Assembly (NCBI GenBank): GCA_947175385.1
Contig: CAMWMN010000007.1
Coordinates: 1 to 46,108, forward strand
DNA length: 46,108 nt
DNA from: an uncultured Clostridia bacterium
GTDB lineage: Bacteria; Bacillota; Clostridia; Oscillospirales; Ruminococcaceae
Reading direction: 5' to 3'
Part shown: in pieces, positions 1 to 46,108 of the stretch
Layout of the letters: each line of letters starts with the position of its first letter
Numbering within the stretch: position 1 is the stretch's first letter
Program-made: the position numbers and the translations under genes
Notes under the pieces: model-generated
The model's database searches: none
Told to the model about the DNA's origin: nothing
Seen by the model: the letters and a program-made list of their open reading frames with translations, nothing else

Positions 1-3000
1 AAACGTTCCGTTCCTACGTTGTTCAGCTACCAGCCCGTCTACGACGTGTATGACGAGATTCCCGAAATTGGGGAGAATGAGCGTATGTTCGCGGTGGAGT
101 TTCTGCCCGGGCAGTTCGACCAACGCGCGGATTCGGCGGCGCAGTGCATTCAGATGCTCTGCAAAGGAGAGCGTCCCGATGTTAAATACGCGAAGATATA
201 CATTATAAAAGGAGATATTTCCGAGGACGAGTTCAACCGCGTCAAGCATTATCTGATAAACGCGGTGGAGTCGCGCGAATGCGGCTTTGAGAAAAAGGAC
301 ACCCTCAAGGTTACTTATACGATTCCGACCGAGGTGGAAACGCTGGAGGGATTTATCGAAAAGTCCGACGCGGAGCTTGCGAAGTTTGTCAAGCATTACG
401 GGCTGGCGATGGACAATGACGATATCAAGTTCTGCCAGGAGTATTTCAAGGGTGAAAACCGCAATCCGACAATTACGGAAATTCGTATGATTGATACTTA
501 TTGGAGCGACCACTGCCGTCATACCACATTCGGTACGATTATCGACAAGGCGGACATCAAGCCGCCGTATATCGAAAAGACTTATGCCGAATACCGCGCG
601 GATCGCGAGGAGCTCGGGCGTGGAGAGAAGCCGATTTGCCTTATGGACATCGCGACACTCGCGGCGAAAAAGCTCAAAAAGGACGGACTTCTGCCCGATT
701 TGGACGAGAGCGAGGAGATAAACGCCTGCTCCGTGAAGATTACCGTGGACGTTGACGGCAAGGACGAGGAATGGCTGTTGATGTTCAAGAACGAAACTCA
801 CAATCACCCGACAGAAATCGAGCCGTTCGGCGGCGCGGCGACCTGTCTGGGCGGCGCAATCCGCGACCCGCTCTCGGGGCGGAGCTATGTATATCAGGCG
901 ATGCGCGTGACGGGCGCGTCCGACCCGCTGCTCCCCGTGGAGAAAACTCTGGAGGGCAAGCTGCCCCCGCGTAAAATCACCACCACCGCCGCTGCGGGAT
1001 ACTCCTCCTACGGAAATCAAATTGGGCTTGCTACGGGTCATGTTGCGGAGATCTATCACCCCGGATATATGGCTAAGCGTATGGAAATCGGCGCGGTTGT
1101 CGGCGCAGCTCCTATTGAGAATGTCCGCCGTGAAAGACCCGCTCCCGGTGACGTGATCATTCTGCTCGGCGGCAGAACGGGACGTGACGGCTGCGGCGGA
1201 GCAACAGGCTCGTCAAAGGCTCACTCGGCGCAGTCGCTGGATAGCTGCGGCGCGGAGGTTCAGAAGGGCAACGCTCCCGAGGAAAGAAAGCTCCAGCGTC
1301 TGTTCCGCAACCCGGAGGCTACGCGGCTTATAAAACGCTGCAACGATTTCGGCGCGGGCGGAGTTTCCGTGGCAATCGGCGAGTTGGCGGACGGATTGGA
1401 AATCGACCTCAACGCCGTTCCCAAGAAGTATGACGGACTTGACGGCACGGAGCTTGCAATTTCCGAATCTCAGGAGAGAATGGCGGTGGTTGTCGCACCC
1501 GAGGACGCGGAAAAATTCCGTGCGCTGGCGTCAACCGAGAACCTTGAATCCACCGTTGTGGCAAAGGTTAAGGAAGAGCCGCGCCTTAAAATGATGTGGA
1601 ACGGCAAGACCATTGTGGACATTTCGCGCGAGTTTTTGAACTCCAACGGCGCGGAAAAGCACACCGAGGTGTCCGTGCCCGAGGTGAATGTTTCCTATTC
1701 CACGGGCAGACGAAATACTCCCGAGGATTGGGAGAATCTCGTAACCGATTTGAACGTATGCTCGCAACGCGGACTGGTTCAGCGGTTTGACAGTACAATT
1801 GGCGGCGGAACGGTGCTTATGCCGTTTTCCGGACGCACTCAGCAGACCCCTGTTCAGGCAATGGCGGCGAAAATCCCCGTGCTGAACGGCTCTACCGAAA
1901 CCGCGTCCGTTATGGGCTGGGGATTCAATCCGGCAGTGTCGTCACAATCTCCGTACCACGGAGCGGCTTGCGCGGTGGTTGAGAGTATCGCTAAGGTTGT
2001 CGCGGCGGGCGGTACTTATGAGAAGTGTTGGCTGACATTCCAGGAGTACTTTGAGCGTACGCTCGGCAAGGCGGAGCGTTGGGGCAAGCCGTTCTCCGCA
2101 CTGTTGGGCGCGTATAAGGCGCAAATTGCAATGGGCTGCGCGGCAATCGGCGGCAAAGACAGTATGAGCGGAACATTTGGCGAGGCTGATGGAGAGTTGA
2201 TAGACGTACCGCCTACGCTCGTTTCGTTCGCAGTTTCCACGGCGAAAACCGATAACATCATCTCTGCGGAGTTTAAGTGCCCATACAGCAAAATCGGCTA
2301 TATCGCGCCGAAATACGACAAGGACGGCTTGCCTGATTTCGAGGATGTAAAGCGTGTATTCAAGACGGTGGAGCGTCTTATTGCCGAGAAAAAGGCAATT
2401 TCCGTGTGGAGCGTGGCGAACGGCGGTATTGCTGAGGGCGTGTTCAAGATGGGCTTGGGCAACCGAATCGGCGCGAAACTGGATAATCTCTCCGATGAGG
2501 AGCTGTTTACACCCGTTTACGGCGCGTTCGTACTGGAGCTGGAGGGCGACCCGAGCCGGGCTGGCGAATGCTCCGATGTAAAAATAATCGGCGAAACGAT
2601 TCCCGAGTATGAGATTATCTGCGGAAATACACGGGCTGATTCGGCAAAGCTGGAGGAGAAGTGGAACGGGGTTCTCGAACCCGTGTTCAAGCAGAAAACG
2701 AGCTATCAGCCCGTCCCCGAAAAGGTGGAATACAAGTGTGAACAGCCGCTTAGCCGCACTTCACCGAAAATCGCAAATCCGCGCGTGCTGATTCCCGTAT
2801 TCCCCGGAACGAACTGCGAGTACGATACCGCCGCGGCATTTGAGCGTTACGGCGCAAAGAGTGAGATTTTCGTCATCAAGAATCTGTCGGCGGCGGACAT
2901 CGAGGAATCCGTAAACAAATTCGCGGAGCTTATCGACAACGCGCAGATCATTGCGATTCCCGGCGGATTCAGCGGCGGCGATGAGCCGGAGGGTTCGGCG

Positions 3001-3573
3001 AAGTTCATCAACGCGTTCTTCCGTAATCCGAAAATCACCGAGGGCGTGGAGAATATGCTCCACAAGCGGGACGGTCTGATGATTGGAATCTGCAACGGAT
3101 TCCAAGCATTAATCAAGCTCGGACTTGTTCCGTTCGGGCATATTTCGCCGCTTACCGAAGAATCTCCAACGCTCACTTACAATGAAATCGGACGTCACCA
3201 GTCGCAGCTCGTCTACACGCGTATCTGTACCGATAAATCCCCGTGGTTGGCTAACTGCAAGGTCGGGGATATTCACGCAATTCCGATTTCTCACGGCGAG
3301 GGTAGATTTGTCGCTCCCGGAGATGTTCTGCGCAAGCTGATTGACAACGGGCAGATTCTCACCCAATATGTGGATCTGAAGGGCAATCCGTCAATGGAAA
3401 CCGCGTTCAATCCGAACGGCTCGATGTGCGCGGTGGAGGGAATAATCTCCCCAGACGGACGCGTTCTCGGCAAAATGGGACACACCGAGCGTCTTACGGA
3501 AAACGTGGCGAAAAATGTCGATGGAAACAAGGAGCAGCTCTTGTTCAAGAGCGGCGTGGAGTACTTTGCGTAA
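1..3573 (+). CDS. purL: Phosphoribosylformylglycinamidine synthase, 5'-truncated by the window edge
   Basis: Single-chain FGAM synthase of de novo purine synthesis; it converts FGAR, glutamine and ATP to FGAM. The frame is open to base 1, so the start lies upstream; family members run to roughly 1230-1260 residues, so perhaps 60-70 are missing. The synthetase part shows the FKNETHNHPTEIEPFGG motif (from about base 787) and later GGKDSMSGTFGE. The C-terminal glutamine amidotransferase shows PGTNCEYDTA, the nucleophile Cys in GICNGFQALIKLG (codon 3091-3093) and the SHGEGRF histidine, so the glutaminase looks intact. Synthetase and glutaminase are in one polypeptide rather than separate PurL/PurQ/PurS. 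No other purine gene is in the window. Identification is from family motifs and is very secure; only the N-terminus is unknown. Confidence 0.97.
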   Translation, partial: KRSVPTLFSYQPVYDVYDEIPEIGENERMFAVEFLPGQFDQRADSAAQCIQMLCKGERPDVKYAKIYIIKGDISEDEFNRVKHYLINAVESRECGFEKKDTLKVTYTIPTEVETLEGFIEKSDAELAKFVKHYGLAMDNDDIKFCQEYFKGENRNPTITEIRMIDTYWSDHCRHTTFGTIIDKADIKPPYIEKTYAEYRADREELGRGEKPICLMDIATLAAKKLKKDGLLPDLDESEEINACSVKITVDVDGKDEEWLLMFKNETHNHPTEIEPFGGAATCLGGAIRDPLSGRSYVYQAMRVTGASDPLLPVEKTLEGKLPPRKITTTAAAGYSSYGNQIGLATGHVAEIYHPGYMAKRMEIGAVVGAAPIENVRRERPAPGDVIILLGGRTGRDGCGGATGSSKAHSAQSLDSCGAEVQKGNAPEERKLQRLFRNPEATRLIKRCNDFGAGGVSVAIGELADGLEIDLNAVPKKYDGLDGTELAISESQERMAVVVAPEDAEKFRALASTENLESTVVAKVKEEPRLKMMWNGKTIVDISREFLNSNGAEKHTEVSVPEVNVSYSTGRRNTPEDWENLVTDLNVCSQRGLVQRFDSTIGGGTVLMPFSGRTQQTPVQAMAAKIPVLNGSTETASVMGWGFNPAVSSQSPYHGAACAVVESIAKVVAAGGTYEKCWLTFQEYFERTLGKAERWGKPFSALLGAYKAQIAMGCAAIGGKDSMSGTFGEADGELIDVPPTLVSFAVSTAKTDNIISAEFKCPYSKIGYIAPKYDKDGLPDFEDVKRVFKTVERLIAEKKAISVWSVANGGIAEGVFKMGLGNRIGAKLDNLSDEELFTPVYGAFVLELEGDPSRAGECSDVKIIGETIPEYEIICGNTRADSAKLEEKWNGVLEPVFKQKTSYQPVPEKVEYKCEQPLSRTSPKIANPRVLIPVFPGTNCEYDTAAAFERYGAKSEIFVIKNLSAADIEESVNKFAELIDNAQIIAIPGGFSGGDEPEGSAKFINAFFRNPKITEGVENMLHKRDGLMIGICNGFQALIKLGLVPFGHISPLTEESPTLTYNEIGRHQSQLVYTRICTDKSPWLANCKVGDIHAIPISHGEGRFVAPGDVLRKLIDNGQILTQYVDLKGNPSMETAFNPNGSMCAVEGIISPDGRVLGKMGHTERLTENVAKNVDGNKEQLLFKSGVEYFA

Positions 3574-3602
3574 ACGTTTTTTCGGTTTTTTGAAAATTGG
3601 GG

Positions 3603-3631
3603 TTGACAAATCAAAGCGGATATGATATAAT
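3603..3631 (+). promoter_or_regulatory. Sigma-A promoter upstream of the antiporter leader
   Basis: TTGACA (3603-3608), a 17-nt spacer and TATAAT (3626-3631), all consensus. Transcription would begin near 3638, about 350 nt upstream of the antiporter start, leaving a long leader. Confidence 0.85.
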
Positions 3632-3636
3632 ATAAG

Positions 3637-3750
3637 TGGTGAGGAGAGTTCGCTTTTCCGTCGATGATTAAGTGCGAGGGTAACACTTTCAAAAAAAGAA
3701 AGCCCGGTAGATGACTTTTATCCCGATGCGCTTTGCGTGTCGGGATTATT
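3637..3750 (+). promoter_or_regulatory. Structured leader RNA, possible riboswitch or attenuator
   Basis: Follows directly on a consensus promoter. A five-pair hairpin AAGTG (3670-3674)/CACTT (3684-3688) has a loop whose GGGT (3678-3681) can pair with GCCC (3702-3705) after an A7 run, giving an H-type pseudoknot. A GC-rich hairpin follows, TCCCGA/TCGGGA (3720-3746), with a poor U-tract (TATTATAG), so it may be a weak terminator or only structure. Next comes repeat R1 copy A and then a K+/H+ antiporter gene. I could not match it to a known riboswitch; ion or cyclic-di-AMP sensing is only a contextual guess. Confidence 0.45.
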
Positions 3751-3981
3751 ATAGTTGTTAGAGAATAGTTGCTAGTAGTTAGTTATTTGGGTTATAGCCA
3801 AAATCTGCTGTTCGGAGAGAAATTTTGGCGCATTCAATTCCGAACAGCGTACCGGCGGCTAGTGCAAATTCAAAACGCAAGCGGCGCGCAGCACCACAAA
3901 GTGGTGTTGCGGGTCGCTTAGCGAACACAGACGAGCGTTAGCTCGTCTGTGTGGTTTTGAATTTGCTATTAAAATAAGGAG
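3751..3981 (+). repeat. R1 dispersed leader element, copy A (full length)
   Basis: About 231 bp, from ATAGTTGTTAGAGAATAG to the Shine-Dalgarno AAGGAG (3976-3981), 7 nt before the antiporter start. Inverted arms GCAAATTCAAAAC (3864-3876) and GTTTTGAATTTGC (3954-3966) enclose two hairpins. Copy F at 42152-42375 on the other strand is nearly identical over its full length; copies B, C, D, E and G are shorter or diverged. Confidence 0.85.
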
Positions 3982-3988
3982 TGAGATT

Positions 3989-5683
3989 TTGCCTGTTGTG
4001 GTTCTTTTGACGGCAGTTGTTATTCTGCTGTGTGTATTCTCTGACCGGATCTCGGGGAAAATCGGCGTGCCTACGCTGCTTATATTTATCGGAATAGGTA
4101 TCTTCTTCGGCTGTGACGGATTGGTGCGGATTCCGTTTGAGGATTACTCTTTCGCGTCAAATTTGTGCGAATGCGCGCTGATAATTATAATGTTTACGGG
4201 CGGATTTTCGATGAGCTGGGACGCTGCGCGTCCCGTGATGGTAAAGGCGGGCGCACTGGCAACGCTTGGAGTGGCGGTTACCGCGGGTGTGACCTGCGCG
4301 TTCTGTTATTTTATATTGAGATTTCCGTTCGCGGAGAGTTTGCTGCTTGGGTCTGTAATCAGCTCCACGGACGCGGCTTCGGTGTTCTCGGTGCTGCGCT
4401 CCAAAAAGCTGAACCTCAAAAACGGAATCGCGCCGCTGTTGGAGGCGGAAAGCGGCAGTAACGATCCGTTCTCGTATATGCTGACGGTGGTTTCGCTGTC
4501 ACTGTTCACCCAAAGCGCGGGGGAAGGCTCTATTGTTGTGATGATGGTGGAGCAGCTTGTGTTTGGCGCGCTGTTCGGTGTGGTCTTGGGAGTATTGGGG
4601 GCGGTCATCGCCAAGCAGTTCAAAACGCAAACCAAGGAATTTGAGTGTATTATGTATCTCGCGTTTGCACTGATGGCATATGGATTCCCCGCGCTGGTCG
4701 GCGGAAACGGGTATTTGTCGGTGTACATCGCCGGAATAATCATCGGAAACGTCAAATCCCCGCGGCATAAATACGGCGGAAAAACTCCCATTAAGCGGTT
4801 TATCCGCAACACATTGGGAGTCACTATTGCCAAATCCGGAGCGAAAATCGCGCCGCCCGAGGCTGTTGTGTTCCTTAATGGCACTACAGGCATATGCCAG
4901 ATCGCGGTTTTCTTCCTGTTGGGACTGCTCTGCACGCCCTCTCAGCTTGTGACGGGCATATTGCCCGCGATTGGTGTGTTCCTCTGTTTGACGCTTATTT
5001 CACGCCCGCTTGCCGTGGTGATTTTCGGCGGGAAATCACCGATTCGCGACAGACTGTTTATCTCGTTCTGCGGGCTTCGCGGAGCGTCTTCGATTGTATT
5101 CGCGATTATGGCGACCGTCAGCGGAATCTCGACCGAACACAACATCTTCAATATCGTGTTCTGCGTGTGCCTGATGTCTATGACGATTCAGGGAACTCTG
5201 CTTCCCGCTGCGGCGAAACGTCTGCGGCTTATCGACAGCGACGCCAACGTTCTCAAGACGTTTAATGACTACAAGGAAGAGTCCGCGATTACGATGATGA
5301 GAATGTACATACCTGAGAATCACAACTGGGACGGCAGACAAATCAGCGAAATTTCCGTGCCCACGGGTTCACTTATCGTAATGGTTAAGCGTGAGGGGGA
5401 AACAATAATCCCGCGCGGGGATACGGTGATTCACGCGGGCGACAGCGTGATTTTGTCCGTGCCGCCGTATGAGAGCGACAAAAGCAGTCTGCCGCTTCGT
5501 GAAGTCCCGATTAGTGACAAGCACATCTGGCTCAACAAGAAAATTCGCGACCTCAACCTCCCGCAGCGGCTGCTTATCGTAATGGTTCAGCGCGGCGAAC
5601 AGCGCATTATCCCATCGGGCGCGACCGAAATTAAGCGCGGGGACGTGGTGGTTATTACCGACACTTTGGAGAGCGCAGAGTGA
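3989..5683 (+). CDS. Potassium/proton antiporter, CPA1 NhaP2/CvrA-like, with two RCK-C domains
   Basis: Inner-membrane cation/proton antiporter of 564 residues. Residues 1-400 hold about 12 hydrophobic segments of the Na+/H+ exchanger fold, with the SSTDAASVFSVL and AESGSNDPFSYM motifs typical of CPA1 proteins. After a linker come two TrkA-C/RCK-C domains (about 435-490 and 505-562), which in relatives sense ligands such as cyclic-di-AMP or nucleotides. The start is taken as TTG at 3989, 7 nt after the AAGGAG supplied by repeat R1; no ATG fits. Its own promoter and a long structured leader suggest control at RNA level. Transport of K+ rather than Na+ is inferred from the RCK-C tail. Confidence 0.88.
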   Translation: MPVVVLLTAVVILLCVFSDRISGKIGVPTLLIFIGIGIFFGCDGLVRIPFEDYSFASNLCECALIIIMFTGGFSMSWDAARPVMVKAGALATLGVAVTAGVTCAFCYFILRFPFAESLLLGSVISSTDAASVFSVLRSKKLNLKNGIAPLLEAESGSNDPFSYMLTVVSLSLFTQSAGEGSIVVMMVEQLVFGALFGVVLGVLGAVIAKQFKTQTKEFECIMYLAFALMAYGFPALVGGNGYLSVYIAGIIIGNVKSPRHKYGGKTPIKRFIRNTLGVTIAKSGAKIAPPEAVVFLNGTTGICQIAVFFLLGLLCTPSQLVTGILPAIGVFLCLTLISRPLAVVIFGGKSPIRDRLFISFCGLRGASSIVFAIMATVSGISTEHNIFNIVFCVCLMSMTIQGTLLPAAAKRLRLIDSDANVLKTFNDYKEESAITMMRMYIPENHNWDGRQISEISVPTGSLIVMVKREGETIIPRGDTVIHAGDSVILSVPPYESDKSSLPLREVPISDKHIWLNKKIRDLNLPQRLLIVMVQRGEQRIIPSGATEIKRGDVVVITDTLESAE

Positions 5684-5691
5684 TTCGGCTA

Positions 5692-5740
5692 TAAACTTGC
5701 GGTTCTTCCCGCCGACTTGGCGGAGAGAACCGCAAGTTTA
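5692..5740 (+). terminator. Terminator after the antiporter gene
   Basis: A 15-bp perfect stem (5692-5706 with 5726-5740) with a GC-rich inner stem (CCGCC/GGCGG). The right arm ends in TTTATATA; the U-tract is short. Confidence 0.75.
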
Positions 5741-6294
5741 TATACAACCTTAACAATTTTTGCGTTGAAAATTCGGTTATTCCTACAAAATTTCAAAAAT
5801 GATGTAACGTTTTACAAATAAAAACACTTTATATAAGTAGAGGGTAAAATTATGCCTGTCACGAACTGTTTAATCGTCTTTTGGGGTTCACATATTAAAG
5901 CAATACCGCATTACGTGGCTTTCCGCTTGCGAGATTTAATACAATAATTGTGCGATGCTTTTTATACAGTCTGTTATATTATGGCGTATTTTTATTGTTA
6001 AAATACCTGTTATGCGATTTTTTATACCTGTTTTTAGAAATATGTTGAACCATATTTCATTTCGTGTTATCATATATGTTGGAATAAATTTCTAAAGCCA
6101 TAGGCTGTTGGTTAATTTCACAGGGAGGTGATAAGGATAAAAGTACATTAAGGCGATGGTGCGATGCGTCAACCCAAAAATTGAACAGATTCCTTGAATG
6201 TGCTTGCTTGGCTGTTCAAATTTTACGTTTTCGAGCCGAGCATAGATTTTATGAAAGATGATGTGGTCTTTACTATATCAAGTAAGGAGATTTT
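5741..6294. other. AT-rich intergenic region, no convincing gene
   Basis: About 550 bp, clearly more AT-rich than the genes. It holds the promoter at 6045-6073 and a GGGAGGTGATAAGG stretch (6123-6136) that looks like a strong ribosome site but is followed by no credible ORF. Two tiny ORFs, 5852-5947 (31 residues after AGAGGG) and 6251-6298 (15 residues, overlapping the next start as ATGA), cannot be distinguished from chance. Confidence 0.5.
6045..6073 (+). promoter_or_regulatory. Probable promoter for the C39-like peptidase/lipoprotein group
   Basis: TTGAAC (6045-6050), 17-nt spacer, TATCAT (6068-6073). It leaves a leader of about 215 nt before the peptidase gene. Confidence 0.55.
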
Positions 6295-7239
6295 ATGAAC
6301 AACAGGCTTGTTAAAGGCATTTCGTCTTGTGTATTGGCAACAATGCTCTTAAGCACAGGTGCGGCGGCACAGACGGCAACACAGAACAACGTGGCTGTCA
6401 GCACGGAGAACATAAGTTTTTCCGGCTGCGTAGATAAAATCAGAAGCGTTTACACCGAAAGATACCCTGAACAGGTTGAGGTGGTTAATGGTGTTATTGA
6501 CGAAGTCACATCAAACGAAACGTTTTTGGAATGTTATGAGTATGAGGGCAAAACTGCGTTCCGCATTCTCGAGGATACGCTGATGGACGCGCTTACGCCG
6601 GCGATAGAACCTTATAATTATGACGGTCAGGTGGCATGGACTTCATATACGGTTCCGGTTATAACACAGATGAATGATTATTATTGTGGTCCTGCGGCTG
6701 TTCAAATGGCTTTGATTGGAAATGGTTTTTTGTCAAATACTTCTGAAAACAGGGAGAATAAAAAGCAACAGGAAATTGCAAAAGAACTATCAACAAGTTC
6801 AAGTGGAGGAACATATATTTTCAAAATAACCAAGTATATGCAAGGTTTCATTTCCAGCGAAACAATTACATATAAATCTAAGTTGTTTACACGTTATACA
6901 TATGACACAATATTTGGTTTGTTTTCAACTTCTTTGCGATCTAACAAAGTAATAATTTTGAATATTCCAGACACATCATATCTTGGCTATTACAACGGGA
7001 AACGGTATTCTGATGACGGACACTATGTAATCATCAAGAAGTTTGATGAAACAAAACGCAAACTCACTGTCGTTGACCCGTTCCATTTGAACAAGGTAGA
7101 CACGGCAACTAACAATTATTTGAACAACGAACACGAAATTTCTCTTGATGATTTAATTTCTCTGGCAAAAGACACGAATTTCTGGGCATCGGTTTATACA
7201 TACACAAAAGACGATAATATCGAATCATATGTATTTTGA
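6295..7239 (+). CDS. Secreted C39-like papain-fold cysteine peptidase
   Basis: 314 residues. An N-terminal signal peptide (about 1-26, cationic start, hydrophobic core, ending ...TGAAAQTA) sends it outside. The second half has peptidase C39-like signatures: a Gln then NDYYCGPAAVQMAL with the nucleophile Cys131, DDGHYVIIKKF with His243 and VDPF with Asp261, in the expected order. Residues 27-110 match nothing I recognise and could be a propeptide or prodomain. Start ATG 6295 follows TAAGGAG. The stop touches the ribosome site of the following lipoprotein gene, so they are probably co-transcribed. Unlike bacteriocin-processing C39 domains it is not attached to an ABC transporter. The substrate is unknown. 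Confidence 0.75.
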   Translation: MNNRLVKGISSCVLATMLLSTGAAAQTATQNNVAVSTENISFSGCVDKIRSVYTERYPEQVEVVNGVIDEVTSNETFLECYEYEGKTAFRILEDTLMDALTPAIEPYNYDGQVAWTSYTVPVITQMNDYYCGPAAVQMALIGNGFLSNTSENRENKKQQEIAKELSTSSSGGTYIFKITKYMQGFISSETITYKSKLFTRYTYDTIFGLFSTSLRSNKVIILNIPDTSYLGYYNGKRYSDDGHYVIIKKFDETKRKLTVVDPFHLNKVDTATNNYLNNEHEISLDDLISLAKDTNFWASVYTYTKDDNIESYVF

Positions 7240-7252
7240 GGAGGACACCACA

Positions 7253-8152
7253 ATGAAAAAACACACTTTGGCACTCACAGTATTGACACTTACGGCGGCT
7301 CTTTTGATGGGCTGCTCCGAAAAAGGCAACACCTCGAATCCCGCACAAGGCGGCGATTCAACTACAACGCAGTCCACAAGTACTGCACCCGAATCTACGG
7401 AATCAACTGAATCCACCACAAGCGAAAGCATACCCGAACCTATTGAAAGGGAGCGTTTCATTTACGGCGAAAAGGAAATTCCCGATATAATTTATCCCCA
7501 ATATCAAGAAGGTGACGGTAGAGCAATAGTAGTCGGCGAGGAATATAAAGCAGGTCTGGACAGTATGGCGTTTGAAACGCATACATTTGGCGATTACACA
7601 ATACGCCTTGTCGGAGATAATGTTAGAACCGATAAAGAGAATTTTCCTAATGCGATTTACGCACAGGAGCTTTATATCGAGGTGGAAAAGAACGGCACAA
7701 TGCTTCATGAGGAGATAACAGATCGTGACCATATACGTTTTCAGTCCCCATATGGAGAGCAATTCAGCCGGGAATATATAATCTATAAAAATCAGATTGG
7801 AAACTATCTGGAAGTTTATGATATGAAACACCCCGTAATAGCTATTCGTTATTTCAATGCCGATAACTTTGACGAATCAATCAGAAAACTTGTTCATTTC
7901 GCGTGGATTGAAGATGATACGGTCGTTGCGCGTTTCTTTGGCGATTTCGCCGAGAACACTGGGGTTATTGCAGGAGCTAGCGAGTTTCCGAGTTTCACAA
8001 AAAGCGGTCAATTTGCTGTTTTCGCCGCGGACGAGTTCAAGATTGAGAATGAAAATACCCTTGTTGACGAGGAAGCGAGAATCAAATACATTTTCGACTT
8101 CGACAAAACAGACGATACCGGGCATTATTATTCCACCGAGAGAATCCAATAA
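7253..8152 (+). CDS. Lipoprotein, first of a tandem pair
   Basis: 299 residues. Start ATG 7253 follows GAGGAGGA; an upstream in-frame ATG at 7229 would overlap the peptidase gene and destroy the signal peptide. Signal peptide MKKHTLALTVLTLTAALLMG with lipobox LMGC, then a Ser/Thr-rich linker (about 27-65), then a globular domain of about 230 residues with no motif I know. The neighbour at 8181-9068 is a clear paralogue: same lipobox region, the shared phrases YGEKEIPNI/DI, FAENTG and YAIFAADEFKIENENT, and the same ending. The duplication includes the ribosome site (AGGAGGACACCACAATG). Probably a membrane-anchored partner or substrate of the adjacent peptidase, by proximity only. Confidence 0.8.
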   Translation: MKKHTLALTVLTLTAALLMGCSEKGNTSNPAQGGDSTTTQSTSTAPESTESTESTTSESIPEPIERERFIYGEKEIPDIIYPQYQEGDGRAIVVGEEYKAGLDSMAFETHTFGDYTIRLVGDNVRTDKENFPNAIYAQELYIEVEKNGTMLHEEITDRDHIRFQSPYGEQFSREYIIYKNQIGNYLEVYDMKHPVIAIRYFNADNFDESIRKLVHFAWIEDDTVVARFFGDFAENTGVIAGASEFPSFTKSGQFAVFAADEFKIENENTLVDEEARIKYIFDFDKTDDTGHYYSTERIQ

Positions 8153-8180
8153 TTTCCCAAATAAACAGGAGGACACCACA

Positions 8181-9068
8181 ATGAAAAAACACACTTTAAC
8201 ACTCACGGCATTAACTCTCGCGGCGGCTCTTTTGGCGGGCTGCTCAAAACCAGACACCTCAAATCCCTCTCAAGACAGCGATTTGAGCACAACGCAGTCC
8301 ACAAGTACTACAACCGAATCCACCACAGAACCTACAATAAGTGAATCCATCCCGGAAACTGTTGAAAAGGGACGGTTCGTTTATGGCGAAAAGGAAATTC
8401 CCAATATAACTTACCCCGAATACAAGGAAACCGATGGCAGATATATCGCGCCTATGGCGGAGGGCAGAGCCCACGGTCTTGAAAGTATGGTTTTTGAAAC
8501 ACATACCTTCAAGGATTATACAGTCAGCCTGGTTGGCAGTTATGTTCGTACTGACAAAGAACACTTCCCGGGTACAATCTTCACACAAGAACTCCACATT
8601 GAAATTGAAAAGGACGGAAAACGCCTCAGTGACGAGTTCGCGGACAGTGTAAATTACACACATCCGTATGGCAGAATGGACACTCGCGAGTTTCTGATTT
8701 ATGAAGACCAAATCGGAGATTATCTGGACATATACGATATGAAAAATCCCGTAATCGCCATGCGTTATTTTGGACGTGAGGATTTGGAAGAATCGTTCAG
8801 AAAAATCGTTGAATTCACATGGATTGAGGACAATACATTTGTTGGCGGATTCCTAGGGAATTTCGCCGAAAACACAGGAGCGATTGTAGGAGGCGGTGAT
8901 TCACTCCAATTCTACTCAGGAGGTCAATACGCGATTTTCGCCGCGGACGAGTTCAAGATTGAGAATGAAAATACCATTGTTGACGAGGAAGCGGGAATCA
9001 AATACATTTTCGATTTCGACAAAACAGACGATACGGGGCATTATTACTCCACCGAGAAGATCGGGTGA
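8181..9068 (+). CDS. Lipoprotein, second of a tandem pair
   Basis: 295 residues, paralogue of 7253-8152. Lipobox LLAGC after MKKHTLTLTALTLAAALLAG, Ser/Thr-rich linker, then the same domain; similarity is strongest at both ends, consistent with duplication and divergence. Start ATG 8181 follows AGGAGGA. The intergenic gap is 28 nt, so the two are one transcript with the peptidase gene. No function can be assigned from sequence. Confidence 0.8.
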   Translation: MKKHTLTLTALTLAAALLAGCSKPDTSNPSQDSDLSTTQSTSTTTESTTEPTISESIPETVEKGRFVYGEKEIPNITYPEYKETDGRYIAPMAEGRAHGLESMVFETHTFKDYTVSLVGSYVRTDKEHFPGTIFTQELHIEIEKDGKRLSDEFADSVNYTHPYGRMDTREFLIYEDQIGDYLDIYDMKNPVIAMRYFGREDLEESFRKIVEFTWIEDNTFVGGFLGNFAENTGAIVGGGDSLQFYSGGQYAIFAADEFKIENENTIVDEEAGIKYIFDFDKTDDTGHYYSTEKIG

Positions 9069-9135
9069 TTTAACCCTCCACGCGTCTTATCAATGGGATT
9101 CGAAACATTCCGCAGAATATTTTCCAAAAACCCCT

Positions 9136-9164
9136 TGACAAACCCTTAATTGTGTGGTATAATG
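9136..9164 (+). promoter_or_regulatory. Promoter of tRNA-Ala
   Basis: TTGACA (9136-9141), 17-nt spacer, TATAAT (9159-9164); 30 bases before the tRNA. Confidence 0.9.
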
Positions 9165-9194
9165 TTATCGTTGATAGAATACTGTCAGCAGTCT

Positions 9195-9270
9195 GGGGGT
9201 ATAGCTCAGTTGGGAGAGCGCTTGCTTCGCATGTAAGAGGTCAGGGGTTCGAATCCCCTTATCTCCACCA
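9195..9270 (+). tRNA. tRNA-Ala (anticodon CGC)
   Basis: 76 nt including encoded CCA. Acceptor arms GGGGGTA/TATCTCC pair and carry the G3:U70 alanine identity pair. D arm GCTC/GAGC, anticodon stem CTTGC/GTAAG with loop TTCGCAT gives CGC (reads GCG), T arm AGGGG-TTCGAAT-CCCCT. It has its own promoter and terminator. Confidence 0.95.
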
Positions 9271-9279
9271 GTTGAGGTA

Positions 9280-9310
9280 AATCCCTCTTGCGTAAGCAAG
9301 AGGGATTTTT
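9280..9310 (+). terminator. Terminator of tRNA-Ala
   Basis: Stem AATCCCTCTTGC/GCAAGAGGGATT around a GTAA loop, then TTTTTG. Confidence 0.9.
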
Positions 9311-9426
9311 GCTAGCGCACTTTTCCCTTTGCAGATTTCGTCCTAAATTTTGCTTCGCAAAACCGAAAAAACTGCGCGGAGCTGCTCCACACCGATAGGC
9401 GATTTTGCTTCAAATCTTTTTTGTCA

Positions 9427-9515
9427 ACGTTTCACAGCGCGGGAACCGCGCTGTGAATTCCCAATGAAACGCTCATTGGGAATTTTTCGTTTTTTCTGTA
9501 AGGATATAGCGAAAA
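9427..9515 (-). repeat. R2 dispersed repeat, copy a
   Basis: Contains the palindrome AATTCCCAATGA...TCATTGGGAATT (9456-9484), a second hairpin CACAGCGCGG/CCGCGCTGTG and, in reverse orientation, a degenerate form of the CCTTACAGCGAAAAC box. Related to copies at 13055-13140 and 25010-25078. Confidence 0.75.
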
Positions 9516-9547
9516 TCTATTTGGTCACGATGTTATACTATTTCTCT

Positions 9548-9760
9548 ATCAAACTGTAGACAAAGTCTACAGTTTGATTCCGCCGTACGTAGCACGGCGG
9601 TGGCGGCGAATCCGCCAAGAAAGATAGTTCAATACAAATTGTGTCAAAATCTTTGATTTTGACAGCCGCCGTTAGGCGGCATCAATCAACGGACTTTTGT
9701 CCATTGATTGACAATTAGTATTACATAACGCAAAGAAACCGCATTGCAATGCGGTTTCTT
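9548..9760. other. Run of consecutive hairpins between genes
   Basis: Within 213 bp lie at least six adjacent inverted repeats: ATCAAACTGTAGAC/GTCTACAGTTTGAT (9548-9578), CCGCCGT/ACGGCGG (9581-9601), TGGCGG/CCGCCA, GTCAAAATC/GATTTTGAC, GCCGCC/GGCGGC, TCAATCA/TGATTGA, and AAGAAACCGCAT/ATGCGGTTTCTT (9733-9760), the last probably a bidirectional terminator. No ORF is credible. It may be a decayed palindromic element or a structured RNA; no promoter points clearly at it. Confidence 0.55.
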
Positions 9761-9881
9761 CTGTTATCTGCCGCAGATTTGCCAAGAAAATAGGCTCTGT
9801 CCCAACAAATAGCTGATTTTATTATATAATTCTGCCGTGTCATTTTTATTTAATGTGTATGTGGAAATAGAAAAATCATTA

Positions 9882-9909
9882 TTGACTTTTGCATTTTTTG
9901 TGATACAAT
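9882..9909 (+). promoter_or_regulatory. Probable promoter of the DUF1648-type gene
   Basis: TTGACT (9882-9887), 16-nt spacer, TACAAT (9904-9909). Confidence 0.55.
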
Positions 9910-9974
9910 GGATTTGTACAAATCGTAATTTATATAAATCATTCTTATGGTAAAAAGAAATGTGGTGCGGAACA

Positions 9975-10442
9975 ATGGGCAGAATTATTAAAACGATACA
10001 TATTGCTCTTACTGTCATTTCCTGTGGGATTTTCATGTCGAGCCTGATACGAATTGTTGTTGTTTGGAATTCCCTGCCCGATAATATCGGTGTTCATTTT
10101 GCCGGTAATGGAGAATTTGATGTGTTCGGAAGCAAGAACTACGTAGCTTATCCTTATATTGTTTCTGTTATTGCCCTCGTGTTCTGTGAGATTTCAGCAC
10201 TGCTCTCAAAGAAAATAAGTGAAAAGGGCGATATAAAAATAAGAACAGCGCTTAGAATGCTCCTTGACGTTTTTAAGCTCAGATTTTCTTTTTTCTTCTC
10301 GGGCGTCTGGGCGGACTGTGTGATAAGACAGCATCCGCTTAATACCAATATTCCGGCGGCTATTATGCTGATAATGTTTTTTATTTTTTTTGTATTCGTA
10401 ATTGCCTCAATTGTGATAAAAATCAAAAATCCGCCCGAGTAA
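9975..10442 (+). CDS. DUF1648-type small membrane protein
   Basis: 155 residues from ATG 9975; an in-frame ATG at 9960 is possible, and neither has a strong ribosome site (GTGCGGA precedes 9975). The N-terminal helix is followed by WNSLPDNIGVHFAGNGEFDVFGSK, the signature of DUF1648 proteins (SdpI-like, with a 'LP..I..HF' motif). Hydrophobic segments at about 10-30, 55-80, 95-110 and 122-145. SdpI relatives give immunity to a secreted toxin, but many DUF1648 proteins have no known role, and I claim only the domain. It appears to be a single-gene unit. Confidence 0.7.
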   Translation: MGRIIKTIHIALTVISCGIFMSSLIRIVVVWNSLPDNIGVHFAGNGEFDVFGSKNYVAYPYIVSVIALVFCEISALLSKKISEKGDIKIRTALRMLLDVFKLRFSFFFSGVWADCVIRQHPLNTNIPAAIMLIMFFIFFVFVIASIVIKIKNPPE

Positions 10443-10617
10443 GAAAGGTAAATTCCAATTTGAAGAGTGGTTTTTAAGGGGAGAGTCAAATTTCGGCTTT
10501 TCCCTTGTTGTAATTTCATGTCAATAGTTTCAGAAGAATCAACTGTTTGTTGGGACAGAACAAAAAATTATTTTTGAACTATTTCGGTTAATATGAACAC
10601 GCTCCGGCAAAACTCTC

Positions 10618-10646
10618 TTGACAATCGCGAAAAAGTGGTGTATAAT
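10618..10646 (+). promoter_or_regulatory. Promoter of the YidC-TagF/LicC operon
   Basis: TTGACA (10618-10623), 17-nt spacer, TATAAT (10641-10646); first start codon at 10707. Confidence 0.88.
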
Positions 10647-10706
10647 AGTATGGGTGAGAGTCTTACCACCCCGGAACACTTAATATTATCACAAAGGAGA
10701 AACATT

Positions 10707-11015
10707 ATGAACAGACATTTTTCAATCGGAAAAGCATTAATTACCGCACTGAATCTTTCGTGCGCGTTTGTTATGACTACAACTGCAGCTTCGGCGGCAT
10801 ATATTGATCCCGCAACCACGGGATATGTTGTACAGATTATCGCGGGTGTTGTTATCGCTTGCGGCACGGCGCTTGCCATTTTCTGGAATAAAATCACGCG
10901 TAAGTTTCGCAAAGAAAAGGCTGCGGAAGATTCCGTTCAGAATCTCAGAGAGGCGGATATGGCTGACGGAGCGGTAGTCACGGCGAGCGACCTGCTCGGC
11001 GATGATGAGGATTAA
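10707..11015 (+). CDS. Small membrane protein heading the surface-polymer operon
   Basis: 102 residues from ATG 10707 after AAAGGAG. An N-terminal hydrophobic segment resembling a signal peptide (about 8-30, ending ASAA), then YIDPATTGYVVQIIAGVV leading into a second transmembrane segment (about 38-58), a basic stretch (KITRKFRKEK) and an acidic tail. I recognise no named family, though the YIDP-TTG-Y-Q-IAG block looks like a conserved motif. It ends 2 nt before the YidC-TagF fusion, so translation is probably coupled. A role as a small partner of that membrane protein is inference from position. Confidence 0.7.
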   Translation: MNRHFSIGKALITALNLSCAFVMTTTAASAAYIDPATTGYVVQIIAGVVIACGTALAIFWNKITRKFRKEKAAEDSVQNLREADMADGAVVTASDLLGDDED

Positions 11016-11017
11016 GT

Positions 11018-13048
11018 ATGAACGCCGTAATTGAATTTCTCATCGGCATTCTCGGATATGTAATGCTGTTTTGCTTTTGGCTCGTGAAGAATTACGGGCT
11101 GTCGATCATCTTGTTTACGTTGATAACCAAAGCGATTCTTTTTCCGCTTAACATTTTAACGCAGAAAAACTCCATTAAGATGGTGCGGCTTCAGCCGGAG
11201 TTGGACGCTCTGAAAATTAAGTATATTGACGACAAGGACAAGTTTACGGACGGTCAGTTGGCTTTGTACAAGAAATTCAAGTACAATCCGTTTCTGGATA
11301 TGATTCCGCTGCTGATTCAGATTCCGCTGGTGTTGGGACTGGTGGGCGTTGTTTACCGCCCGTTGTCTTATGTGCTGCGGCTTGGCGGAGCGGATATTTC
11401 TGCGTTGAAAGACTGGCTTGTGAACACCCTCGAGGTTACGGACGCTGGTAGCACATGGCAGTTGACGGTGCTTGAGAACATCAGAAACGGAATAACTCCC
11501 GATGGGTTCTCCCCGGATATAATCGCTCAGATCCAAGGGCTTAATATGAACTTCCTCGGACTGGATCTGGGAGCAACTCCCTCATTTACGGGCAGCCCGA
11601 TTCTGCTGCTTATACCCGTATTGGCAGGTCTTTCCGCGTGGCTGCTGTGCTATGCTCAGGCGAAAATCAACGTGCTTACCATCGCCCAGAACAAAGTGAT
11701 GACTATCGCCACAACGATCTTTATGATTGCGTTTTCGACGTTCTTTACATTCGTTGTGCCGGCGGGAGTGGGATTATATTGGATTTTCGGTAATCTTTTC
11801 GCAATTCCTATGATGGTTCTGACTAATCTGGTAATCCCTCCCAAAAAGTACGTGGATTACGATATGCTGAATAAGATGAAGGAGCAGCGTCACTGCAAAG
11901 AGGAAGAACAGCGGCGGTATTCCAAGCGTGAAAAGGCGGATTACAAGCGTTTCTTCTCGGTTAAGGGAATGCGCCTGATGATATATTCCGAGTCGAACGG
12001 GTTCTACAAATACTTCGCGGATATGATAGACTACATCTGTGAGCACTCCGATGTGGAGATCCACTATGTCACCAGCGACCCGAACGACAAGATCTTCGAG
12101 GATTCGAGAGAGCAGATAAAGTCTTATTACGTGGCAAGCGACCGCTATCTCGTTCCGCTGTTTATGCGGCTTGACTGCGATATGTGTGTGATGACTATGC
12201 CCGATTTGGAGAAGTATCACATTAAGCGTTCACGTGTTCGGAATAATATCGAGTACGTTTATGTAATGCACGGTGTTGGCTCGTATGTAATGCCGCTTCG
12301 CAAGGGCGCGCTGGATTGGTTCGATACGGTTCTATGTATCGGCATAGACAACGAAAACGAGATCCGCGACACCGAAGAGCTTTACAACACCAAACCAAAG
12401 CTCCTTGTTGAGGCGGGCTACCCGCTGATTGACCGTATGATTGCGGACTATGAAAGCGGCGAACACCACTCGGAATCAGGAAGAGCAAAGATACTGATAG
12501 CGCCCTCATGGCAGCCCGACAATATCATCGAGCTGTGCGGAGAGGAGCTTATTGACAGTCTTAAGGGCTTTGATTATGACATCATACTCCGTCCGCACCC
12601 GCAAATGGTTCGGCACGTTCCGGAGATGTTCACCAAGCTGCACGAAAAGTATGACGGTACCAATGTAGAGATTCAGACGGATTTCTCGTCCACCAACCCG
12701 ATTCTCGAGGCGGACGTGCTGATTACCGACTGGTCGGGAATCGCGCTGGAGTTCGCGTTTACCACAAAGCGCCCGGTTCTGTTTATTGACACACCGATGA
12801 AGGTGCTTAATCCCGAGTATGACAAGATTCCCACGAAGCCGCTTGATATAACGATTCGAAATGTTGTCGGCAAGAGCCTCGACCCGAAGGAGATCGCAAA
12901 GGCGAACGACATCATCAAGGAATTTCTGGAAAACAAGACCGTCTATGCTGATAAGATCAACGCGGCGCTCCATGAGCACGTTTTCAATGTCGGGCAGAGC
13001 AAGAAAATCTATGGAAGATACGTTCTTAAACGTTTGGGCATAAAGTAA
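11018..13048 (+). CDS. Fusion of YidC/Oxa1 insertase domain and CDP-glycerol glycerophosphotransferase (TagB/TagF-like)
   Basis: 676 residues in one uninterrupted frame. Residues 1-280 are a YidC/Oxa1 domain: first membrane segment YGLSIILFTLITKAILFPL, with Lys38 where Gram-positive YidC has its conserved groove Arg, then KMVRLQPELDALKIKY and NPFLDMIPLLIQIPLVLGL, and further membrane segments at about 192-215, 227-250 and 253-273. A basic, charged linker (280-312) leads to residues 313-676, related to teichoic-acid polymerases: MHGVGS with His418, the RPHP block (525-528) and TDWSGIALEFAF (570-581), matching TagF catalytic and binding motifs. Those enzymes move glycerophosphate from CDP-glycerol to a wall polymer at the inner membrane face. 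The fusion suggests the transferase is tied to a membrane channel or insertase module. Both halves look intact. Confidence 0.88.
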   Translation: MNAVIEFLIGILGYVMLFCFWLVKNYGLSIILFTLITKAILFPLNILTQKNSIKMVRLQPELDALKIKYIDDKDKFTDGQLALYKKFKYNPFLDMIPLLIQIPLVLGLVGVVYRPLSYVLRLGGADISALKDWLVNTLEVTDAGSTWQLTVLENIRNGITPDGFSPDIIAQIQGLNMNFLGLDLGATPSFTGSPILLLIPVLAGLSAWLLCYAQAKINVLTIAQNKVMTIATTIFMIAFSTFFTFVVPAGVGLYWIFGNLFAIPMMVLTNLVIPPKKYVDYDMLNKMKEQRHCKEEEQRRYSKREKADYKRFFSVKGMRLMIYSESNGFYKYFADMIDYICEHSDVEIHYVTSDPNDKIFEDSREQIKSYYVASDRYLVPLFMRLDCDMCVMTMPDLEKYHIKRSRVRNNIEYVYVMHGVGSYVMPLRKGALDWFDTVLCIGIDNENEIRDTEELYNTKPKLLVEAGYPLIDRMIADYESGEHHSESGRAKILIAPSWQPDNIIELCGEELIDSLKGFDYDIILRPHPQMVRHVPEMFTKLHEKYDGTNVEIQTDFSSTNPILEADVLITDWSGIALEFAFTTKRPVLFIDTPMKVLNPEYDKIPTKPLDITIRNVVGKSLDPKEIAKANDIIKEFLENKTVYADKINAALHEHVFNVGQSKKIYGRYVLKRLGIK

Positions 13049-13054
13049 GAGAAA

Positions 13055-13140
13055 AGATTTTCGTTTTAACCTTACAGCGAAAACGGAAAATTCCCGATGA
13101 GTGTTTCATTGGGAATTGACCGCGCGGGTACCGCGCTGGT
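13055..13140 (+). repeat. R2 dispersed repeat, copy b
   Basis: Box CCTTACAGCGAAAAC, then palindrome AATTCCCGATGA...TCATTGGGAATT (13089-13117), then CCGCGCGG/CCGCGC. It fills most of the 118-nt gap between the YidC-TagF and LicC-type genes of one operon. Confidence 0.75.
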
Positions 13141-13166
13141 ATAAAATAAGGGAAAGGATTACAAAA

Positions 13167-14993
13167 ATGCAGGCAATAATACTCGCGGCGGGTATGGGCA
13201 AGCGGCTTAAGGAGCTGACAGAGGACAACACGAAATGTATGGTCCGCGTAAACGGTGTTCCGCTTATCGACAGAACGCTCGGACATCTTGAGAAACGCGG
13301 ACTTAATCGGATTGTTGTGGTTGTCGGCTACTGCGGCGACAAGCTGATTGAACATATCGATTCTCTGGGGCTTAAAACTCCCATAGAGTACGTCCGCAAC
13401 GACATCTACAACAAAACCAACAACATCTACTCGCTCTGGCTCGCGCATAATCAACTCTGCGAGGACGATACTCTGCTCCTCGAATCCGACCTGATTTTCG
13501 AGGAGAGCGTGCTTGACTTGCTGATTGACGATCCGCGCCCCAATCTCGCCCTTGTGGACAAATACGAGAGCTGGATGGACGGAACTTGCGTCAAGACGTG
13601 CGATGAGGGCTTTATCCTGGATTTTATTTCGGGGAAAAACTTCAATTTCTCCGACACCGAGGATTACTACAAGACCGTAAATATATACAAATTCAGCCGT
13701 GATTTCTCAATTCATCAGTATGTTCCGTTTCTGAAAGCGTATTGCGAGGCTCTCGGAAATAATGAGTATTACGAGCAAGTCCTGAAAGTTATCGCTATGC
13801 TCGACCGCTCGATGATTCAGACCAAAAAGCTGACGGGGCAGAAATGGTACGAGATAGATGACGCTCAGGATCTGGATATAGCGCAGTCGCTGTTCCCGGC
13901 GGAGAGCCAGAGCCGTTACGAGTTGGTAGGTTCGCGTTACGGCGGCTATTGGAGATACCCGGGAATGTTGGATTTCTGCTATCTCGTGAATCCGTATTAC
14001 CCCCCCAAAAAGATGATTGCCGAGATGGAAAACAGCTTTGAAACGCTGCTCAGGCAATATCCGTCCGGGCTGAGGGTAAACCGAATCCTCGCGGCAAAGA
14101 ATTTCGAGGTCGGTTACGCGAACATCACTGTCGGAAACGGAGCGGCGGAGCTTATCAACGCTTTGATGGGTTCTGTCACGGGTAAAATCGGAATAATCCG
14201 CCCGACATTCGAGGAATATCCCAACCGTTATTCCGAGCACCGCCCCGGCTCGGGGGATATTGTGACGTTTACGCCAAGCAATGACGACTTCACCTACACC
14301 GCAAACGATATTACTGAATTTTTCGGCGATAAGGATATTTCCACGTTGTTTTTGATAAATCCCGACAATCCCTCGGGGAATTATATCCCGACCAAAGACG
14401 TGAGGGAGCTTGTTTCCTGGGCAGGCGAAAAGGGAATCAAAATAGTTGTGGACGAATCGTTCTCGGATTTCGCTGACGAGGACGACCACACGCTCCTCGA
14501 TACGGGTTACATCAATAAAAACCCGCATTTGACGGTAATCAAGAGCATTTCAAAATCCCACGGAGTTCCGGGGCTTCGGCTCGGAATCGCGGCTTCGGGA
14601 GATACGCAGCTTATTGATGCGCTGTCCGCGAGAATATCTATCTGGAACATCAACTCCTTTGGTGAGTTCTATATGCAGATTTTCGAGAAGTATCGAAAGG
14701 ACTATGAGCACTCGCTGGAGCTGCTACGCGCGGAGCGTAAGCGTCTGTTTGACAAGCTCTCGGAGATAGACGGAATCAGACCGATTCCGTCACAGGCGAA
14801 TTACATTATGGCTGAAATTACTGCCGAAATAAGCGCAGAGGAGCTTGTCGAGAAAATGCTTGCGGAAAACGTGCTGATTAAGAGTTTGACTGGAAAGATA
14901 GATGACGGAAGGCAGTTTATCCGCGTGGCTGTACGAAACGAACAAGAGAATGACATAATGCTCAACGCTCTTAAAAAGAGTCTTATGGGCTAA
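13167..14993 (+). CDS. Fusion of LicC-type cytidylyltransferase and HisC/CobD-type PLP enzyme
   Basis: 608 residues from ATG 13167 after AAGGGAAAGG; an in-frame ATG at 13101 lies inside repeat R2 and is unlikely. Residues 1-250 are a sugar/choline-phosphate nucleotidyltransferase: AAGMGKR loop (7-13), NKTNNIYSLWL (82-92) and YEIDDAQDL (228-236), very like the NNFYSLYL and YEIDSVQD blocks of pneumococcal LicC (CTP:phosphocholine cytidylyltransferase). Residues 255-608 are a class I/II PLP enzyme: NPDNPSG (398-404), DESF (429-432), Schiff-base Lys463 in SISKSHGVPGLRLG, and Arg586. CobD-like members of this fold decarboxylate phosphothreonine or phosphoserine; others are aminotransferases. The fusion could make and then activate an amino-alcohol phosphate as its CDP derivative. 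Which PLP reaction occurs cannot be read from sequence. Confidence 0.85.
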   Translation: MQAIILAAGMGKRLKELTEDNTKCMVRVNGVPLIDRTLGHLEKRGLNRIVVVVGYCGDKLIEHIDSLGLKTPIEYVRNDIYNKTNNIYSLWLAHNQLCEDDTLLLESDLIFEESVLDLLIDDPRPNLALVDKYESWMDGTCVKTCDEGFILDFISGKNFNFSDTEDYYKTVNIYKFSRDFSIHQYVPFLKAYCEALGNNEYYEQVLKVIAMLDRSMIQTKKLTGQKWYEIDDAQDLDIAQSLFPAESQSRYELVGSRYGGYWRYPGMLDFCYLVNPYYPPKKMIAEMENSFETLLRQYPSGLRVNRILAAKNFEVGYANITVGNGAAELINALMGSVTGKIGIIRPTFEEYPNRYSEHRPGSGDIVTFTPSNDDFTYTANDITEFFGDKDISTLFLINPDNPSGNYIPTKDVRELVSWAGEKGIKIVVDESFSDFADEDDHTLLDTGYINKNPHLTVIKSISKSHGVPGLRLGIAASGDTQLIDALSARISIWNINSFGEFYMQIFEKYRKDYEHSLELLRAERKRLFDKLSEIDGIRPIPSQANYIMAEITAEISAEELVEKMLAENVLIKSLTGKIDDGRQFIRVAVRNEQENDIMLNALKKSLMG

Positions 14994-15005
14994 AAGGAGA
15001 ACAAT

Positions 15006-15710
15006 ATGGCAAACGATTGGAAACGAATTTGGTCAAACAGGCATCTGGATAATCGCTCTGCCGACCCGATTGAGCTGTTTGTGGAGCTTAAACGCTGCAA
15101 CGGCTTTGATACATTGGGTGGGGCAATATCCGCAAACGCGCTTGTGGAGCAATACGAGAGGATAAAAAAACGCCTTGTCGAGGGCGCGCCGAATACAATA
15201 AATTCGGTGTATGAGTTCGGCTGCGGCAGCGGGGCGAATCTGCTTCTTTTTGAGCGTGACGGGTTTTCCTGCGGTGGAATCGACTACTCCAAGTCGCTTA
15301 TCGACATCGCAAAAGACGTTCTGAAAACCGAGGATTTGATTTGCTCCGAGGCGACAAACGCTCCCGAAGAGCCGCAGTACGACTGCGTTCTTTCAAACAG
15401 CGTAATCGCGTATTTCACCGATTTTGACTATGCCCGCGTTGTTCTTGAGAAGATGTACAAAAAGACTCGTTATTCCATCGGTCTTATTGACGTATTCGAT
15501 TCCGAAAAGGAATCCGCGTATATTGATTATCGGCGGAAAACCGTGGAGAATTTTGACGAAAAATACGCTGATTTACCCAAGCTGTTTTACAGCCGGGATT
15601 TCTTTACGGATTTCGCCCGCGAACATAATCTCAGAATAGAGTTCTGCGATTCGACCGTTGAAAACTATTGGAACAATGACTTTATTTTCAACTGCTTTAT
15701 GTACAAATAA
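15006..15710 (+). CDS. Class I SAM-dependent methyltransferase
   Basis: 234 residues; ATG 15006 after AAAAGGAG, 12 nt behind the LicC-type fusion. Motif I VYEFGCGSGANLL (68-80) and the acidic Asp93 in GIDYS bind S-adenosylmethionine; the rest is a typical Rossmann methyltransferase of unknown target. Last gene of the operon, followed by a terminator. By analogy with phosphoethanolamine N-methylation it might methylate the CDP-activated group or the finished decoration; this is inference. Confidence 0.82.
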   Translation: MANDWKRIWSNRHLDNRSADPIELFVELKRCNGFDTLGGAISANALVEQYERIKKRLVEGAPNTINSVYEFGCGSGANLLLFERDGFSCGGIDYSKSLIDIAKDVLKTEDLICSEATNAPEEPQYDCVLSNSVIAYFTDFDYARVVLEKMYKKTRYSIGLIDVFDSEKESAYIDYRRKTVENFDEKYADLPKLFYSRDFFTDFAREHNLRIEFCDSTVENYWNNDFIFNCFMYK

Positions 15711-15713
15711 AAC

Positions 15714-15740
15714 AAATGCCCACCATCTCGGTGGGCATTT
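15714..15740 (+). terminator. Terminator of the surface-polymer operon
   Basis: Stem AAATGCCCACC/GGTGGGCATTT around ATCTC, directly after the methyltransferase stop codon. Confidence 0.85.
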
Positions 15741-15897
15741 CAGACTGTCGATAAACCCTCGCACCGTCCTCCGCCGTTTGCGGCGGAGGACTTACTTCGT
15801 CAACCGCACGGCGGCAGCCACAAAGGCTAGCCGCCGCACGTAGGTTGACCGCCAAGCGGTCATTCGTCCTCGTCTGCGAGTGTTTCTCGACAGTCTG
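15741..15897. mobile_element. 157-bp palindromic MITE-like element
   Basis: Terminal inverted repeats of 23 bp (15741-15763 and 15875-15897) match except at two positions and begin CAGACTGTCGA. Inside are three hairpins: GTCCTCCGCC/GGCGGAGGAC, CGGCGGC-AGCC/GGCT-A-GCCGCCG enclosed by GTCAACC/GGTTGAC, and GACCGC/GCGGTC. It encodes nothing. The layout (terminal repeats plus branched inner stems) is that of a small non-autonomous palindromic element, but no second copy or target duplication is evident in the window. Confidence 0.55.
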
Positions 15898-15927
15898 GAA
15901 AATGTGAATTAAATTGGCTTTGTTGAA

Positions 15928-18267
15928 TTACTTCATTTTCTTTCTCTTCATGGTCGCAATAACCACTGCGCCGCTTGCCAGAAGTGCGGGAACAACAAGG
16001 AATGTTGCCGCGCCGGTCGGCGGGTTACTGAAATCAAATGTGGGGGTGCTATCCGAGGAACTATCCGGATCGAAATAATTCATATTATCGCTGTTAATGG
16101 TCGAACTGCTCGTATCACTTTCCTCTCCTGAAGAGTTCGGCTCGGACGAGCTTTCGGATTCCGAACTCTCGGGTTCGGAGCTATCCGGTTCGGAGTGGTC
16201 AACAGGTCTAGACGGTCTTGTAGGAATATAAGGCGGTGGAGTAGGTGTAGACGGAGACGGCGGGGTCTTGGGCGGCGCGTATGGGTCGGGATTATCGTCA
16301 TCGTAAAACAGATCCCAATCCATGAAATAATCGCCGGCACCGGATATATATTCCATACCGGGAACATGCTCCGGATCAAACTGATAAGGCTGACCGTTTT
16401 CATCATATTCGGCGAACTCGCCTATTGTGTTGCCGTTTATAGCGGCGACTTTGTATTGGAAAGTATAAGACGAAGCCAAGCCCTTAAGATAAATCGAGTT
16501 GGTTGAGGTTTTCTTGGAGAACCAATTATTGCCTGAACCAATGCCGCTGTTAGGCGAATACATTACAATGTAGCCGGTTGCGCCTTCCACCTTATCCCAT
16601 GTTAGTGTTGCGCTCCTTACATCTGGTTCTGCTTTAACATTCGTGGGTGCTGCAAGCTCAATCTTGGGATCAGAGGAGGGGTCGGATTCGGTATCCAAAA
16701 ATACGACATTTATGGGGCTGGCTTGTAGCCAAGGCTGGGGTCTAAACGTACCATCCCAATTACTTCTTTTCAACAATTCATTCCATTGTGCCTCGGTTCC
16801 CTTATAATATATAGTTTCAAAGTTTTCCGAACTTGGAAACATATTTGTGCCGACTATTATAACACTATTCGGAATTGTGACAGAAGTCAAATTTTTACAA
16901 TTACTAAACGTCGAATTGCTGATTGATGTAACACCGTCCGGAATTGTGACATCGGTCAAATTTTTACAATCGGAAAACGAATATGTTTCAAGTGACATAA
17001 CACTTCCGTTCATTGTGACATCAGTAAGATTTGTGCAGCCATTGAATGCAGATTCACCGATTGCTATAATATCACCCTCAATTGTAACATCAGTCAAGCT
17101 ACTGCATTTCCAAAATGTATATTGTTCAATTGTTCTGACGCCTTCCGGAATTGTTATAGACGCCAACTTGCTGCAACCGGAAAACGTGTTGCCGCCGATA
17201 AATGTAACGCCCTTCGGGATTGTGATGGATTGCAAATTGCTGCAATCGGAAAACGTACTGCTGCCAATTGATTTAACGCCGTTTGGAATGTCAACAGAAG
17301 ATAAACTTTTACACCCAGAAAACGCAGAAGAACCAATCGTTACAACACTGTCCGGAATCTTGATGGAAGAAAAATAACAACCCGAAAACGCACGGTCGCC
17401 AATTGATTCAACACCTTCCGGAATTGTGATACCACCCCACAAGTACACACCCGCAAACGCAGCCTCGCCGATTTCTTTAACACTGCTCGGGATAACAAAG
17501 GTGGAAAAACCACAATTCTGAAACGCGCCTTGACCAATTGATACAACACTATCCGGCATTGTGATAGAGTACAAACTTCTACACCCTGAAAACATATCAT
17601 CGCTGATTGTTGTAATACCAGACGGTATTGTGACGGACTGCAAACCCGTATTACTAAATGCACCTTTGCCGATAGACTTAACGCTGTTGGGAATGTCAAT
17701 AGAAGTCAAATTGGAACAACCATAAAACATTCTATCGCCGATTACAGAAAGACCTTCTTCAAGTGTGACGGAGAACAATTTTTTGCAGTTTCGAAATATG
17801 TATTCGCCATATGATGTAACACTTTTCGGGATTGTGACGGATTCCAGGTTTGAACAGTTTTCAAATGCATATTCTTCGATTGATTTGACGCCATTGGGAA
17901 TGTTGATAGAAGTCAGAGCACTGCAGTACCAAAATGCTCTTGTCCCGATTGATGTAACACTGCTTGGAATTATGATGGTTTTCAAGCCGGTACGCCGATC
18001 AAACGCACGCTCACCTATTGCCGTAACCGCTTTTCCGTCTATTTCCGCCGGAATATTGACCTCGTCAACGTTCTCGTTCATACCCGTAATAGTCAGTGTT
18101 CCGTCGCTGTTTTCCGTATACTTAAAATATGTAGGGTCGGTTGGGGGGACTTCACTTGTTCCCTCATTGGTTGCCGCACTAACACCTCCCGTAATTGGTG
18201 CGGTGGTAAGCAGGCTTAAAGTTATCGCTGCGGCTGTTACACCGTACAAAGTCTTTTTGAATTTCAT
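15928..18267 (-). CDS. BspA-type leucine-rich-repeat surface protein with fibronectin III domain and NPPTG sorting signal
   Basis: 779 residues. Signal peptide (about 1-31), then some 18-20 LRR_5 repeats of about 23 residues (about 55-500; typical unit 'IPNGVKSIGSSTFSDCSNLQS'), in which IP/ITIP and CS.L/CKNLTSV recur. A fibronectin type III domain follows (about 536-630), then a Pro-rich stretch and a long Ser/Glu/Asp-rich spacer. The C-terminus is NPPTG (748-752), hydrophobic segment, MKRKKMK: a sortase-type cell-wall signal with N in place of L. It is therefore probably covalently attached to the wall and binds an extracellular partner; the ligand is unknown. RBS AAGGGGGA precedes ATG at 18267. 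Single-gene unit with its own promoter. Confidence 0.9.
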   Translation of the reverse strand: MKFKKTLYGVTAAAITLSLLTTAPITGGVSAATNEGTSEVPPTDPTYFKYTENSDGTLTITGMNENVDEVNIPAEIDGKAVTAIGERAFDRRTGLKTIIIPSSVTSIGTRAFWYCSALTSINIPNGVKSIEEYAFENCSNLESVTIPKSVTSYGEYIFRNCKKLFSVTLEEGLSVIGDRMFYGCSNLTSIDIPNSVKSIGKGAFSNTGLQSVTIPSGITTISDDMFSGCRSLYSITMPDSVVSIGQGAFQNCGFSTFVIPSSVKEIGEAAFAGVYLWGGITIPEGVESIGDRAFSGCYFSSIKIPDSVVTIGSSAFSGCKSLSSVDIPNGVKSIGSSTFSDCSNLQSITIPKGVTFIGGNTFSGCSKLASITIPEGVRTIEQYTFWKCSSLTDVTIEGDIIAIGESAFNGCTNLTDVTMNGSVMSLETYSFSDCKNLTDVTIPDGVTSISNSTFSNCKNLTSVTIPNSVIIVGTNMFPSSENFETIYYKGTEAQWNELLKRSNWDGTFRPQPWLQASPINVVFLDTESDPSSDPKIELAAPTNVKAEPDVRSATLTWDKVEGATGYIVMYSPNSGIGSGNNWFSKKTSTNSIYLKGLASSYTFQYKVAAINGNTIGEFAEYDENGQPYQFDPEHVPGMEYISGAGDYFMDWDLFYDDDNPDPYAPPKTPPSPSTPTPPPYIPTRPSRPVDHSEPDSSEPESSESESSSEPNSSGEESDTSSSTINSDNMNYFDPDSSSDSTPTFDFSNPPTGAATFLVVPALLASGAVVIATMKRKKMK

Positions 18268-18320
18268 ATAAATTCCCCCTTACTGGAATAAGAAAAACCG
18301 TATCATTTGGTTCTAAATAT

Positions 18321-18349
18321 ATTATACAAAAAGCTGTGTGTTTTGTCAA
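18321..18349 (-). promoter_or_regulatory. Promoter of the LRR surface-protein gene
   Basis: On the minus strand TTGACA (18349-18344), 17-nt spacer, TATAAT (18326-18321). Confidence 0.88.
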
Positions 18350-18503
18350 TGTTAATTTTTGGCCTTACAGCAAACTTTGTTTCAATTTGTTAATAACTAC
18401 AATAACACAGGGATAAAATTGTGCAAAATAGCCAAAACAAACACCGCGTAATTATTAATATGTGCGTTCCTTACCCGAATTTGCACTAATCGCCTTTTGA
18501 ACC

Positions 18504-18581
18504 TCATTCGACCCACAGACGACAAATCCAATCACCATTCACCATTACCAAATCCAACAAAGTTGAAACCAATTTTTTCAT
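18504..18581 (-). CDS. 25-residue ORF with its own promoter; remnant or small peptide
   Basis: Reads MKKLVSTLLDLVMVNG... and ends ...CRLWVE. It has everything of an expressed gene: GGAGGATTGTGTT then ATG at 18581, and a consensus promoter at 18634-18662. Its MKK-plus-hydrophobic start resembles the beginning of a signal peptide, so it may be the 5' remnant of an exported-protein gene whose body was lost. A functional small peptide is the alternative. Confidence 0.4.
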   Translation of the reverse strand: MKKLVSTLLDLVMVNGDWICRLWVE

Positions 18582-18633
18582 AACACAATCCTCCGTAATA
18601 TGGATTTTTTGTTACCACAAAGCGGCTAATGAT

Positions 18634-18662
18634 ATTATAACACATCATATGACTTTTGTCAA
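18634..18662 (-). promoter_or_regulatory. Promoter of the 25-residue ORF
   Basis: On the minus strand TTGACA (18662-18657), 17-nt spacer, TATAAT (18639-18634). Confidence 0.85.
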
Positions 18663-18737
18663 TAGCATTTATACATTTTTCGGGAATTTTCATTATATCC
18701 GCCCGAATCGGCAAAATTTTAATAATATTATTGTGTA

Positions 18738-18811
18738 AAGTCAAATGATTATCTAAAATAGCGTAACGCTATTTATACAAGGTTTATATTTGACTTGCCC
18801 TTATTTATAAT
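18738..18811 (+). promoter_or_regulatory. Palindromic operator region and promoter of the XRE regulator
   Basis: Nested inverted repeats: AAGTCAAAT (18738-18746)/ATTTGACTT (18788-18796) outside and AAATAGCG (18756-18763)/CGCTATTT (18767-18774) inside. A plausible promoter, TTTATA (18783-18788), 17 nt, TATAAT (18806-18811), overlaps the right outer arm. Autoregulation by the XRE protein just downstream is the simplest reading. Confidence 0.5.
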
Positions 18812-18830
18812 AGTAATAGGGGGTGTATTT

Positions 18831-19058
18831 ATGAGAACGGAGTATAAACCGCTGTACGAGAAATTCGGGTTGAACGTGGTATATTACCGCAAACGCAAGC
18901 GGCTGACGCAGCTCCAGCTTGCCGAGCAAATCAACGTGGACCGAAGTCATATCAGCGCAATCGAACTTGGAAACGTGGGGGTATCGTTTGACGTGATTTT
19001 CAAGCTGTGTGAGGTGTTGGAGATAAAACCGAGGGACTTATTTGATTTTCGCGATTAA
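18831..19058 (+). CDS. XRE-family transcriptional regulator
   Basis: 75 residues from ATG 18831 (AGGGGGTG upstream). Nearly all of it is one helix-turn-helix domain: RKRKRLTQLQLAEQINVDRS with recognition helix around RSHISAIELGN, ending in an LEIKPRDLFDF tail like many small Cro/CI proteins. No effector domain. It lies between the LRR gene and the serine operon, convergent with serA. Palindromes in its promoter suggest self-control; other targets are unknown. Confidence 0.85.
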   Translation: MRTEYKPLYEKFGLNVVYYRKRKRLTQLQLAEQINVDRSHISAIELGNVGVSFDVIFKLCEVLEIKPRDLFDFRD

Positions 19059-19062
19059 CGCA

Positions 19063-19096
19063 CAAAAAACCGCCGCTCCATAATGGAGCGGCGGTT
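19063..19096 (-). terminator. Bidirectional terminator between the XRE gene and serA
   Basis: Perfect 13-bp stem AACCGCCGCTCCA/TGGAGCGGCGGTT with a TAA loop; the A6 run on the left gives a U-tract for the serine operon on the minus strand. Confidence 0.85.
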
Positions 19097-19117
19097 GGTG
19101 TGCATATCTTATTGGAA

Positions 19118-20281
19118 TTATTTAACAACTCTTACGCTGACAACGTTCGGCACGGACTTGATTTTCTCCTCGATACCAGAGGGGTTGCCCGCAACGTCAA
19201 GGCAGGTGTACGCATAGTCTTTCTTGGACTTGCTCTGCATATTCTCGATGTTCATACCCGCCGCGGAAATCGGAGCGGTGATGTTGTTTATCACTCCCTC
19301 CACGTTCTTGTGGATCACGCAGATTTTCGCGTTCTTGGTGATTGCCATAGTCATATTCGGCAGATTTACGGAGTTGGTGATATTACCGTTTTCGATGTAA
19401 TCAACCACTTCATTAACCGCCATAATCGCGCAGTTGTCCTCGCTTTCGGGCGTGGACGCGCCGAGGTGTGGCAAGCAGATAACGTTCTCACGTCCGATGA
19501 GATTGTCGCTGCCAAAATCGGTTGCGTAGCAAGCCATTCCGCCGTTTTCCAACGCGGAGATAACCGCTGTCTCGTCAATCAGCAAATCACGCGAGAAATT
19601 CAGCAAACGGACGGTTTTCTTCATCTGCGCGATAGCGTCCGCGTTGATCATTCCCTTTGTATCAGCGGTTGCGGGAACGTGGAGCGTGATATAATCGGAG
19701 ATTTCGTAGATTTCCTTTACGTCCTTTACATAGTGAACCTTGCCCGACAATTTGAGCGCATTGTCCACGTTCAGGAACGGGTCATAGCCGTAAACGTCCA
19801 TACCAAGCGCAACAGCCGCGTTCGCAACCAGCACGCCGATTGCGCCCAATCCAACAACGCCGAGCTTCTTGCCCATAATCTCGGGACCTACAAATTGGCT
19901 CTTGCCCTTTTCCACGAGCTTGGAAACCTCATCGCCCTTGCCCTTGAGGGTCTTGATCCAGTCCATAGATGCGGGAATCTTACGCGAGCTGAGCAGCAGC
20001 GCGCAGATAACCAGCTCCTTAACTGCGTTTGCGTTTGCGCCGGGGGTATTGAACACTACAATACCCTGTTCGCTGCACTTGTCAATCGGGATATTGTTCA
20101 CACCCGCACCCGCTCTCGCGATAGCAAGGAGGTTCGAGCCGAACTCCATATCGTGCATAGCCGCCGAGCGAACGAGAATCGCATCGGGGTTTGCCACATC
20201 ATCTCCGAATGTGAACTTGCTCTTGTCAAGCAAATCCGTGCCGCAAGCGGCAATCTTGTTTAATGTTTGAATGTTGTACAT
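19118..20281 (-). CDS. serA: D-3-phosphoglycerate dehydrogenase
   Basis: 387 residues. First step of serine synthesis: oxidation of 3-phosphoglycerate to phosphohydroxypyruvate with NAD. The D-isomer 2-hydroxyacid dehydrogenase fold shows the Rossmann loop GVVGLGAIG (141-149), substrate Arg in LLNFSRD (Arg231) and the catalytic His in CLPHLGAST (His272). A C-terminal ACT domain (about 318-387) would bind serine for feedback control. This is the short clostridial type without the intervening ASB domain. Third gene after serC and a DUF6440 gene, so two of the three enzymes of the pathway are here; serB is not in the window. Confidence 0.93.
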   Translation of the reverse strand: MYNIQTLNKIAACGTDLLDKSKFTFGDDVANPDAILVRSAAMHDMEFGSNLLAIARAGAGVNNIPIDKCSEQGIVVFNTPGANANAVKELVICALLLSSRKIPASMDWIKTLKGKGDEVSKLVEKGKSQFVGPEIMGKKLGVVGLGAIGVLVANAAVALGMDVYGYDPFLNVDNALKLSGKVHYVKDVKEIYEISDYITLHVPATADTKGMINADAIAQMKKTVRLLNFSRDLLIDETAVISALENGGMACYATDFGSDNLIGRENVICLPHLGASTPESEDNCAIMAVNEVVDYIENGNITNSVNLPNMTMAITKNAKICVIHKNVEGVINNITAPISAAGMNIENMQSKSKKDYAYTCLDVAGNPSGIEEKIKSVPNVVSVRVVK

Positions 20282-20350
20282 AACTGCACTCCCTAAAATA
20301 TTTTTAATTTTTTTCTCCGTTACGCTAAGCGGAACGGAGAATAATTGCTT

Positions 20351-20539
20351 TCAATTCTTGACTTCGTTTAAGGTAACAACGGGCTTTCCGTCCTTATCAA
20401 GCAGCGGAGTAAGTCCGCCCGCGTATCCGTCTTTGTGAAAAACGTAATTCACACCGGTTTCGGTATCGACCCATATCTCGGTAGAAACTACCATGCCCTG
20501 TTTGGAGTAAGTTTTGATAAATCTTTCCTTATCCGCCAT
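20351..20539 (-). CDS. DUF6440-like small protein in the serine operon
   Basis: 62 residues, ATG at 20539 after CGGAGGTAAC. The phrases EIWVDTETGVNYVF and YAGGLTPLLDKDGKPV are what I recall of the DUF6440 family, small clostridial proteins of unknown function. It sits 17 nt downstream of serC and about 70 nt upstream of serA on the same strand, so it is co-expressed with them. Confidence 0.7.
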   Translation of the reverse strand: MADKERFIKTYSKQGMVVSTEIWVDTETGVNYVFHKDGYAGGLTPLLDKDGKPVVTLNEVKN

Positions 20540-20556
20540 TTGTTACCTCCGAAAAA

Positions 20557-21636
20557 TCAGCCGTTCTCTTCCTCGAACTTCTTCATAAACGCAACGAGTT
20601 TTTCAACTCCCTCGATAGGCATTGCGTTGTAAATGGACGCTCTCATACCGCCAACGGTTCTGTGACCTTTAAGATTCTCAAAGCCCGCTGCCTTTGCCTC
20701 CTTGACGAACTTTGCGTCAAGCTCCTCGTTTCCGGTAACGAACGGAACGTTCATCAGCGAACGATCCTCGGGGCGAACAGTGCCCTTGAACATCTTAGAC
20801 TCGTCAAGGAAATCGTACAGAATCTTGGCTTTCTTCTCGTTGTGAGCCTTCATAGCCTCAAGTCCGCCCATCTTCTTGATCCACTTGAATACCTTGCCGC
20901 AGATGTAGATTCCGTAGCAAGGGGGAGTGTTGTACAGCGAATCGTTGTCCGCCTGGGTCTTCCACTTGAGCATAGTGGGAGTGCCGGGGAGAACGTCATC
21001 GGTAATCAGATCCTCGCGGATAATCGCGATAACCACACCCGCGGGACCTACGTTCTTTTGAACGCCGCCGTAGATCACACCGTACTTGGTCACGTCAACC
21101 GGCTCACTCAAAAAGCAAGAGGAAACGTCCGCAACAAGGGTCTTGCCCTTGGTGTTCGGCAGCTCCTTAAACTTAGTGCCGTAGATGGTGTTGTTCTCGC
21201 AGATGTATACATAGTCCGCGTCATCGGGAATATCCAAATCGGAGCAGTCGGGGATATACGAGAAGGTCTTATCCGCAGAGGACGCAACCTCCACAGCCTC
21301 GCCGTAAATCTTAGCCTCCTGATATGCCTTCTTCGCCCACTGACCGGTAACGATATACGCCGCCTTCTTGTTCTTCATCAGGTTCATCGGAACAGCCGCG
21401 AACTGCTGAGAAGCTCCGCCCTGCAAGAACAGAACCTTGTAGTTGTCCGGGATATTCATAATCTCGCGGAGATCCTTTTCCGCAGTCTTGATTATCTCAT
21501 CATAAGCCTTGGAACGGTGTGACATCTCCATTACGGACATACCCGTGCCGTTATAGTCCAGCATCTCGTCCGCTGCCTCTTTCAGAACCTCTTCCGGCAG
21601 AACCGCAGGTCCCGCGCTAAAATTGTAAACTCTCAT
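20557..21636 (-). CDS. serC: Phosphoserine aminotransferase
   Basis: 359 residues; PLP enzyme converting phosphohydroxypyruvate and glutamate to phosphoserine. Starts MRVYNFSAGPAVLPEEVL with the SGTGMSVMEMSHRS-like block (residues 30-43), GGASQQFAAVPMNL (73-87) and the Schiff-base Lys194 in YGGVQKNVGPAG. Start ATG 21636 follows AGGAGGA. First gene of the serC-DUF6440-serA unit with a consensus promoter upstream. Confidence 0.96.
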   Translation of the reverse strand: MRVYNFSAGPAVLPEEVLKEAADEMLDYNGTGMSVMEMSHRSKAYDEIIKTAEKDLREIMNIPDNYKVLFLQGGASQQFAAVPMNLMKNKKAAYIVTGQWAKKAYQEAKIYGEAVEVASSADKTFSYIPDCSDLDIPDDADYVYICENNTIYGTKFKELPNTKGKTLVADVSSCFLSEPVDVTKYGVIYGGVQKNVGPAGVVIAIIREDLITDDVLPGTPTMLKWKTQADNDSLYNTPPCYGIYICGKVFKWIKKMGGLEAMKAHNEKKAKILYDFLDESKMFKGTVRPEDRSLMNVPFVTGNEELDAKFVKEAKAAGFENLKGHRTVGGMRASIYNAMPIEGVEKLVAFMKKFEEENG

Positions 21637-21695
21637 TGGAATTCCTCCTGTAAATCATTTCCATTTATATTGTGGTATTATAGCCCACTATCTCT

Positions 21696-21724
21696 ATTAT
21701 ATGACATTTTGCACCAAATGTCAA
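21696..21724 (-). promoter_or_regulatory. Promoter of the serine operon
   Basis: On the minus strand TTGACA (21724-21719), 17-nt spacer, TATAAT (21701-21696). Confidence 0.88.
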
Positions 21725-21743
21725 GTAGTTTTTGGAGAATAGT

Positions 21744-21821
21744 TGCCGGAGGCAAGAGAACAAGCCTTGATATAAAAGCTCGTATTCTTGCCTCTTGCTT
21801 CTGAACCTCTTGCCTCCGGCA
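21744..21821. repeat. Inverted repeat between serC and dut promoters
   Basis: TGCCGGAGGCAAGAG (21744-21758) is exactly complementary to 21807-21821. The 48-nt interior carries further CTTGCCTCTTGC-like fragments. Lies between two divergent promoters, so neither transcript need contain it; possibly a small palindromic element. Confidence 0.6.
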
Positions 21822-21838
21822 TCTATAAAATTTTCCGG

Positions 21839-21867
21839 TTGACAATCGCGGAACAGTATGGTATAAT
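21839..21867 (+). promoter_or_regulatory. Promoter of dut
   Basis: TTGACA (21839-21844), 17-nt spacer, TATAAT (21862-21867). Confidence 0.88.
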
Positions 21868-21888
21868 AAAAACAGCCCAATATCCTTA

Positions 21889-21969
21889 CAGAAAACTGCG
21901 TTCGACTAAAGTTGATATAATAAACGTTATAGCCTTACAGCGAAAACGTTCAACTAAAGTCAACGTAAT
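21889..21969 (+). repeat. Imperfect tandem repeat in the dut leader
   Basis: Two units starting CCTTACAG(C)GAAAAC and continuing GTTCRACTAAAGT. The first box is the same as in the R2 repeats at 13055-13140 and 25010-25078, so this may be a degenerate R2 relative. Confidence 0.5.
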
Positions 21970-21997
21970 ATTGGGAACTGAAAAAAGGAGTGTGATT

Positions 21998-22462
21998 ATG
22001 AACAAGATAGCGTTATTTGAGAAAGTAAGCCGTGAACAGTTCGGCTTGAACGGATATGATGAATTGAAACTGCCTCGGCGGGCAACGGCGGGCAGCGCGG
22101 GGTATGACTTTTTCGCGCCGTATGACATTACGCTTAATCCCGGTGAGTCTGCCAAAATCCCCACGGGAATCCGCGTCAAAATGGAGGATGGCTGGGTGCT
22201 TATGCTGTTTCCGAGGAGCGGCTTGGGATTCAAATACCGCGTACAACTTGATAATACTGTTGGTATAATAGACAAGGACTATTACGATTCGGATAACGAG
22301 GGGCATATTTTCATCAAAATCACGAATGATTCCAAGGACGGCAAATCTGTGAACATATCTCGCGGAGCGGCTTTCGCACAAGGGATATTCATACCGTTCG
22401 GAATTACGATAGACGATGACGCCGAGGGCATACGCAACGGAGGTTTCGGCAGTACCGATTAA
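21998..22462 (+). CDS. dut: dUTP diphosphatase, trimeric type
   Basis: 154 residues; hydrolyses dUTP to dUMP, keeping uracil out of DNA. All five family motifs are visible: ATAGSAGYDF (30-38), FPRSGLG (71-77), VGIIDKDYYD (88-97), SRGAAFAQGIF (121-131) and RNGGFGSTD at the C-terminus. Start ATG 21998 has AAAAAAGGAG upstream; the longer in-frame extension upstream runs through the promoter and is not translated. Single gene with its own promoter and terminator. Confidence 0.93.
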   Translation: MNKIALFEKVSREQFGLNGYDELKLPRRATAGSAGYDFFAPYDITLNPGESAKIPTGIRVKMEDGWVLMLFPRSGLGFKYRVQLDNTVGIIDKDYYDSDNEGHIFIKITNDSKDGKSVNISRGAAFAQGIFIPFGITIDDDAEGIRNGGFGSTD

Positions 22463-22476
22463 CGTATACATAAACC

Positions 22477-22530
22477 TGCGGTTTCCCCCCACCTACGGCA
22501 ACCCGAGCCGGGCTAGCAGGGAAAACCGCA
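22477..22530 (+). terminator. Terminator-like hairpin after dut
   Basis: TGCGGTTTCCCC pairs with GGGAAAACCGCA (one mismatch) around a GC-rich interior; no real U-tract. Confidence 0.5.
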
Positions 22531-22577
22531 CAAATAATTGACGGAGCAATACATTATTAATTAAGGAGTGTTTACAT

Positions 22578-23246
22578 ATGAGAATAACGAAAATAACAGC
22601 GGGAATATTGGCATTAACAGTTCCGATGGCAATCGTTGCCTCGGCGGACAGCTCGGAAAACACGATTATAAAAGACGGAATAGAATACACAAAAAAGGAC
22701 GACGGTTCGGTTCGCGTAACACGAATCATCAATAAAGAGCTTACCGATGTGATAATCCCCGCGGAAGTTGAGGGGTACAAGGTCACGGAGTTGGGTATTG
22801 CCCGTGGTTCTAACGGCGAAAATGGAATAAACGTTTTCGAGGATTGCGAAAACGTTACCGTTGTAATGCTCCCCGCAAGTATCGGTTCAATAGGGGATTA
22901 TTGTTTTCACGGCGTTTTGGGCTTGAAAGACGTCTATTTCGCCGGAACAGCCGAGCAGTTCCGGGAGATGTATATAGGAGATGAAAATGACAGCCTTATT
23001 GACGCGGTGTTCCATTTCGATTCGGGAATCCCAGATATTGACGATATTCCGGATTTGGATATAATGGGCGATGTAAACGGGGACGGAATTGTCAGCGCGC
23101 GCGATGCGACTATGATTCTGAAATATAATATCGGAGCTGTGACGCTGGACGATGCGACATTGAAAAATGCCGATATGGACGGGGACAACAAAGTCACTGC
23201 CCGCGACGCGACCGCGATATTGAAACAAAGTGTCGGGATAAAATAG
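22578..23246 (+). CDS. Secreted protein with an LRR fragment and a C-terminal dockerin type I domain
   Basis: 222 residues. Signal peptide (about 1-23), then one to two BspA-like LRR units (about 55-125, VIIPAEVEGYKVTELG, VMLPASIGSIGDYCF), a short linker and a dockerin module (about 162-222). The two calcium loops are DVNGDGIVSARD (Asp165, Asn167, Asp169, Asp176) and DMDGDNKVTARD (Asp199, Asp201, Asp203, Asp210), each followed by a helix (ATMILKYN, ATAILKQS). Dockerins dock onto cohesins of cellulosomes or cell-surface scaffolds; no cohesin is in the window. ATG 22578 follows TAAGGAG. The short LRR part suggests it is a reduced relative of the BspA-type proteins. Confidence 0.87.
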   Translation: MRITKITAGILALTVPMAIVASADSSENTIIKDGIEYTKKDDGSVRVTRIINKELTDVIIPAEVEGYKVTELGIARGSNGENGINVFEDCENVTVVMLPASIGSIGDYCFHGVLGLKDVYFAGTAEQFREMYIGDENDSLIDAVFHFDSGIPDIDDIPDLDIMGDVNGDGIVSARDATMILKYNIGAVTLDDATLKNADMDGDNKVTARDATAILKQSVGIK

Positions 23247-23278
23247 ACAACGAGAATCGCATAATTTATATACAAACC

Positions 23279-23306
23279 GAATCGCCTTGCAAAGCAAGGC
23301 GATTTT
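23279..23306 (+). terminator. Terminator after the dockerin gene
   Basis: ATCGCCTTGC/GCAAGGCGAT with AAA loop, then TTTCTTG. Confidence 0.85.
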
Positions 23307-23362
23307 CTTGTTGGCGTTCAACCGATGAAAAAAGATTTGTGTTTCAGCCGTATAGATAAAAC

Positions 23363-23405
23363 GAAAAAATCCCCCAATCCCCCGTGCAAAGCACGGGGGA
23401 TTTTT
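23363..23405. terminator. Bidirectional terminator before the AraC-phosphotransferase gene
   Basis: AATCCCCCGTGC/GCACGGGGGATT with AAA loop, flanked by A6 on the left and T5 on the right. It serves the minus-strand gene ending at 23443 and any read-through from the plus strand. Confidence 0.85.
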
Positions 23406-23442
23406 CTCGTTGCTGGGTGTGAAACAGAGACACCAAAAGAAA

Positions 23443-24747
23443 TCACTTTAAGATATTATTGATTTGATCTTTTTGTTCTATAATATACAGCAGCATTTCG
23501 CGATTGATTTTCGCTAAATCCTTATACTCATTGACATTTTCAAAATACGCTACACAAATCATTTGGATTGAGCAGATCACATAGTAGATTGCCTTCTTTT
23601 CTTCCGCCGTTAAAGCATTGACACTGTGATAGCCGCGCAGGATAGAATTCAATATTTCGGGGAACTTATCATACGCGTTTTCCACGTTCCGCTGTTCGGA
23701 CAATATTCCGATGGCACAATAGCAAGGATCCCATAAGCGGATATTTCTCTCGCTCAATTCAAAGTCAATGAACCCGATCACCTCACTGCCGTTGAACAAA
23801 ATGTTGCAGGGGTTGGGGTCTCGATGTATCAATTGCTTCGGCAGCTTTTCAAACAGTGATCCGAAGTCGTTGATGTATTCGTCAAAAAAGCTGTCCGGCA
23901 GCCCCATATTCCATTGGATATTTTGCTTCCGCACATTCGGGATAGCCCATTCGGTCACATGAGCAAATAAATTCTGCTCAAACGGCTGAATGTCTTTTTC
24001 TGTCGCAGCCAGCGCGTTATGCAGCCGGGCAATACTTTGCCCGTATTTGAATCCAAAGTCTCCGCGATCATCACCAAAGCGTTCGGCTTTGGAAAGCGGC
24101 TCGCCATTTAGTTTGCGCGTCAGCATAAAATTGTTCGCATCATCCGTAAAATCATCGCCTTTTTTTGTGGGGACAGGAACTGCCGCCGAAAAGCCCTGTG
24201 CCGCTATTGCTTTTGCGACCCTGGCGTTTCGCAGCAATACTGTCCGATCCCCGGTTTTAAGGAAATAATCCTTACCGACCTGCCACACGTTGTCTGCTAT
24301 TTTAGTGCCATCTACAATCTTTACATCATTGATGGCCAGATCCTGCGGAATGTCCCAATTGGTTAGGACCTTTCGTAATTCTGTTTCCGTAAGCATAGTT
24401 GAAACCTCCGATATTGATTTATGCGTCCCGTAAAGGGATAAATATTTTTTGGGCGAACAACCATACATTCGCAAAAATGCCTTATAAAATCCTGCGTAAC
24501 TATCGAATCCATATTCCATGGCTGAGTCTATTGCTTTGCGCCCAGAGCCTATTTCCGCCAGTGCCCGATCCAATCGCCGCCTGTTGATATAAGCCGCTAA
24601 CGGAACACCGGTCACCTGTGCGAACAAACGTTGATAATGCCAGACCGAGTAGCCTGCCATACGCGCCAGCTCTTCCGGCGTAATATCGTTTTTCAGATTT
24701 TGTTCAATGTAAGCAATACTTGTTCTGATGATATCTGCGTTTTGCAT
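23443..24747 (-). CDS. AraC-type regulator fused to an aminoglycoside-phosphotransferase-like kinase
   Basis: 434 residues from ATG 24747 (GGGAAGGAGG upstream); a longer frame to 24786 lacks a ribosome site. Residues 5-108 are an AraC double helix-turn-helix (ITPEELARMAGYSVWHYQRLF, then YGFDSYAGFYKAFLRMYGCSP). Residues 150-434 are an APH/choline-kinase fold: catalytic HRDPNPCN (His308, Asp310, Asn315) and the metal Asp328 in GFIDFE. A plausible reading is a regulator that phosphorylates, or is gated by, the small molecule it senses, for example an aminoglycoside or an amino alcohol; this is inference. TATAAT at 24780-24775 (minus) is a possible -10 without a clear -35. Nothing in the immediate neighbourhood indicates its target. 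Confidence 0.85.
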   Translation of the reverse strand: MQNADIIRTSIAYIEQNLKNDITPEELARMAGYSVWHYQRLFAQVTGVPLAAYINRRRLDRALAEIGSGRKAIDSAMEYGFDSYAGFYKAFLRMYGCSPKKYLSLYGTHKSISEVSTMLTETELRKVLTNWDIPQDLAINDVKIVDGTKIADNVWQVGKDYFLKTGDRTVLLRNARVAKAIAAQGFSAAVPVPTKKGDDFTDDANNFMLTRKLNGEPLSKAERFGDDRGDFGFKYGQSIARLHNALAATEKDIQPFEQNLFAHVTEWAIPNVRKQNIQWNMGLPDSFFDEYINDFGSLFEKLPKQLIHRDPNPCNILFNGSEVIGFIDFELSERNIRLWDPCYCAIGILSEQRNVENAYDKFPEILNSILRGYHSVNALTAEEKKAIYYVICSIQMICVAYFENVNEYKDLAKINREMLLYIIEQKDQINNILK

Positions 24748-24786
24748 GAAAGTCCTCCTTCCCAGGATGGTTTTATTATAACACAT

Positions 24787-25093
24787 AAGAATGGTAAAAA
24801 CATTTCCTTTTATGCGAAAAATGATGAGATAGTATAAAAGAAATCACTAAATCGATAAAAAACAAAGATCTAACCTGCCGTAAAGCTGTTAGATCCTCCG
24901 ATAAATTGCGATATGTTGCCAAAAAATTTTTTCGTCTTTGAAGAAAAATATAAAAAGAAAACGACAACCTTCTATCGAAAATTGTCGTTTTTATGTGAAA
25001 CGTTGACAAAAAAGATTTCGCAGTAACCTTACAGCGAAAACCAAAAATTCCCAATGAGCGTTTCATTGGGAATTAACTACGGCAGCTTGCCGC
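24787..25093. other. Intergenic region with hairpins and repeat R2
   Basis: Contains GATCTAAC/GTTAGATC (about 24869-24896), a terminator-like hairpin AAAACGACAA/TTGTCGTTTT (24958-24991) with a T tail, and R2 copy c. No ORF is convincing. Confidence 0.55.
25010..25078 (+). repeat. R2 dispersed repeat, copy c
   Basis: GTTGACAAAAAAGATTTCGC, the box CCTTACAGCGAAAAC and the palindrome AATTCCCAATGA...TCATTGGGAATT (25046-25074). The string GTGAAACGTTGACAAAAAAG at its left edge also occurs beside copy a. Confidence 0.78.
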
Positions 25094-25183
25094 TGGCGGA
25101 GAAAGAGGGATTTGAACCCTCGCGCCGGTCTCCCGACCTACTCCCTTAGCAGGGGAGCCCCTTCACCACTTGGGTATTTCTCC
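25094..25183 (-). tRNA. tRNA-Ser (anticodon GCU)
   Basis: 90 nt on the minus strand including encoded CCA. Acceptor GGAGAAA/TTTCTCC, anticodon stem CTCCC/GGGAG with loop CTGCTAA giving GCT, long class II variable arm (GGTC...GACC) and T arm GAGGG-TTCAAAT-CCCTC. Confidence 0.95.
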
Positions 25184-25212
25184 AAATGCTGATATTCCAT
25201 ATCGTATTTACT

Positions 25213-25241
25213 ATTATACCACATTACTTTCGATTTGTCAA
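25213..25241 (-). promoter_or_regulatory. Promoter of tRNA-Ser
   Basis: On the minus strand TTGACA (25241-25236), 17-nt spacer, TATAAT (25218-25213). Confidence 0.9.
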
Positions 25242-25490
25242 GGGGTTTTGCGAAATTTTTACGGAAATTCCGATTTTCCCGTGAATTTGAGCCATATCAC
25301 GGGTAATTCCCACAAGTTTCCAAAACAATTGAAATTTCATTGCGGAATAACGACAAAATCCGCGCGCGGGATGTGCTATAATGCCATTGTAAGGGAAATC
25401 CGCCCACGGCTCACGGGGAGTTTATCGGGAATGAACCGGGTAAAGGCGGTGGATTCAGCCTTACATTATATGAAAACGGGGGTATATAAA

Positions 25491-25811
25491 ATGCTCAAGA
25501 TATATAATGACGGGCGGCGGATAACGGCGGCGCTTTCGGGGGACATCGATCATCATACTGCCCGGGAGTTCCGCGCGGCACTGGACGAGGTGATTGCGCG
25601 CTCGCGTCCGGAGCTGCTGATTCTCGACCTTGGCGAGGTGGGATTTATGGACAGCTCCGGCATCGGGCTGATTCTCGGGCGATTGAGAGCCGTTCGGGAG
25701 GTCGGCGGCGAAATTTTGGTGAAGAACGCACAAAACGAGATAGCCGAGGTGATTCGATTGTCGGGGCTGTCCATGCTGCTGGTTGAGCCTAAACAAACCG
25801 CAAAGAATTAA
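25491..25811 (+). CDS. spoIIAA: Anti-sigma-F factor antagonist
   Basis: 106 residues, a STAS-domain protein. When dephosphorylated it binds SpoIIAB and frees sigma F in the forespore. The phosphorylation site lies in GFMDSSGIGLILGR (Ser55/Ser56). Start ATG 25491 is chosen for GGGGG 8 nt upstream and agreement with family length; an in-frame ATG at 25470 is possible. First gene of spoIIAA-spoIIAB-sigF. I found no clear sigma-H promoter; a TATAAT at 25379-25384 lacks a good -35. Confidence 0.9.
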   Translation: MLKIYNDGRRITAALSGDIDHHTAREFRAALDEVIARSRPELLILDLGEVGFMDSSGIGLILGRLRAVREVGGEILVKNAQNEIAEVIRLSGLSMLLVEPKQTAKN

Positions 25812-25821
25812 GGCGCGGTCT

Positions 25822-25874
25822 TGCGCGTTATAACCCAAAGCCACGCTTTGACGATTTGCCATTAAGATAAGGAG
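25822..25874 (+). repeat. R1 dispersed leader element, copy B (short)
   Basis: GCGCGTTATAACCCAAAGC, then GATTTGCCATTAAGATAAGGAG, in the spoIIAA-spoIIAB gap. Only the conserved ends are present; the hairpin core is gone. AAGGAG (25869-25874) is 5 nt before the spoIIAB start. Confidence 0.6.
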
Positions 25875-25879
25875 TTAAG

Positions 25880-26332
25880 ATGAGAAAAGAATTAATCAAC
25901 CAATGCGCGGTGCGGTTTCCCGCATTGTCGCGCAACGAAAGCCTGTCACGCTCGGCGGCTGCGTCATTCGCGCTGCAATGCGACCCCACGGTCGAGGAAA
26001 TCGCCGCAATAAAGACCGCCGTATCCGAGGCGGTGACTAATGCCATTGTCCACGGATACAGGGATTGCGAGGGTATGGTGGAGATGACAATGAAGCTGTA
26101 CGGCGATAATACATTGTACATACAAATCAAGGACAAGGGCAGGGGAATCCCAAATGTTAAGGAGGCAATGCAGCCCGCGTTCACCACCGCGCCCGCCGAT
26201 GAGGAGCGTTCGGGGCTGGGATTCACCGTGATGGAGAGCTTTATGGATAAGGTGCGAGTGCGTTCGACAGAGGGGCGCGGAACCTGCGTGACACTGGAAA
26301 AGCGTCTGCGTAAAAAGGGTGATGACGATTGA
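25880..26332 (+). CDS. spoIIAB: Anti-sigma F factor, serine kinase
   Basis: 150 residues, GHKL ATPase/kinase that holds sigma F inactive and phosphorylates SpoIIAA. N-box EAVTNAIVHGY (about 54-64), G1 box DKGRGIPN and the RSGLGFTVMESFMD block are intact. Its stop overlaps the TTG start of sigF. Separated from spoIIAA by repeat R1 copy B, which supplies its ribosome site. Confidence 0.94.
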   Translation: MRKELINQCAVRFPALSRNESLSRSAAASFALQCDPTVEEIAAIKTAVSEAVTNAIVHGYRDCEGMVEMTMKLYGDNTLYIQIKDKGRGIPNVKEAMQPAFTTAPADEERSGLGFTVMESFMDKVRVRSTEGRGTCVTLEKRLRKKGDDD

Positions 26333-26976
26333 ACGCCCGTGATGATTTCATCGCGCGGAATCTGCCGTTGGTGCACTCGTTGGCGAATCGCTTTCGCGGG
26401 CGCGGAATCGATTACGAGGAGCTGTTTGCCGCGGGGAGTTTAGGTCTTGTTAAGGCTTGTGATAAATTTGACGAATCGCGCGGGTTGTGTTTTTCGACCT
26501 ATGCCGTGCCCGTTATTCTCGGGGAGATTCGGCGGCTGTTCCGTGACGGCGGCTCGGTAAAGATGAGCCGTTCGCTTAAAGAGCTGTCGGTGAAAGCAGC
26601 TCGCGCCCGCGAGGAGCTGTCTAAGAGCGGAAACGAGCCGACCATTACCGAAATCGCCGAGTATCTGGGGGTATCGCCCGAGGACGCGGCGGAGGCTGTC
26701 GCGGCATCCGCGCCCACGATGTCTCTTACCTGTTCCGATGATGACGGCGGAAATTTCGACCTTCCCGTAGACAGCGGAGAGAGCGCGCTGATTGACAGGC
26801 TTGCACTGCGGCAGTGTCTGGACGAGCTTTCCGAGGAGGACAGAAAACTTATCATTCTGCGGTATTTCCGCAATATGACGCAATCTCAGACCGCGCAGGC
26901 ACTCGGAATGTCACAGGTTCAGATTTCGCGCCGCGAACGGAAAATTCTTGGGGAGCTGCGTCTGCAATTGACTTGA
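26329..26976 (+). CDS. sigF: Sporulation sigma factor F
   Basis: 215 residues. Region 2 shows RGIDYEELFAAGSLGLVKACDKFD and FSTYAVPVILGEIRRLFRD; region 3 has the MSRSLKEL block; region 4 the helix-turn-helix MTQSQTAQALGMSQVQISRRE. Start is TTG 26329, overlapping the spoIIAB stop by 4 nt (TTGA), as expected of translational coupling. The position after spoIIAA-spoIIAB identifies it as sigma F rather than sigma G. Confidence 0.94.
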   Translation: MNARDDFIARNLPLVHSLANRFRGRGIDYEELFAAGSLGLVKACDKFDESRGLCFSTYAVPVILGEIRRLFRDGGSVKMSRSLKELSVKAARAREELSKSGNEPTITEIAEYLGVSPEDAAEAVAASAPTMSLTCSDDDGGNFDLPVDSGESALIDRLALRQCLDELSEEDRKLIILRYFRNMTQSQTAQALGMSQVQISRRERKILGELRLQLT

Positions 26977-27029
26977 CGGGAATTTGCAATTCCTTTACCA
27001 AATCTTAACCCTGAAAGTGGAAAAAATGC

Positions 27030-27058
27030 TTGCATTTCGGCTACAAATGTTGTATAAT
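27030..27058 (+). promoter_or_regulatory. Promoter of the glycosyltransferase gene
   Basis: TTGCAT (27030-27035), 17-nt spacer, TATAAT (27053-27058). Confidence 0.7.
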
Positions 27059-27108
27059 AGAAACATAGATTTTTCGACATTTGATTTTCACTTTGGGGAG
27101 AGTTTTCT

Positions 27109-28635
27109 ATGAATGTATGCTTAATGAATGATTCGTTTCCGCCGATGATAGACGGCGTATCGAATGTGGTTATAAATTACGCGGAAACAATTTCAAACGG
27201 ACTCGGACAAGCCGTTGTGGTAACTCCGAAATATCCCGGAGCGGAGGATAACTACCCGTTTGACGTGGTGAGATACCGCAGTATGCGGATCACGCAGCAT
27301 TTGTGCGGCTATCGCGCGGGGTATCCGTTTTCGTCGAGCAAGCTCGACATGCTCTCCGATTACGAGTTCGACATAATCCACAGCCATTGTCCGTTCGCGT
27401 CAATGGTGATGGCGCGGGTTCTCCGCGAAAAGACCAATGTGCCGATCGTGTTCACTTACCACACCAAGTTTGATATAGATATCCGCCGCGCCTTGAAGAA
27501 TGATATGCTGTCCGCGCAGGCAATCAAATTCGTTGTGGATAACATCTCGGCGTGCGATGAGGTTTGGACGGTAAGCCGGGGCGCGGGCGACAATCTGCGC
27601 TGCCTCGGTTATGAGGGGGAAATCGCCGTGATGGAAAACGGTGTGGATTTTCCGCGCGGAAGAGCAGATAAGGACGAGGTTCTTGAGCTGCGGCATTTCT
27701 ACAATATCCCCGATGAAACCGTGTTGTTTATGTTTGTCGGCAGACTGCTGTGGTATAAGGGAATCCGCCTTATATTGGACGCGCTGAAGATCGTATCGGA
27801 CAAGGGGCTGGACTATCGAATGATGATCGTCGGCGACGGTATGGACAGAGCGGAAATGGAGGATTACGCGCACGAACTGGGGATCGCCGATAAGTGTATT
27901 TTTACGGGCGCGGTAACTGACCGCGAGGAGCTGCGTGTGTACTACACCGCCGGAGAACTGTTTTTGTTCCCGTCGGAGTATGACACCAACGGAATCGTGG
28001 TTCGCGAGGCGGCGGCTTGCGGAGTAGGCTCGCTGCTTATTCGCGGGAGCTGTGCCGCCGAGGGCATTACCGATGGCAGAACGGGAATCCTCACCGATGC
28101 GAATCCGCAAGCGATTGCCCGAAAGCTGGAGTTTGCTCTCTCTCACCGCGATGAGATCCACCAAATCGGAGAACACGCGATGAACGAGGTTTATCTTTCG
28201 TGGGAGGACGCGGTGAAACGCGCGTATGACCGCTATCCGGCAGTGGTAGAGCGCTGTATGAGCGGAAACTCGCAGCGGCACGAAAAGGTGTTTACGGCGG
28301 AGCTTATCAAGCTGATGGACAACATCACCGAGGGCGTTCAGCAGTTTCGCGGAATCCCCGCTGAGATAAAGAGCACGGGTTCGACCGTCCGCCGCAAATG
28401 GCACCGTGTTACAGCCAAGGCAAAATCCATCGGCACGCGGAAGAAGAGATCTGCTGAGATTCCCGAGGGCTTTACCGAGGACGACATTAAAATTGAAAGC
28501 TCTGTATGCACAGGCGAGAAAACCATCGGATTTTACAGCAAGTCCGAAAACAAACTGATGTATGCCGAGCTTGTCCGCAATGACGAGGATATAGACGCGT
28601 TCTACAAAAAATACGGCATTTCAGACCGCCGATAA
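27109..28635 (+). CDS. GT4-family glycosyltransferase with C-terminal extension
   Basis: 508 residues, cytosolic or membrane-associated. The N-terminal acceptor half begins MNVCLMNDSFPPMIDGVSNVV, with HSHCPF and TYHTKFD blocks like diacylglycerol or mannosyl GT4 enzymes. The C-terminal donor half has VGRLLWYKGIRLILDAL and the E-x7-E-type FPSEYDTNGIVVREAAACG. After about residue 400 there is a basic and Lys-rich extension of about 100 residues that is not part of the GT-B fold. Likely a glycolipid or cell-envelope sugar transferase; donor and acceptor are unknown. Monocistronic with promoter and terminator. Confidence 0.85.
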   Translation: MNVCLMNDSFPPMIDGVSNVVINYAETISNGLGQAVVVTPKYPGAEDNYPFDVVRYRSMRITQHLCGYRAGYPFSSSKLDMLSDYEFDIIHSHCPFASMVMARVLREKTNVPIVFTYHTKFDIDIRRALKNDMLSAQAIKFVVDNISACDEVWTVSRGAGDNLRCLGYEGEIAVMENGVDFPRGRADKDEVLELRHFYNIPDETVLFMFVGRLLWYKGIRLILDALKIVSDKGLDYRMMIVGDGMDRAEMEDYAHELGIADKCIFTGAVTDREELRVYYTAGELFLFPSEYDTNGIVVREAAACGVGSLLIRGSCAAEGITDGRTGILTDANPQAIARKLEFALSHRDEIHQIGEHAMNEVYLSWEDAVKRAYDRYPAVVERCMSGNSQRHEKVFTAELIKLMDNITEGVQQFRGIPAEIKSTGSTVRRKWHRVTAKAKSIGTRKKRSAEIPEGFTEDDIKIESSVCTGEKTIGFYSKSENKLMYAELVRNDEDIDAFYKKYGISDRR

Positions 28636-28734
28636 GCTCCCATCTGCTTCGTCACACCCTGTCCGGCAGCCCTTAAGGCTGGTCGAACAGGGCGTTTCTT
28701 GCATCTGAGGGCTTCTCGGCGGTTTGAGAAAAAC

Positions 28735-28769
28735 ACTCCCCGCCGATAATTTGCGGCGGGGAGTAAATT
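28735..28769 (+). terminator. Terminator after the glycosyltransferase gene
   Basis: ACTCCCCGCCG/CGGCGGGGAGT (28735-28764), then AAATTTTT. A second weaker hairpin (CAGCC CTTAA GGCTG inside CCTGT/ACAGG) lies at about 28660-28695. Confidence 0.8.
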
Positions 28770-28783
28770 TTTGGTTAAACCTC

Positions 28784-28812
28784 TTGATTTTGTCGGAAAA
28801 TGATGGTATAAT
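28784..28812 (+). promoter_or_regulatory. Promoter of the esterase gene
   Basis: TTGATT (28784-28789), 17-nt spacer, TATAAT (28807-28812). Confidence 0.75.
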
Positions 28813-28845
28813 AAAAACAGTATATAAAATTCCGGGAGGTAAATT

Positions 28846-29658
28846 ATGACAGTTAAGACGTTTTCCATCAATTCCGATAAGACCGCATTTGTAAAGGCAT
28901 ATCTTCCCGACAGCATTGGGGGAATCGAGTTCACCGAAAAGCGACCGTCCGTAGTGATTTTCCCGGGCGGAGGGTATGAACTCTGTTCCGCGCGCGAGGG
29001 CGAGCCGATTGCGTTTCAGTATTTGGCGGCGGGATACGCAGCATTCGTGGTTACATACACCTGTAACGCGCGTTTCCCCGTGCCGCTTATTGACGCGGCT
29101 TATACGTTCTATAAAATACGTATGCGCGCCGAGGAGTTCTGCATTGACCCCGAAAAAATCGCCGTGTTGGGCTGTTCGGCTGGCGGACATCTGGCGGGAT
29201 GTCTTGCCACGATGTGGAACGATAATCTGGTGGTTAAGACCATAGGCTGCTCTCCCGAGGATTTGCGTCCGAACGCGGCGGTGCTTTGTTATCCCGTGAT
29301 AAGCGGCGTAACCTCGCCGCACGAGGGGAGCTTTAAGGTGCTGTTGGGGGATGAGGCAAGCCGTTCGGATTTGTCGCGCTTGTCGCTGGAGAACCGCGTT
29401 ACCCCGAAAACTCCGCCGATTTTCATCTGGCATACCGCAACGGACGAAACCGTTTCCGCGCATAATTCACTGGTAATGGCTAAAGCGTGTATCTCAAACA
29501 AAATCCCCGTGGAGCTGCATATTTTTGACGAGGGCGGTTGTCACGCATTGTCCACCTGCGACAAGGCGGTGGCGCGTAACGAGAATGAGGTTAATCCCTC
29601 GTGTCACCGCTGGATAGAGCTGTCTATCGGATTCCTCAACAAGTATCTGAACGTATGA
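28846..29658 (+). CDS. Alpha/beta-hydrolase, acetyl-esterase-like
   Basis: 270 residues, no signal peptide, so intracellular. Oxyanion block FPGGGYELCS (39-48), nucleophile elbow GCSAG with Ser111, Asp200 in HTATDETV and His233 in GGCHALS make the triad. It resembles the BD-FAE/xylan-acetyl-esterase group common in gut Firmicutes. Start ATG follows GGGAGG. Its stop overlaps the start of the next membrane-protein gene (ATGA). The substrate is unknown. Confidence 0.85.
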   Translation: MTVKTFSINSDKTAFVKAYLPDSIGGIEFTEKRPSVVIFPGGGYELCSAREGEPIAFQYLAAGYAAFVVTYTCNARFPVPLIDAAYTFYKIRMRAEEFCIDPEKIAVLGCSAGGHLAGCLATMWNDNLVVKTIGCSPEDLRPNAAVLCYPVISGVTSPHEGSFKVLLGDEASRSDLSRLSLENRVTPKTPPIFIWHTATDETVSAHNSLVMAKACISNKIPVELHIFDEGGCHALSTCDKAVARNENEVNPSCHRWIELSIGFLNKYLNV

Positions 29659-30179
29659 GCAGCTTTTTGAAACGCATAAGAGAGCCGATAAAAAGTCCGC
29701 TGTGGAAAACCGCGCTGTTCTGTGTGATTTTTCTGATAATCGGAGGTGTTTTGGGAGCGGTTTCAAAGCTCGCGGACGTTTACTCGGAGATACTCGGAAA
29801 CTTCACTTCGGGGATTTGCGTATGGATTCTCATCGGAACGGTAATATGCGTGTTTGCAAAAAGCCCGTTCCGCGCGGCGGCTTATGTGTTTTTGCTCTGC
29901 GCGGGAATGATTGCGGCATATTACATCACCGCAAAGCTTGCCGATTTGTATTACTCAACGAGTTTTGTTAAAGGTTGGAGTATCTTTACGCTGTTCACGC
30001 CGATTTTCGCACTGATTTCGTGGTACTCGCGCGGAAGAGCTTGGCAGTCGTGGGTGATACGCATAGGAATCGCGGTGGTTATGCTTGGTGGGCTTTTCTT
30101 AATTTCGGGGAATGTGTTCCTTGACGTTCTTTCCATCGCTGGAGCGGTCGGAGTTACCTTGAGAAAGGAGAGAACGTGA
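29655..30179 (+). CDS. Five-segment membrane protein
   Basis: 174 residues from ATG 29655, overlapping the esterase stop. Hydrophobic stretches at about 18-38, 48-67, 70-92, 103-122 and 132-165; no motif I recognise. Operon partner of the esterase. Confidence 0.7.
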   Translation: MSSFLKRIREPIKSPLWKTALFCVIFLIIGGVLGAVSKLADVYSEILGNFTSGICVWILIGTVICVFAKSPFRAAAYVFLLCAGMIAAYYITAKLADLYYSTSFVKGWSIFTLFTPIFALISWYSRGRAWQSWVIRIGIAVVMLGGLFLISGNVFLDVLSIAGAVGVTLRKERT

Positions 30180-30517
30180 TGTTTTCGGAGGAGTTCACAT
30201 ATACAAAGGGCGAAAGGATTGCCGAAGTGATAAGCACCGTGTTGGCGGTTGGTTTTGACGGAGCATATATCGCGCTGATGGTTTTGGGAAAAATATCGGG
30301 TTTCGGGATTTTGTTCATAATAGTATCCTCGATAGTTTACGGAGCGTTCACTTTAGGCAGCAAGGCTCCTCAGTTTACAAGCAACGCTTTGGCGGATAAA
30401 GAAATTTCCGAGGACAAGATACGTTTGATACGGCGAGGGTGTATCGCTACGAAGATTGCCGTTATGTGCGTTCTGTTCGTTTTGACGATTACGGGCATTA
30501 TATTTGGCGGGAGGTAA
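30179..30517 (+). CDS. Small membrane protein, paralogue 1
   Basis: 112 residues from ATG 30179, 8 nt after AAGGAG; the GTG at 30176 is an alternative start. Begins MFSEEFTYTKGERIAEVIS, then three hydrophobic segments. It is a paralogue of 31467-31799 (MPIEKLTYTKGEKIAEI...), with matching order of segments and a shared R-RG-I-KI/GKI stretch in the last third. Function unknown. Overlaps the preceding stop. Confidence 0.7.
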   Translation: MFSEEFTYTKGERIAEVISTVLAVGFDGAYIALMVLGKISGFGILFIIVSSIVYGAFTLGSKAPQFTSNALADKEISEDKIRLIRRGCIATKIAVMCVLFVLTITGIIFGGR

Positions 30518-30556
30518 TTACGGCAAAGTCCGACCCTGCGCTGATTGACGCGTCTG

Positions 30557-30752
30557 ATTCAAAACAGCCTATCCGCAGCGCAGTTTGGCGCGTTATAATC
30601 AAAAGCAAGTTATTGGTAACCAGTGCAAATTGCGAAAGCGAGCGTTGCCGAGCACCGCGCAGCGGTGAGAGGTAACGCTCAGCTAGCATGGACGAAAATT
30701 GCAAAGCAATTTTCGTCCGTGCGGTTCGCAATTTGCCAATTAAAATAAGGAG
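30557..30752 (+). repeat. R1 dispersed leader element, copy C
   Basis: Outer stem GCAAATTGCGAA/TTCGCAATTTGC differs from copy A on both sides yet still pairs. The inner hairpin GGACGAAAATTGC/GCAATTTTCGTCC likewise replaces the copy A hairpin. It ends AAGGAG (30747-30752), 6 nt before the flavin reductase start. Confidence 0.78.
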
Positions 30753-30758
30753 TTTATT

Positions 30759-31334
30759 ATGAGAAAGAATTTAGGAGTTCAACCGGCACTGTTCCCTATG
30801 CCCGTGACTATTGTTGCGGCTTATGACGAAAACGGAGTGGTTTGCGCCCTCAACGCTGCTTGGGCGCAGATATGCGACAGTGACAAGATCGCGCTGTTTA
30901 TTGACGCGGATCACAAGACCACCGCGAACATTATGCAGACAAAGGCTTTCACGGTAAGTATTGCCGATGTTCCGAATATGGAGGTTGCGGACTTCCTCGG
31001 AATCGCGTCGGGAAACAAAATGCCCGATAAGTTTGAGCGGACGGGTTATCACGCGGAGAAGAGCGAGTTTGTAAACGCGCCCGTTATTATCGAGTTCCCC
31101 GTGACGCTTGAGTGTGAGCTTGAGGAGGTCGTTGATACGGAGAATCTTCACGCGGTTGTCGGGAAAATCGTGAACGTCAGCGCGGACGAAAAGGTTATCG
31201 GCGATAAGGACAAAATAGACCCCGCGAAAGTAAACGCGTTGGTGTTTGACCAGTTCCGCTCGGGATATTACTCCATCGGAGAAAAGGTCGGGCAGGCTTG
31301 GAATGCGGGAAAAGAGCTTATGCAAAAGGGTTAA
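30759..31334 (+). CDS. Flavin reductase-family protein (FMN-binding split barrel)
   Basis: 191 residues. The start MRKNLGVQPALFPMPVTIVAA and the NAAWAQICDSDKIALFID, HKTTANIM and FTVSIAD blocks match flavoprotein reductases of the DIM6/NTAB type that bind FMN on a split barrel. Probably a cytosolic NAD(P)H:flavin or electron-transfer protein. It is flanked by the two paralogous small membrane proteins and preceded by R1 copy C, which supplies its ribosome site. Confidence 0.85.
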   Translation: MRKNLGVQPALFPMPVTIVAAYDENGVVCALNAAWAQICDSDKIALFIDADHKTTANIMQTKAFTVSIADVPNMEVADFLGIASGNKMPDKFERTGYHAEKSEFVNAPVIIEFPVTLECELEEVVDTENLHAVVGKIVNVSADEKVIGDKDKIDPAKVNALVFDQFRSGYYSIGEKVGQAWNAGKELMQKG

Positions 31335-31343
31335 GTGCGTTCA

Positions 31344-31459
31344 ATTCAAAACAGCCTATCGGCGGCGCAGTTTAGCGCGCTATAACCCAAAATAAGTTAT
31401 TGGTGATTAGTGCAAATTCCGAAAGCGAGCAGGGCGCAATTTGCTATTAAAATAAGGAG
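31344..31459 (+). repeat. R1 dispersed leader element, copy D (partial)
   Basis: Shares ATTCAAAACAGCCTATC and the following 40 nt with copy C, then GTGCAAATTCCGAAAGCGAG...GCGCAATTTGCTATTAAAATAAGGAG. The inner hairpins are deleted. AAGGAG (31454-31459) is 7 nt before the next start. Confidence 0.75.
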
Positions 31460-31466
31460 GATTATT

Positions 31467-31799
31467 ATGCCGATTGAAAAGCTAACCTATACAAAGGGAG
31501 AAAAAATTGCCGAAATTGCAGCGGCGGCTATTGCCGCGTGCAGTGTTGCGGGATATATCGTTCTTATGGTTTTCGGAAAAGTTTCCGGTGTTGCAATTAT
31601 AATGATTTTGGCAACGTTGATTTTGTATGCCGTGTTTACGCTTTGCTCGACAATGCCCCAACATACCAATGTTTTTACGCACCCCGAGAAGTGTTCGGAT
31701 AAACAATTGCGTTATGCCCGCAGAGGATTTATTATCGGGAAGATCTTGTTTGTCGCGGCGATGTTTGCTGTGACGGCGATGGGTGGCGTTATTGCTTAA
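31467..31799 (+). CDS. Small membrane protein, paralogue 2
   Basis: 110 residues from ATG 31467. Shares the TYTKGE(R/K)IAE opening and overall layout with 30179-30517; three hydrophobic segments. Function unknown. The ribosome site comes from R1 copy D. Confidence 0.7.
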   Translation: MPIEKLTYTKGEKIAEIAAAAIAACSVAGYIVLMVFGKVSGVAIIMILATLILYAVFTLCSTMPQHTNVFTHPEKCSDKQLRYARRGFIIGKILFVAAMFAVTAMGGVIA

Positions 31800-31840
31800 A
31801 TCTTTTGAGCTGCCGTATATTAAAGAAAGGAAATAATTAT

Positions 31841-33106
31841 ATGAAAAAGCCGTTTATTACAAAAGAACAGGTCGAGGAGATAGTAAAAACCTATCCCACG
31901 CCGTTTCACATCTATGACGAAAAAGGGATCCGCGAGAACGCGCGGGCATTGAAAGCCGCGTTCGCGTGGAATAAGGGCTTCCGTGAGTATTTCGCGGTGA
32001 AGGCTACTCCGAACCCGTTTATTATGAAAGTATTACAGAGCGAGGGCTGCGGATTTGACTGCTCGAGTTATACCGAGCTTGTGCTGTCCGATGAGGTAGG
32101 GGCAAAGAATCACGATATTATGTTCTCGTCCAATGCCACTCCCGATGAGGATTTCAAGAAAGCGTTCGAGTTGGGCGCGATTATCAATCTTGATGATTTT
32201 ACGCATATTGACGTGCTTGACAAGTTGACGGGAATCCCCGAAACGATTTGTTGTCGTTACAATCCCGGCGGGGAGTTCAAGACGGACGGCTCTCCGAATG
32301 TTATGGACACTCCGCGTGACGCAAAGTACGGAATGACACATGAGCAGATTATTGAGGCTTACAAAATCCTCAAGGAAAAGGGCGCAAAGAAATTCGGAAT
32401 GCATGCGTTCCTCGCGTCCAACACGCTCACCAACGATTATTATCCGACACTAGCGCGGATTATGTTCCAAGCGGCGGTGGAAATCAAGGAGAAGTCGGGC
32501 GTTGAGATTTCGTTTATCAACCTCAGCGGAGGTGTGGGAATCCCATACAAGCCCGACCAACCCGCGAACGACATCGCAAAAATCGGCGAGGGAGTTCGTA
32601 AAGCGTTCGAGGAGATTCTTGTACCCGCGGGAATGGGCGAGGTTGCCATTTTCACGGAACTTGGGCGATTTATGCTTGCGCCGTACGGAATGCTTATCGC
32701 TAAGGCAATACGCGAAAAGCATATCTATAAGGAGTACATCGGTCTGGACGCGTGCGCGGCAAACCTTATGCGTCCCGCGATTTACGGCGCGTATCATCAT
32801 ATCACGGTGCTCAGCAAGGAGAATGCTCCTCTTGACTGTAAGTACGACATTACAGGCGGATTGTGCGAAAACTGCGATAAGTTCGCCATTGACCGCGATT
32901 TGCCGAAAATAGACCTCGGCGACTATATCGCGATTCACGATACTGGCGCACACGGATTCTCGATGGGCTATAACTACAACGGAAAGCTCCGCTCCGCCGA
33001 GCTGCTTCTCCGCGAGGACGGCAGTGTAAAGCTGATTCGCCGCGCCGAAACCCCTGAGGACTATTTCGCGACATTCGATTTCGCGGGCGGGGATTTCAAT
33101 CTGTAA
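31841..33106 (+). CDS. lysA: Diaminopimelate decarboxylase-family enzyme
   Basis: 421 residues from ATG 31841 (GAAAGGA upstream). Fold-III PLP decarboxylase converting meso-diaminopimelate to lysine. PLP Lys54 lies in EYFAVKATPNPF, the glycine-rich phosphate site in INLSGGVGIPY, and the Cys of GGLCENCDKF at the substrate site. It belongs to the clostridial branch of this family, and a related carboxynorspermidine- or arginine-type activity cannot be excluded from sequence alone. Monocistronic or read from the small-protein group upstream. Confidence 0.85.
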   Translation: MKKPFITKEQVEEIVKTYPTPFHIYDEKGIRENARALKAAFAWNKGFREYFAVKATPNPFIMKVLQSEGCGFDCSSYTELVLSDEVGAKNHDIMFSSNATPDEDFKKAFELGAIINLDDFTHIDVLDKLTGIPETICCRYNPGGEFKTDGSPNVMDTPRDAKYGMTHEQIIEAYKILKEKGAKKFGMHAFLASNTLTNDYYPTLARIMFQAAVEIKEKSGVEISFINLSGGVGIPYKPDQPANDIAKIGEGVRKAFEEILVPAGMGEVAIFTELGRFMLAPYGMLIAKAIREKHIYKEYIGLDACAANLMRPAIYGAYHHITVLSKENAPLDCKYDITGGLCENCDKFAIDRDLPKIDLGDYIAIHDTGAHGFSMGYNYNGKLRSAELLLREDGSVKLIRRAETPEDYFATFDFAGGDFNL

Positions 33107-33140
33107 TTCTTAAGATTTTGTGATATTTCGCAGCAGAATA

Positions 33141-33206
33141 TTGACAAATCACAGATTTTATTGTATAATGTTGTCACACCGCGCAGATTTGCAGTCCGCG
33201 CGGTGT
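33141..33206 (+). promoter_or_regulatory. Promoter and leader hairpin of the two-component system
   Basis: TTGACA (33141-33146), 17 nt, TATAAT (33164-33169), then at the transcript start a hairpin ACACCGCGC/GCGCGGTGT (33176-33206) that could be an operator or RNA stabiliser. Confidence 0.8.
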
Positions 33207-33229
33207 AATCGGTATCGGAGGTGATTTGA

Positions 33230-33913
33230 GTGGACGGGAAAATTCTGGTGGTCGATGACGAAAAGGAAATCGCGGACTTGGTGGAAGTCTGCCTTGCCAA
33301 CGAGGGGTATTCCGTGGCGAAATTTTACGACAGCGCAAAAGCGTTGGAGTTCGCCGAGAATGCGGAAATCGCGTTGGCGGTGTTGGACGTGATGATGCCG
33401 GATATTGACGGGTTTACGATGGTGCAGAAATTACGAGAGAAGTTTTTGTTTCCGATAATAATGCTGACGGCGAAAATAGAGGATTCCGACAAGATCACCG
33501 GGCTGATGCTCGGCGCGGATGATTATATCACAAAGCCTTTCAGCCCACCCGAATTGGTTGCAAGGGTGAAAACGCAGTTGCGGCGATACACGCGATATAA
33601 TAACCCCGCCGCCGCGAACGAAATCGATATACGAGGGCTGCAAATCAACTCCGACACGCACCGCTGTACGCTTAACGGCAAGGAAATCATACTCACGCCC
33701 ATCGAGTTCAAAATCCTGTGGTATCTGTGTTCGCGGCGCGGCACGGTGGTTTCTGGCGAGGAACTGTTTGAAACGGTGTGGGGCGAGAAATACCTCGACA
33801 CCTCCAACACCGTAATGGCGCACATCGCGCGAATCCGTGAGAAACTCGGCGAACCGCCGCGCCGTCCGAAATATATAAAAACCGTCTGGGGAGTGGGATA
33901 TACAGTTGAGTAA
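33230..33913 (+). CDS. OmpR/VanR-like response regulator
   Basis: 227 residues; GTG 33230 after CGGAGGTGAT. Receiver domain with phosphoacceptor Asp53 in VLDVMMPDIDG and KPFSPPEL; C-terminal winged helix with LTPIEFKILWYLCSRRGTVV and VWGVGYTVE. Regulates transcription in response to the partner kinase, with which it overlaps by 8 nt. VanR-like by sequence type and because VanZ-like gene follows, but no van resistance genes are present. Confidence 0.9.
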   Translation: MDGKILVVDDEKEIADLVEVCLANEGYSVAKFYDSAKALEFAENAEIALAVLDVMMPDIDGFTMVQKLREKFLFPIIMLTAKIEDSDKITGLMLGADDYITKPFSPPELVARVKTQLRRYTRYNNPAAANEIDIRGLQINSDTHRCTLNGKEIILTPIEFKILWYLCSRRGTVVSGEELFETVWGEKYLDTSNTVMAHIARIREKLGEPPRRPKYIKTVWGVGYTVE

Positions 33914-35015
33914 GGAATCCAAGAATCTGAAATTATCACACCGTATTTTGTGGCAGTATCTGCTTTCTTTGGTGATTTCAACGGCGGTGTTGGTCGCCGC
34001 GATGATATTGTGCAAGTGGATATGCGATACAAAAATATGGTACGCCGATGATCCGCTGTACCGATTTCTGCAGTTTATCAAGCAGAATTTAGCAGTAATC
34101 GGCAGCGGGGTTATCCTGATTGTGTGGACGGTTATCACGGGGATCTATCTGCGGAGATTGATCCGCTACATTGACAGTATCGTTGACGCGGCAAAGCAGC
34201 TCACCCACCCCGCGGAATGTAAAATCGAGCTTCCCGCCGCGCTGTACGGAATCGAGCGCGACTTAAACTCCGCGCGCGAGTCGGCTTTGCGCATCGCAGA
34301 GCTTGCCCGTGAGGCTGAAAAGCGCAAGAACGACCTTATTGTGTACCTCGCGCATGATTTGAAAACGCCGCTCACTGCCGTAATCGGGTATCTGACTTTG
34401 CTGAGGGACGAGCCGCAAATCTCCGCCGAAACTCGCGCGCATTACACGGGAATCGCGTTGGAAAAAGCCGAGCGGCTGGAGATGCTTATCAACGAGTTTT
34501 TTGACATCACGAGGTTCAACCTCACGGCACTGACATTAGAGCGCGAACGGATAAACCTCACCTTTATGCTTGAACAGACGATAAGCGAGTTTCTGCCTGT
34601 TTTCGCAGAGAAAAATCTCACCGTAAACAGTGAGATTCAGCCGAATACGGAGCTTGTGTGCGATCCCGACAAGCTGGAACGCGTATTCGATAATTTGCTG
34701 CGCAACGCGGTGATTTACGGTTATCCGAACAGCGAGATTTACCTCGGAATGACCGCCGATGAGAACCGCGTGACGGTGATTTGCCGAAACCGCGGCAGAA
34801 CGATCCCCGCAGAAAAGCTCGACAGAATTTTCGAGCAGTTTTTCCGATTGGATTCGGCGCGGCAGTCCAAAACCGGCGGTTCGGGACATAACCCTGGCTC
34901 GGGGCTGGGGCTTGCCATCGCGAGGGAGATTGTCCACGCCCACGGCGGCGAGATCTCCGCCAAAAGCGAAAACGAGAGCGTGGAGTTTACGGTGATTCTG
35001 CCGATTGGCGGGTAA
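33906..35015 (+). CDS. VanS-like sensor histidine kinase
   Basis: 369 residues from TTG 33906, overlapping the regulator. Two membrane helices (about 14-36 and 62-83) enclose a short, about 25-residue outer loop, so sensing is within or close to the membrane. His150 in HDLKTPLTAVIGYL is the phosphoacceptor; N box NLLRNAVIYGYP and G boxes GSGLGLAIAREIVHAHGG complete the ATPase. Its 3' end overlaps the convergent VanZ-like gene by 29 nt. Confidence 0.9.
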   Translation: MSKESKNLKLSHRILWQYLLSLVISTAVLVAAMILCKWICDTKIWYADDPLYRFLQFIKQNLAVIGSGVILIVWTVITGIYLRRLIRYIDSIVDAAKQLTHPAECKIELPAALYGIERDLNSARESALRIAELAREAEKRKNDLIVYLAHDLKTPLTAVIGYLTLLRDEPQISAETRAHYTGIALEKAERLEMLINEFFDITRFNLTALTLERERINLTFMLEQTISEFLPVFAEKNLTVNSEIQPNTELVCDPDKLERVFDNLLRNAVIYGYPNSEIYLGMTADENRVTVICRNRGRTIPAEKLDRIFEQFFRLDSARQSKTGGSGHNPGSGLGLAIAREIVHAHGGEISAKSENESVEFTVILPIGG

Positions 35016-35586
35016 GCATACGAATGGATAGAATAATCTTTGCGATTATACACCCGATAACCGCGCCAAGCGCGTTGGTGATCACATCGTCCAGGTCGCC
35101 CGTGCGCCCAAGCCACGGCTGAATCAGCTCCACCAGACAGGTCGCGCCCAACCCGATAAGGTCGACCGCCCACCATTTCAGACGGCGAAAGCTCATCGGA
35201 AGCAGGAATCCGAGCGGGATAAACAGCACGACATTCGCAATCAGCTCAAACACCGCCGTGGAATCCCCGCGCAGATTCCCCGAAAGGAACTCCCACACCA
35301 TACCGTTGTTGGTATAGTATCCGACCGCGCGGAGATCCTCAAAGCGAAAATCACCGTGAAATAGCTGCTCCGTTGTAATCATCGGCATCCAGACGATAAC
35401 CGTCAGTGCGGCAACATATCCGACAAACAGAAAGCGTGAAAGCTCCAATCCGAATGATTTTCGGGGGAGCTTTTTTATTTTCAGATACGCAATCCGCGCA
35501 CAAAGGTAAACCGCCGCCGCAATAAACGAAACGAACAGCGCGTCGAATACTCCGTACAAAGCGATTGAGTATATAAAATCCCGCAT
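34987..35586 (-). CDS. VanZ-like family membrane protein
   Basis: 199 residues; about five membrane segments. Signature ELIANVVLFIPLGFLLP and ELIQPWLGRTGDLDDVITNALGAVIG is that of VanZ-like proteins. In enterococci VanZ raises teicoplanin resistance by an unclear route; most homologues are uncharacterised. Start ATG 35586 follows AAGGGG supplied by R1 copy G. It converges with and overlaps the VanS-like gene, which suggests mutual transcriptional interference. Confidence 0.88.
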   Translation of the reverse strand: MRDFIYSIALYGVFDALFVSFIAAAVYLCARIAYLKIKKLPRKSFGLELSRFLFVGYVAALTVIVWMPMITTEQLFHGDFRFEDLRAVGYYTNNGMVWEFLSGNLRGDSTAVFELIANVVLFIPLGFLLPMSFRRLKWWAVDLIGLGATCLVELIQPWLGRTGDLDDVITNALGAVIGCIIAKIILSIRMLTRQSAESP

Positions 35587-35593
35587 TTCACCA

Positions 35594-35660
35594 CCCCTTA
35601 TTTTAATAGCAAATTGCCGGTAGGCTGCTGTTAGTTATAACGTTTTTGACTGCGTATCCG
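35594..35660 (-). repeat. R1 dispersed leader element, copy G (partial)
   Basis: Reading on the minus strand it ends GGCAATTTGCTATTAAAATAAGGGG, 7 nt before the VanZ-like start; upstream it keeps TTATAAC and AACAGCAGCCTACCGG, similar to copy F. Inner hairpins are missing. Confidence 0.65.
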
Positions 35661-35786
35661 ATAAGTTGTTGCAGATTGAGCGTTATTTTATGCGTTTCCC
35701 GACTGAACTAATTATACAATATTTTGGACGATATTTCAAGGTATATTGCAAAAATGTAAGAAAAACGTAAGCATTTCACAAAAACC

Positions 35787-35815
35787 TTGACAAAATGAGG
35801 AAAACGTGGTAAAAT
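35787..35815 (+). promoter_or_regulatory. Promoter of the Sel1-repeat gene
   Basis: TTGACA (35787-35792), 17-nt spacer, TAAAAT (35810-35815). Two short hairpins (CAATTCCC/GGGAATTG; CCAAA...TTTGG) lie in the leader. Confidence 0.75.
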
Positions 35816-35905
35816 AAAAGTATATGGGTTACGGTTCAATTCCCGAAGGGAATTGGGTTTCCAAAGGGGCATTGCCATTTTGGCAGGCGGCGCGGGGGTG
35901 TTTTT

Positions 35906-37213
35906 TTGAAGTGTGGTCGATGCGGACGTGAGTTCGATTTTAATAAACAGGATTTCTGCGGATACTGCAAGACGGTGCACAACCGTTCGGGCGAGGCGAT
36001 CCGCGATTTGAAAGGGATTTTGCGGTACATCGCGGATAAGTTCGGCAAGGACACGGTTCTCGACCGCCGCCGCACCGATGCTCTTATCGCCGACTTCTTC
36101 CCTAAGGAAACGGCGGCGCGGCGGCTGTGCTATGTCGCGTTGTATGACGGTTGTGCCAAGAAACTCTTTGATGTTCGCGAAAGACCGTTCGAGGTGAGGT
36201 GCGCCGCAGCGGCAAGGTGCGTGCAGTCGCTGCGCGATGAGATAGGCTTGAAAGGCAGGATCGCCGCCGAGGCGGTCGAGGCTGTCGGCGGCGCGGTGGG
36301 CTGCGAGATCTCGTTCAAGAAGAGCGAAACGCTCCCCGCTTCCGAAACCGAAAGCAAGAAGAATATTACAGACGCTGCGGAGCAGTACTCTCTGGGGCGG
36401 CATTTCGACAGAATCCGCGAATATGAAAAGGCGCTGTATTGGTTCGAGTCGGCGGCACTTCAGGATCACGGCGAGGCGGAGTACTATATGGGCAGCTATC
36501 GCCTGGAGGGTCGCGGCGGAATCCAGGATGTGGAACAGGCGCGTGAGTGGTTTGTCCGCGCCGCCGAGAACGGAGTTGCTCAGGCGGAGTATATGGTCGG
36601 GTATTTCCACGCGGAGGGAATCGCGTGCGAGGTGGACGAGGACAAAGCGTTCGAGATGTTTTTAAGCGCGGCGAAAAAAGGCTGCGAGGACGCGGCGAAT
36701 ATGGTTGCTTTGTGCTACGAAAACGGAGTTCACACCGAAAAGAATCCCGAGTTGGCGAAAAAATGGCGCTCCAAGTCCGGTAAGCCCGTTGAAGGGCCTA
36801 AGCCCGTAACCGAAAAAGCTCCGCCGATTCCCGAAAAGTCCGCGCCCGAGCCGCTTGCCGATGACGGCGAGGAGCTGTATCAGAGTGCGCGCCGCTGTCT
36901 TGCCGAGAAAGACAACGAGGGCGCGGCAATGTTCTATAAACGCGCCGCCGAGGCGGGTCACGCGAGGGCGCAGTGCTCCTACGGAAAGTGCCTGTATACG
37001 GGCAGCGGCGTGGCAAAGGACGCGGCGGAGGCATTCCGTTGGTTCAAGAAATCCGCCGAGCAGAATCTCAATATCGCGCAGTATAATCTCGGCGTGATGT
37101 ACCTCAAGGGCGCGTATGTTCCCAAGGACACGGGCGAGGCAAAGCGGTGGTTTAAGCTAGCCGCCGAGAACGGTCACGAGGACGCGGCGAAGATACTCAA
37201 AAAGCTGAAGTGA
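35906..37213 (+). CDS. Zinc-ribbon protein with Sel1-like repeats
   Basis: 435 residues from TTG 35906 (GGGGGTG upstream). N-terminal four-cysteine ribbon Cys3-Cys6 and Cys18-Cys21, then an alpha-helical region and two groups of Sel1 (TPR-like) repeats: about 115-290 (AALQDHGEAEYYMGSY, AAENGVAQAEYMVGYFHAEG, AAKKGCEDAANMVALCYENG) and about 335-435 (AAEAGHARAQCSYGKCLYTG, AAEQNLNIAQYNLGVMYLKG). Sel1 proteins scaffold protein interactions. It lies upstream of a TerY-C-like ribbon protein and a protein kinase and could be an adaptor in the same signalling group; that is contextual. Confidence 0.85.
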   Translation: MKCGRCGREFDFNKQDFCGYCKTVHNRSGEAIRDLKGILRYIADKFGKDTVLDRRRTDALIADFFPKETAARRLCYVALYDGCAKKLFDVRERPFEVRCAAAARCVQSLRDEIGLKGRIAAEAVEAVGGAVGCEISFKKSETLPASETESKKNITDAAEQYSLGRHFDRIREYEKALYWFESAALQDHGEAEYYMGSYRLEGRGGIQDVEQAREWFVRAAENGVAQAEYMVGYFHAEGIACEVDEDKAFEMFLSAAKKGCEDAANMVALCYENGVHTEKNPELAKKWRSKSGKPVEGPKPVTEKAPPIPEKSAPEPLADDGEELYQSARRCLAEKDNEGAAMFYKRAAEAGHARAQCSYGKCLYTGSGVAKDAAEAFRWFKKSAEQNLNIAQYNLGVMYLKGAYVPKDTGEAKRWFKLAAENGHEDAAKILKKLK

Positions 37214-37237
37214 CCGCGCAAAATCGGAGGGATAGAT

Positions 37238-37529
37238 ATGAAGCTGACAAGAAGCGAGATTGAAGCTCTGATTAAGTCGCTGCTTTATAAATATCACGCT
37301 GAATACGCGATCCTGTTTGGGTCTTACGCGCGGGGACGCCGATGAGGACTCTGACATTGACGTGGTCGTTGTGGGCGGTGACGGATTTCACGGGAGTGAT
37401 ATATTCGCTTTCGGAGAGGATTTGCGCGAGCTTACCCAAAAGGACATTGACGCGTTTGAAATCCGCGAGGTGAATCCCGATTCGGAGCTTTGCAGCAATG
37501 TTCTGCGCGAGGGGGTACGCATTGCGTGA
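37238..37529 (+). pseudogene. Frameshifted MNT-type nucleotidyltransferase
   Basis: ATG 37238 after GGAGGGATAG opens MKLTRSEIEALIKSLLYKY and reaches FGSYARG, then stops at TGA 37343. The family continuation DADEDSDIDVVVVGG is in another frame and runs to 37529. The motif GSYARG-x-A-x-x-x-SDID is that of small nucleotidyltransferases such as MntA antitoxins. The break lies in CGGGGAC (37331-37337), a G-run, consistent with loss of two bases or gain of one. It may be a real pseudogene or a sequencing error; if repaired the product would be about 97 residues. Confidence 0.8.
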
Positions 37530-37618
37530 GGAATACGTCAATAATCGCGGACATTGTATTTAATGAGATGGAATCCTTTGTGGATTCTGTAAGGAAGATA
37601 TTGGACGATATGCAATAA
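37526..37618 (+). CDS. 30-residue ORF overlapping the nucleotidyltransferase remnant
   Basis: GTG 37526 overlaps the nucleotidyltransferase stop (GTGA) and is preceded at a distance by AGGGGG. Product ends ...MESFVDSVRKILDDMQ, a likely amphipathic helix. In MntA-HepT toxin-antitoxin pairs the toxin gene sits here, so this may be a truncated HEPN partner, but the peptide is too short to claim that. Confidence 0.35.
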   Translation: MRNTSIIADIVFNEMESFVDSVRKILDDMQ

Positions 37619-37633
37619 GGAGGAGCTATCATT

Positions 37634-37984
37634 ATGAAAGCAGCAGTAATTTTAACGAAGTGCGCGAGAGAGCACGACCTTTTCGGAATCCGTGCGGAGC
37701 AGCGCGAGGACGGCGCGTGGTACGCGACATGGGCGTTTAAGGTAAGCGAACACACCGCGGGACGTGAAAAGTTCGGCGACACCGAGATTTCGGGTAACGT
37801 GTATGTTACCACCGAGTATCCGTCCTGCCCGCATTGCGGAGCAAAGGGGTTCTTCCAGTGTAGCGAGTGCGGCAAGACCACCTGTTGGAACGGCGAGAAC
37901 GAAACCGTTTGCGAGTGGTGCGGAAACGCGGCGGAAACCTCAGCGGAGGACAGCTTTGAATCCCTGACAGGCGGCGGATTCTGA
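37634..37984 (+). CDS. TerY-C-like zinc-ribbon protein
   Basis: 116 residues; ATG 37634 after AAGGAGGAG. The first 60 residues form a small domain (MKAAVILTKCAREHDLFGIR...ATWAFKVSEHTAGREKFGD); then a cysteine cluster Cys65-Cys68, Cys76-Cys79, Cys84 and Cys93-Cys96 in CPHCGAKGFFQCSECGKTTC...CEWCG. This pattern is like the TerY-C metal-binding domain of tellurium/stress (TerY-P) gene groups, where it travels with a protein kinase and a PP2C phosphatase. The kinase is indeed the next gene; no VWA or phosphatase gene is in the window. Confidence 0.75.
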   Translation: MKAAVILTKCAREHDLFGIRAEQREDGAWYATWAFKVSEHTAGREKFGDTEISGNVYVTTEYPSCPHCGAKGFFQCSECGKTTCWNGENETVCEWCGNAAETSAEDSFESLTGGGF

Positions 37985-38148
37985 TAGTTGCCGGTTAGTC
38001 GGGTTATAGCCAAAAGCAAGTTATCCGTGACTAGTGCAAATTCAAAACGCGAGCAACACGTTACACCACGTAGCGATGTAACGTGTTGCTCAGCGAACGC
38101 AGACGCGAAGCGTCTGCGTGGTTTTGAATTTTCCATTTAGATAGGGGG
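37984..38148 (+). repeat. R1 dispersed leader element, copy E
   Basis: GCAAATTCAAAACGCGAGC on the left and GTTTTGAATTTTCC on the right close the outer stem; inner hairpins AACACGTTACA/TGTAACGTGTT and CGCAGACG/CGTCTGCG replace those of copy A with matched changes on both sides. Ends ATAGGGGG, 6 nt before the kinase start. Confidence 0.8.
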
Positions 38149-38154
38149 ATTCTG

Positions 38155-39426
38155 ATGTTTAAGATTGGCGATAAAGTGCCGCTGGAATTGGGCGGCAGCG
38201 CGGAGATTCTGGAGGTTCTCGGACAGGGCGGTCAGGGAATCGTGTACCGCGCTCTCTTCGCGGATAAGGAGTACGCGCTGAAGATGTATTTCAGCAATAA
38301 ACTGCGCCGCCCCGAGATTTTCCGCGATAATCTGCGTACGCTGTGCGAGGACAAAACGGCGCACCGCGCGTTTCTGATGCCGCGGTTGCTCACAGCGCAG
38401 ACCGATGAGGGATTCGGGTTTATGATGGACTTGATCCCGAGCGAGTACAAGCCGTTTTCGGATATTCTGAACGCGCGCGTTAAACTGTCGGGGCTGTATT
38501 CGGTGGTTAACTCCGCGATTCGGATAACCGCCGCGTTCCGGGATTTACACAACAACGGCAAGAGCTATCAGGATATGAACGACGGCGGTTTCTTCATTCG
38601 CCCGACCGACGGTGATGTGCTTATTTGCGATTGTGACAATATCGCGCCTTACGGCGAACATCTGGGAATCGCGGGCAAGCCCGGATATATGGCTCCCGAA
38701 ATCGTTCGCGGGGAGCGCGCGCCGGATAAGTTCACCGACAGATACTCGCTAGCGGTGGTGCTGTTTCGGCTGTTATTGCGCGGCGACCCGCTGGAGGGCA
38801 AGCGCGTGCTGAAGAGCGTCTGCCTTACCGAGGAGGCAGAGCGGCGGCATTACGGATTCGAGCCGCTGTTCGTGTACGACCCTGAGGACGATTCCAACCG
38901 CCCCGTGCGCGGTGTGCATAACAACATCATCAAGTTCTGGCGGATTATGCCGGACTATATCCGAGAGGCATTCGAGTTTTCGTTCACCACGGGGCTTTCC
39001 GAGCCGTCCAAGCGGCTGATCGAAAAGCAGTGGCTGGACTTGCTGAAACGACTGCGCGGCGACATAACCGCGTGTTCGTGCGGAATCCAGAACTTCCTTC
39101 CCGCTTGTGAAACGGACGAGGAGGGCTTGATGATCTGCGTGTGCGGGAAGCATTATCCCAAGCCGCTTACCCTCAAGGGCGCGAAAGAGAGTGTTCTGCT
39201 GTTTGACGGAGCGCGGCTGTTTGACGAGGATACAAACGTCATCGCGGAGGTTGTCCGTAATAAAAAGAACCCCGCGCTGTGGGGCTTGAAGAATCTCGGC
39301 TCCGAGAGCTGGAATTGCGTTCTCCCGAACGGCGAGGAGAAGTCCATAGAACCCGAAAAAGCCGCGCCAATCTTCACGGGTACGGGAATCGAAATCGGCG
39401 GGGAACGATTCGAGATAGCCGAGTGA
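38155..39426 (+). CDS. Protein kinase-like protein with altered catalytic loop (TerY-P type)
   Basis: 423 residues. Kinase N-lobe: glycine loop GQGGQGIVY (23-31), Lys43 in ALKMY. Instead of HRD the catalytic loop reads SYQDMNDGGFF (Asp140 kept, the usual Asn five residues on is Gly145), and the DFG position reads LICDCDN (Asp159/Asp161). MAPEI (179-183) is kept. C-terminal part: a zinc-ribbon-like CSCG...CVCG region (about 307-330) and a small beta-rich domain. Such variants occur in TerY-P kinases linked to a TerY-C protein, which is the gene just upstream. Whether it is active cannot be told from sequence. Confidence 0.8.
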   Translation: MFKIGDKVPLELGGSAEILEVLGQGGQGIVYRALFADKEYALKMYFSNKLRRPEIFRDNLRTLCEDKTAHRAFLMPRLLTAQTDEGFGFMMDLIPSEYKPFSDILNARVKLSGLYSVVNSAIRITAAFRDLHNNGKSYQDMNDGGFFIRPTDGDVLICDCDNIAPYGEHLGIAGKPGYMAPEIVRGERAPDKFTDRYSLAVVLFRLLLRGDPLEGKRVLKSVCLTEEAERRHYGFEPLFVYDPEDDSNRPVRGVHNNIIKFWRIMPDYIREAFEFSFTTGLSEPSKRLIEKQWLDLLKRLRGDITACSCGIQNFLPACETDEEGLMICVCGKHYPKPLTLKGAKESVLLFDGARLFDEDTNVIAEVVRNKKNPALWGLKNLGSESWNCVLPNGEEKSIEPEKAAPIFTGTGIEIGGERFEIAE

Positions 39427-39436
39427 GGTGAACAAA

Positions 39437-39862
39437 GTGCCAAAAAAGATTCGACTTGCGGTGAACATGGCATTTTCACTTATTCTGATGATTGTGCTGA
39501 TTGCTAAGATTATGGGTATGATTACGCATTGGAGTGACCTTGCGGAGAATTGGGATTTGAATGGTGCTCCTACATTTTTGACGTTGTTTTTTGTCTTTGG
39601 GATATATCCGCTGATTGCTGTTACAGCATTGTCTGTGTGGCTTAAAGGAGTTCCGCCGATTGTGTTCAGCACATTGGGATTAGTGGGCGGTTTTGCGCTT
39701 TACTTCCTTGAAACAATTTTCAACGCGCTGTATATACGAGCCGGGAGTACCCTATATATGGGCTTTACTCCGATTGTTTCAATGTGTACATATTTAATTT
39801 CGTTTTTTATGCTGGTAATTTCAATCGTAGAGTTGGTTATTGCAAAGAGAAAAAAGTTTTAA
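39437..39862 (+). CDS. Four-helix small membrane protein
   Basis: 141 residues if started at GTG 39437, 6 nt after GAGGTGA; GTG 39428 is the alternative. Four hydrophobic segments (about 9-28, 47-66, 75-97, 112-135) and a KRKKF end. No family recognised. It lies 10 nt after the kinase-like gene and is probably in its transcript. Confidence 0.65.
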   Translation: MPKKIRLAVNMAFSLILMIVLIAKIMGMITHWSDLAENWDLNGAPTFLTLFFVFGIYPLIAVTALSVWLKGVPPIVFSTLGLVGGFALYFLETIFNALYIRAGSTLYMGFTPIVSMCTYLISFFMLVISIVELVIAKRKKF

Positions 39863-39925
39863 GCCGAAATTGTTAAGGGAACGAAGTCTTCAATAGAGTT
39901 CCATAACAAAATAGCCGGAGGGAAT

Positions 39926-40381
39926 ATGAAGCTTGTAATTCAGCGTGTAACGCGCGCCGCCGTTTCCGTGAACGGCGAAACCGTGGGGAAAATCGGCGGC
40001 GGATTTTTGGTGCTTTTCGGAGCGGGCGCAGAGGATACCCGCGCGGATTGTGAGGTTCTCGCGCGAAAACTCGTCAATCTGCGGATTTTCGCGGACGAGA
40101 ATGGAAAGACCAATCTCTCGCTTAAAGACGTTGGCGGGGAACTGCTGATAATCTCGCAATTCACGCTGTACGCGGACTGCCGCAAGGGGAATCGTCCGAA
40201 TTTTTTAGCCGCAAAAGAGCCGCGAGAGGCGGAATCGCTTTATGAGTACTTCTGTGAGCTTTGCGCAAATGAGATACCCACGGTCGAGCGCGGAATTTTC
40301 GGCGCGGATATGAGCGTGGAGCTTGTCAATGACGGACCGTTCACGGTGATTCTTGAGTCCCGAAACGGCGAGATATTATAG
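39926..40381 (+). CDS. dtd: D-aminoacyl-tRNA deacylase
   Basis: 151 residues; ATG 39926 after GGAGGG. Removes D-amino acids mis-attached to tRNA. Starts MKLVIQRVTRAAVSV, with the family motifs SQFTLYADCRKGNRP (77-91) and NDGPFT (135-140, the GP motif region). Cytosolic quality control. Ends 14 nt before the next gene. Confidence 0.94.
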   Translation: MKLVIQRVTRAAVSVNGETVGKIGGGFLVLFGAGAEDTRADCEVLARKLVNLRIFADENGKTNLSLKDVGGELLIISQFTLYADCRKGNRPNFLAAKEPREAESLYEYFCELCANEIPTVERGIFGADMSVELVNDGPFTVILESRNGEIL

Positions 40382-40395
40382 AAAGAGGTGTGGTT

Positions 40396-40860
40396 TTGAC
40401 TGTCAGAAATGCTGAGCCGCGTGATATTCCGCGTATTACGGAGCTTTTGTCGCAGGTGCTGGAAATTCACGCAGAAAGGCGTCCCGATTTGTTTCAATCG
40501 GGAACGACAAAATATTCCGAAAGCGAGCTTGCGGAGATAATCGCGGATAACGAGCGTCCGATTTTCGTTGCCGAGATAGACGGAATCGTGCAGGGCTATG
40601 CGTTTTGTGTTTTCCAACATCACGAGGAGCGGAACACTCCGCGCTTTACAACACTGTACATTGACGATTTATGCGTGGACGAAAAATGCCGCGGTATGCA
40701 TATCGGACGGACACTGTACGAATTTGTTCTGGATTTTGCCCGAAAAAACGGCTGTTATAACGTGACGCTCAACGTTTGGGCGTGTAACGAATCCGCGATG
40801 AGGTTCTATGAGAAGTGCGGACTTTCCGTGCAGAAAATCGGAATGGAAAAAATCCTATAA
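40396..40860 (+). CDS. GNAT-family N-acetyltransferase
   Basis: 154 residues from TTG 40396, 5 nt after GAAAGAGGTG; GTG 40390 is a less likely start. GNAT fold with acetyl-CoA pyrophosphate loop CRGMHIGRTLYEF and LNVWACNESAMRFYEKCGL. The acceptor is unknown; some relatives are RimI-like. Co-transcribed with dtd. Confidence 0.85.
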   Translation: MTVRNAEPRDIPRITELLSQVLEIHAERRPDLFQSGTTKYSESELAEIIADNERPIFVAEIDGIVQGYAFCVFQHHEERNTPRFTTLYIDDLCVDEKCRGMHIGRTLYEFVLDFARKNGCYNVTLNVWACNESAMRFYEKCGLSVQKIGMEKIL

Positions 40861-40898
40861 AATCAAAGCCGTGGGAACGAATCCCACGGCTTTTGATT
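40861..40898. terminator. Bidirectional terminator between the GNAT and SCP2 genes
   Basis: AATCAAAGCCGTGGGA (40861-40876) pairs with TCCCACGGCTTTTGATT (40882-40898, one bulge) around ACGAA. Serves both convergent genes. Confidence 0.82.
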
Positions 40899-41223
40899 AT
40901 TTGACCTTTTTAATGAGCTTGGAGAATTCCAGTGCCTTGCCCAAATCGCCCTCAACCTTGAGCTTGCCGACGGTGTATGCGGCAACGGGGTCGAGTTTTC
41001 CCTCGACCAGCTTGTCGAAATTCGCGGGATCGATTGTAATCGCGCAGGAGCGGTCGTTGTACTCGTAAGGCTCAACATTCACCTTGCCATCCTTGACCTC
41101 CACATAGAACACGCCGCCGTCCTTGCCCGTCAGGTTTATCTGAACAGCCAGAAACGGAGCGCCCTCCGCGTTCTGCTTTGAAGCGATTCCGCGAACCTTT
41201 GCCAAAGTTTCGTCAAATGTCAT
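40897..41223 (-). CDS. SCP2 sterol-carrier domain protein
   Basis: 108 residues, ATG at 41223 after AAAGGAG. A stand-alone SCP2 domain, with AITIDPANFDKLVEGKLDPVAAYTVGKLKVEGDLGKAL typical of its lipid-binding core. Bacterial single-domain versions are thought to bind lipids or acyl chains; the ligand is unknown. Confidence 0.83.
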   Translation of the reverse strand: MTFDETLAKVRGIASKQNAEGAPFLAVQINLTGKDGGVFYVEVKDGKVNVEPYEYNDRSCAITIDPANFDKLVEGKLDPVAAYTVGKLKVEGDLGKALEFSKLIKKVK

Positions 41224-41235
41224 AGTCTTAAATCT

Positions 41236-41336
41236 CCTTTCTTTATATAAAGGTCAGTCTGTAAATAAACCCGCAATTCTCATCGCCGCAGGCGGTGAGA
41301 ATTGTGTAAAATCAAGGCTGCCCTTTCTTTATATAA
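41236..41336. repeat. 15-bp direct repeats flanking a hairpin in the SCP2 leader
   Basis: CCTTTCTTTATATAA occurs at 41236-41250 and 41322-41336. Between them is a strong hairpin CAATTCTCATCGCC/GGCGGTGAGAATTG (41274-41304). The minus-strand copy includes the ribosome-site sequence AAGAAAGG. Either a small duplication or an insertion flanked by target duplications. Confidence 0.6.
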
Positions 41337-41340
41337 TGGT

Positions 41341-41369
41341 ATTATATCACACTTTCTCGAAAATGTCAA
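41341..41369 (-). promoter_or_regulatory. Promoter of the SCP2 gene
   Basis: On the minus strand TTGACA (41369-41364), 17-nt spacer, TATAAT (41346-41341). Confidence 0.88.
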
Positions 41370-41389
41370 GCAAGTTTATATATGGTCTG

Positions 41390-42145
41390 TTATTCATAAT
41401 CCGCGATGTCGATCCACGTAAGCAGCAGCTCGCGCTCTTCGGGACGCTTGAATTTAAGCTGCGCCGCCGCAACGATCGGCAGCCAGTCCTGAACATACTT
41501 GATATCCGTTTTGGTTTTCGCGCAGTACAGCTTGAGATACTTCTCAGCCAGCTCGGTGCGGTGTTTCAGGCAGAAATTGAGATACGTTTTCGCAACGTCC
41601 GCAGAGGCGTTGCCCTGTTTCGCCTTGAGCCAGTCCACAATGAACGTGCCCTCGCTGTTGATGATGATGTTTCCGGGTTCAAAGTCGCCGTGGCAGATCT
41701 TTACATGGTTCGGCATGGAGTTCAGCCGTGTCAGCAGCTCGTACTTTTTCACATCGTCAATGATGTCCAGCCCCTCGATCGAACGTTTGAGATAGTCCTT
41801 AAGGCGGCTTATCTTCGCCGACCGCAGACCGTTTATCTCAATCTGAAGGTCAACCATCTTTTCGAGATACTCGTCCGTCTTGTCGGGATTCTCGCGCATA
41901 AGCTCCTCAAGCGTCTTGCCCTCGATGTAGGTGTAGACGATCGTCCACTTGCCGTCCGCTTTTGAGATTTCCAGAAACTGGGGAATCTTTGTGAATCCCG
42001 TTTCCTCCACGCGCGTGTGCGTCAGAGCCTCATACAGCACAACGCTTTTCGGCTCGTCAGCGTCCTTGAACACCTTCACGCACTTGTCATCGCACTTGTA
42101 AACCATTACCTTTTCGCTTTCCGAAATCAAATTTTTAAGCTCCAT
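41390..42145 (-). CDS. APH-family small-molecule kinase
   Basis: 251 residues from ATG 42145. Aminoglycoside phosphotransferase/choline-kinase-like fold: Lys24 in KCVKVFKD, the catalytic loop CHGDFEPGN (His152, Asp154, Asn159) and metal Asp171 in IVDWLKAKQGNASAD. No signal peptide. Substrate unknown; the two Walker-like positions are intact. It is divergent from secA and led by R1 copy F. Confidence 0.82.
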   Translation of the reverse strand: MELKNLISESEKVMVYKCDDKCVKVFKDADEPKSVVLYEALTHTRVEETGFTKIPQFLEISKADGKWTIVYTYIEGKTLEELMRENPDKTDEYLEKMVDLQIEINGLRSAKISRLKDYLKRSIEGLDIIDDVKKYELLTRLNSMPNHVKICHGDFEPGNIIINSEGTFIVDWLKAKQGNASADVAKTYLNFCLKHRTELAEKYLKLYCAKTKTDIKYVQDWLPIVAAAQLKFKRPEERELLLTWIDIADYE

Positions 42146-42151
42146 AATATT

Positions 42152-42375
42152 CTCCTTATTTTAATGGCAAATTCAAAACCACACAGACGAGCAAAGCTCG
42201 TCTGTGTTCGCTAAGCGACCCGCAACACCGCAAAGCGGTGTTGCGCGCCGCTTGCGTTTTGAATTTGCGCTTCATTCCGGTAGGTTGCTTTGGGTTATAA
42301 CGCGCCGGAATTGCGCCCCAAACAGAGGATAAAGGTTATAATCCCGATAACTAACAACTATTCTCTAACAACTAT
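42152..42375 (-). repeat. R1 dispersed leader element, copy F (full length)
   Basis: On the minus strand nearly identical to copy A, from ATAGTTGTTAGAGAATAGTTG to ATTAAAATAAGGAG, 6 nt before the APH-like start. Inverted arms at 42167-42179 and 42256-42268. The region to 42489 holds no gene. Confidence 0.85.
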
Positions 42376-42489
42376 TATAGCACATTATGAAAAAAATGTA
42401 AAGAGCCTTTTATAAAGTTTGCACAATTTGCAATAATTATACGTATGATTTTTGTATAATTTCACAAAGCGATTTCGCGTGATGTTCAA

Positions 42490-42518
42490 TTGACAAACTC
42501 TGATTTATGGTGTATAAT
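42490..42518 (+). promoter_or_regulatory. Promoter of secA
   Basis: TTGACA (42490-42495), 17-nt spacer, TATAAT (42513-42518). Confidence 0.88.
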
Positions 42519-42564
42519 ATAATGAGGGCATAATATCTTGTAATACAATGAGGAGAATATATAG

Positions 42565-45258
42565 ATGGGAATTATAAAATCAATATTCGGAACATATTCA
42601 TCGCGTGAGTTAAAGCGCATTGAGCCTATAAAGCAAGCGGTTCTCGACCTCGAACCGAAGTACAGCGCGATGTCGGACAAGGAGCTGAAAAGCCAGACGG
42701 GAATCCTCAAGGAGCGTTTGGCAAACGGCGAAACGTTGGACGATATTCTGCCGGACGCGTTTGCGGTCTGCCGCGAGGCTTCCACGCGCGTTATCGGAAT
42801 CAAGCACTACCCTGTACAGATCATCGGCGGAATCGTGCTCCATCAGGGCAGAATCGCCGAAATGAAAACCGGTGAGGGTAAAACCTTTGTGGCTACGCTC
42901 CCCGCATACCTTAACGCGCTGACGGGCAAGGGCGTTCATATTGTTACGGTAAACGACTACCTCGCAAAGCGCGACAGCGAGTGGATGAGCAAGGTTCACC
43001 GTTTCCTCGGACTGACTGTCGGGCTTATCACTCATGAGTTGGACAATGACCAGCGCCGCGCCGCGTATGCGTGCGACATCACCTACGCGACAAACAACGA
43101 GCTTGGATTCGACTATCTGCGTGATAATATGTGCATCTATAAAAAGGATCTTGTTCAGCGCGAGCCGAATTTCGCGGTTGTGGACGAGGTGGACTCCATC
43201 TTGATTGACGAGGCGAGAACCCCGCTTATCATCTCTGGTAAGGGCGACAAATCCACCGATTTGTACCAAAAGGCGGACAAGTTCGCCAAGACCTTGAAAA
43301 TGGACAAGGTTGTGGAAATCGACTCCAAAGAGGAATACGAGCAGAATTTTGACGGCGATTATCTTGTGGACGAAAAGGAGAAAACCTGTAACCTCCTGCC
43401 GAGCGGTGTTGCCAAGGCGGAAAAGTACTTCAATGTCGAAAACCTTATGGATTCCGACAATATGACCTTGCTCCACCACATCAACCAGGCGATCCGCGCG
43501 AACGGCATTATGAAGCGCGATGTTGATTACGTCATCAAGGACGGCGAGATCGTCATCGTTGACGAATTTACGGGACGTCTGATGTTCGGTCGCCGCTATA
43601 ACGCGGGACTTCACCAGGCGATAGAGGCAAAAGAGGGCGTAAAAGTCAATCACGAGAGTAAAACCCTCGCAACCATCACATTCCAGAATTTCTTCCGTCT
43701 GTACAAAAAGCTCTCAGGTATGACGGGTACGGCAATGACCGAAGAGGACGAGTTCCGCCAGATTTACAAGCTGGACGTAATCGAGATCCCCACCAACAAG
43801 CCCGTAGTCCGCGTGGACAACCACGACAGAATATACAAGAACATCAACGCAAAGCTGAAAGCGGTCTGCGACCAGGTTGAGGAGTGCCACGCAAAGGGAC
43901 AGCCCGTCCTTGTCGGCACTGTTACCATCGAAAAGTCCGAGCAGCTCTCTAAGCTCTTGAAAGCCCGCGGGATCAAGCACGAGGTGCTTAACGCGAAGAA
44001 CCACGAGCGCGAGGCGGAAATTGTCGCTCAGGCGGGTAAAAAGAACGCGGTTACCATCGCCACGAATATGGCGGGACGCGGTACGGATATCAAGCTGGGT
44101 GGTAACTCCGAGTATCTTGCTCTTGCGGAAATGCGTAAAATGGAATACCCCGAATCGCTGATTCAGGAGGCTACCGGCTTTGCGGAAACGGACGATGAAG
44201 AAATCATCGCGGCTCGTGAAAAATATCAGGAGCTTATGAAGAAGTACGATGAACAAATCGCTCCCGAAGCGGAAGAAGTCAGAAATGCGGGCGGTTTGTA
44301 TATTATCGGAACAGAGCGTCACGAATCCCGCAGAATCGACAACCAGCTCCGCGGACGTTCGGGACGTCAGGGCGACCCCGGCGAAAGCTGTTTCTTCCTG
44401 TCGCTTGAGGACGATTTGATGAGAATCTTCGGCGGAGAGAGAGTTCAGGCAATGATGGAGAGAATGAACTTTGACGAGGATATCCCGATTGAAATGGGAT
44501 TTCTTTCCAAGGCAATCGAGTCCGCGCAGAGAAGAATCGAGGGCAACAACTTCGCTATCCGTAAGCACGTGCTCGACTTTGACGATGTAATGAGCCAGAT
44601 GCGTGAAACCATCTACACTCAGCGCAGAAAGGTTCTTGACGGCGAGGACGTTCGCGACAATGTTGTTCAGATGATGCTTACCGACATCGAGGAGAACGTC
44701 AAGACCTACTGCTCCGACTCCGCGCCCGACAACTGGAATCTGGACGGCTTGCGCGCGCATTATCTCAACCTTTTCGTAATGGACACGGATTTGCGCTACA
44801 CAATAGACGAGCTGAACCAAATCTCCCAGAAGGACGTTATAAAGTTTATTCAGGATCGCGGAAAGATGATTTATGACCTCCGCGAGGAGGGAATGGGCAG
44901 CGAGAATATGCGCGAGGTTGAGCGCGTTTGCTTACTGAAGACCGTTGACCGCTACTGGATGGATCACATCGACGCAATGGACGAGCTGAAAAACGGAATT
45001 GGTCTGCGCGGCTATGCGCAGAGAAACCCCGTTGAGGAGTACCGTTTCGAGGGCTTCAATATGTTCGATGAGATGATTGCCGCGATCCGCGAGGAAACCG
45101 TGCGTATGGTGCTTACTATCCCCGTGCGGATTCAGGCTCCCCCTCAGCGCGAACAGGTAATGCAGCCCGACGCTCCCAACGCGGGCGCGCAGACTCCGTA
45201 CAAAAGCGAAAAACGCGCCGAAAAGAAAAAGAACTCCAAGAAAAAAGGGAAGAAGTAA
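42565..45258 (+). CDS. secA: Preprotein translocase ATPase SecA
   Basis: 897 residues; motor that drives unfolded preproteins through SecYEG. Walker A MKTGEGKT (100-107), DEVDSILIDEARTPLIISG (Walker B and start of the preprotein-binding domain), TNMAGRGTDIKLGG and the RGRSGRQGDPGES block of motor domain 2 are intact. The C-terminus ends in a Pro/Gln-poor, Lys-rich tail (YKSEKRAEKKKNSKKKGKK) and lacks the CxC...CH zinc motif that binds SecB, as in many Firmicutes without SecB. ATG 42565 after GAGGAG. Monocistronic; terminator behind. Confidence 0.96.
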   Translation: MGIIKSIFGTYSSRELKRIEPIKQAVLDLEPKYSAMSDKELKSQTGILKERLANGETLDDILPDAFAVCREASTRVIGIKHYPVQIIGGIVLHQGRIAEMKTGEGKTFVATLPAYLNALTGKGVHIVTVNDYLAKRDSEWMSKVHRFLGLTVGLITHELDNDQRRAAYACDITYATNNELGFDYLRDNMCIYKKDLVQREPNFAVVDEVDSILIDEARTPLIISGKGDKSTDLYQKADKFAKTLKMDKVVEIDSKEEYEQNFDGDYLVDEKEKTCNLLPSGVAKAEKYFNVENLMDSDNMTLLHHINQAIRANGIMKRDVDYVIKDGEIVIVDEFTGRLMFGRRYNAGLHQAIEAKEGVKVNHESKTLATITFQNFFRLYKKLSGMTGTAMTEEDEFRQIYKLDVIEIPTNKPVVRVDNHDRIYKNINAKLKAVCDQVEECHAKGQPVLVGTVTIEKSEQLSKLLKARGIKHEVLNAKNHEREAEIVAQAGKKNAVTIATNMAGRGTDIKLGGNSEYLALAEMRKMEYPESLIQEATGFAETDDEEIIAAREKYQELMKKYDEQIAPEAEEVRNAGGLYIIGTERHESRRIDNQLRGRSGRQGDPGESCFFLSLEDDLMRIFGGERVQAMMERMNFDEDIPIEMGFLSKAIESAQRRIEGNNFAIRKHVLDFDDVMSQMRETIYTQRRKVLDGEDVRDNVVQMMLTDIEENVKTYCSDSAPDNWNLDGLRAHYLNLFVMDTDLRYTIDELNQISQKDVIKFIQDRGKMIYDLREEGMGSENMREVERVCLLKTVDRYWMDHIDAMDELKNGIGLRGYAQRNPVEEYRFEGFNMFDEMIAAIREETVRMVLTIPVRIQAPPQREQVMQPDAPNAGAQTPYKSEKRAEKKKNSKKKGKK

Positions 45259-45271
45259 GGGATAAATTTGA

Positions 45272-45301
45272 CCCCCTCGGTGAACAATAACACCGAGGGG
45301 G
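45272..45301 (+). terminator. Terminator after secA
   Basis: CCCCCTCGGTG/CACCGAGGGGG around AACAATAA. Its right arm GAGGGGGG is also the ribosome site of the following 61-residue ORF. Confidence 0.75.
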
Positions 45302-45307
45302 GATTTT

Positions 45308-45493
45308 ATGTATCCGCATATGAACGAATTTGATTCCGAGCCGTGGAATGACGACTTGATGAACGTATCCAGCGATATGGACTGCACGGGGCTGATTCCC
45401 GCGAAACCGAGTTCCGAGCAAGAAGAAAATTACAACGAGTTATACGATTTTCTGCCGAATGCCGTCACCGATAACGATGATCCGCGCCAATAA
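45308..45493 (+). CDS. 61-residue acidic protein downstream of secA
   Basis: ATG 45308, right after GAGGGGGGATTTT. Acidic, with blocks DSEPWNDDLM, DMDCTGLIPAKPSSEQEE and ELYDFLPN. The CTGLIPA phrase looks like something conserved in clostridial small proteins, but I cannot name a family. The SD lies in the right arm of the secA terminator hairpin, so translation might be occluded unless the hairpin is opened. Followed by its own terminator. Confidence 0.65.
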   Translation: MYPHMNEFDSEPWNDDLMNVSSDMDCTGLIPAKPSSEQEENYNELYDFLPNAVTDNDDPRQ

Positions 45494-45520
45494 GCCATTT
45501 TTCTAGCGTTCCAAAAGTAT

Positions 45521-45550
45521 ACTTGCCGTCTTGAGGGCGGCAAGTTTTTC
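45521..45550 (+). terminator. Terminator after the 61-residue ORF
   Basis: ACTTGCCG/CGGCAAGT (45521-45545) followed by TTTTTC. Confidence 0.85.
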
Positions 45551-45644
45551 TTTTCGCGGATTGTGGAGTTCAGCCGATTTGCGGGGATTTTCCACTTTTC
45601 AACTATACTGACTGTTGAAAACCAAGTTGAAAATGTTGAAAGTG

Positions 45645-45968
45645 TTAAAAATCCGCGAACAGAAACACGCTCCCGGCGGCGGTATGCAGCACGGTGATTA
45701 CCGCGCTTCCAACAGAAATGTGGCTTTTCCACAAGATTTCGCGCAGAGAAACCCTGCGAACGGCTTTCACAAATATCCCCGAGCGGATTTCCAACTCTGT
45801 ATCGTTCATTTGATACTTAATCGTGGAAAATCTCCACAAGAAATATAACCAGATTACCGAGAAAACAGTCGAAATCCATATAATCAGAAACACTGCCGCA
45901 ACAGCCAAAGCCGCCATAATCCCCGAAAATATCACAAAAAATCCCCAATTCTTGGAAACATAAGTCAC
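45645..45968 (-). CDS. PH-domain membrane protein (bPH2-like)
   Basis: 107 residues from GTG 45968 with AGGGGTG upstream; an ATG in this frame is absent. Two hydrophobic segments (about 8-45) followed by a bacterial PH fold: YQMNDTELEIRSGIFVKAVRRVSLREI, the conserved opening of YdbS/bPH2 domains. Relatives are membrane-anchored; function unknown. Confidence 0.75.
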   Translation of the reverse strand: MTYVSKNWGFFVIFSGIMAALAVAAVFLIIWISTVFSVIWLYFLWRFSTIKYQMNDTELEIRSGIFVKAVRRVSLREILWKSHISVGSAVITVLHTAAGSVFLFADF

Positions 45969-46028
45969 AATTTAACACCCCTACTAATTTATGGTGTACA
46001 GACAGCAGAATTCTATGCAAATTGCCCA

Positions 46029-46058
46029 TTGACAAAAACAATTAATATAAGGTAAAAT
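46029..46058 (+). promoter_or_regulatory. Promoter toward the window end
   Basis: TTGACA (46029-46034), 18-nt spacer, TAAAAT (46053-46058). Presumably drives a gene beyond base 46108. Confidence 0.6.
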
Positions 46059-46108
46059 TAAACTAACTCTCACGATGACAAACGAAGCGAGAATACAATG
46101 CTAGAAAT

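Follow-up and report, generated by a model that had tools for sequence, protein, structure and literature searches.

A probably mobile non-coding repeat family that folds into a three-way junction directly upstream of native Shine-Dalgarno sites in one Oscillospiraceae genus

The window, the whole 46,108-nucleotide stretch of DNA that was analysed, comes from an uncultured Clostridia bacterium and contains seven intergenic stretches, present at the coordinates and on the strands of the original prediction, each ending in a Shine-Dalgarno (SD) site 5-7 nt before a start codon. The downstream genes are, as had been claimed, unrelated: their products match a Na+/H+ exchanger, HATPase (SpoIIAB-like), flavin reductase, Pkinase, VanZ and APH, and one has no Pfam match. 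The parts of the seven copies (A to G) are given below, with scores of the covariance model R1.

3751..3863, plus strand: left leader modules of copy A, with a GTTATAA-type motif and ending in CTAGT (by sequence and left-flank conservation)
3864..3966, plus strand: core of copy A, a three-way junction P1/P2/P3 (fold z -11.5)
3967..3981, plus strand: tail TATTAAAAT (3967-3975) and SD AAGGAG (3976-3981) of copy A, before a TTG start at 3989
25822..25874, plus strand: copy B, a truncated copy made up of left module, tail and SD (25869-25874), which the SpoIIAB-like gene follows (ATG 25880)
30557..30624, plus strand: left leader modules of copy C (by sequence; similar in the sister species)
30625..30736, plus strand: core of copy C, P1 arms GCAAATTGCGAA and TTCGCAATTTGC (R1 106.4 bits at 30625-30752; fold z -10.3)
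30737..30752, plus strand: tail and SD (30747-30752) of copy C, before the flavin reductase gene (ATG 30759)
31344..31459, plus strand: copy D, hairpins deleted, with tail and SD (31454-31459); R1 27.3 bits at 31412-31459; ATG 31467
35594..35660, minus strand: copy G, truncated to left module, tail and SD (35599-35594), before the VanZ-like gene (ATG 35586)
38036..38148, plus strand: core (38036-38133), tail and SD (38143-38148) of copy E (R1 105.3 bits; fold z -6.5); its left module begins at 37984 and the kinase-like gene at ATG 38155
42269..42373, minus strand: left leader of copy F, directly after TATAAT (42379-42374), read from the sequence
42152..42268, minus strand: core (42167-42268), tail and SD (42157-42152) of copy F (R1 130.4 bits; fold z -9.6), before the APH-like gene (ATG 42145)

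The pattern TTTGCNATTAAAATAAGGRG with at most 3 mismatches finds six of these copies (A, B, C, D, F and G), a number that none of 100 shuffles reached (mean 0.07 matches); copy E falls beyond the 3-mismatch limit. Copies A, C, E and F adopt the fold that had been described, at the MFE z-scores listed. Copy D, which lacks the hairpins, has no fold (MFE z +1.2), and copies B (53 nt) and G (67 nt), judged by sequence alone, have no core. Copy A scores 125.9 bits with R1 (3864-3981) and 104.2 bits with the tail-free model R2, and its P1 arms (3864-3876 and 3954-3966) are fully complementary. The description of A and F as near-identical overstated their likeness, which amounts to 80% identity over about 228 bp and 92% for core plus tail. 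In the sister species, the site of copy B is occupied by two tandem full units, and at the site of copy F the promoter is separated from the leader by another repeat.

The element folds as a three-way junction, and the predicted covariation stands well above shuffled and slid controls. In alignments that are model-fitted and biased towards the fold (A2 and A3), both sides change in 35 of 43 pairs among 122 distinct copies and in 38 of 43 among 33 copies from ten other species (41 rows of A3, from which four full window copies, one truncated window copy and three antisense rows were dropped before the count). A plain MAFFT alignment (A1) gives 40 GU to 11 AC by hand count with pair 21-60 omitted; GU:AC is 135:16 in P2, 25:12 in P1 and 39:8 in the other species. 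Since G-U exceeds A-C in P1 and P2, the strand that folds is the gene-sense strand. P3, a nearly perfect palindrome, has no GU excess (12:15). The P1 arms pair, yet their sequence differs among copies and species, and the left flank from -31 to -1 is conserved among the 122 copies. Like Rfam cis-regulatory leaders (riboswitches and T-boxes, for example), the element is a covarying leader fold just upstream of the ribosome-binding site (RBS). It differs from them in lacking a family match, in preceding many unrelated genes and in having cores that are swapped between genes: an Rfam search of the window at gathering thresholds returned two tRNAs only, and a search of ten loci at E<=1 found no family matching the element. 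A role of the fold in opening the RBS was not supported: predicted SD accessibility was better with the real than with a shuffled core in only 20 of 42 copies, the mean predicted unpaired probability from SD to start being 0.543 with the real core, 0.536 with a shuffled one and 0.520 with the core deleted.

Covariance searches of this genome (G000), its sister species (G018, an Oscillospiraceae MAG) and genomes of the genus and order reveal that the seven window copies sample a large family, with at least 150 R1 matches in each of the first two. Matches occur in 14 of 43 genomes of the genus, its own genome counted, whereas 244 further genomes sampled from the order gave none; the non-coding repeat family is that of one Oscillospiraceae genus. 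The exact pattern occurs in 20 stretches of the genome_contigs collection, of which 16 belong to the sister MAG and four (Massilia, Aneurinibacillus, a Chloroflexi MAG and Odyssella) have no element upstream by eye. Carriage by viruses was discarded, neither of the two exact matches in viral_contigs being embedded in an element (by eye). Some of the contigs examined were picked for holding matches or synteny, and contigs C1 and C17 of the sister species for their length among those with a known match. No description of the element was found in literature on repeats or leaders, a search with subscription journals mostly outside its scope.

All 134 strong copies examined lie in gene sense and lead into a start codon; among them, neither copies away from starts nor a mixture of orientations, either of which would have spoken against the original prediction, was encountered. 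For 107 copies the route to the start is an SD plus start codon, for 9 an ATG within the tail, for 13 a tandem-internal position, and for 5 it was traced by eye; 12 of the 13 tandem arrays finish in an SD and start by script, and the remaining array does so via a third unit. Random positions pass the SD-plus-start test, the only one to which this control applies (the 9 ATG-in-tail cases lie outside it), in 3% of cases, and a start lies on the antisense side of 2 of the 134. Model R2, which is free of both tail and SD, recovers the same copies and one more, the third unit of an array. The distance from the end of P1 to the first ATG is 20-23 nt in 34 of 42 copies measured, a spacing that would be compatible with the footprint of an initiating ribosome.

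The BOX, RUP and SPRITE repeats of pneumococcus are described in PMC3049150 as over-represented between convergent genes; BOX is modular and transcribed in several cases, and terminal inverted repeats and target-site duplications (TSDs) belong to BOX and RUP. The present family resembles those described there in being small, structured and present in many copies, and is unlike them in lying at gene starts, in sense only and without a clear TSD; no excess between convergent genes was found among the 134 strong copies. This bears on the idea of selfish DNA that inserts at random and survives only upstream of the SD, insertion elsewhere being harmful. The element occurs at housekeeping genes, dnaX and guaA among them, and the place upstream of the SD is therefore tolerated. 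However, none of the 134 strong copies lies elsewhere, whereas the pneumococcal repeats favour the least damaging places, the gaps that separate convergent genes (PMC3049150), which makes random insertion very unlikely.

Comparison of filled with empty sites indicates that the element is mobile, its presence at orthologous starts being polymorphic. The suggestion of a mobile element that supplies the ribosome site stood as to mobility and failed as to supply: element-free orthologous starts usually have an SD already, which is therefore native, with the element stopping just before it. Thus, AAGGAGTTACTATG and AAGGAGAAATAAACTATG are the same in filled and empty alleles, and most of the filled/empty sites retain their native SD; at one site, C1:166372, an SD-like AAAAGG of the empty allele is absent from the filled one. 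The pfk leader measures 409 nt filled and 36 nt empty, and other starts 96/4, 183/9, 292/38, 305/68 and 245/97 nt. Of 13 starts in the sister species that lack a model match in this genome, seven were taken as clean empties, although at one of these the upstream neighbour differs, and the rest come down to truncated elements, variant ones, loss of the gene or an uncertain ortholog; comparisons in the two directions cover overlapping sites. The pfk start is empty in this genome and in all six other species with a parsed leader, and the simplest account is that the element was gained there, at a start empty in relatives; its left junction directly follows a -10-like TAAAAT and one further A, and its right junction comes immediately before the SD. 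Judged by eye, native sequence upstream of the SD is mostly replaced rather than split, and no TSD was seen at the filled/empty junctions, the left junction being located at 7 of 8 sites. In array L061, AAGGTGACTAAC and AAGGTGATTAAC form a 12-nt near-repeat around the first unit (7240-7352) and may represent a TSD. On its 3' side the element directly adjoins the native SD or, at starts that have none, the start codon.

These junctions could also reflect copying from RNA, in which the stretch of a transcript between its transcription start and its SD is written back into another gene; one leader would thereby displace another between a promoter or upstream stop codon and the SD. Such copying would explain the fixed 3' boundary, the ragged 5' ends, the sense-only orientation, the absence of clear TSDs, the pfk junctions and selection on the RNA fold. 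It is nevertheless regarded as improbable.

At 40 of 53 orthologous starts the element is present in both species. Core identity at shared starts has a median of 63%, compared with 92.7% for coding DNA, and the ortholog is the best core match at 4 of 40; the element persists at shared sites while its core is exchanged in place. A weak vertical signal is found in the left flank, where 11 of 39 pairs exceed the 95th percentile of random pairs over positions -30 to -1, while in the core 4 of 39 do so. Exchange of cores among sites, together with the near-perfect palindrome of P3 without GU bias, would be expected if gene conversion among old resident leaders and palindrome correction at the DNA level had produced the covariation with no RNA function. 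However, strand-blind correction would not yield the large excess of GU over AC that P2 and the copies from other species show, and pfk looks like a gain, so this explanation is improbable.

The element could alternatively be a host regulatory leader, a junction read by a trans-acting protein or RNA that controls many genes, with copies duplicated and kept for function. Strand-specific selection on the fold, retention at the 40 shared starts and near-fixed spacing to the start codon are what such a leader would display. Nonetheless, the 27 downstream proteins scanned have no shared function or common pathway, and no regulon is visible; adjacent same-strand genes, for example of pyrimidine synthesis and two for V-ATPase, bear separate copies; most relatives lack the element at the two genes compared; and only a third or so of the genus genomes matched. 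This reading is unlikely, if less so than the other alternatives.

Short, non-coding sequences with inverted-repeat ends (here possibly the P1 arms) and no gene of their own seen are typical of MITEs, ERIC and Correia included; unlike these, the present family varies in P1 sequence, mostly replaces native sequence and is strict in place and orientation. It resembles REP/BIME elements, which are associated with RAYT (a Y1 transposase), in its many extragenic palindromes per genome. REP/RAYT hairpins have a GTAG-type foot, and integron attC sites and gene cassettes are characterized by conserved R and L boxes and the IntI integrase. Unlike in the REP/BIME case, no Y1 transposase (PF01797) was matched in G000 or G018, both draft assemblies, which speaks against this enzyme as the mover; it occurs in 2 of 12 genus genomes tested, one of which (G035) has no R1 match. 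A reverse transcriptase partner was likewise rejected, because RVT_1 (PF00078) does not track the element: it has no match in R1-positive G006, G013, G023, G033, G024 and G031 and is matched in eight other element genomes (G000 and G018 included) and in five without R1 matches. The search for mobilising enzymes comprised these two families, neither of which gave a mover.

The preferred reading, with a probability of roughly 60%, is a mobile non-coding repeat set at translation starts in sense orientation, mostly replacing native upstream sequence and tolerated as an RNA leader. The element would be transcribed as part of the mRNA, and selection probably retains the three-way-junction RNA; new units may join or swap at the SD-side address, while older ones shrink or vanish. 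A self-closed fold ending 20-23 nt before the ATG would leave room for the initiating ribosome, and the insert would therefore be tolerated. Several observations weigh against the mobile-repeat reading. Replacement without a TSD by eye is unlike ordinary transposition, and retention at 40 of 53 starts equally fits a useful leader. The P3 ratio and the lack of gain in SD accessibility over shuffled cores count in the same direction, as do the missing Y1 transposase in both genomes and the AAAAGG confined to the empty allele at C1:166372.

Within the portion of the sister genome that was sampled, 62 copies precede 55 gene starts among 390 ORFs (at least 80 aa, from a rough caller), so that a folded RNA module of interchangeable content stands before the RBS of roughly every seventh gene. 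This amounts to a natural leader library, in which position is conserved and content exchanged, and the ways in which the structure of a leader affects translation and the decay of mRNA could thus be read across many genes. The mobility of the element raises the question of which machinery could single out translation-start regions, whether as DNA or as RNA, in a strand-specific manner. If copying from RNA were true, the family would amount to a SINE-like leader element of bacteria, aimed at ribosome landing sites.

All seven leader stretches that the original prediction placed in the window were found as described, and they stand, as it had claimed, before unrelated genes: an exchanger, a SpoIIAB-like protein, a flavin reductase, a kinase, VanZ, APH, and one gene without a match. 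The full core, a three-way junction of helices P1, P2 and P3 between a left module and a tail followed by the Shine-Dalgarno (SD) site, is present in copies A, C, E and F (four of seven), and copies B, D and G consist of just left module and tail, or nearly so. Copies A and F, described as near-identical over about 225 bp, are 80% identical across about 228 bp. The window (contig C7) is one of 171 contigs in a 2.47-Mb genome (G000), in which a DNA search with copy A gave at least 52 matches, short and antisense ones included (best 40 of 169 candidates scored), and the 3' end TTTGCNATTAAAATAAGG, allowing up to three mismatches, occurs 173 times vs. 24 for the reversed pattern. A covariance model including tail and SD (R1; E<=0.001) yielded at least 150 matches in G000 and at least 150 in its sister species (G018, Oscillospiraceae bacterium isolate Mgla_MAG_34-bin_10, JAAVIC01), all 150 scored candidates being matches, the weakest of which may include antisense shadows of palindromic cores. 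In 396,682 bases of G018 (contigs C1 and C17), 62 copies scored at least 54 bits; the whole genome would hold about 400 copies if the sampled part is typical. Within the genus, at least 14 of 43 genomes (G000 counted) contain matches, a lower bound because R1 was built from two species and the filters were strict, and at the level of the order, where 245 genomes were sampled, G000 alone matches at E<=1e-4 (14 candidates scored per genome shown).

The predicted position before a start codon and orientation with the gene held across 134 strong copies (62 in G018 C1 and C17, 7 in G018 C29, 31 in G000 C5, C6 and C8, 30 in nine other G000 contigs, and 4 in the window). An SD and then a start codon lie behind 107 of these; nine have an ATG within the tail and no SD, and 13 belong to tandem arrays as upstream units; 12 of these arrays end in SD and start by script while one continues into a third unit. 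Inspection by eye of the five copies left unplaced by the script revealed two additional array members followed by a start, one with an SD variant that the script did not list, and two at the starts of approx. 40-codon open reading frames. The SD-plus-start test is passed by 3% of random positions, and a start on the antisense side was seen at 2 of the 134. For two genes without SD, the start codons look right because the proteins begin with Met-Cys (choloylglycine hydrolase family) and MFNILVVDDH (response regulator). By a rough regular-expression measure, 20-23 nt separate the P1 end from the first ATG in 34 of 42 copies. Because R1 contains both tail and SD, a second model (R2) was built without them; in 442,790 bases (E<=1e-4) it recovered every R1 copy of at least 54 bits, and its 99 matches comprise 71 sense matches on R1 copies, 27 antisense shadows, and the third unit of the remaining array. 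Therefore, no core away from gene starts was found in this sample. Random insertion followed by purging would account less well than an aimed repeat for the family's features taken together: no strong copy was seen off a gene start, whereas for the parasitic-looking repeats of pneumococcus an excess between convergent genes is described (PMC3049150).

It is also conceivable that the copies may form a host regulon. Genes behind copies in G018 encode DNA polymerase III gamma/tau, GMP synthase, FeoB, pyruvate kinase, IspD, an amidohydrolase, the carbamoyl-phosphate synthase small chain, a choloylglycine hydrolase family protein, a response regulator, ATP synthase D, OMP decarboxylase, the DHODB Fe-S subunit, FapA, two phosphorylases, ThiF, V-ATPase I, HIT, DUF3810, and one protein without a match. 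No pathway is common to all downstream genes scanned in the window and G018, adjacent same-strand genes have copies of their own, and in folding calculations nothing pointed to the core opening the ribosome-binding site (RBS). A bacterial small SRP RNA gene lies near one copy (L031:1062-1160, minus strand). A small gene at 31467-31796 (window 31412-31840) is missing in G018 (C29:18758-18997), where the element is joined to the start of the next gene; a gene insertion, or recombination across two RBS regions that resemble each other, would fit.

The covariation argued for earlier is present. A MAFFT alignment of 41 copies gave the three-way junction, with both sides changed in at least one sequence for 31 of 43 predicted pairs. 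When 122 distinct copies were aligned by fitting to the model (P1, 12 pairs; P2, 21; P3, 10), 96.7% of 5079 cells are paired, double changes occur at 35 of 43 pairs, and the covariation score is 0.493 vs. 0.175 after shuffling and no more than 0.091 with slid partners, controls that, unlike R-scape, ignore relatedness. Ten other species of the genus contributed 33 copies with different stem sequences; among these, 95.8% of 1256 cells pair, vs. 33-41% in the slid control (likewise ignoring relatedness), with double changes at 38 of 43 pairs. Several cores carry a second palindrome (GTGACCGCCCAAAGCGCGGC...GGCGGTCAC or close) within the P2 apical loop, which brings core length to about 190 nt:

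L061:4451-4646, core with second palindrome
L075:1822-2018, core with second palindrome
L089:3446-3641, core with second palindrome
L077:3742-3928, core with second palindrome

An RNA fold tolerates G-U and not A-C; palindrome correction at the DNA level cannot distinguish them. Counted in cells, which are not independent events, P2 contains 135 G-U vs. 16 A-C (90 vs. 15, by subtraction, without one pair that is most commonly G-U), P1 25 vs. 12, and P3 12 vs. 15, i.e., no G-U excess; all stems from other species give 39 vs. 8. Since G-U far exceeds A-C in P2, selection there acts on the gene-sense strand, less clearly so in P1, and P3 behaves like a plain palindrome. The P3 symmetry is also evidence against C-to-T mutation linked to transcription as the source of the excess. 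An identical pattern would be expected from single-stranded DNA of that sense.

Shared DNA of G018 and G000 is about 90% identical. Among 84 non-tandem G018 starts, 53 had syntenic G000 sequence and 40 shared the element; reciprocally, 80 were tested, 43 were syntenic and 37 shared, largely the same sites. At the 40 shared starts, median core identity is 63%, compared with 92.7% in the downstream DNA (up to 300 nt). Global alignment places orthologous cores no nearer to each other than randomly chosen copies (median 69.3 for both), and at four of the 40 starts the best-matching core is the ortholog. For example, the flavin reductase pair (copy C) has a similar left module and SD context and different stems. 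The clean empty sites, i.e., orthologous starts without the element, include the following, where the native SD is mostly retained:

C1:230888, AAGGAGTTACTATG present in both species
L077:3742 (pfk), AAGGAGAAATAAACTATG present in both species
L070:542, AAAAAGGGGTGAGCGATTTG present in both species
C29:9290, AAGGAGG present in both species
L061:7359 and C6:846, SDs differ, position same
C1:222244, SD absent from both species
C1:166372, weak AAAAGG in the empty allele only

The filled pfk leader measures 409 nt vs. 36 nt empty, between TAAAATA and AAGGAG. Of 30 pfk loci fetched, eight were parsed, G000 and G018 included; in the other six species, the 110 nt that were read contain no element, with ATAAGGAG present in four of them, and thus the G018 copy is most simply read as a gain. 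The filled allele of L070:542 has 96 nt in place of 4 nt, apparently within the 3' end of the upstream gene, and these supply a stop codon (frame by eye). The empty side of C1:166372 is longer (386 vs. 177 nt) because another gene sits there. The left junction of C6:846 was sought and not found.

Other elements lie nearby. A hairpin of a different type (GGTTTCGGAATGCTGGC...GCCCAAGCATT; G000 C5 near 13,560-13,680, L176; G018 L076 near 6,400-6,480) occupies the place where the other species holds an R1 core, and may represent another subfamily at that address. Another repeat (CCCAATA..CCTTACAG...ACGTAATATTGG; G018 C29:3140-3540, L168; G000 C6 immediately upstream of 846-965, L170), whose end is close to a TATAAT-like box, may carry a promoter; in G018 it separates the leader of the copy F ortholog from its promoter. 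Both species encode an open frame of approx. 1050 aa with a weak RVT_1 match (G000:C104:5030-5464; G018:C25:16215-16649); similar frames occur in G001 and G065, genomes without an R1 match.

As for a mover, no reverse transcriptase was found that tracks with the element, nor any Y1 transposase in G000 or G018, nor a clear target-site duplication at element junctions. Such a duplication is possible at one array unit (L061), since a 12-nt near-repeat including the SD-like AAGGTG flanks it on both sides. Small interspersed structured repeats are already known; the combination of strict placement 5' of the SD, sense-only orientation, exchanged cores and sense-strand selection was not met in the literature searched, and is absent from the available parts of PMC3049150, PMC2229807, PMC2267715 and PMC10969869. 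A repeat, mobile or copied, that is aimed at translation starts would account jointly for position, orientation, gain, exchange and tandem units. Units standing in tandem, which make up 13 of the 134 copies, may represent intermediates.
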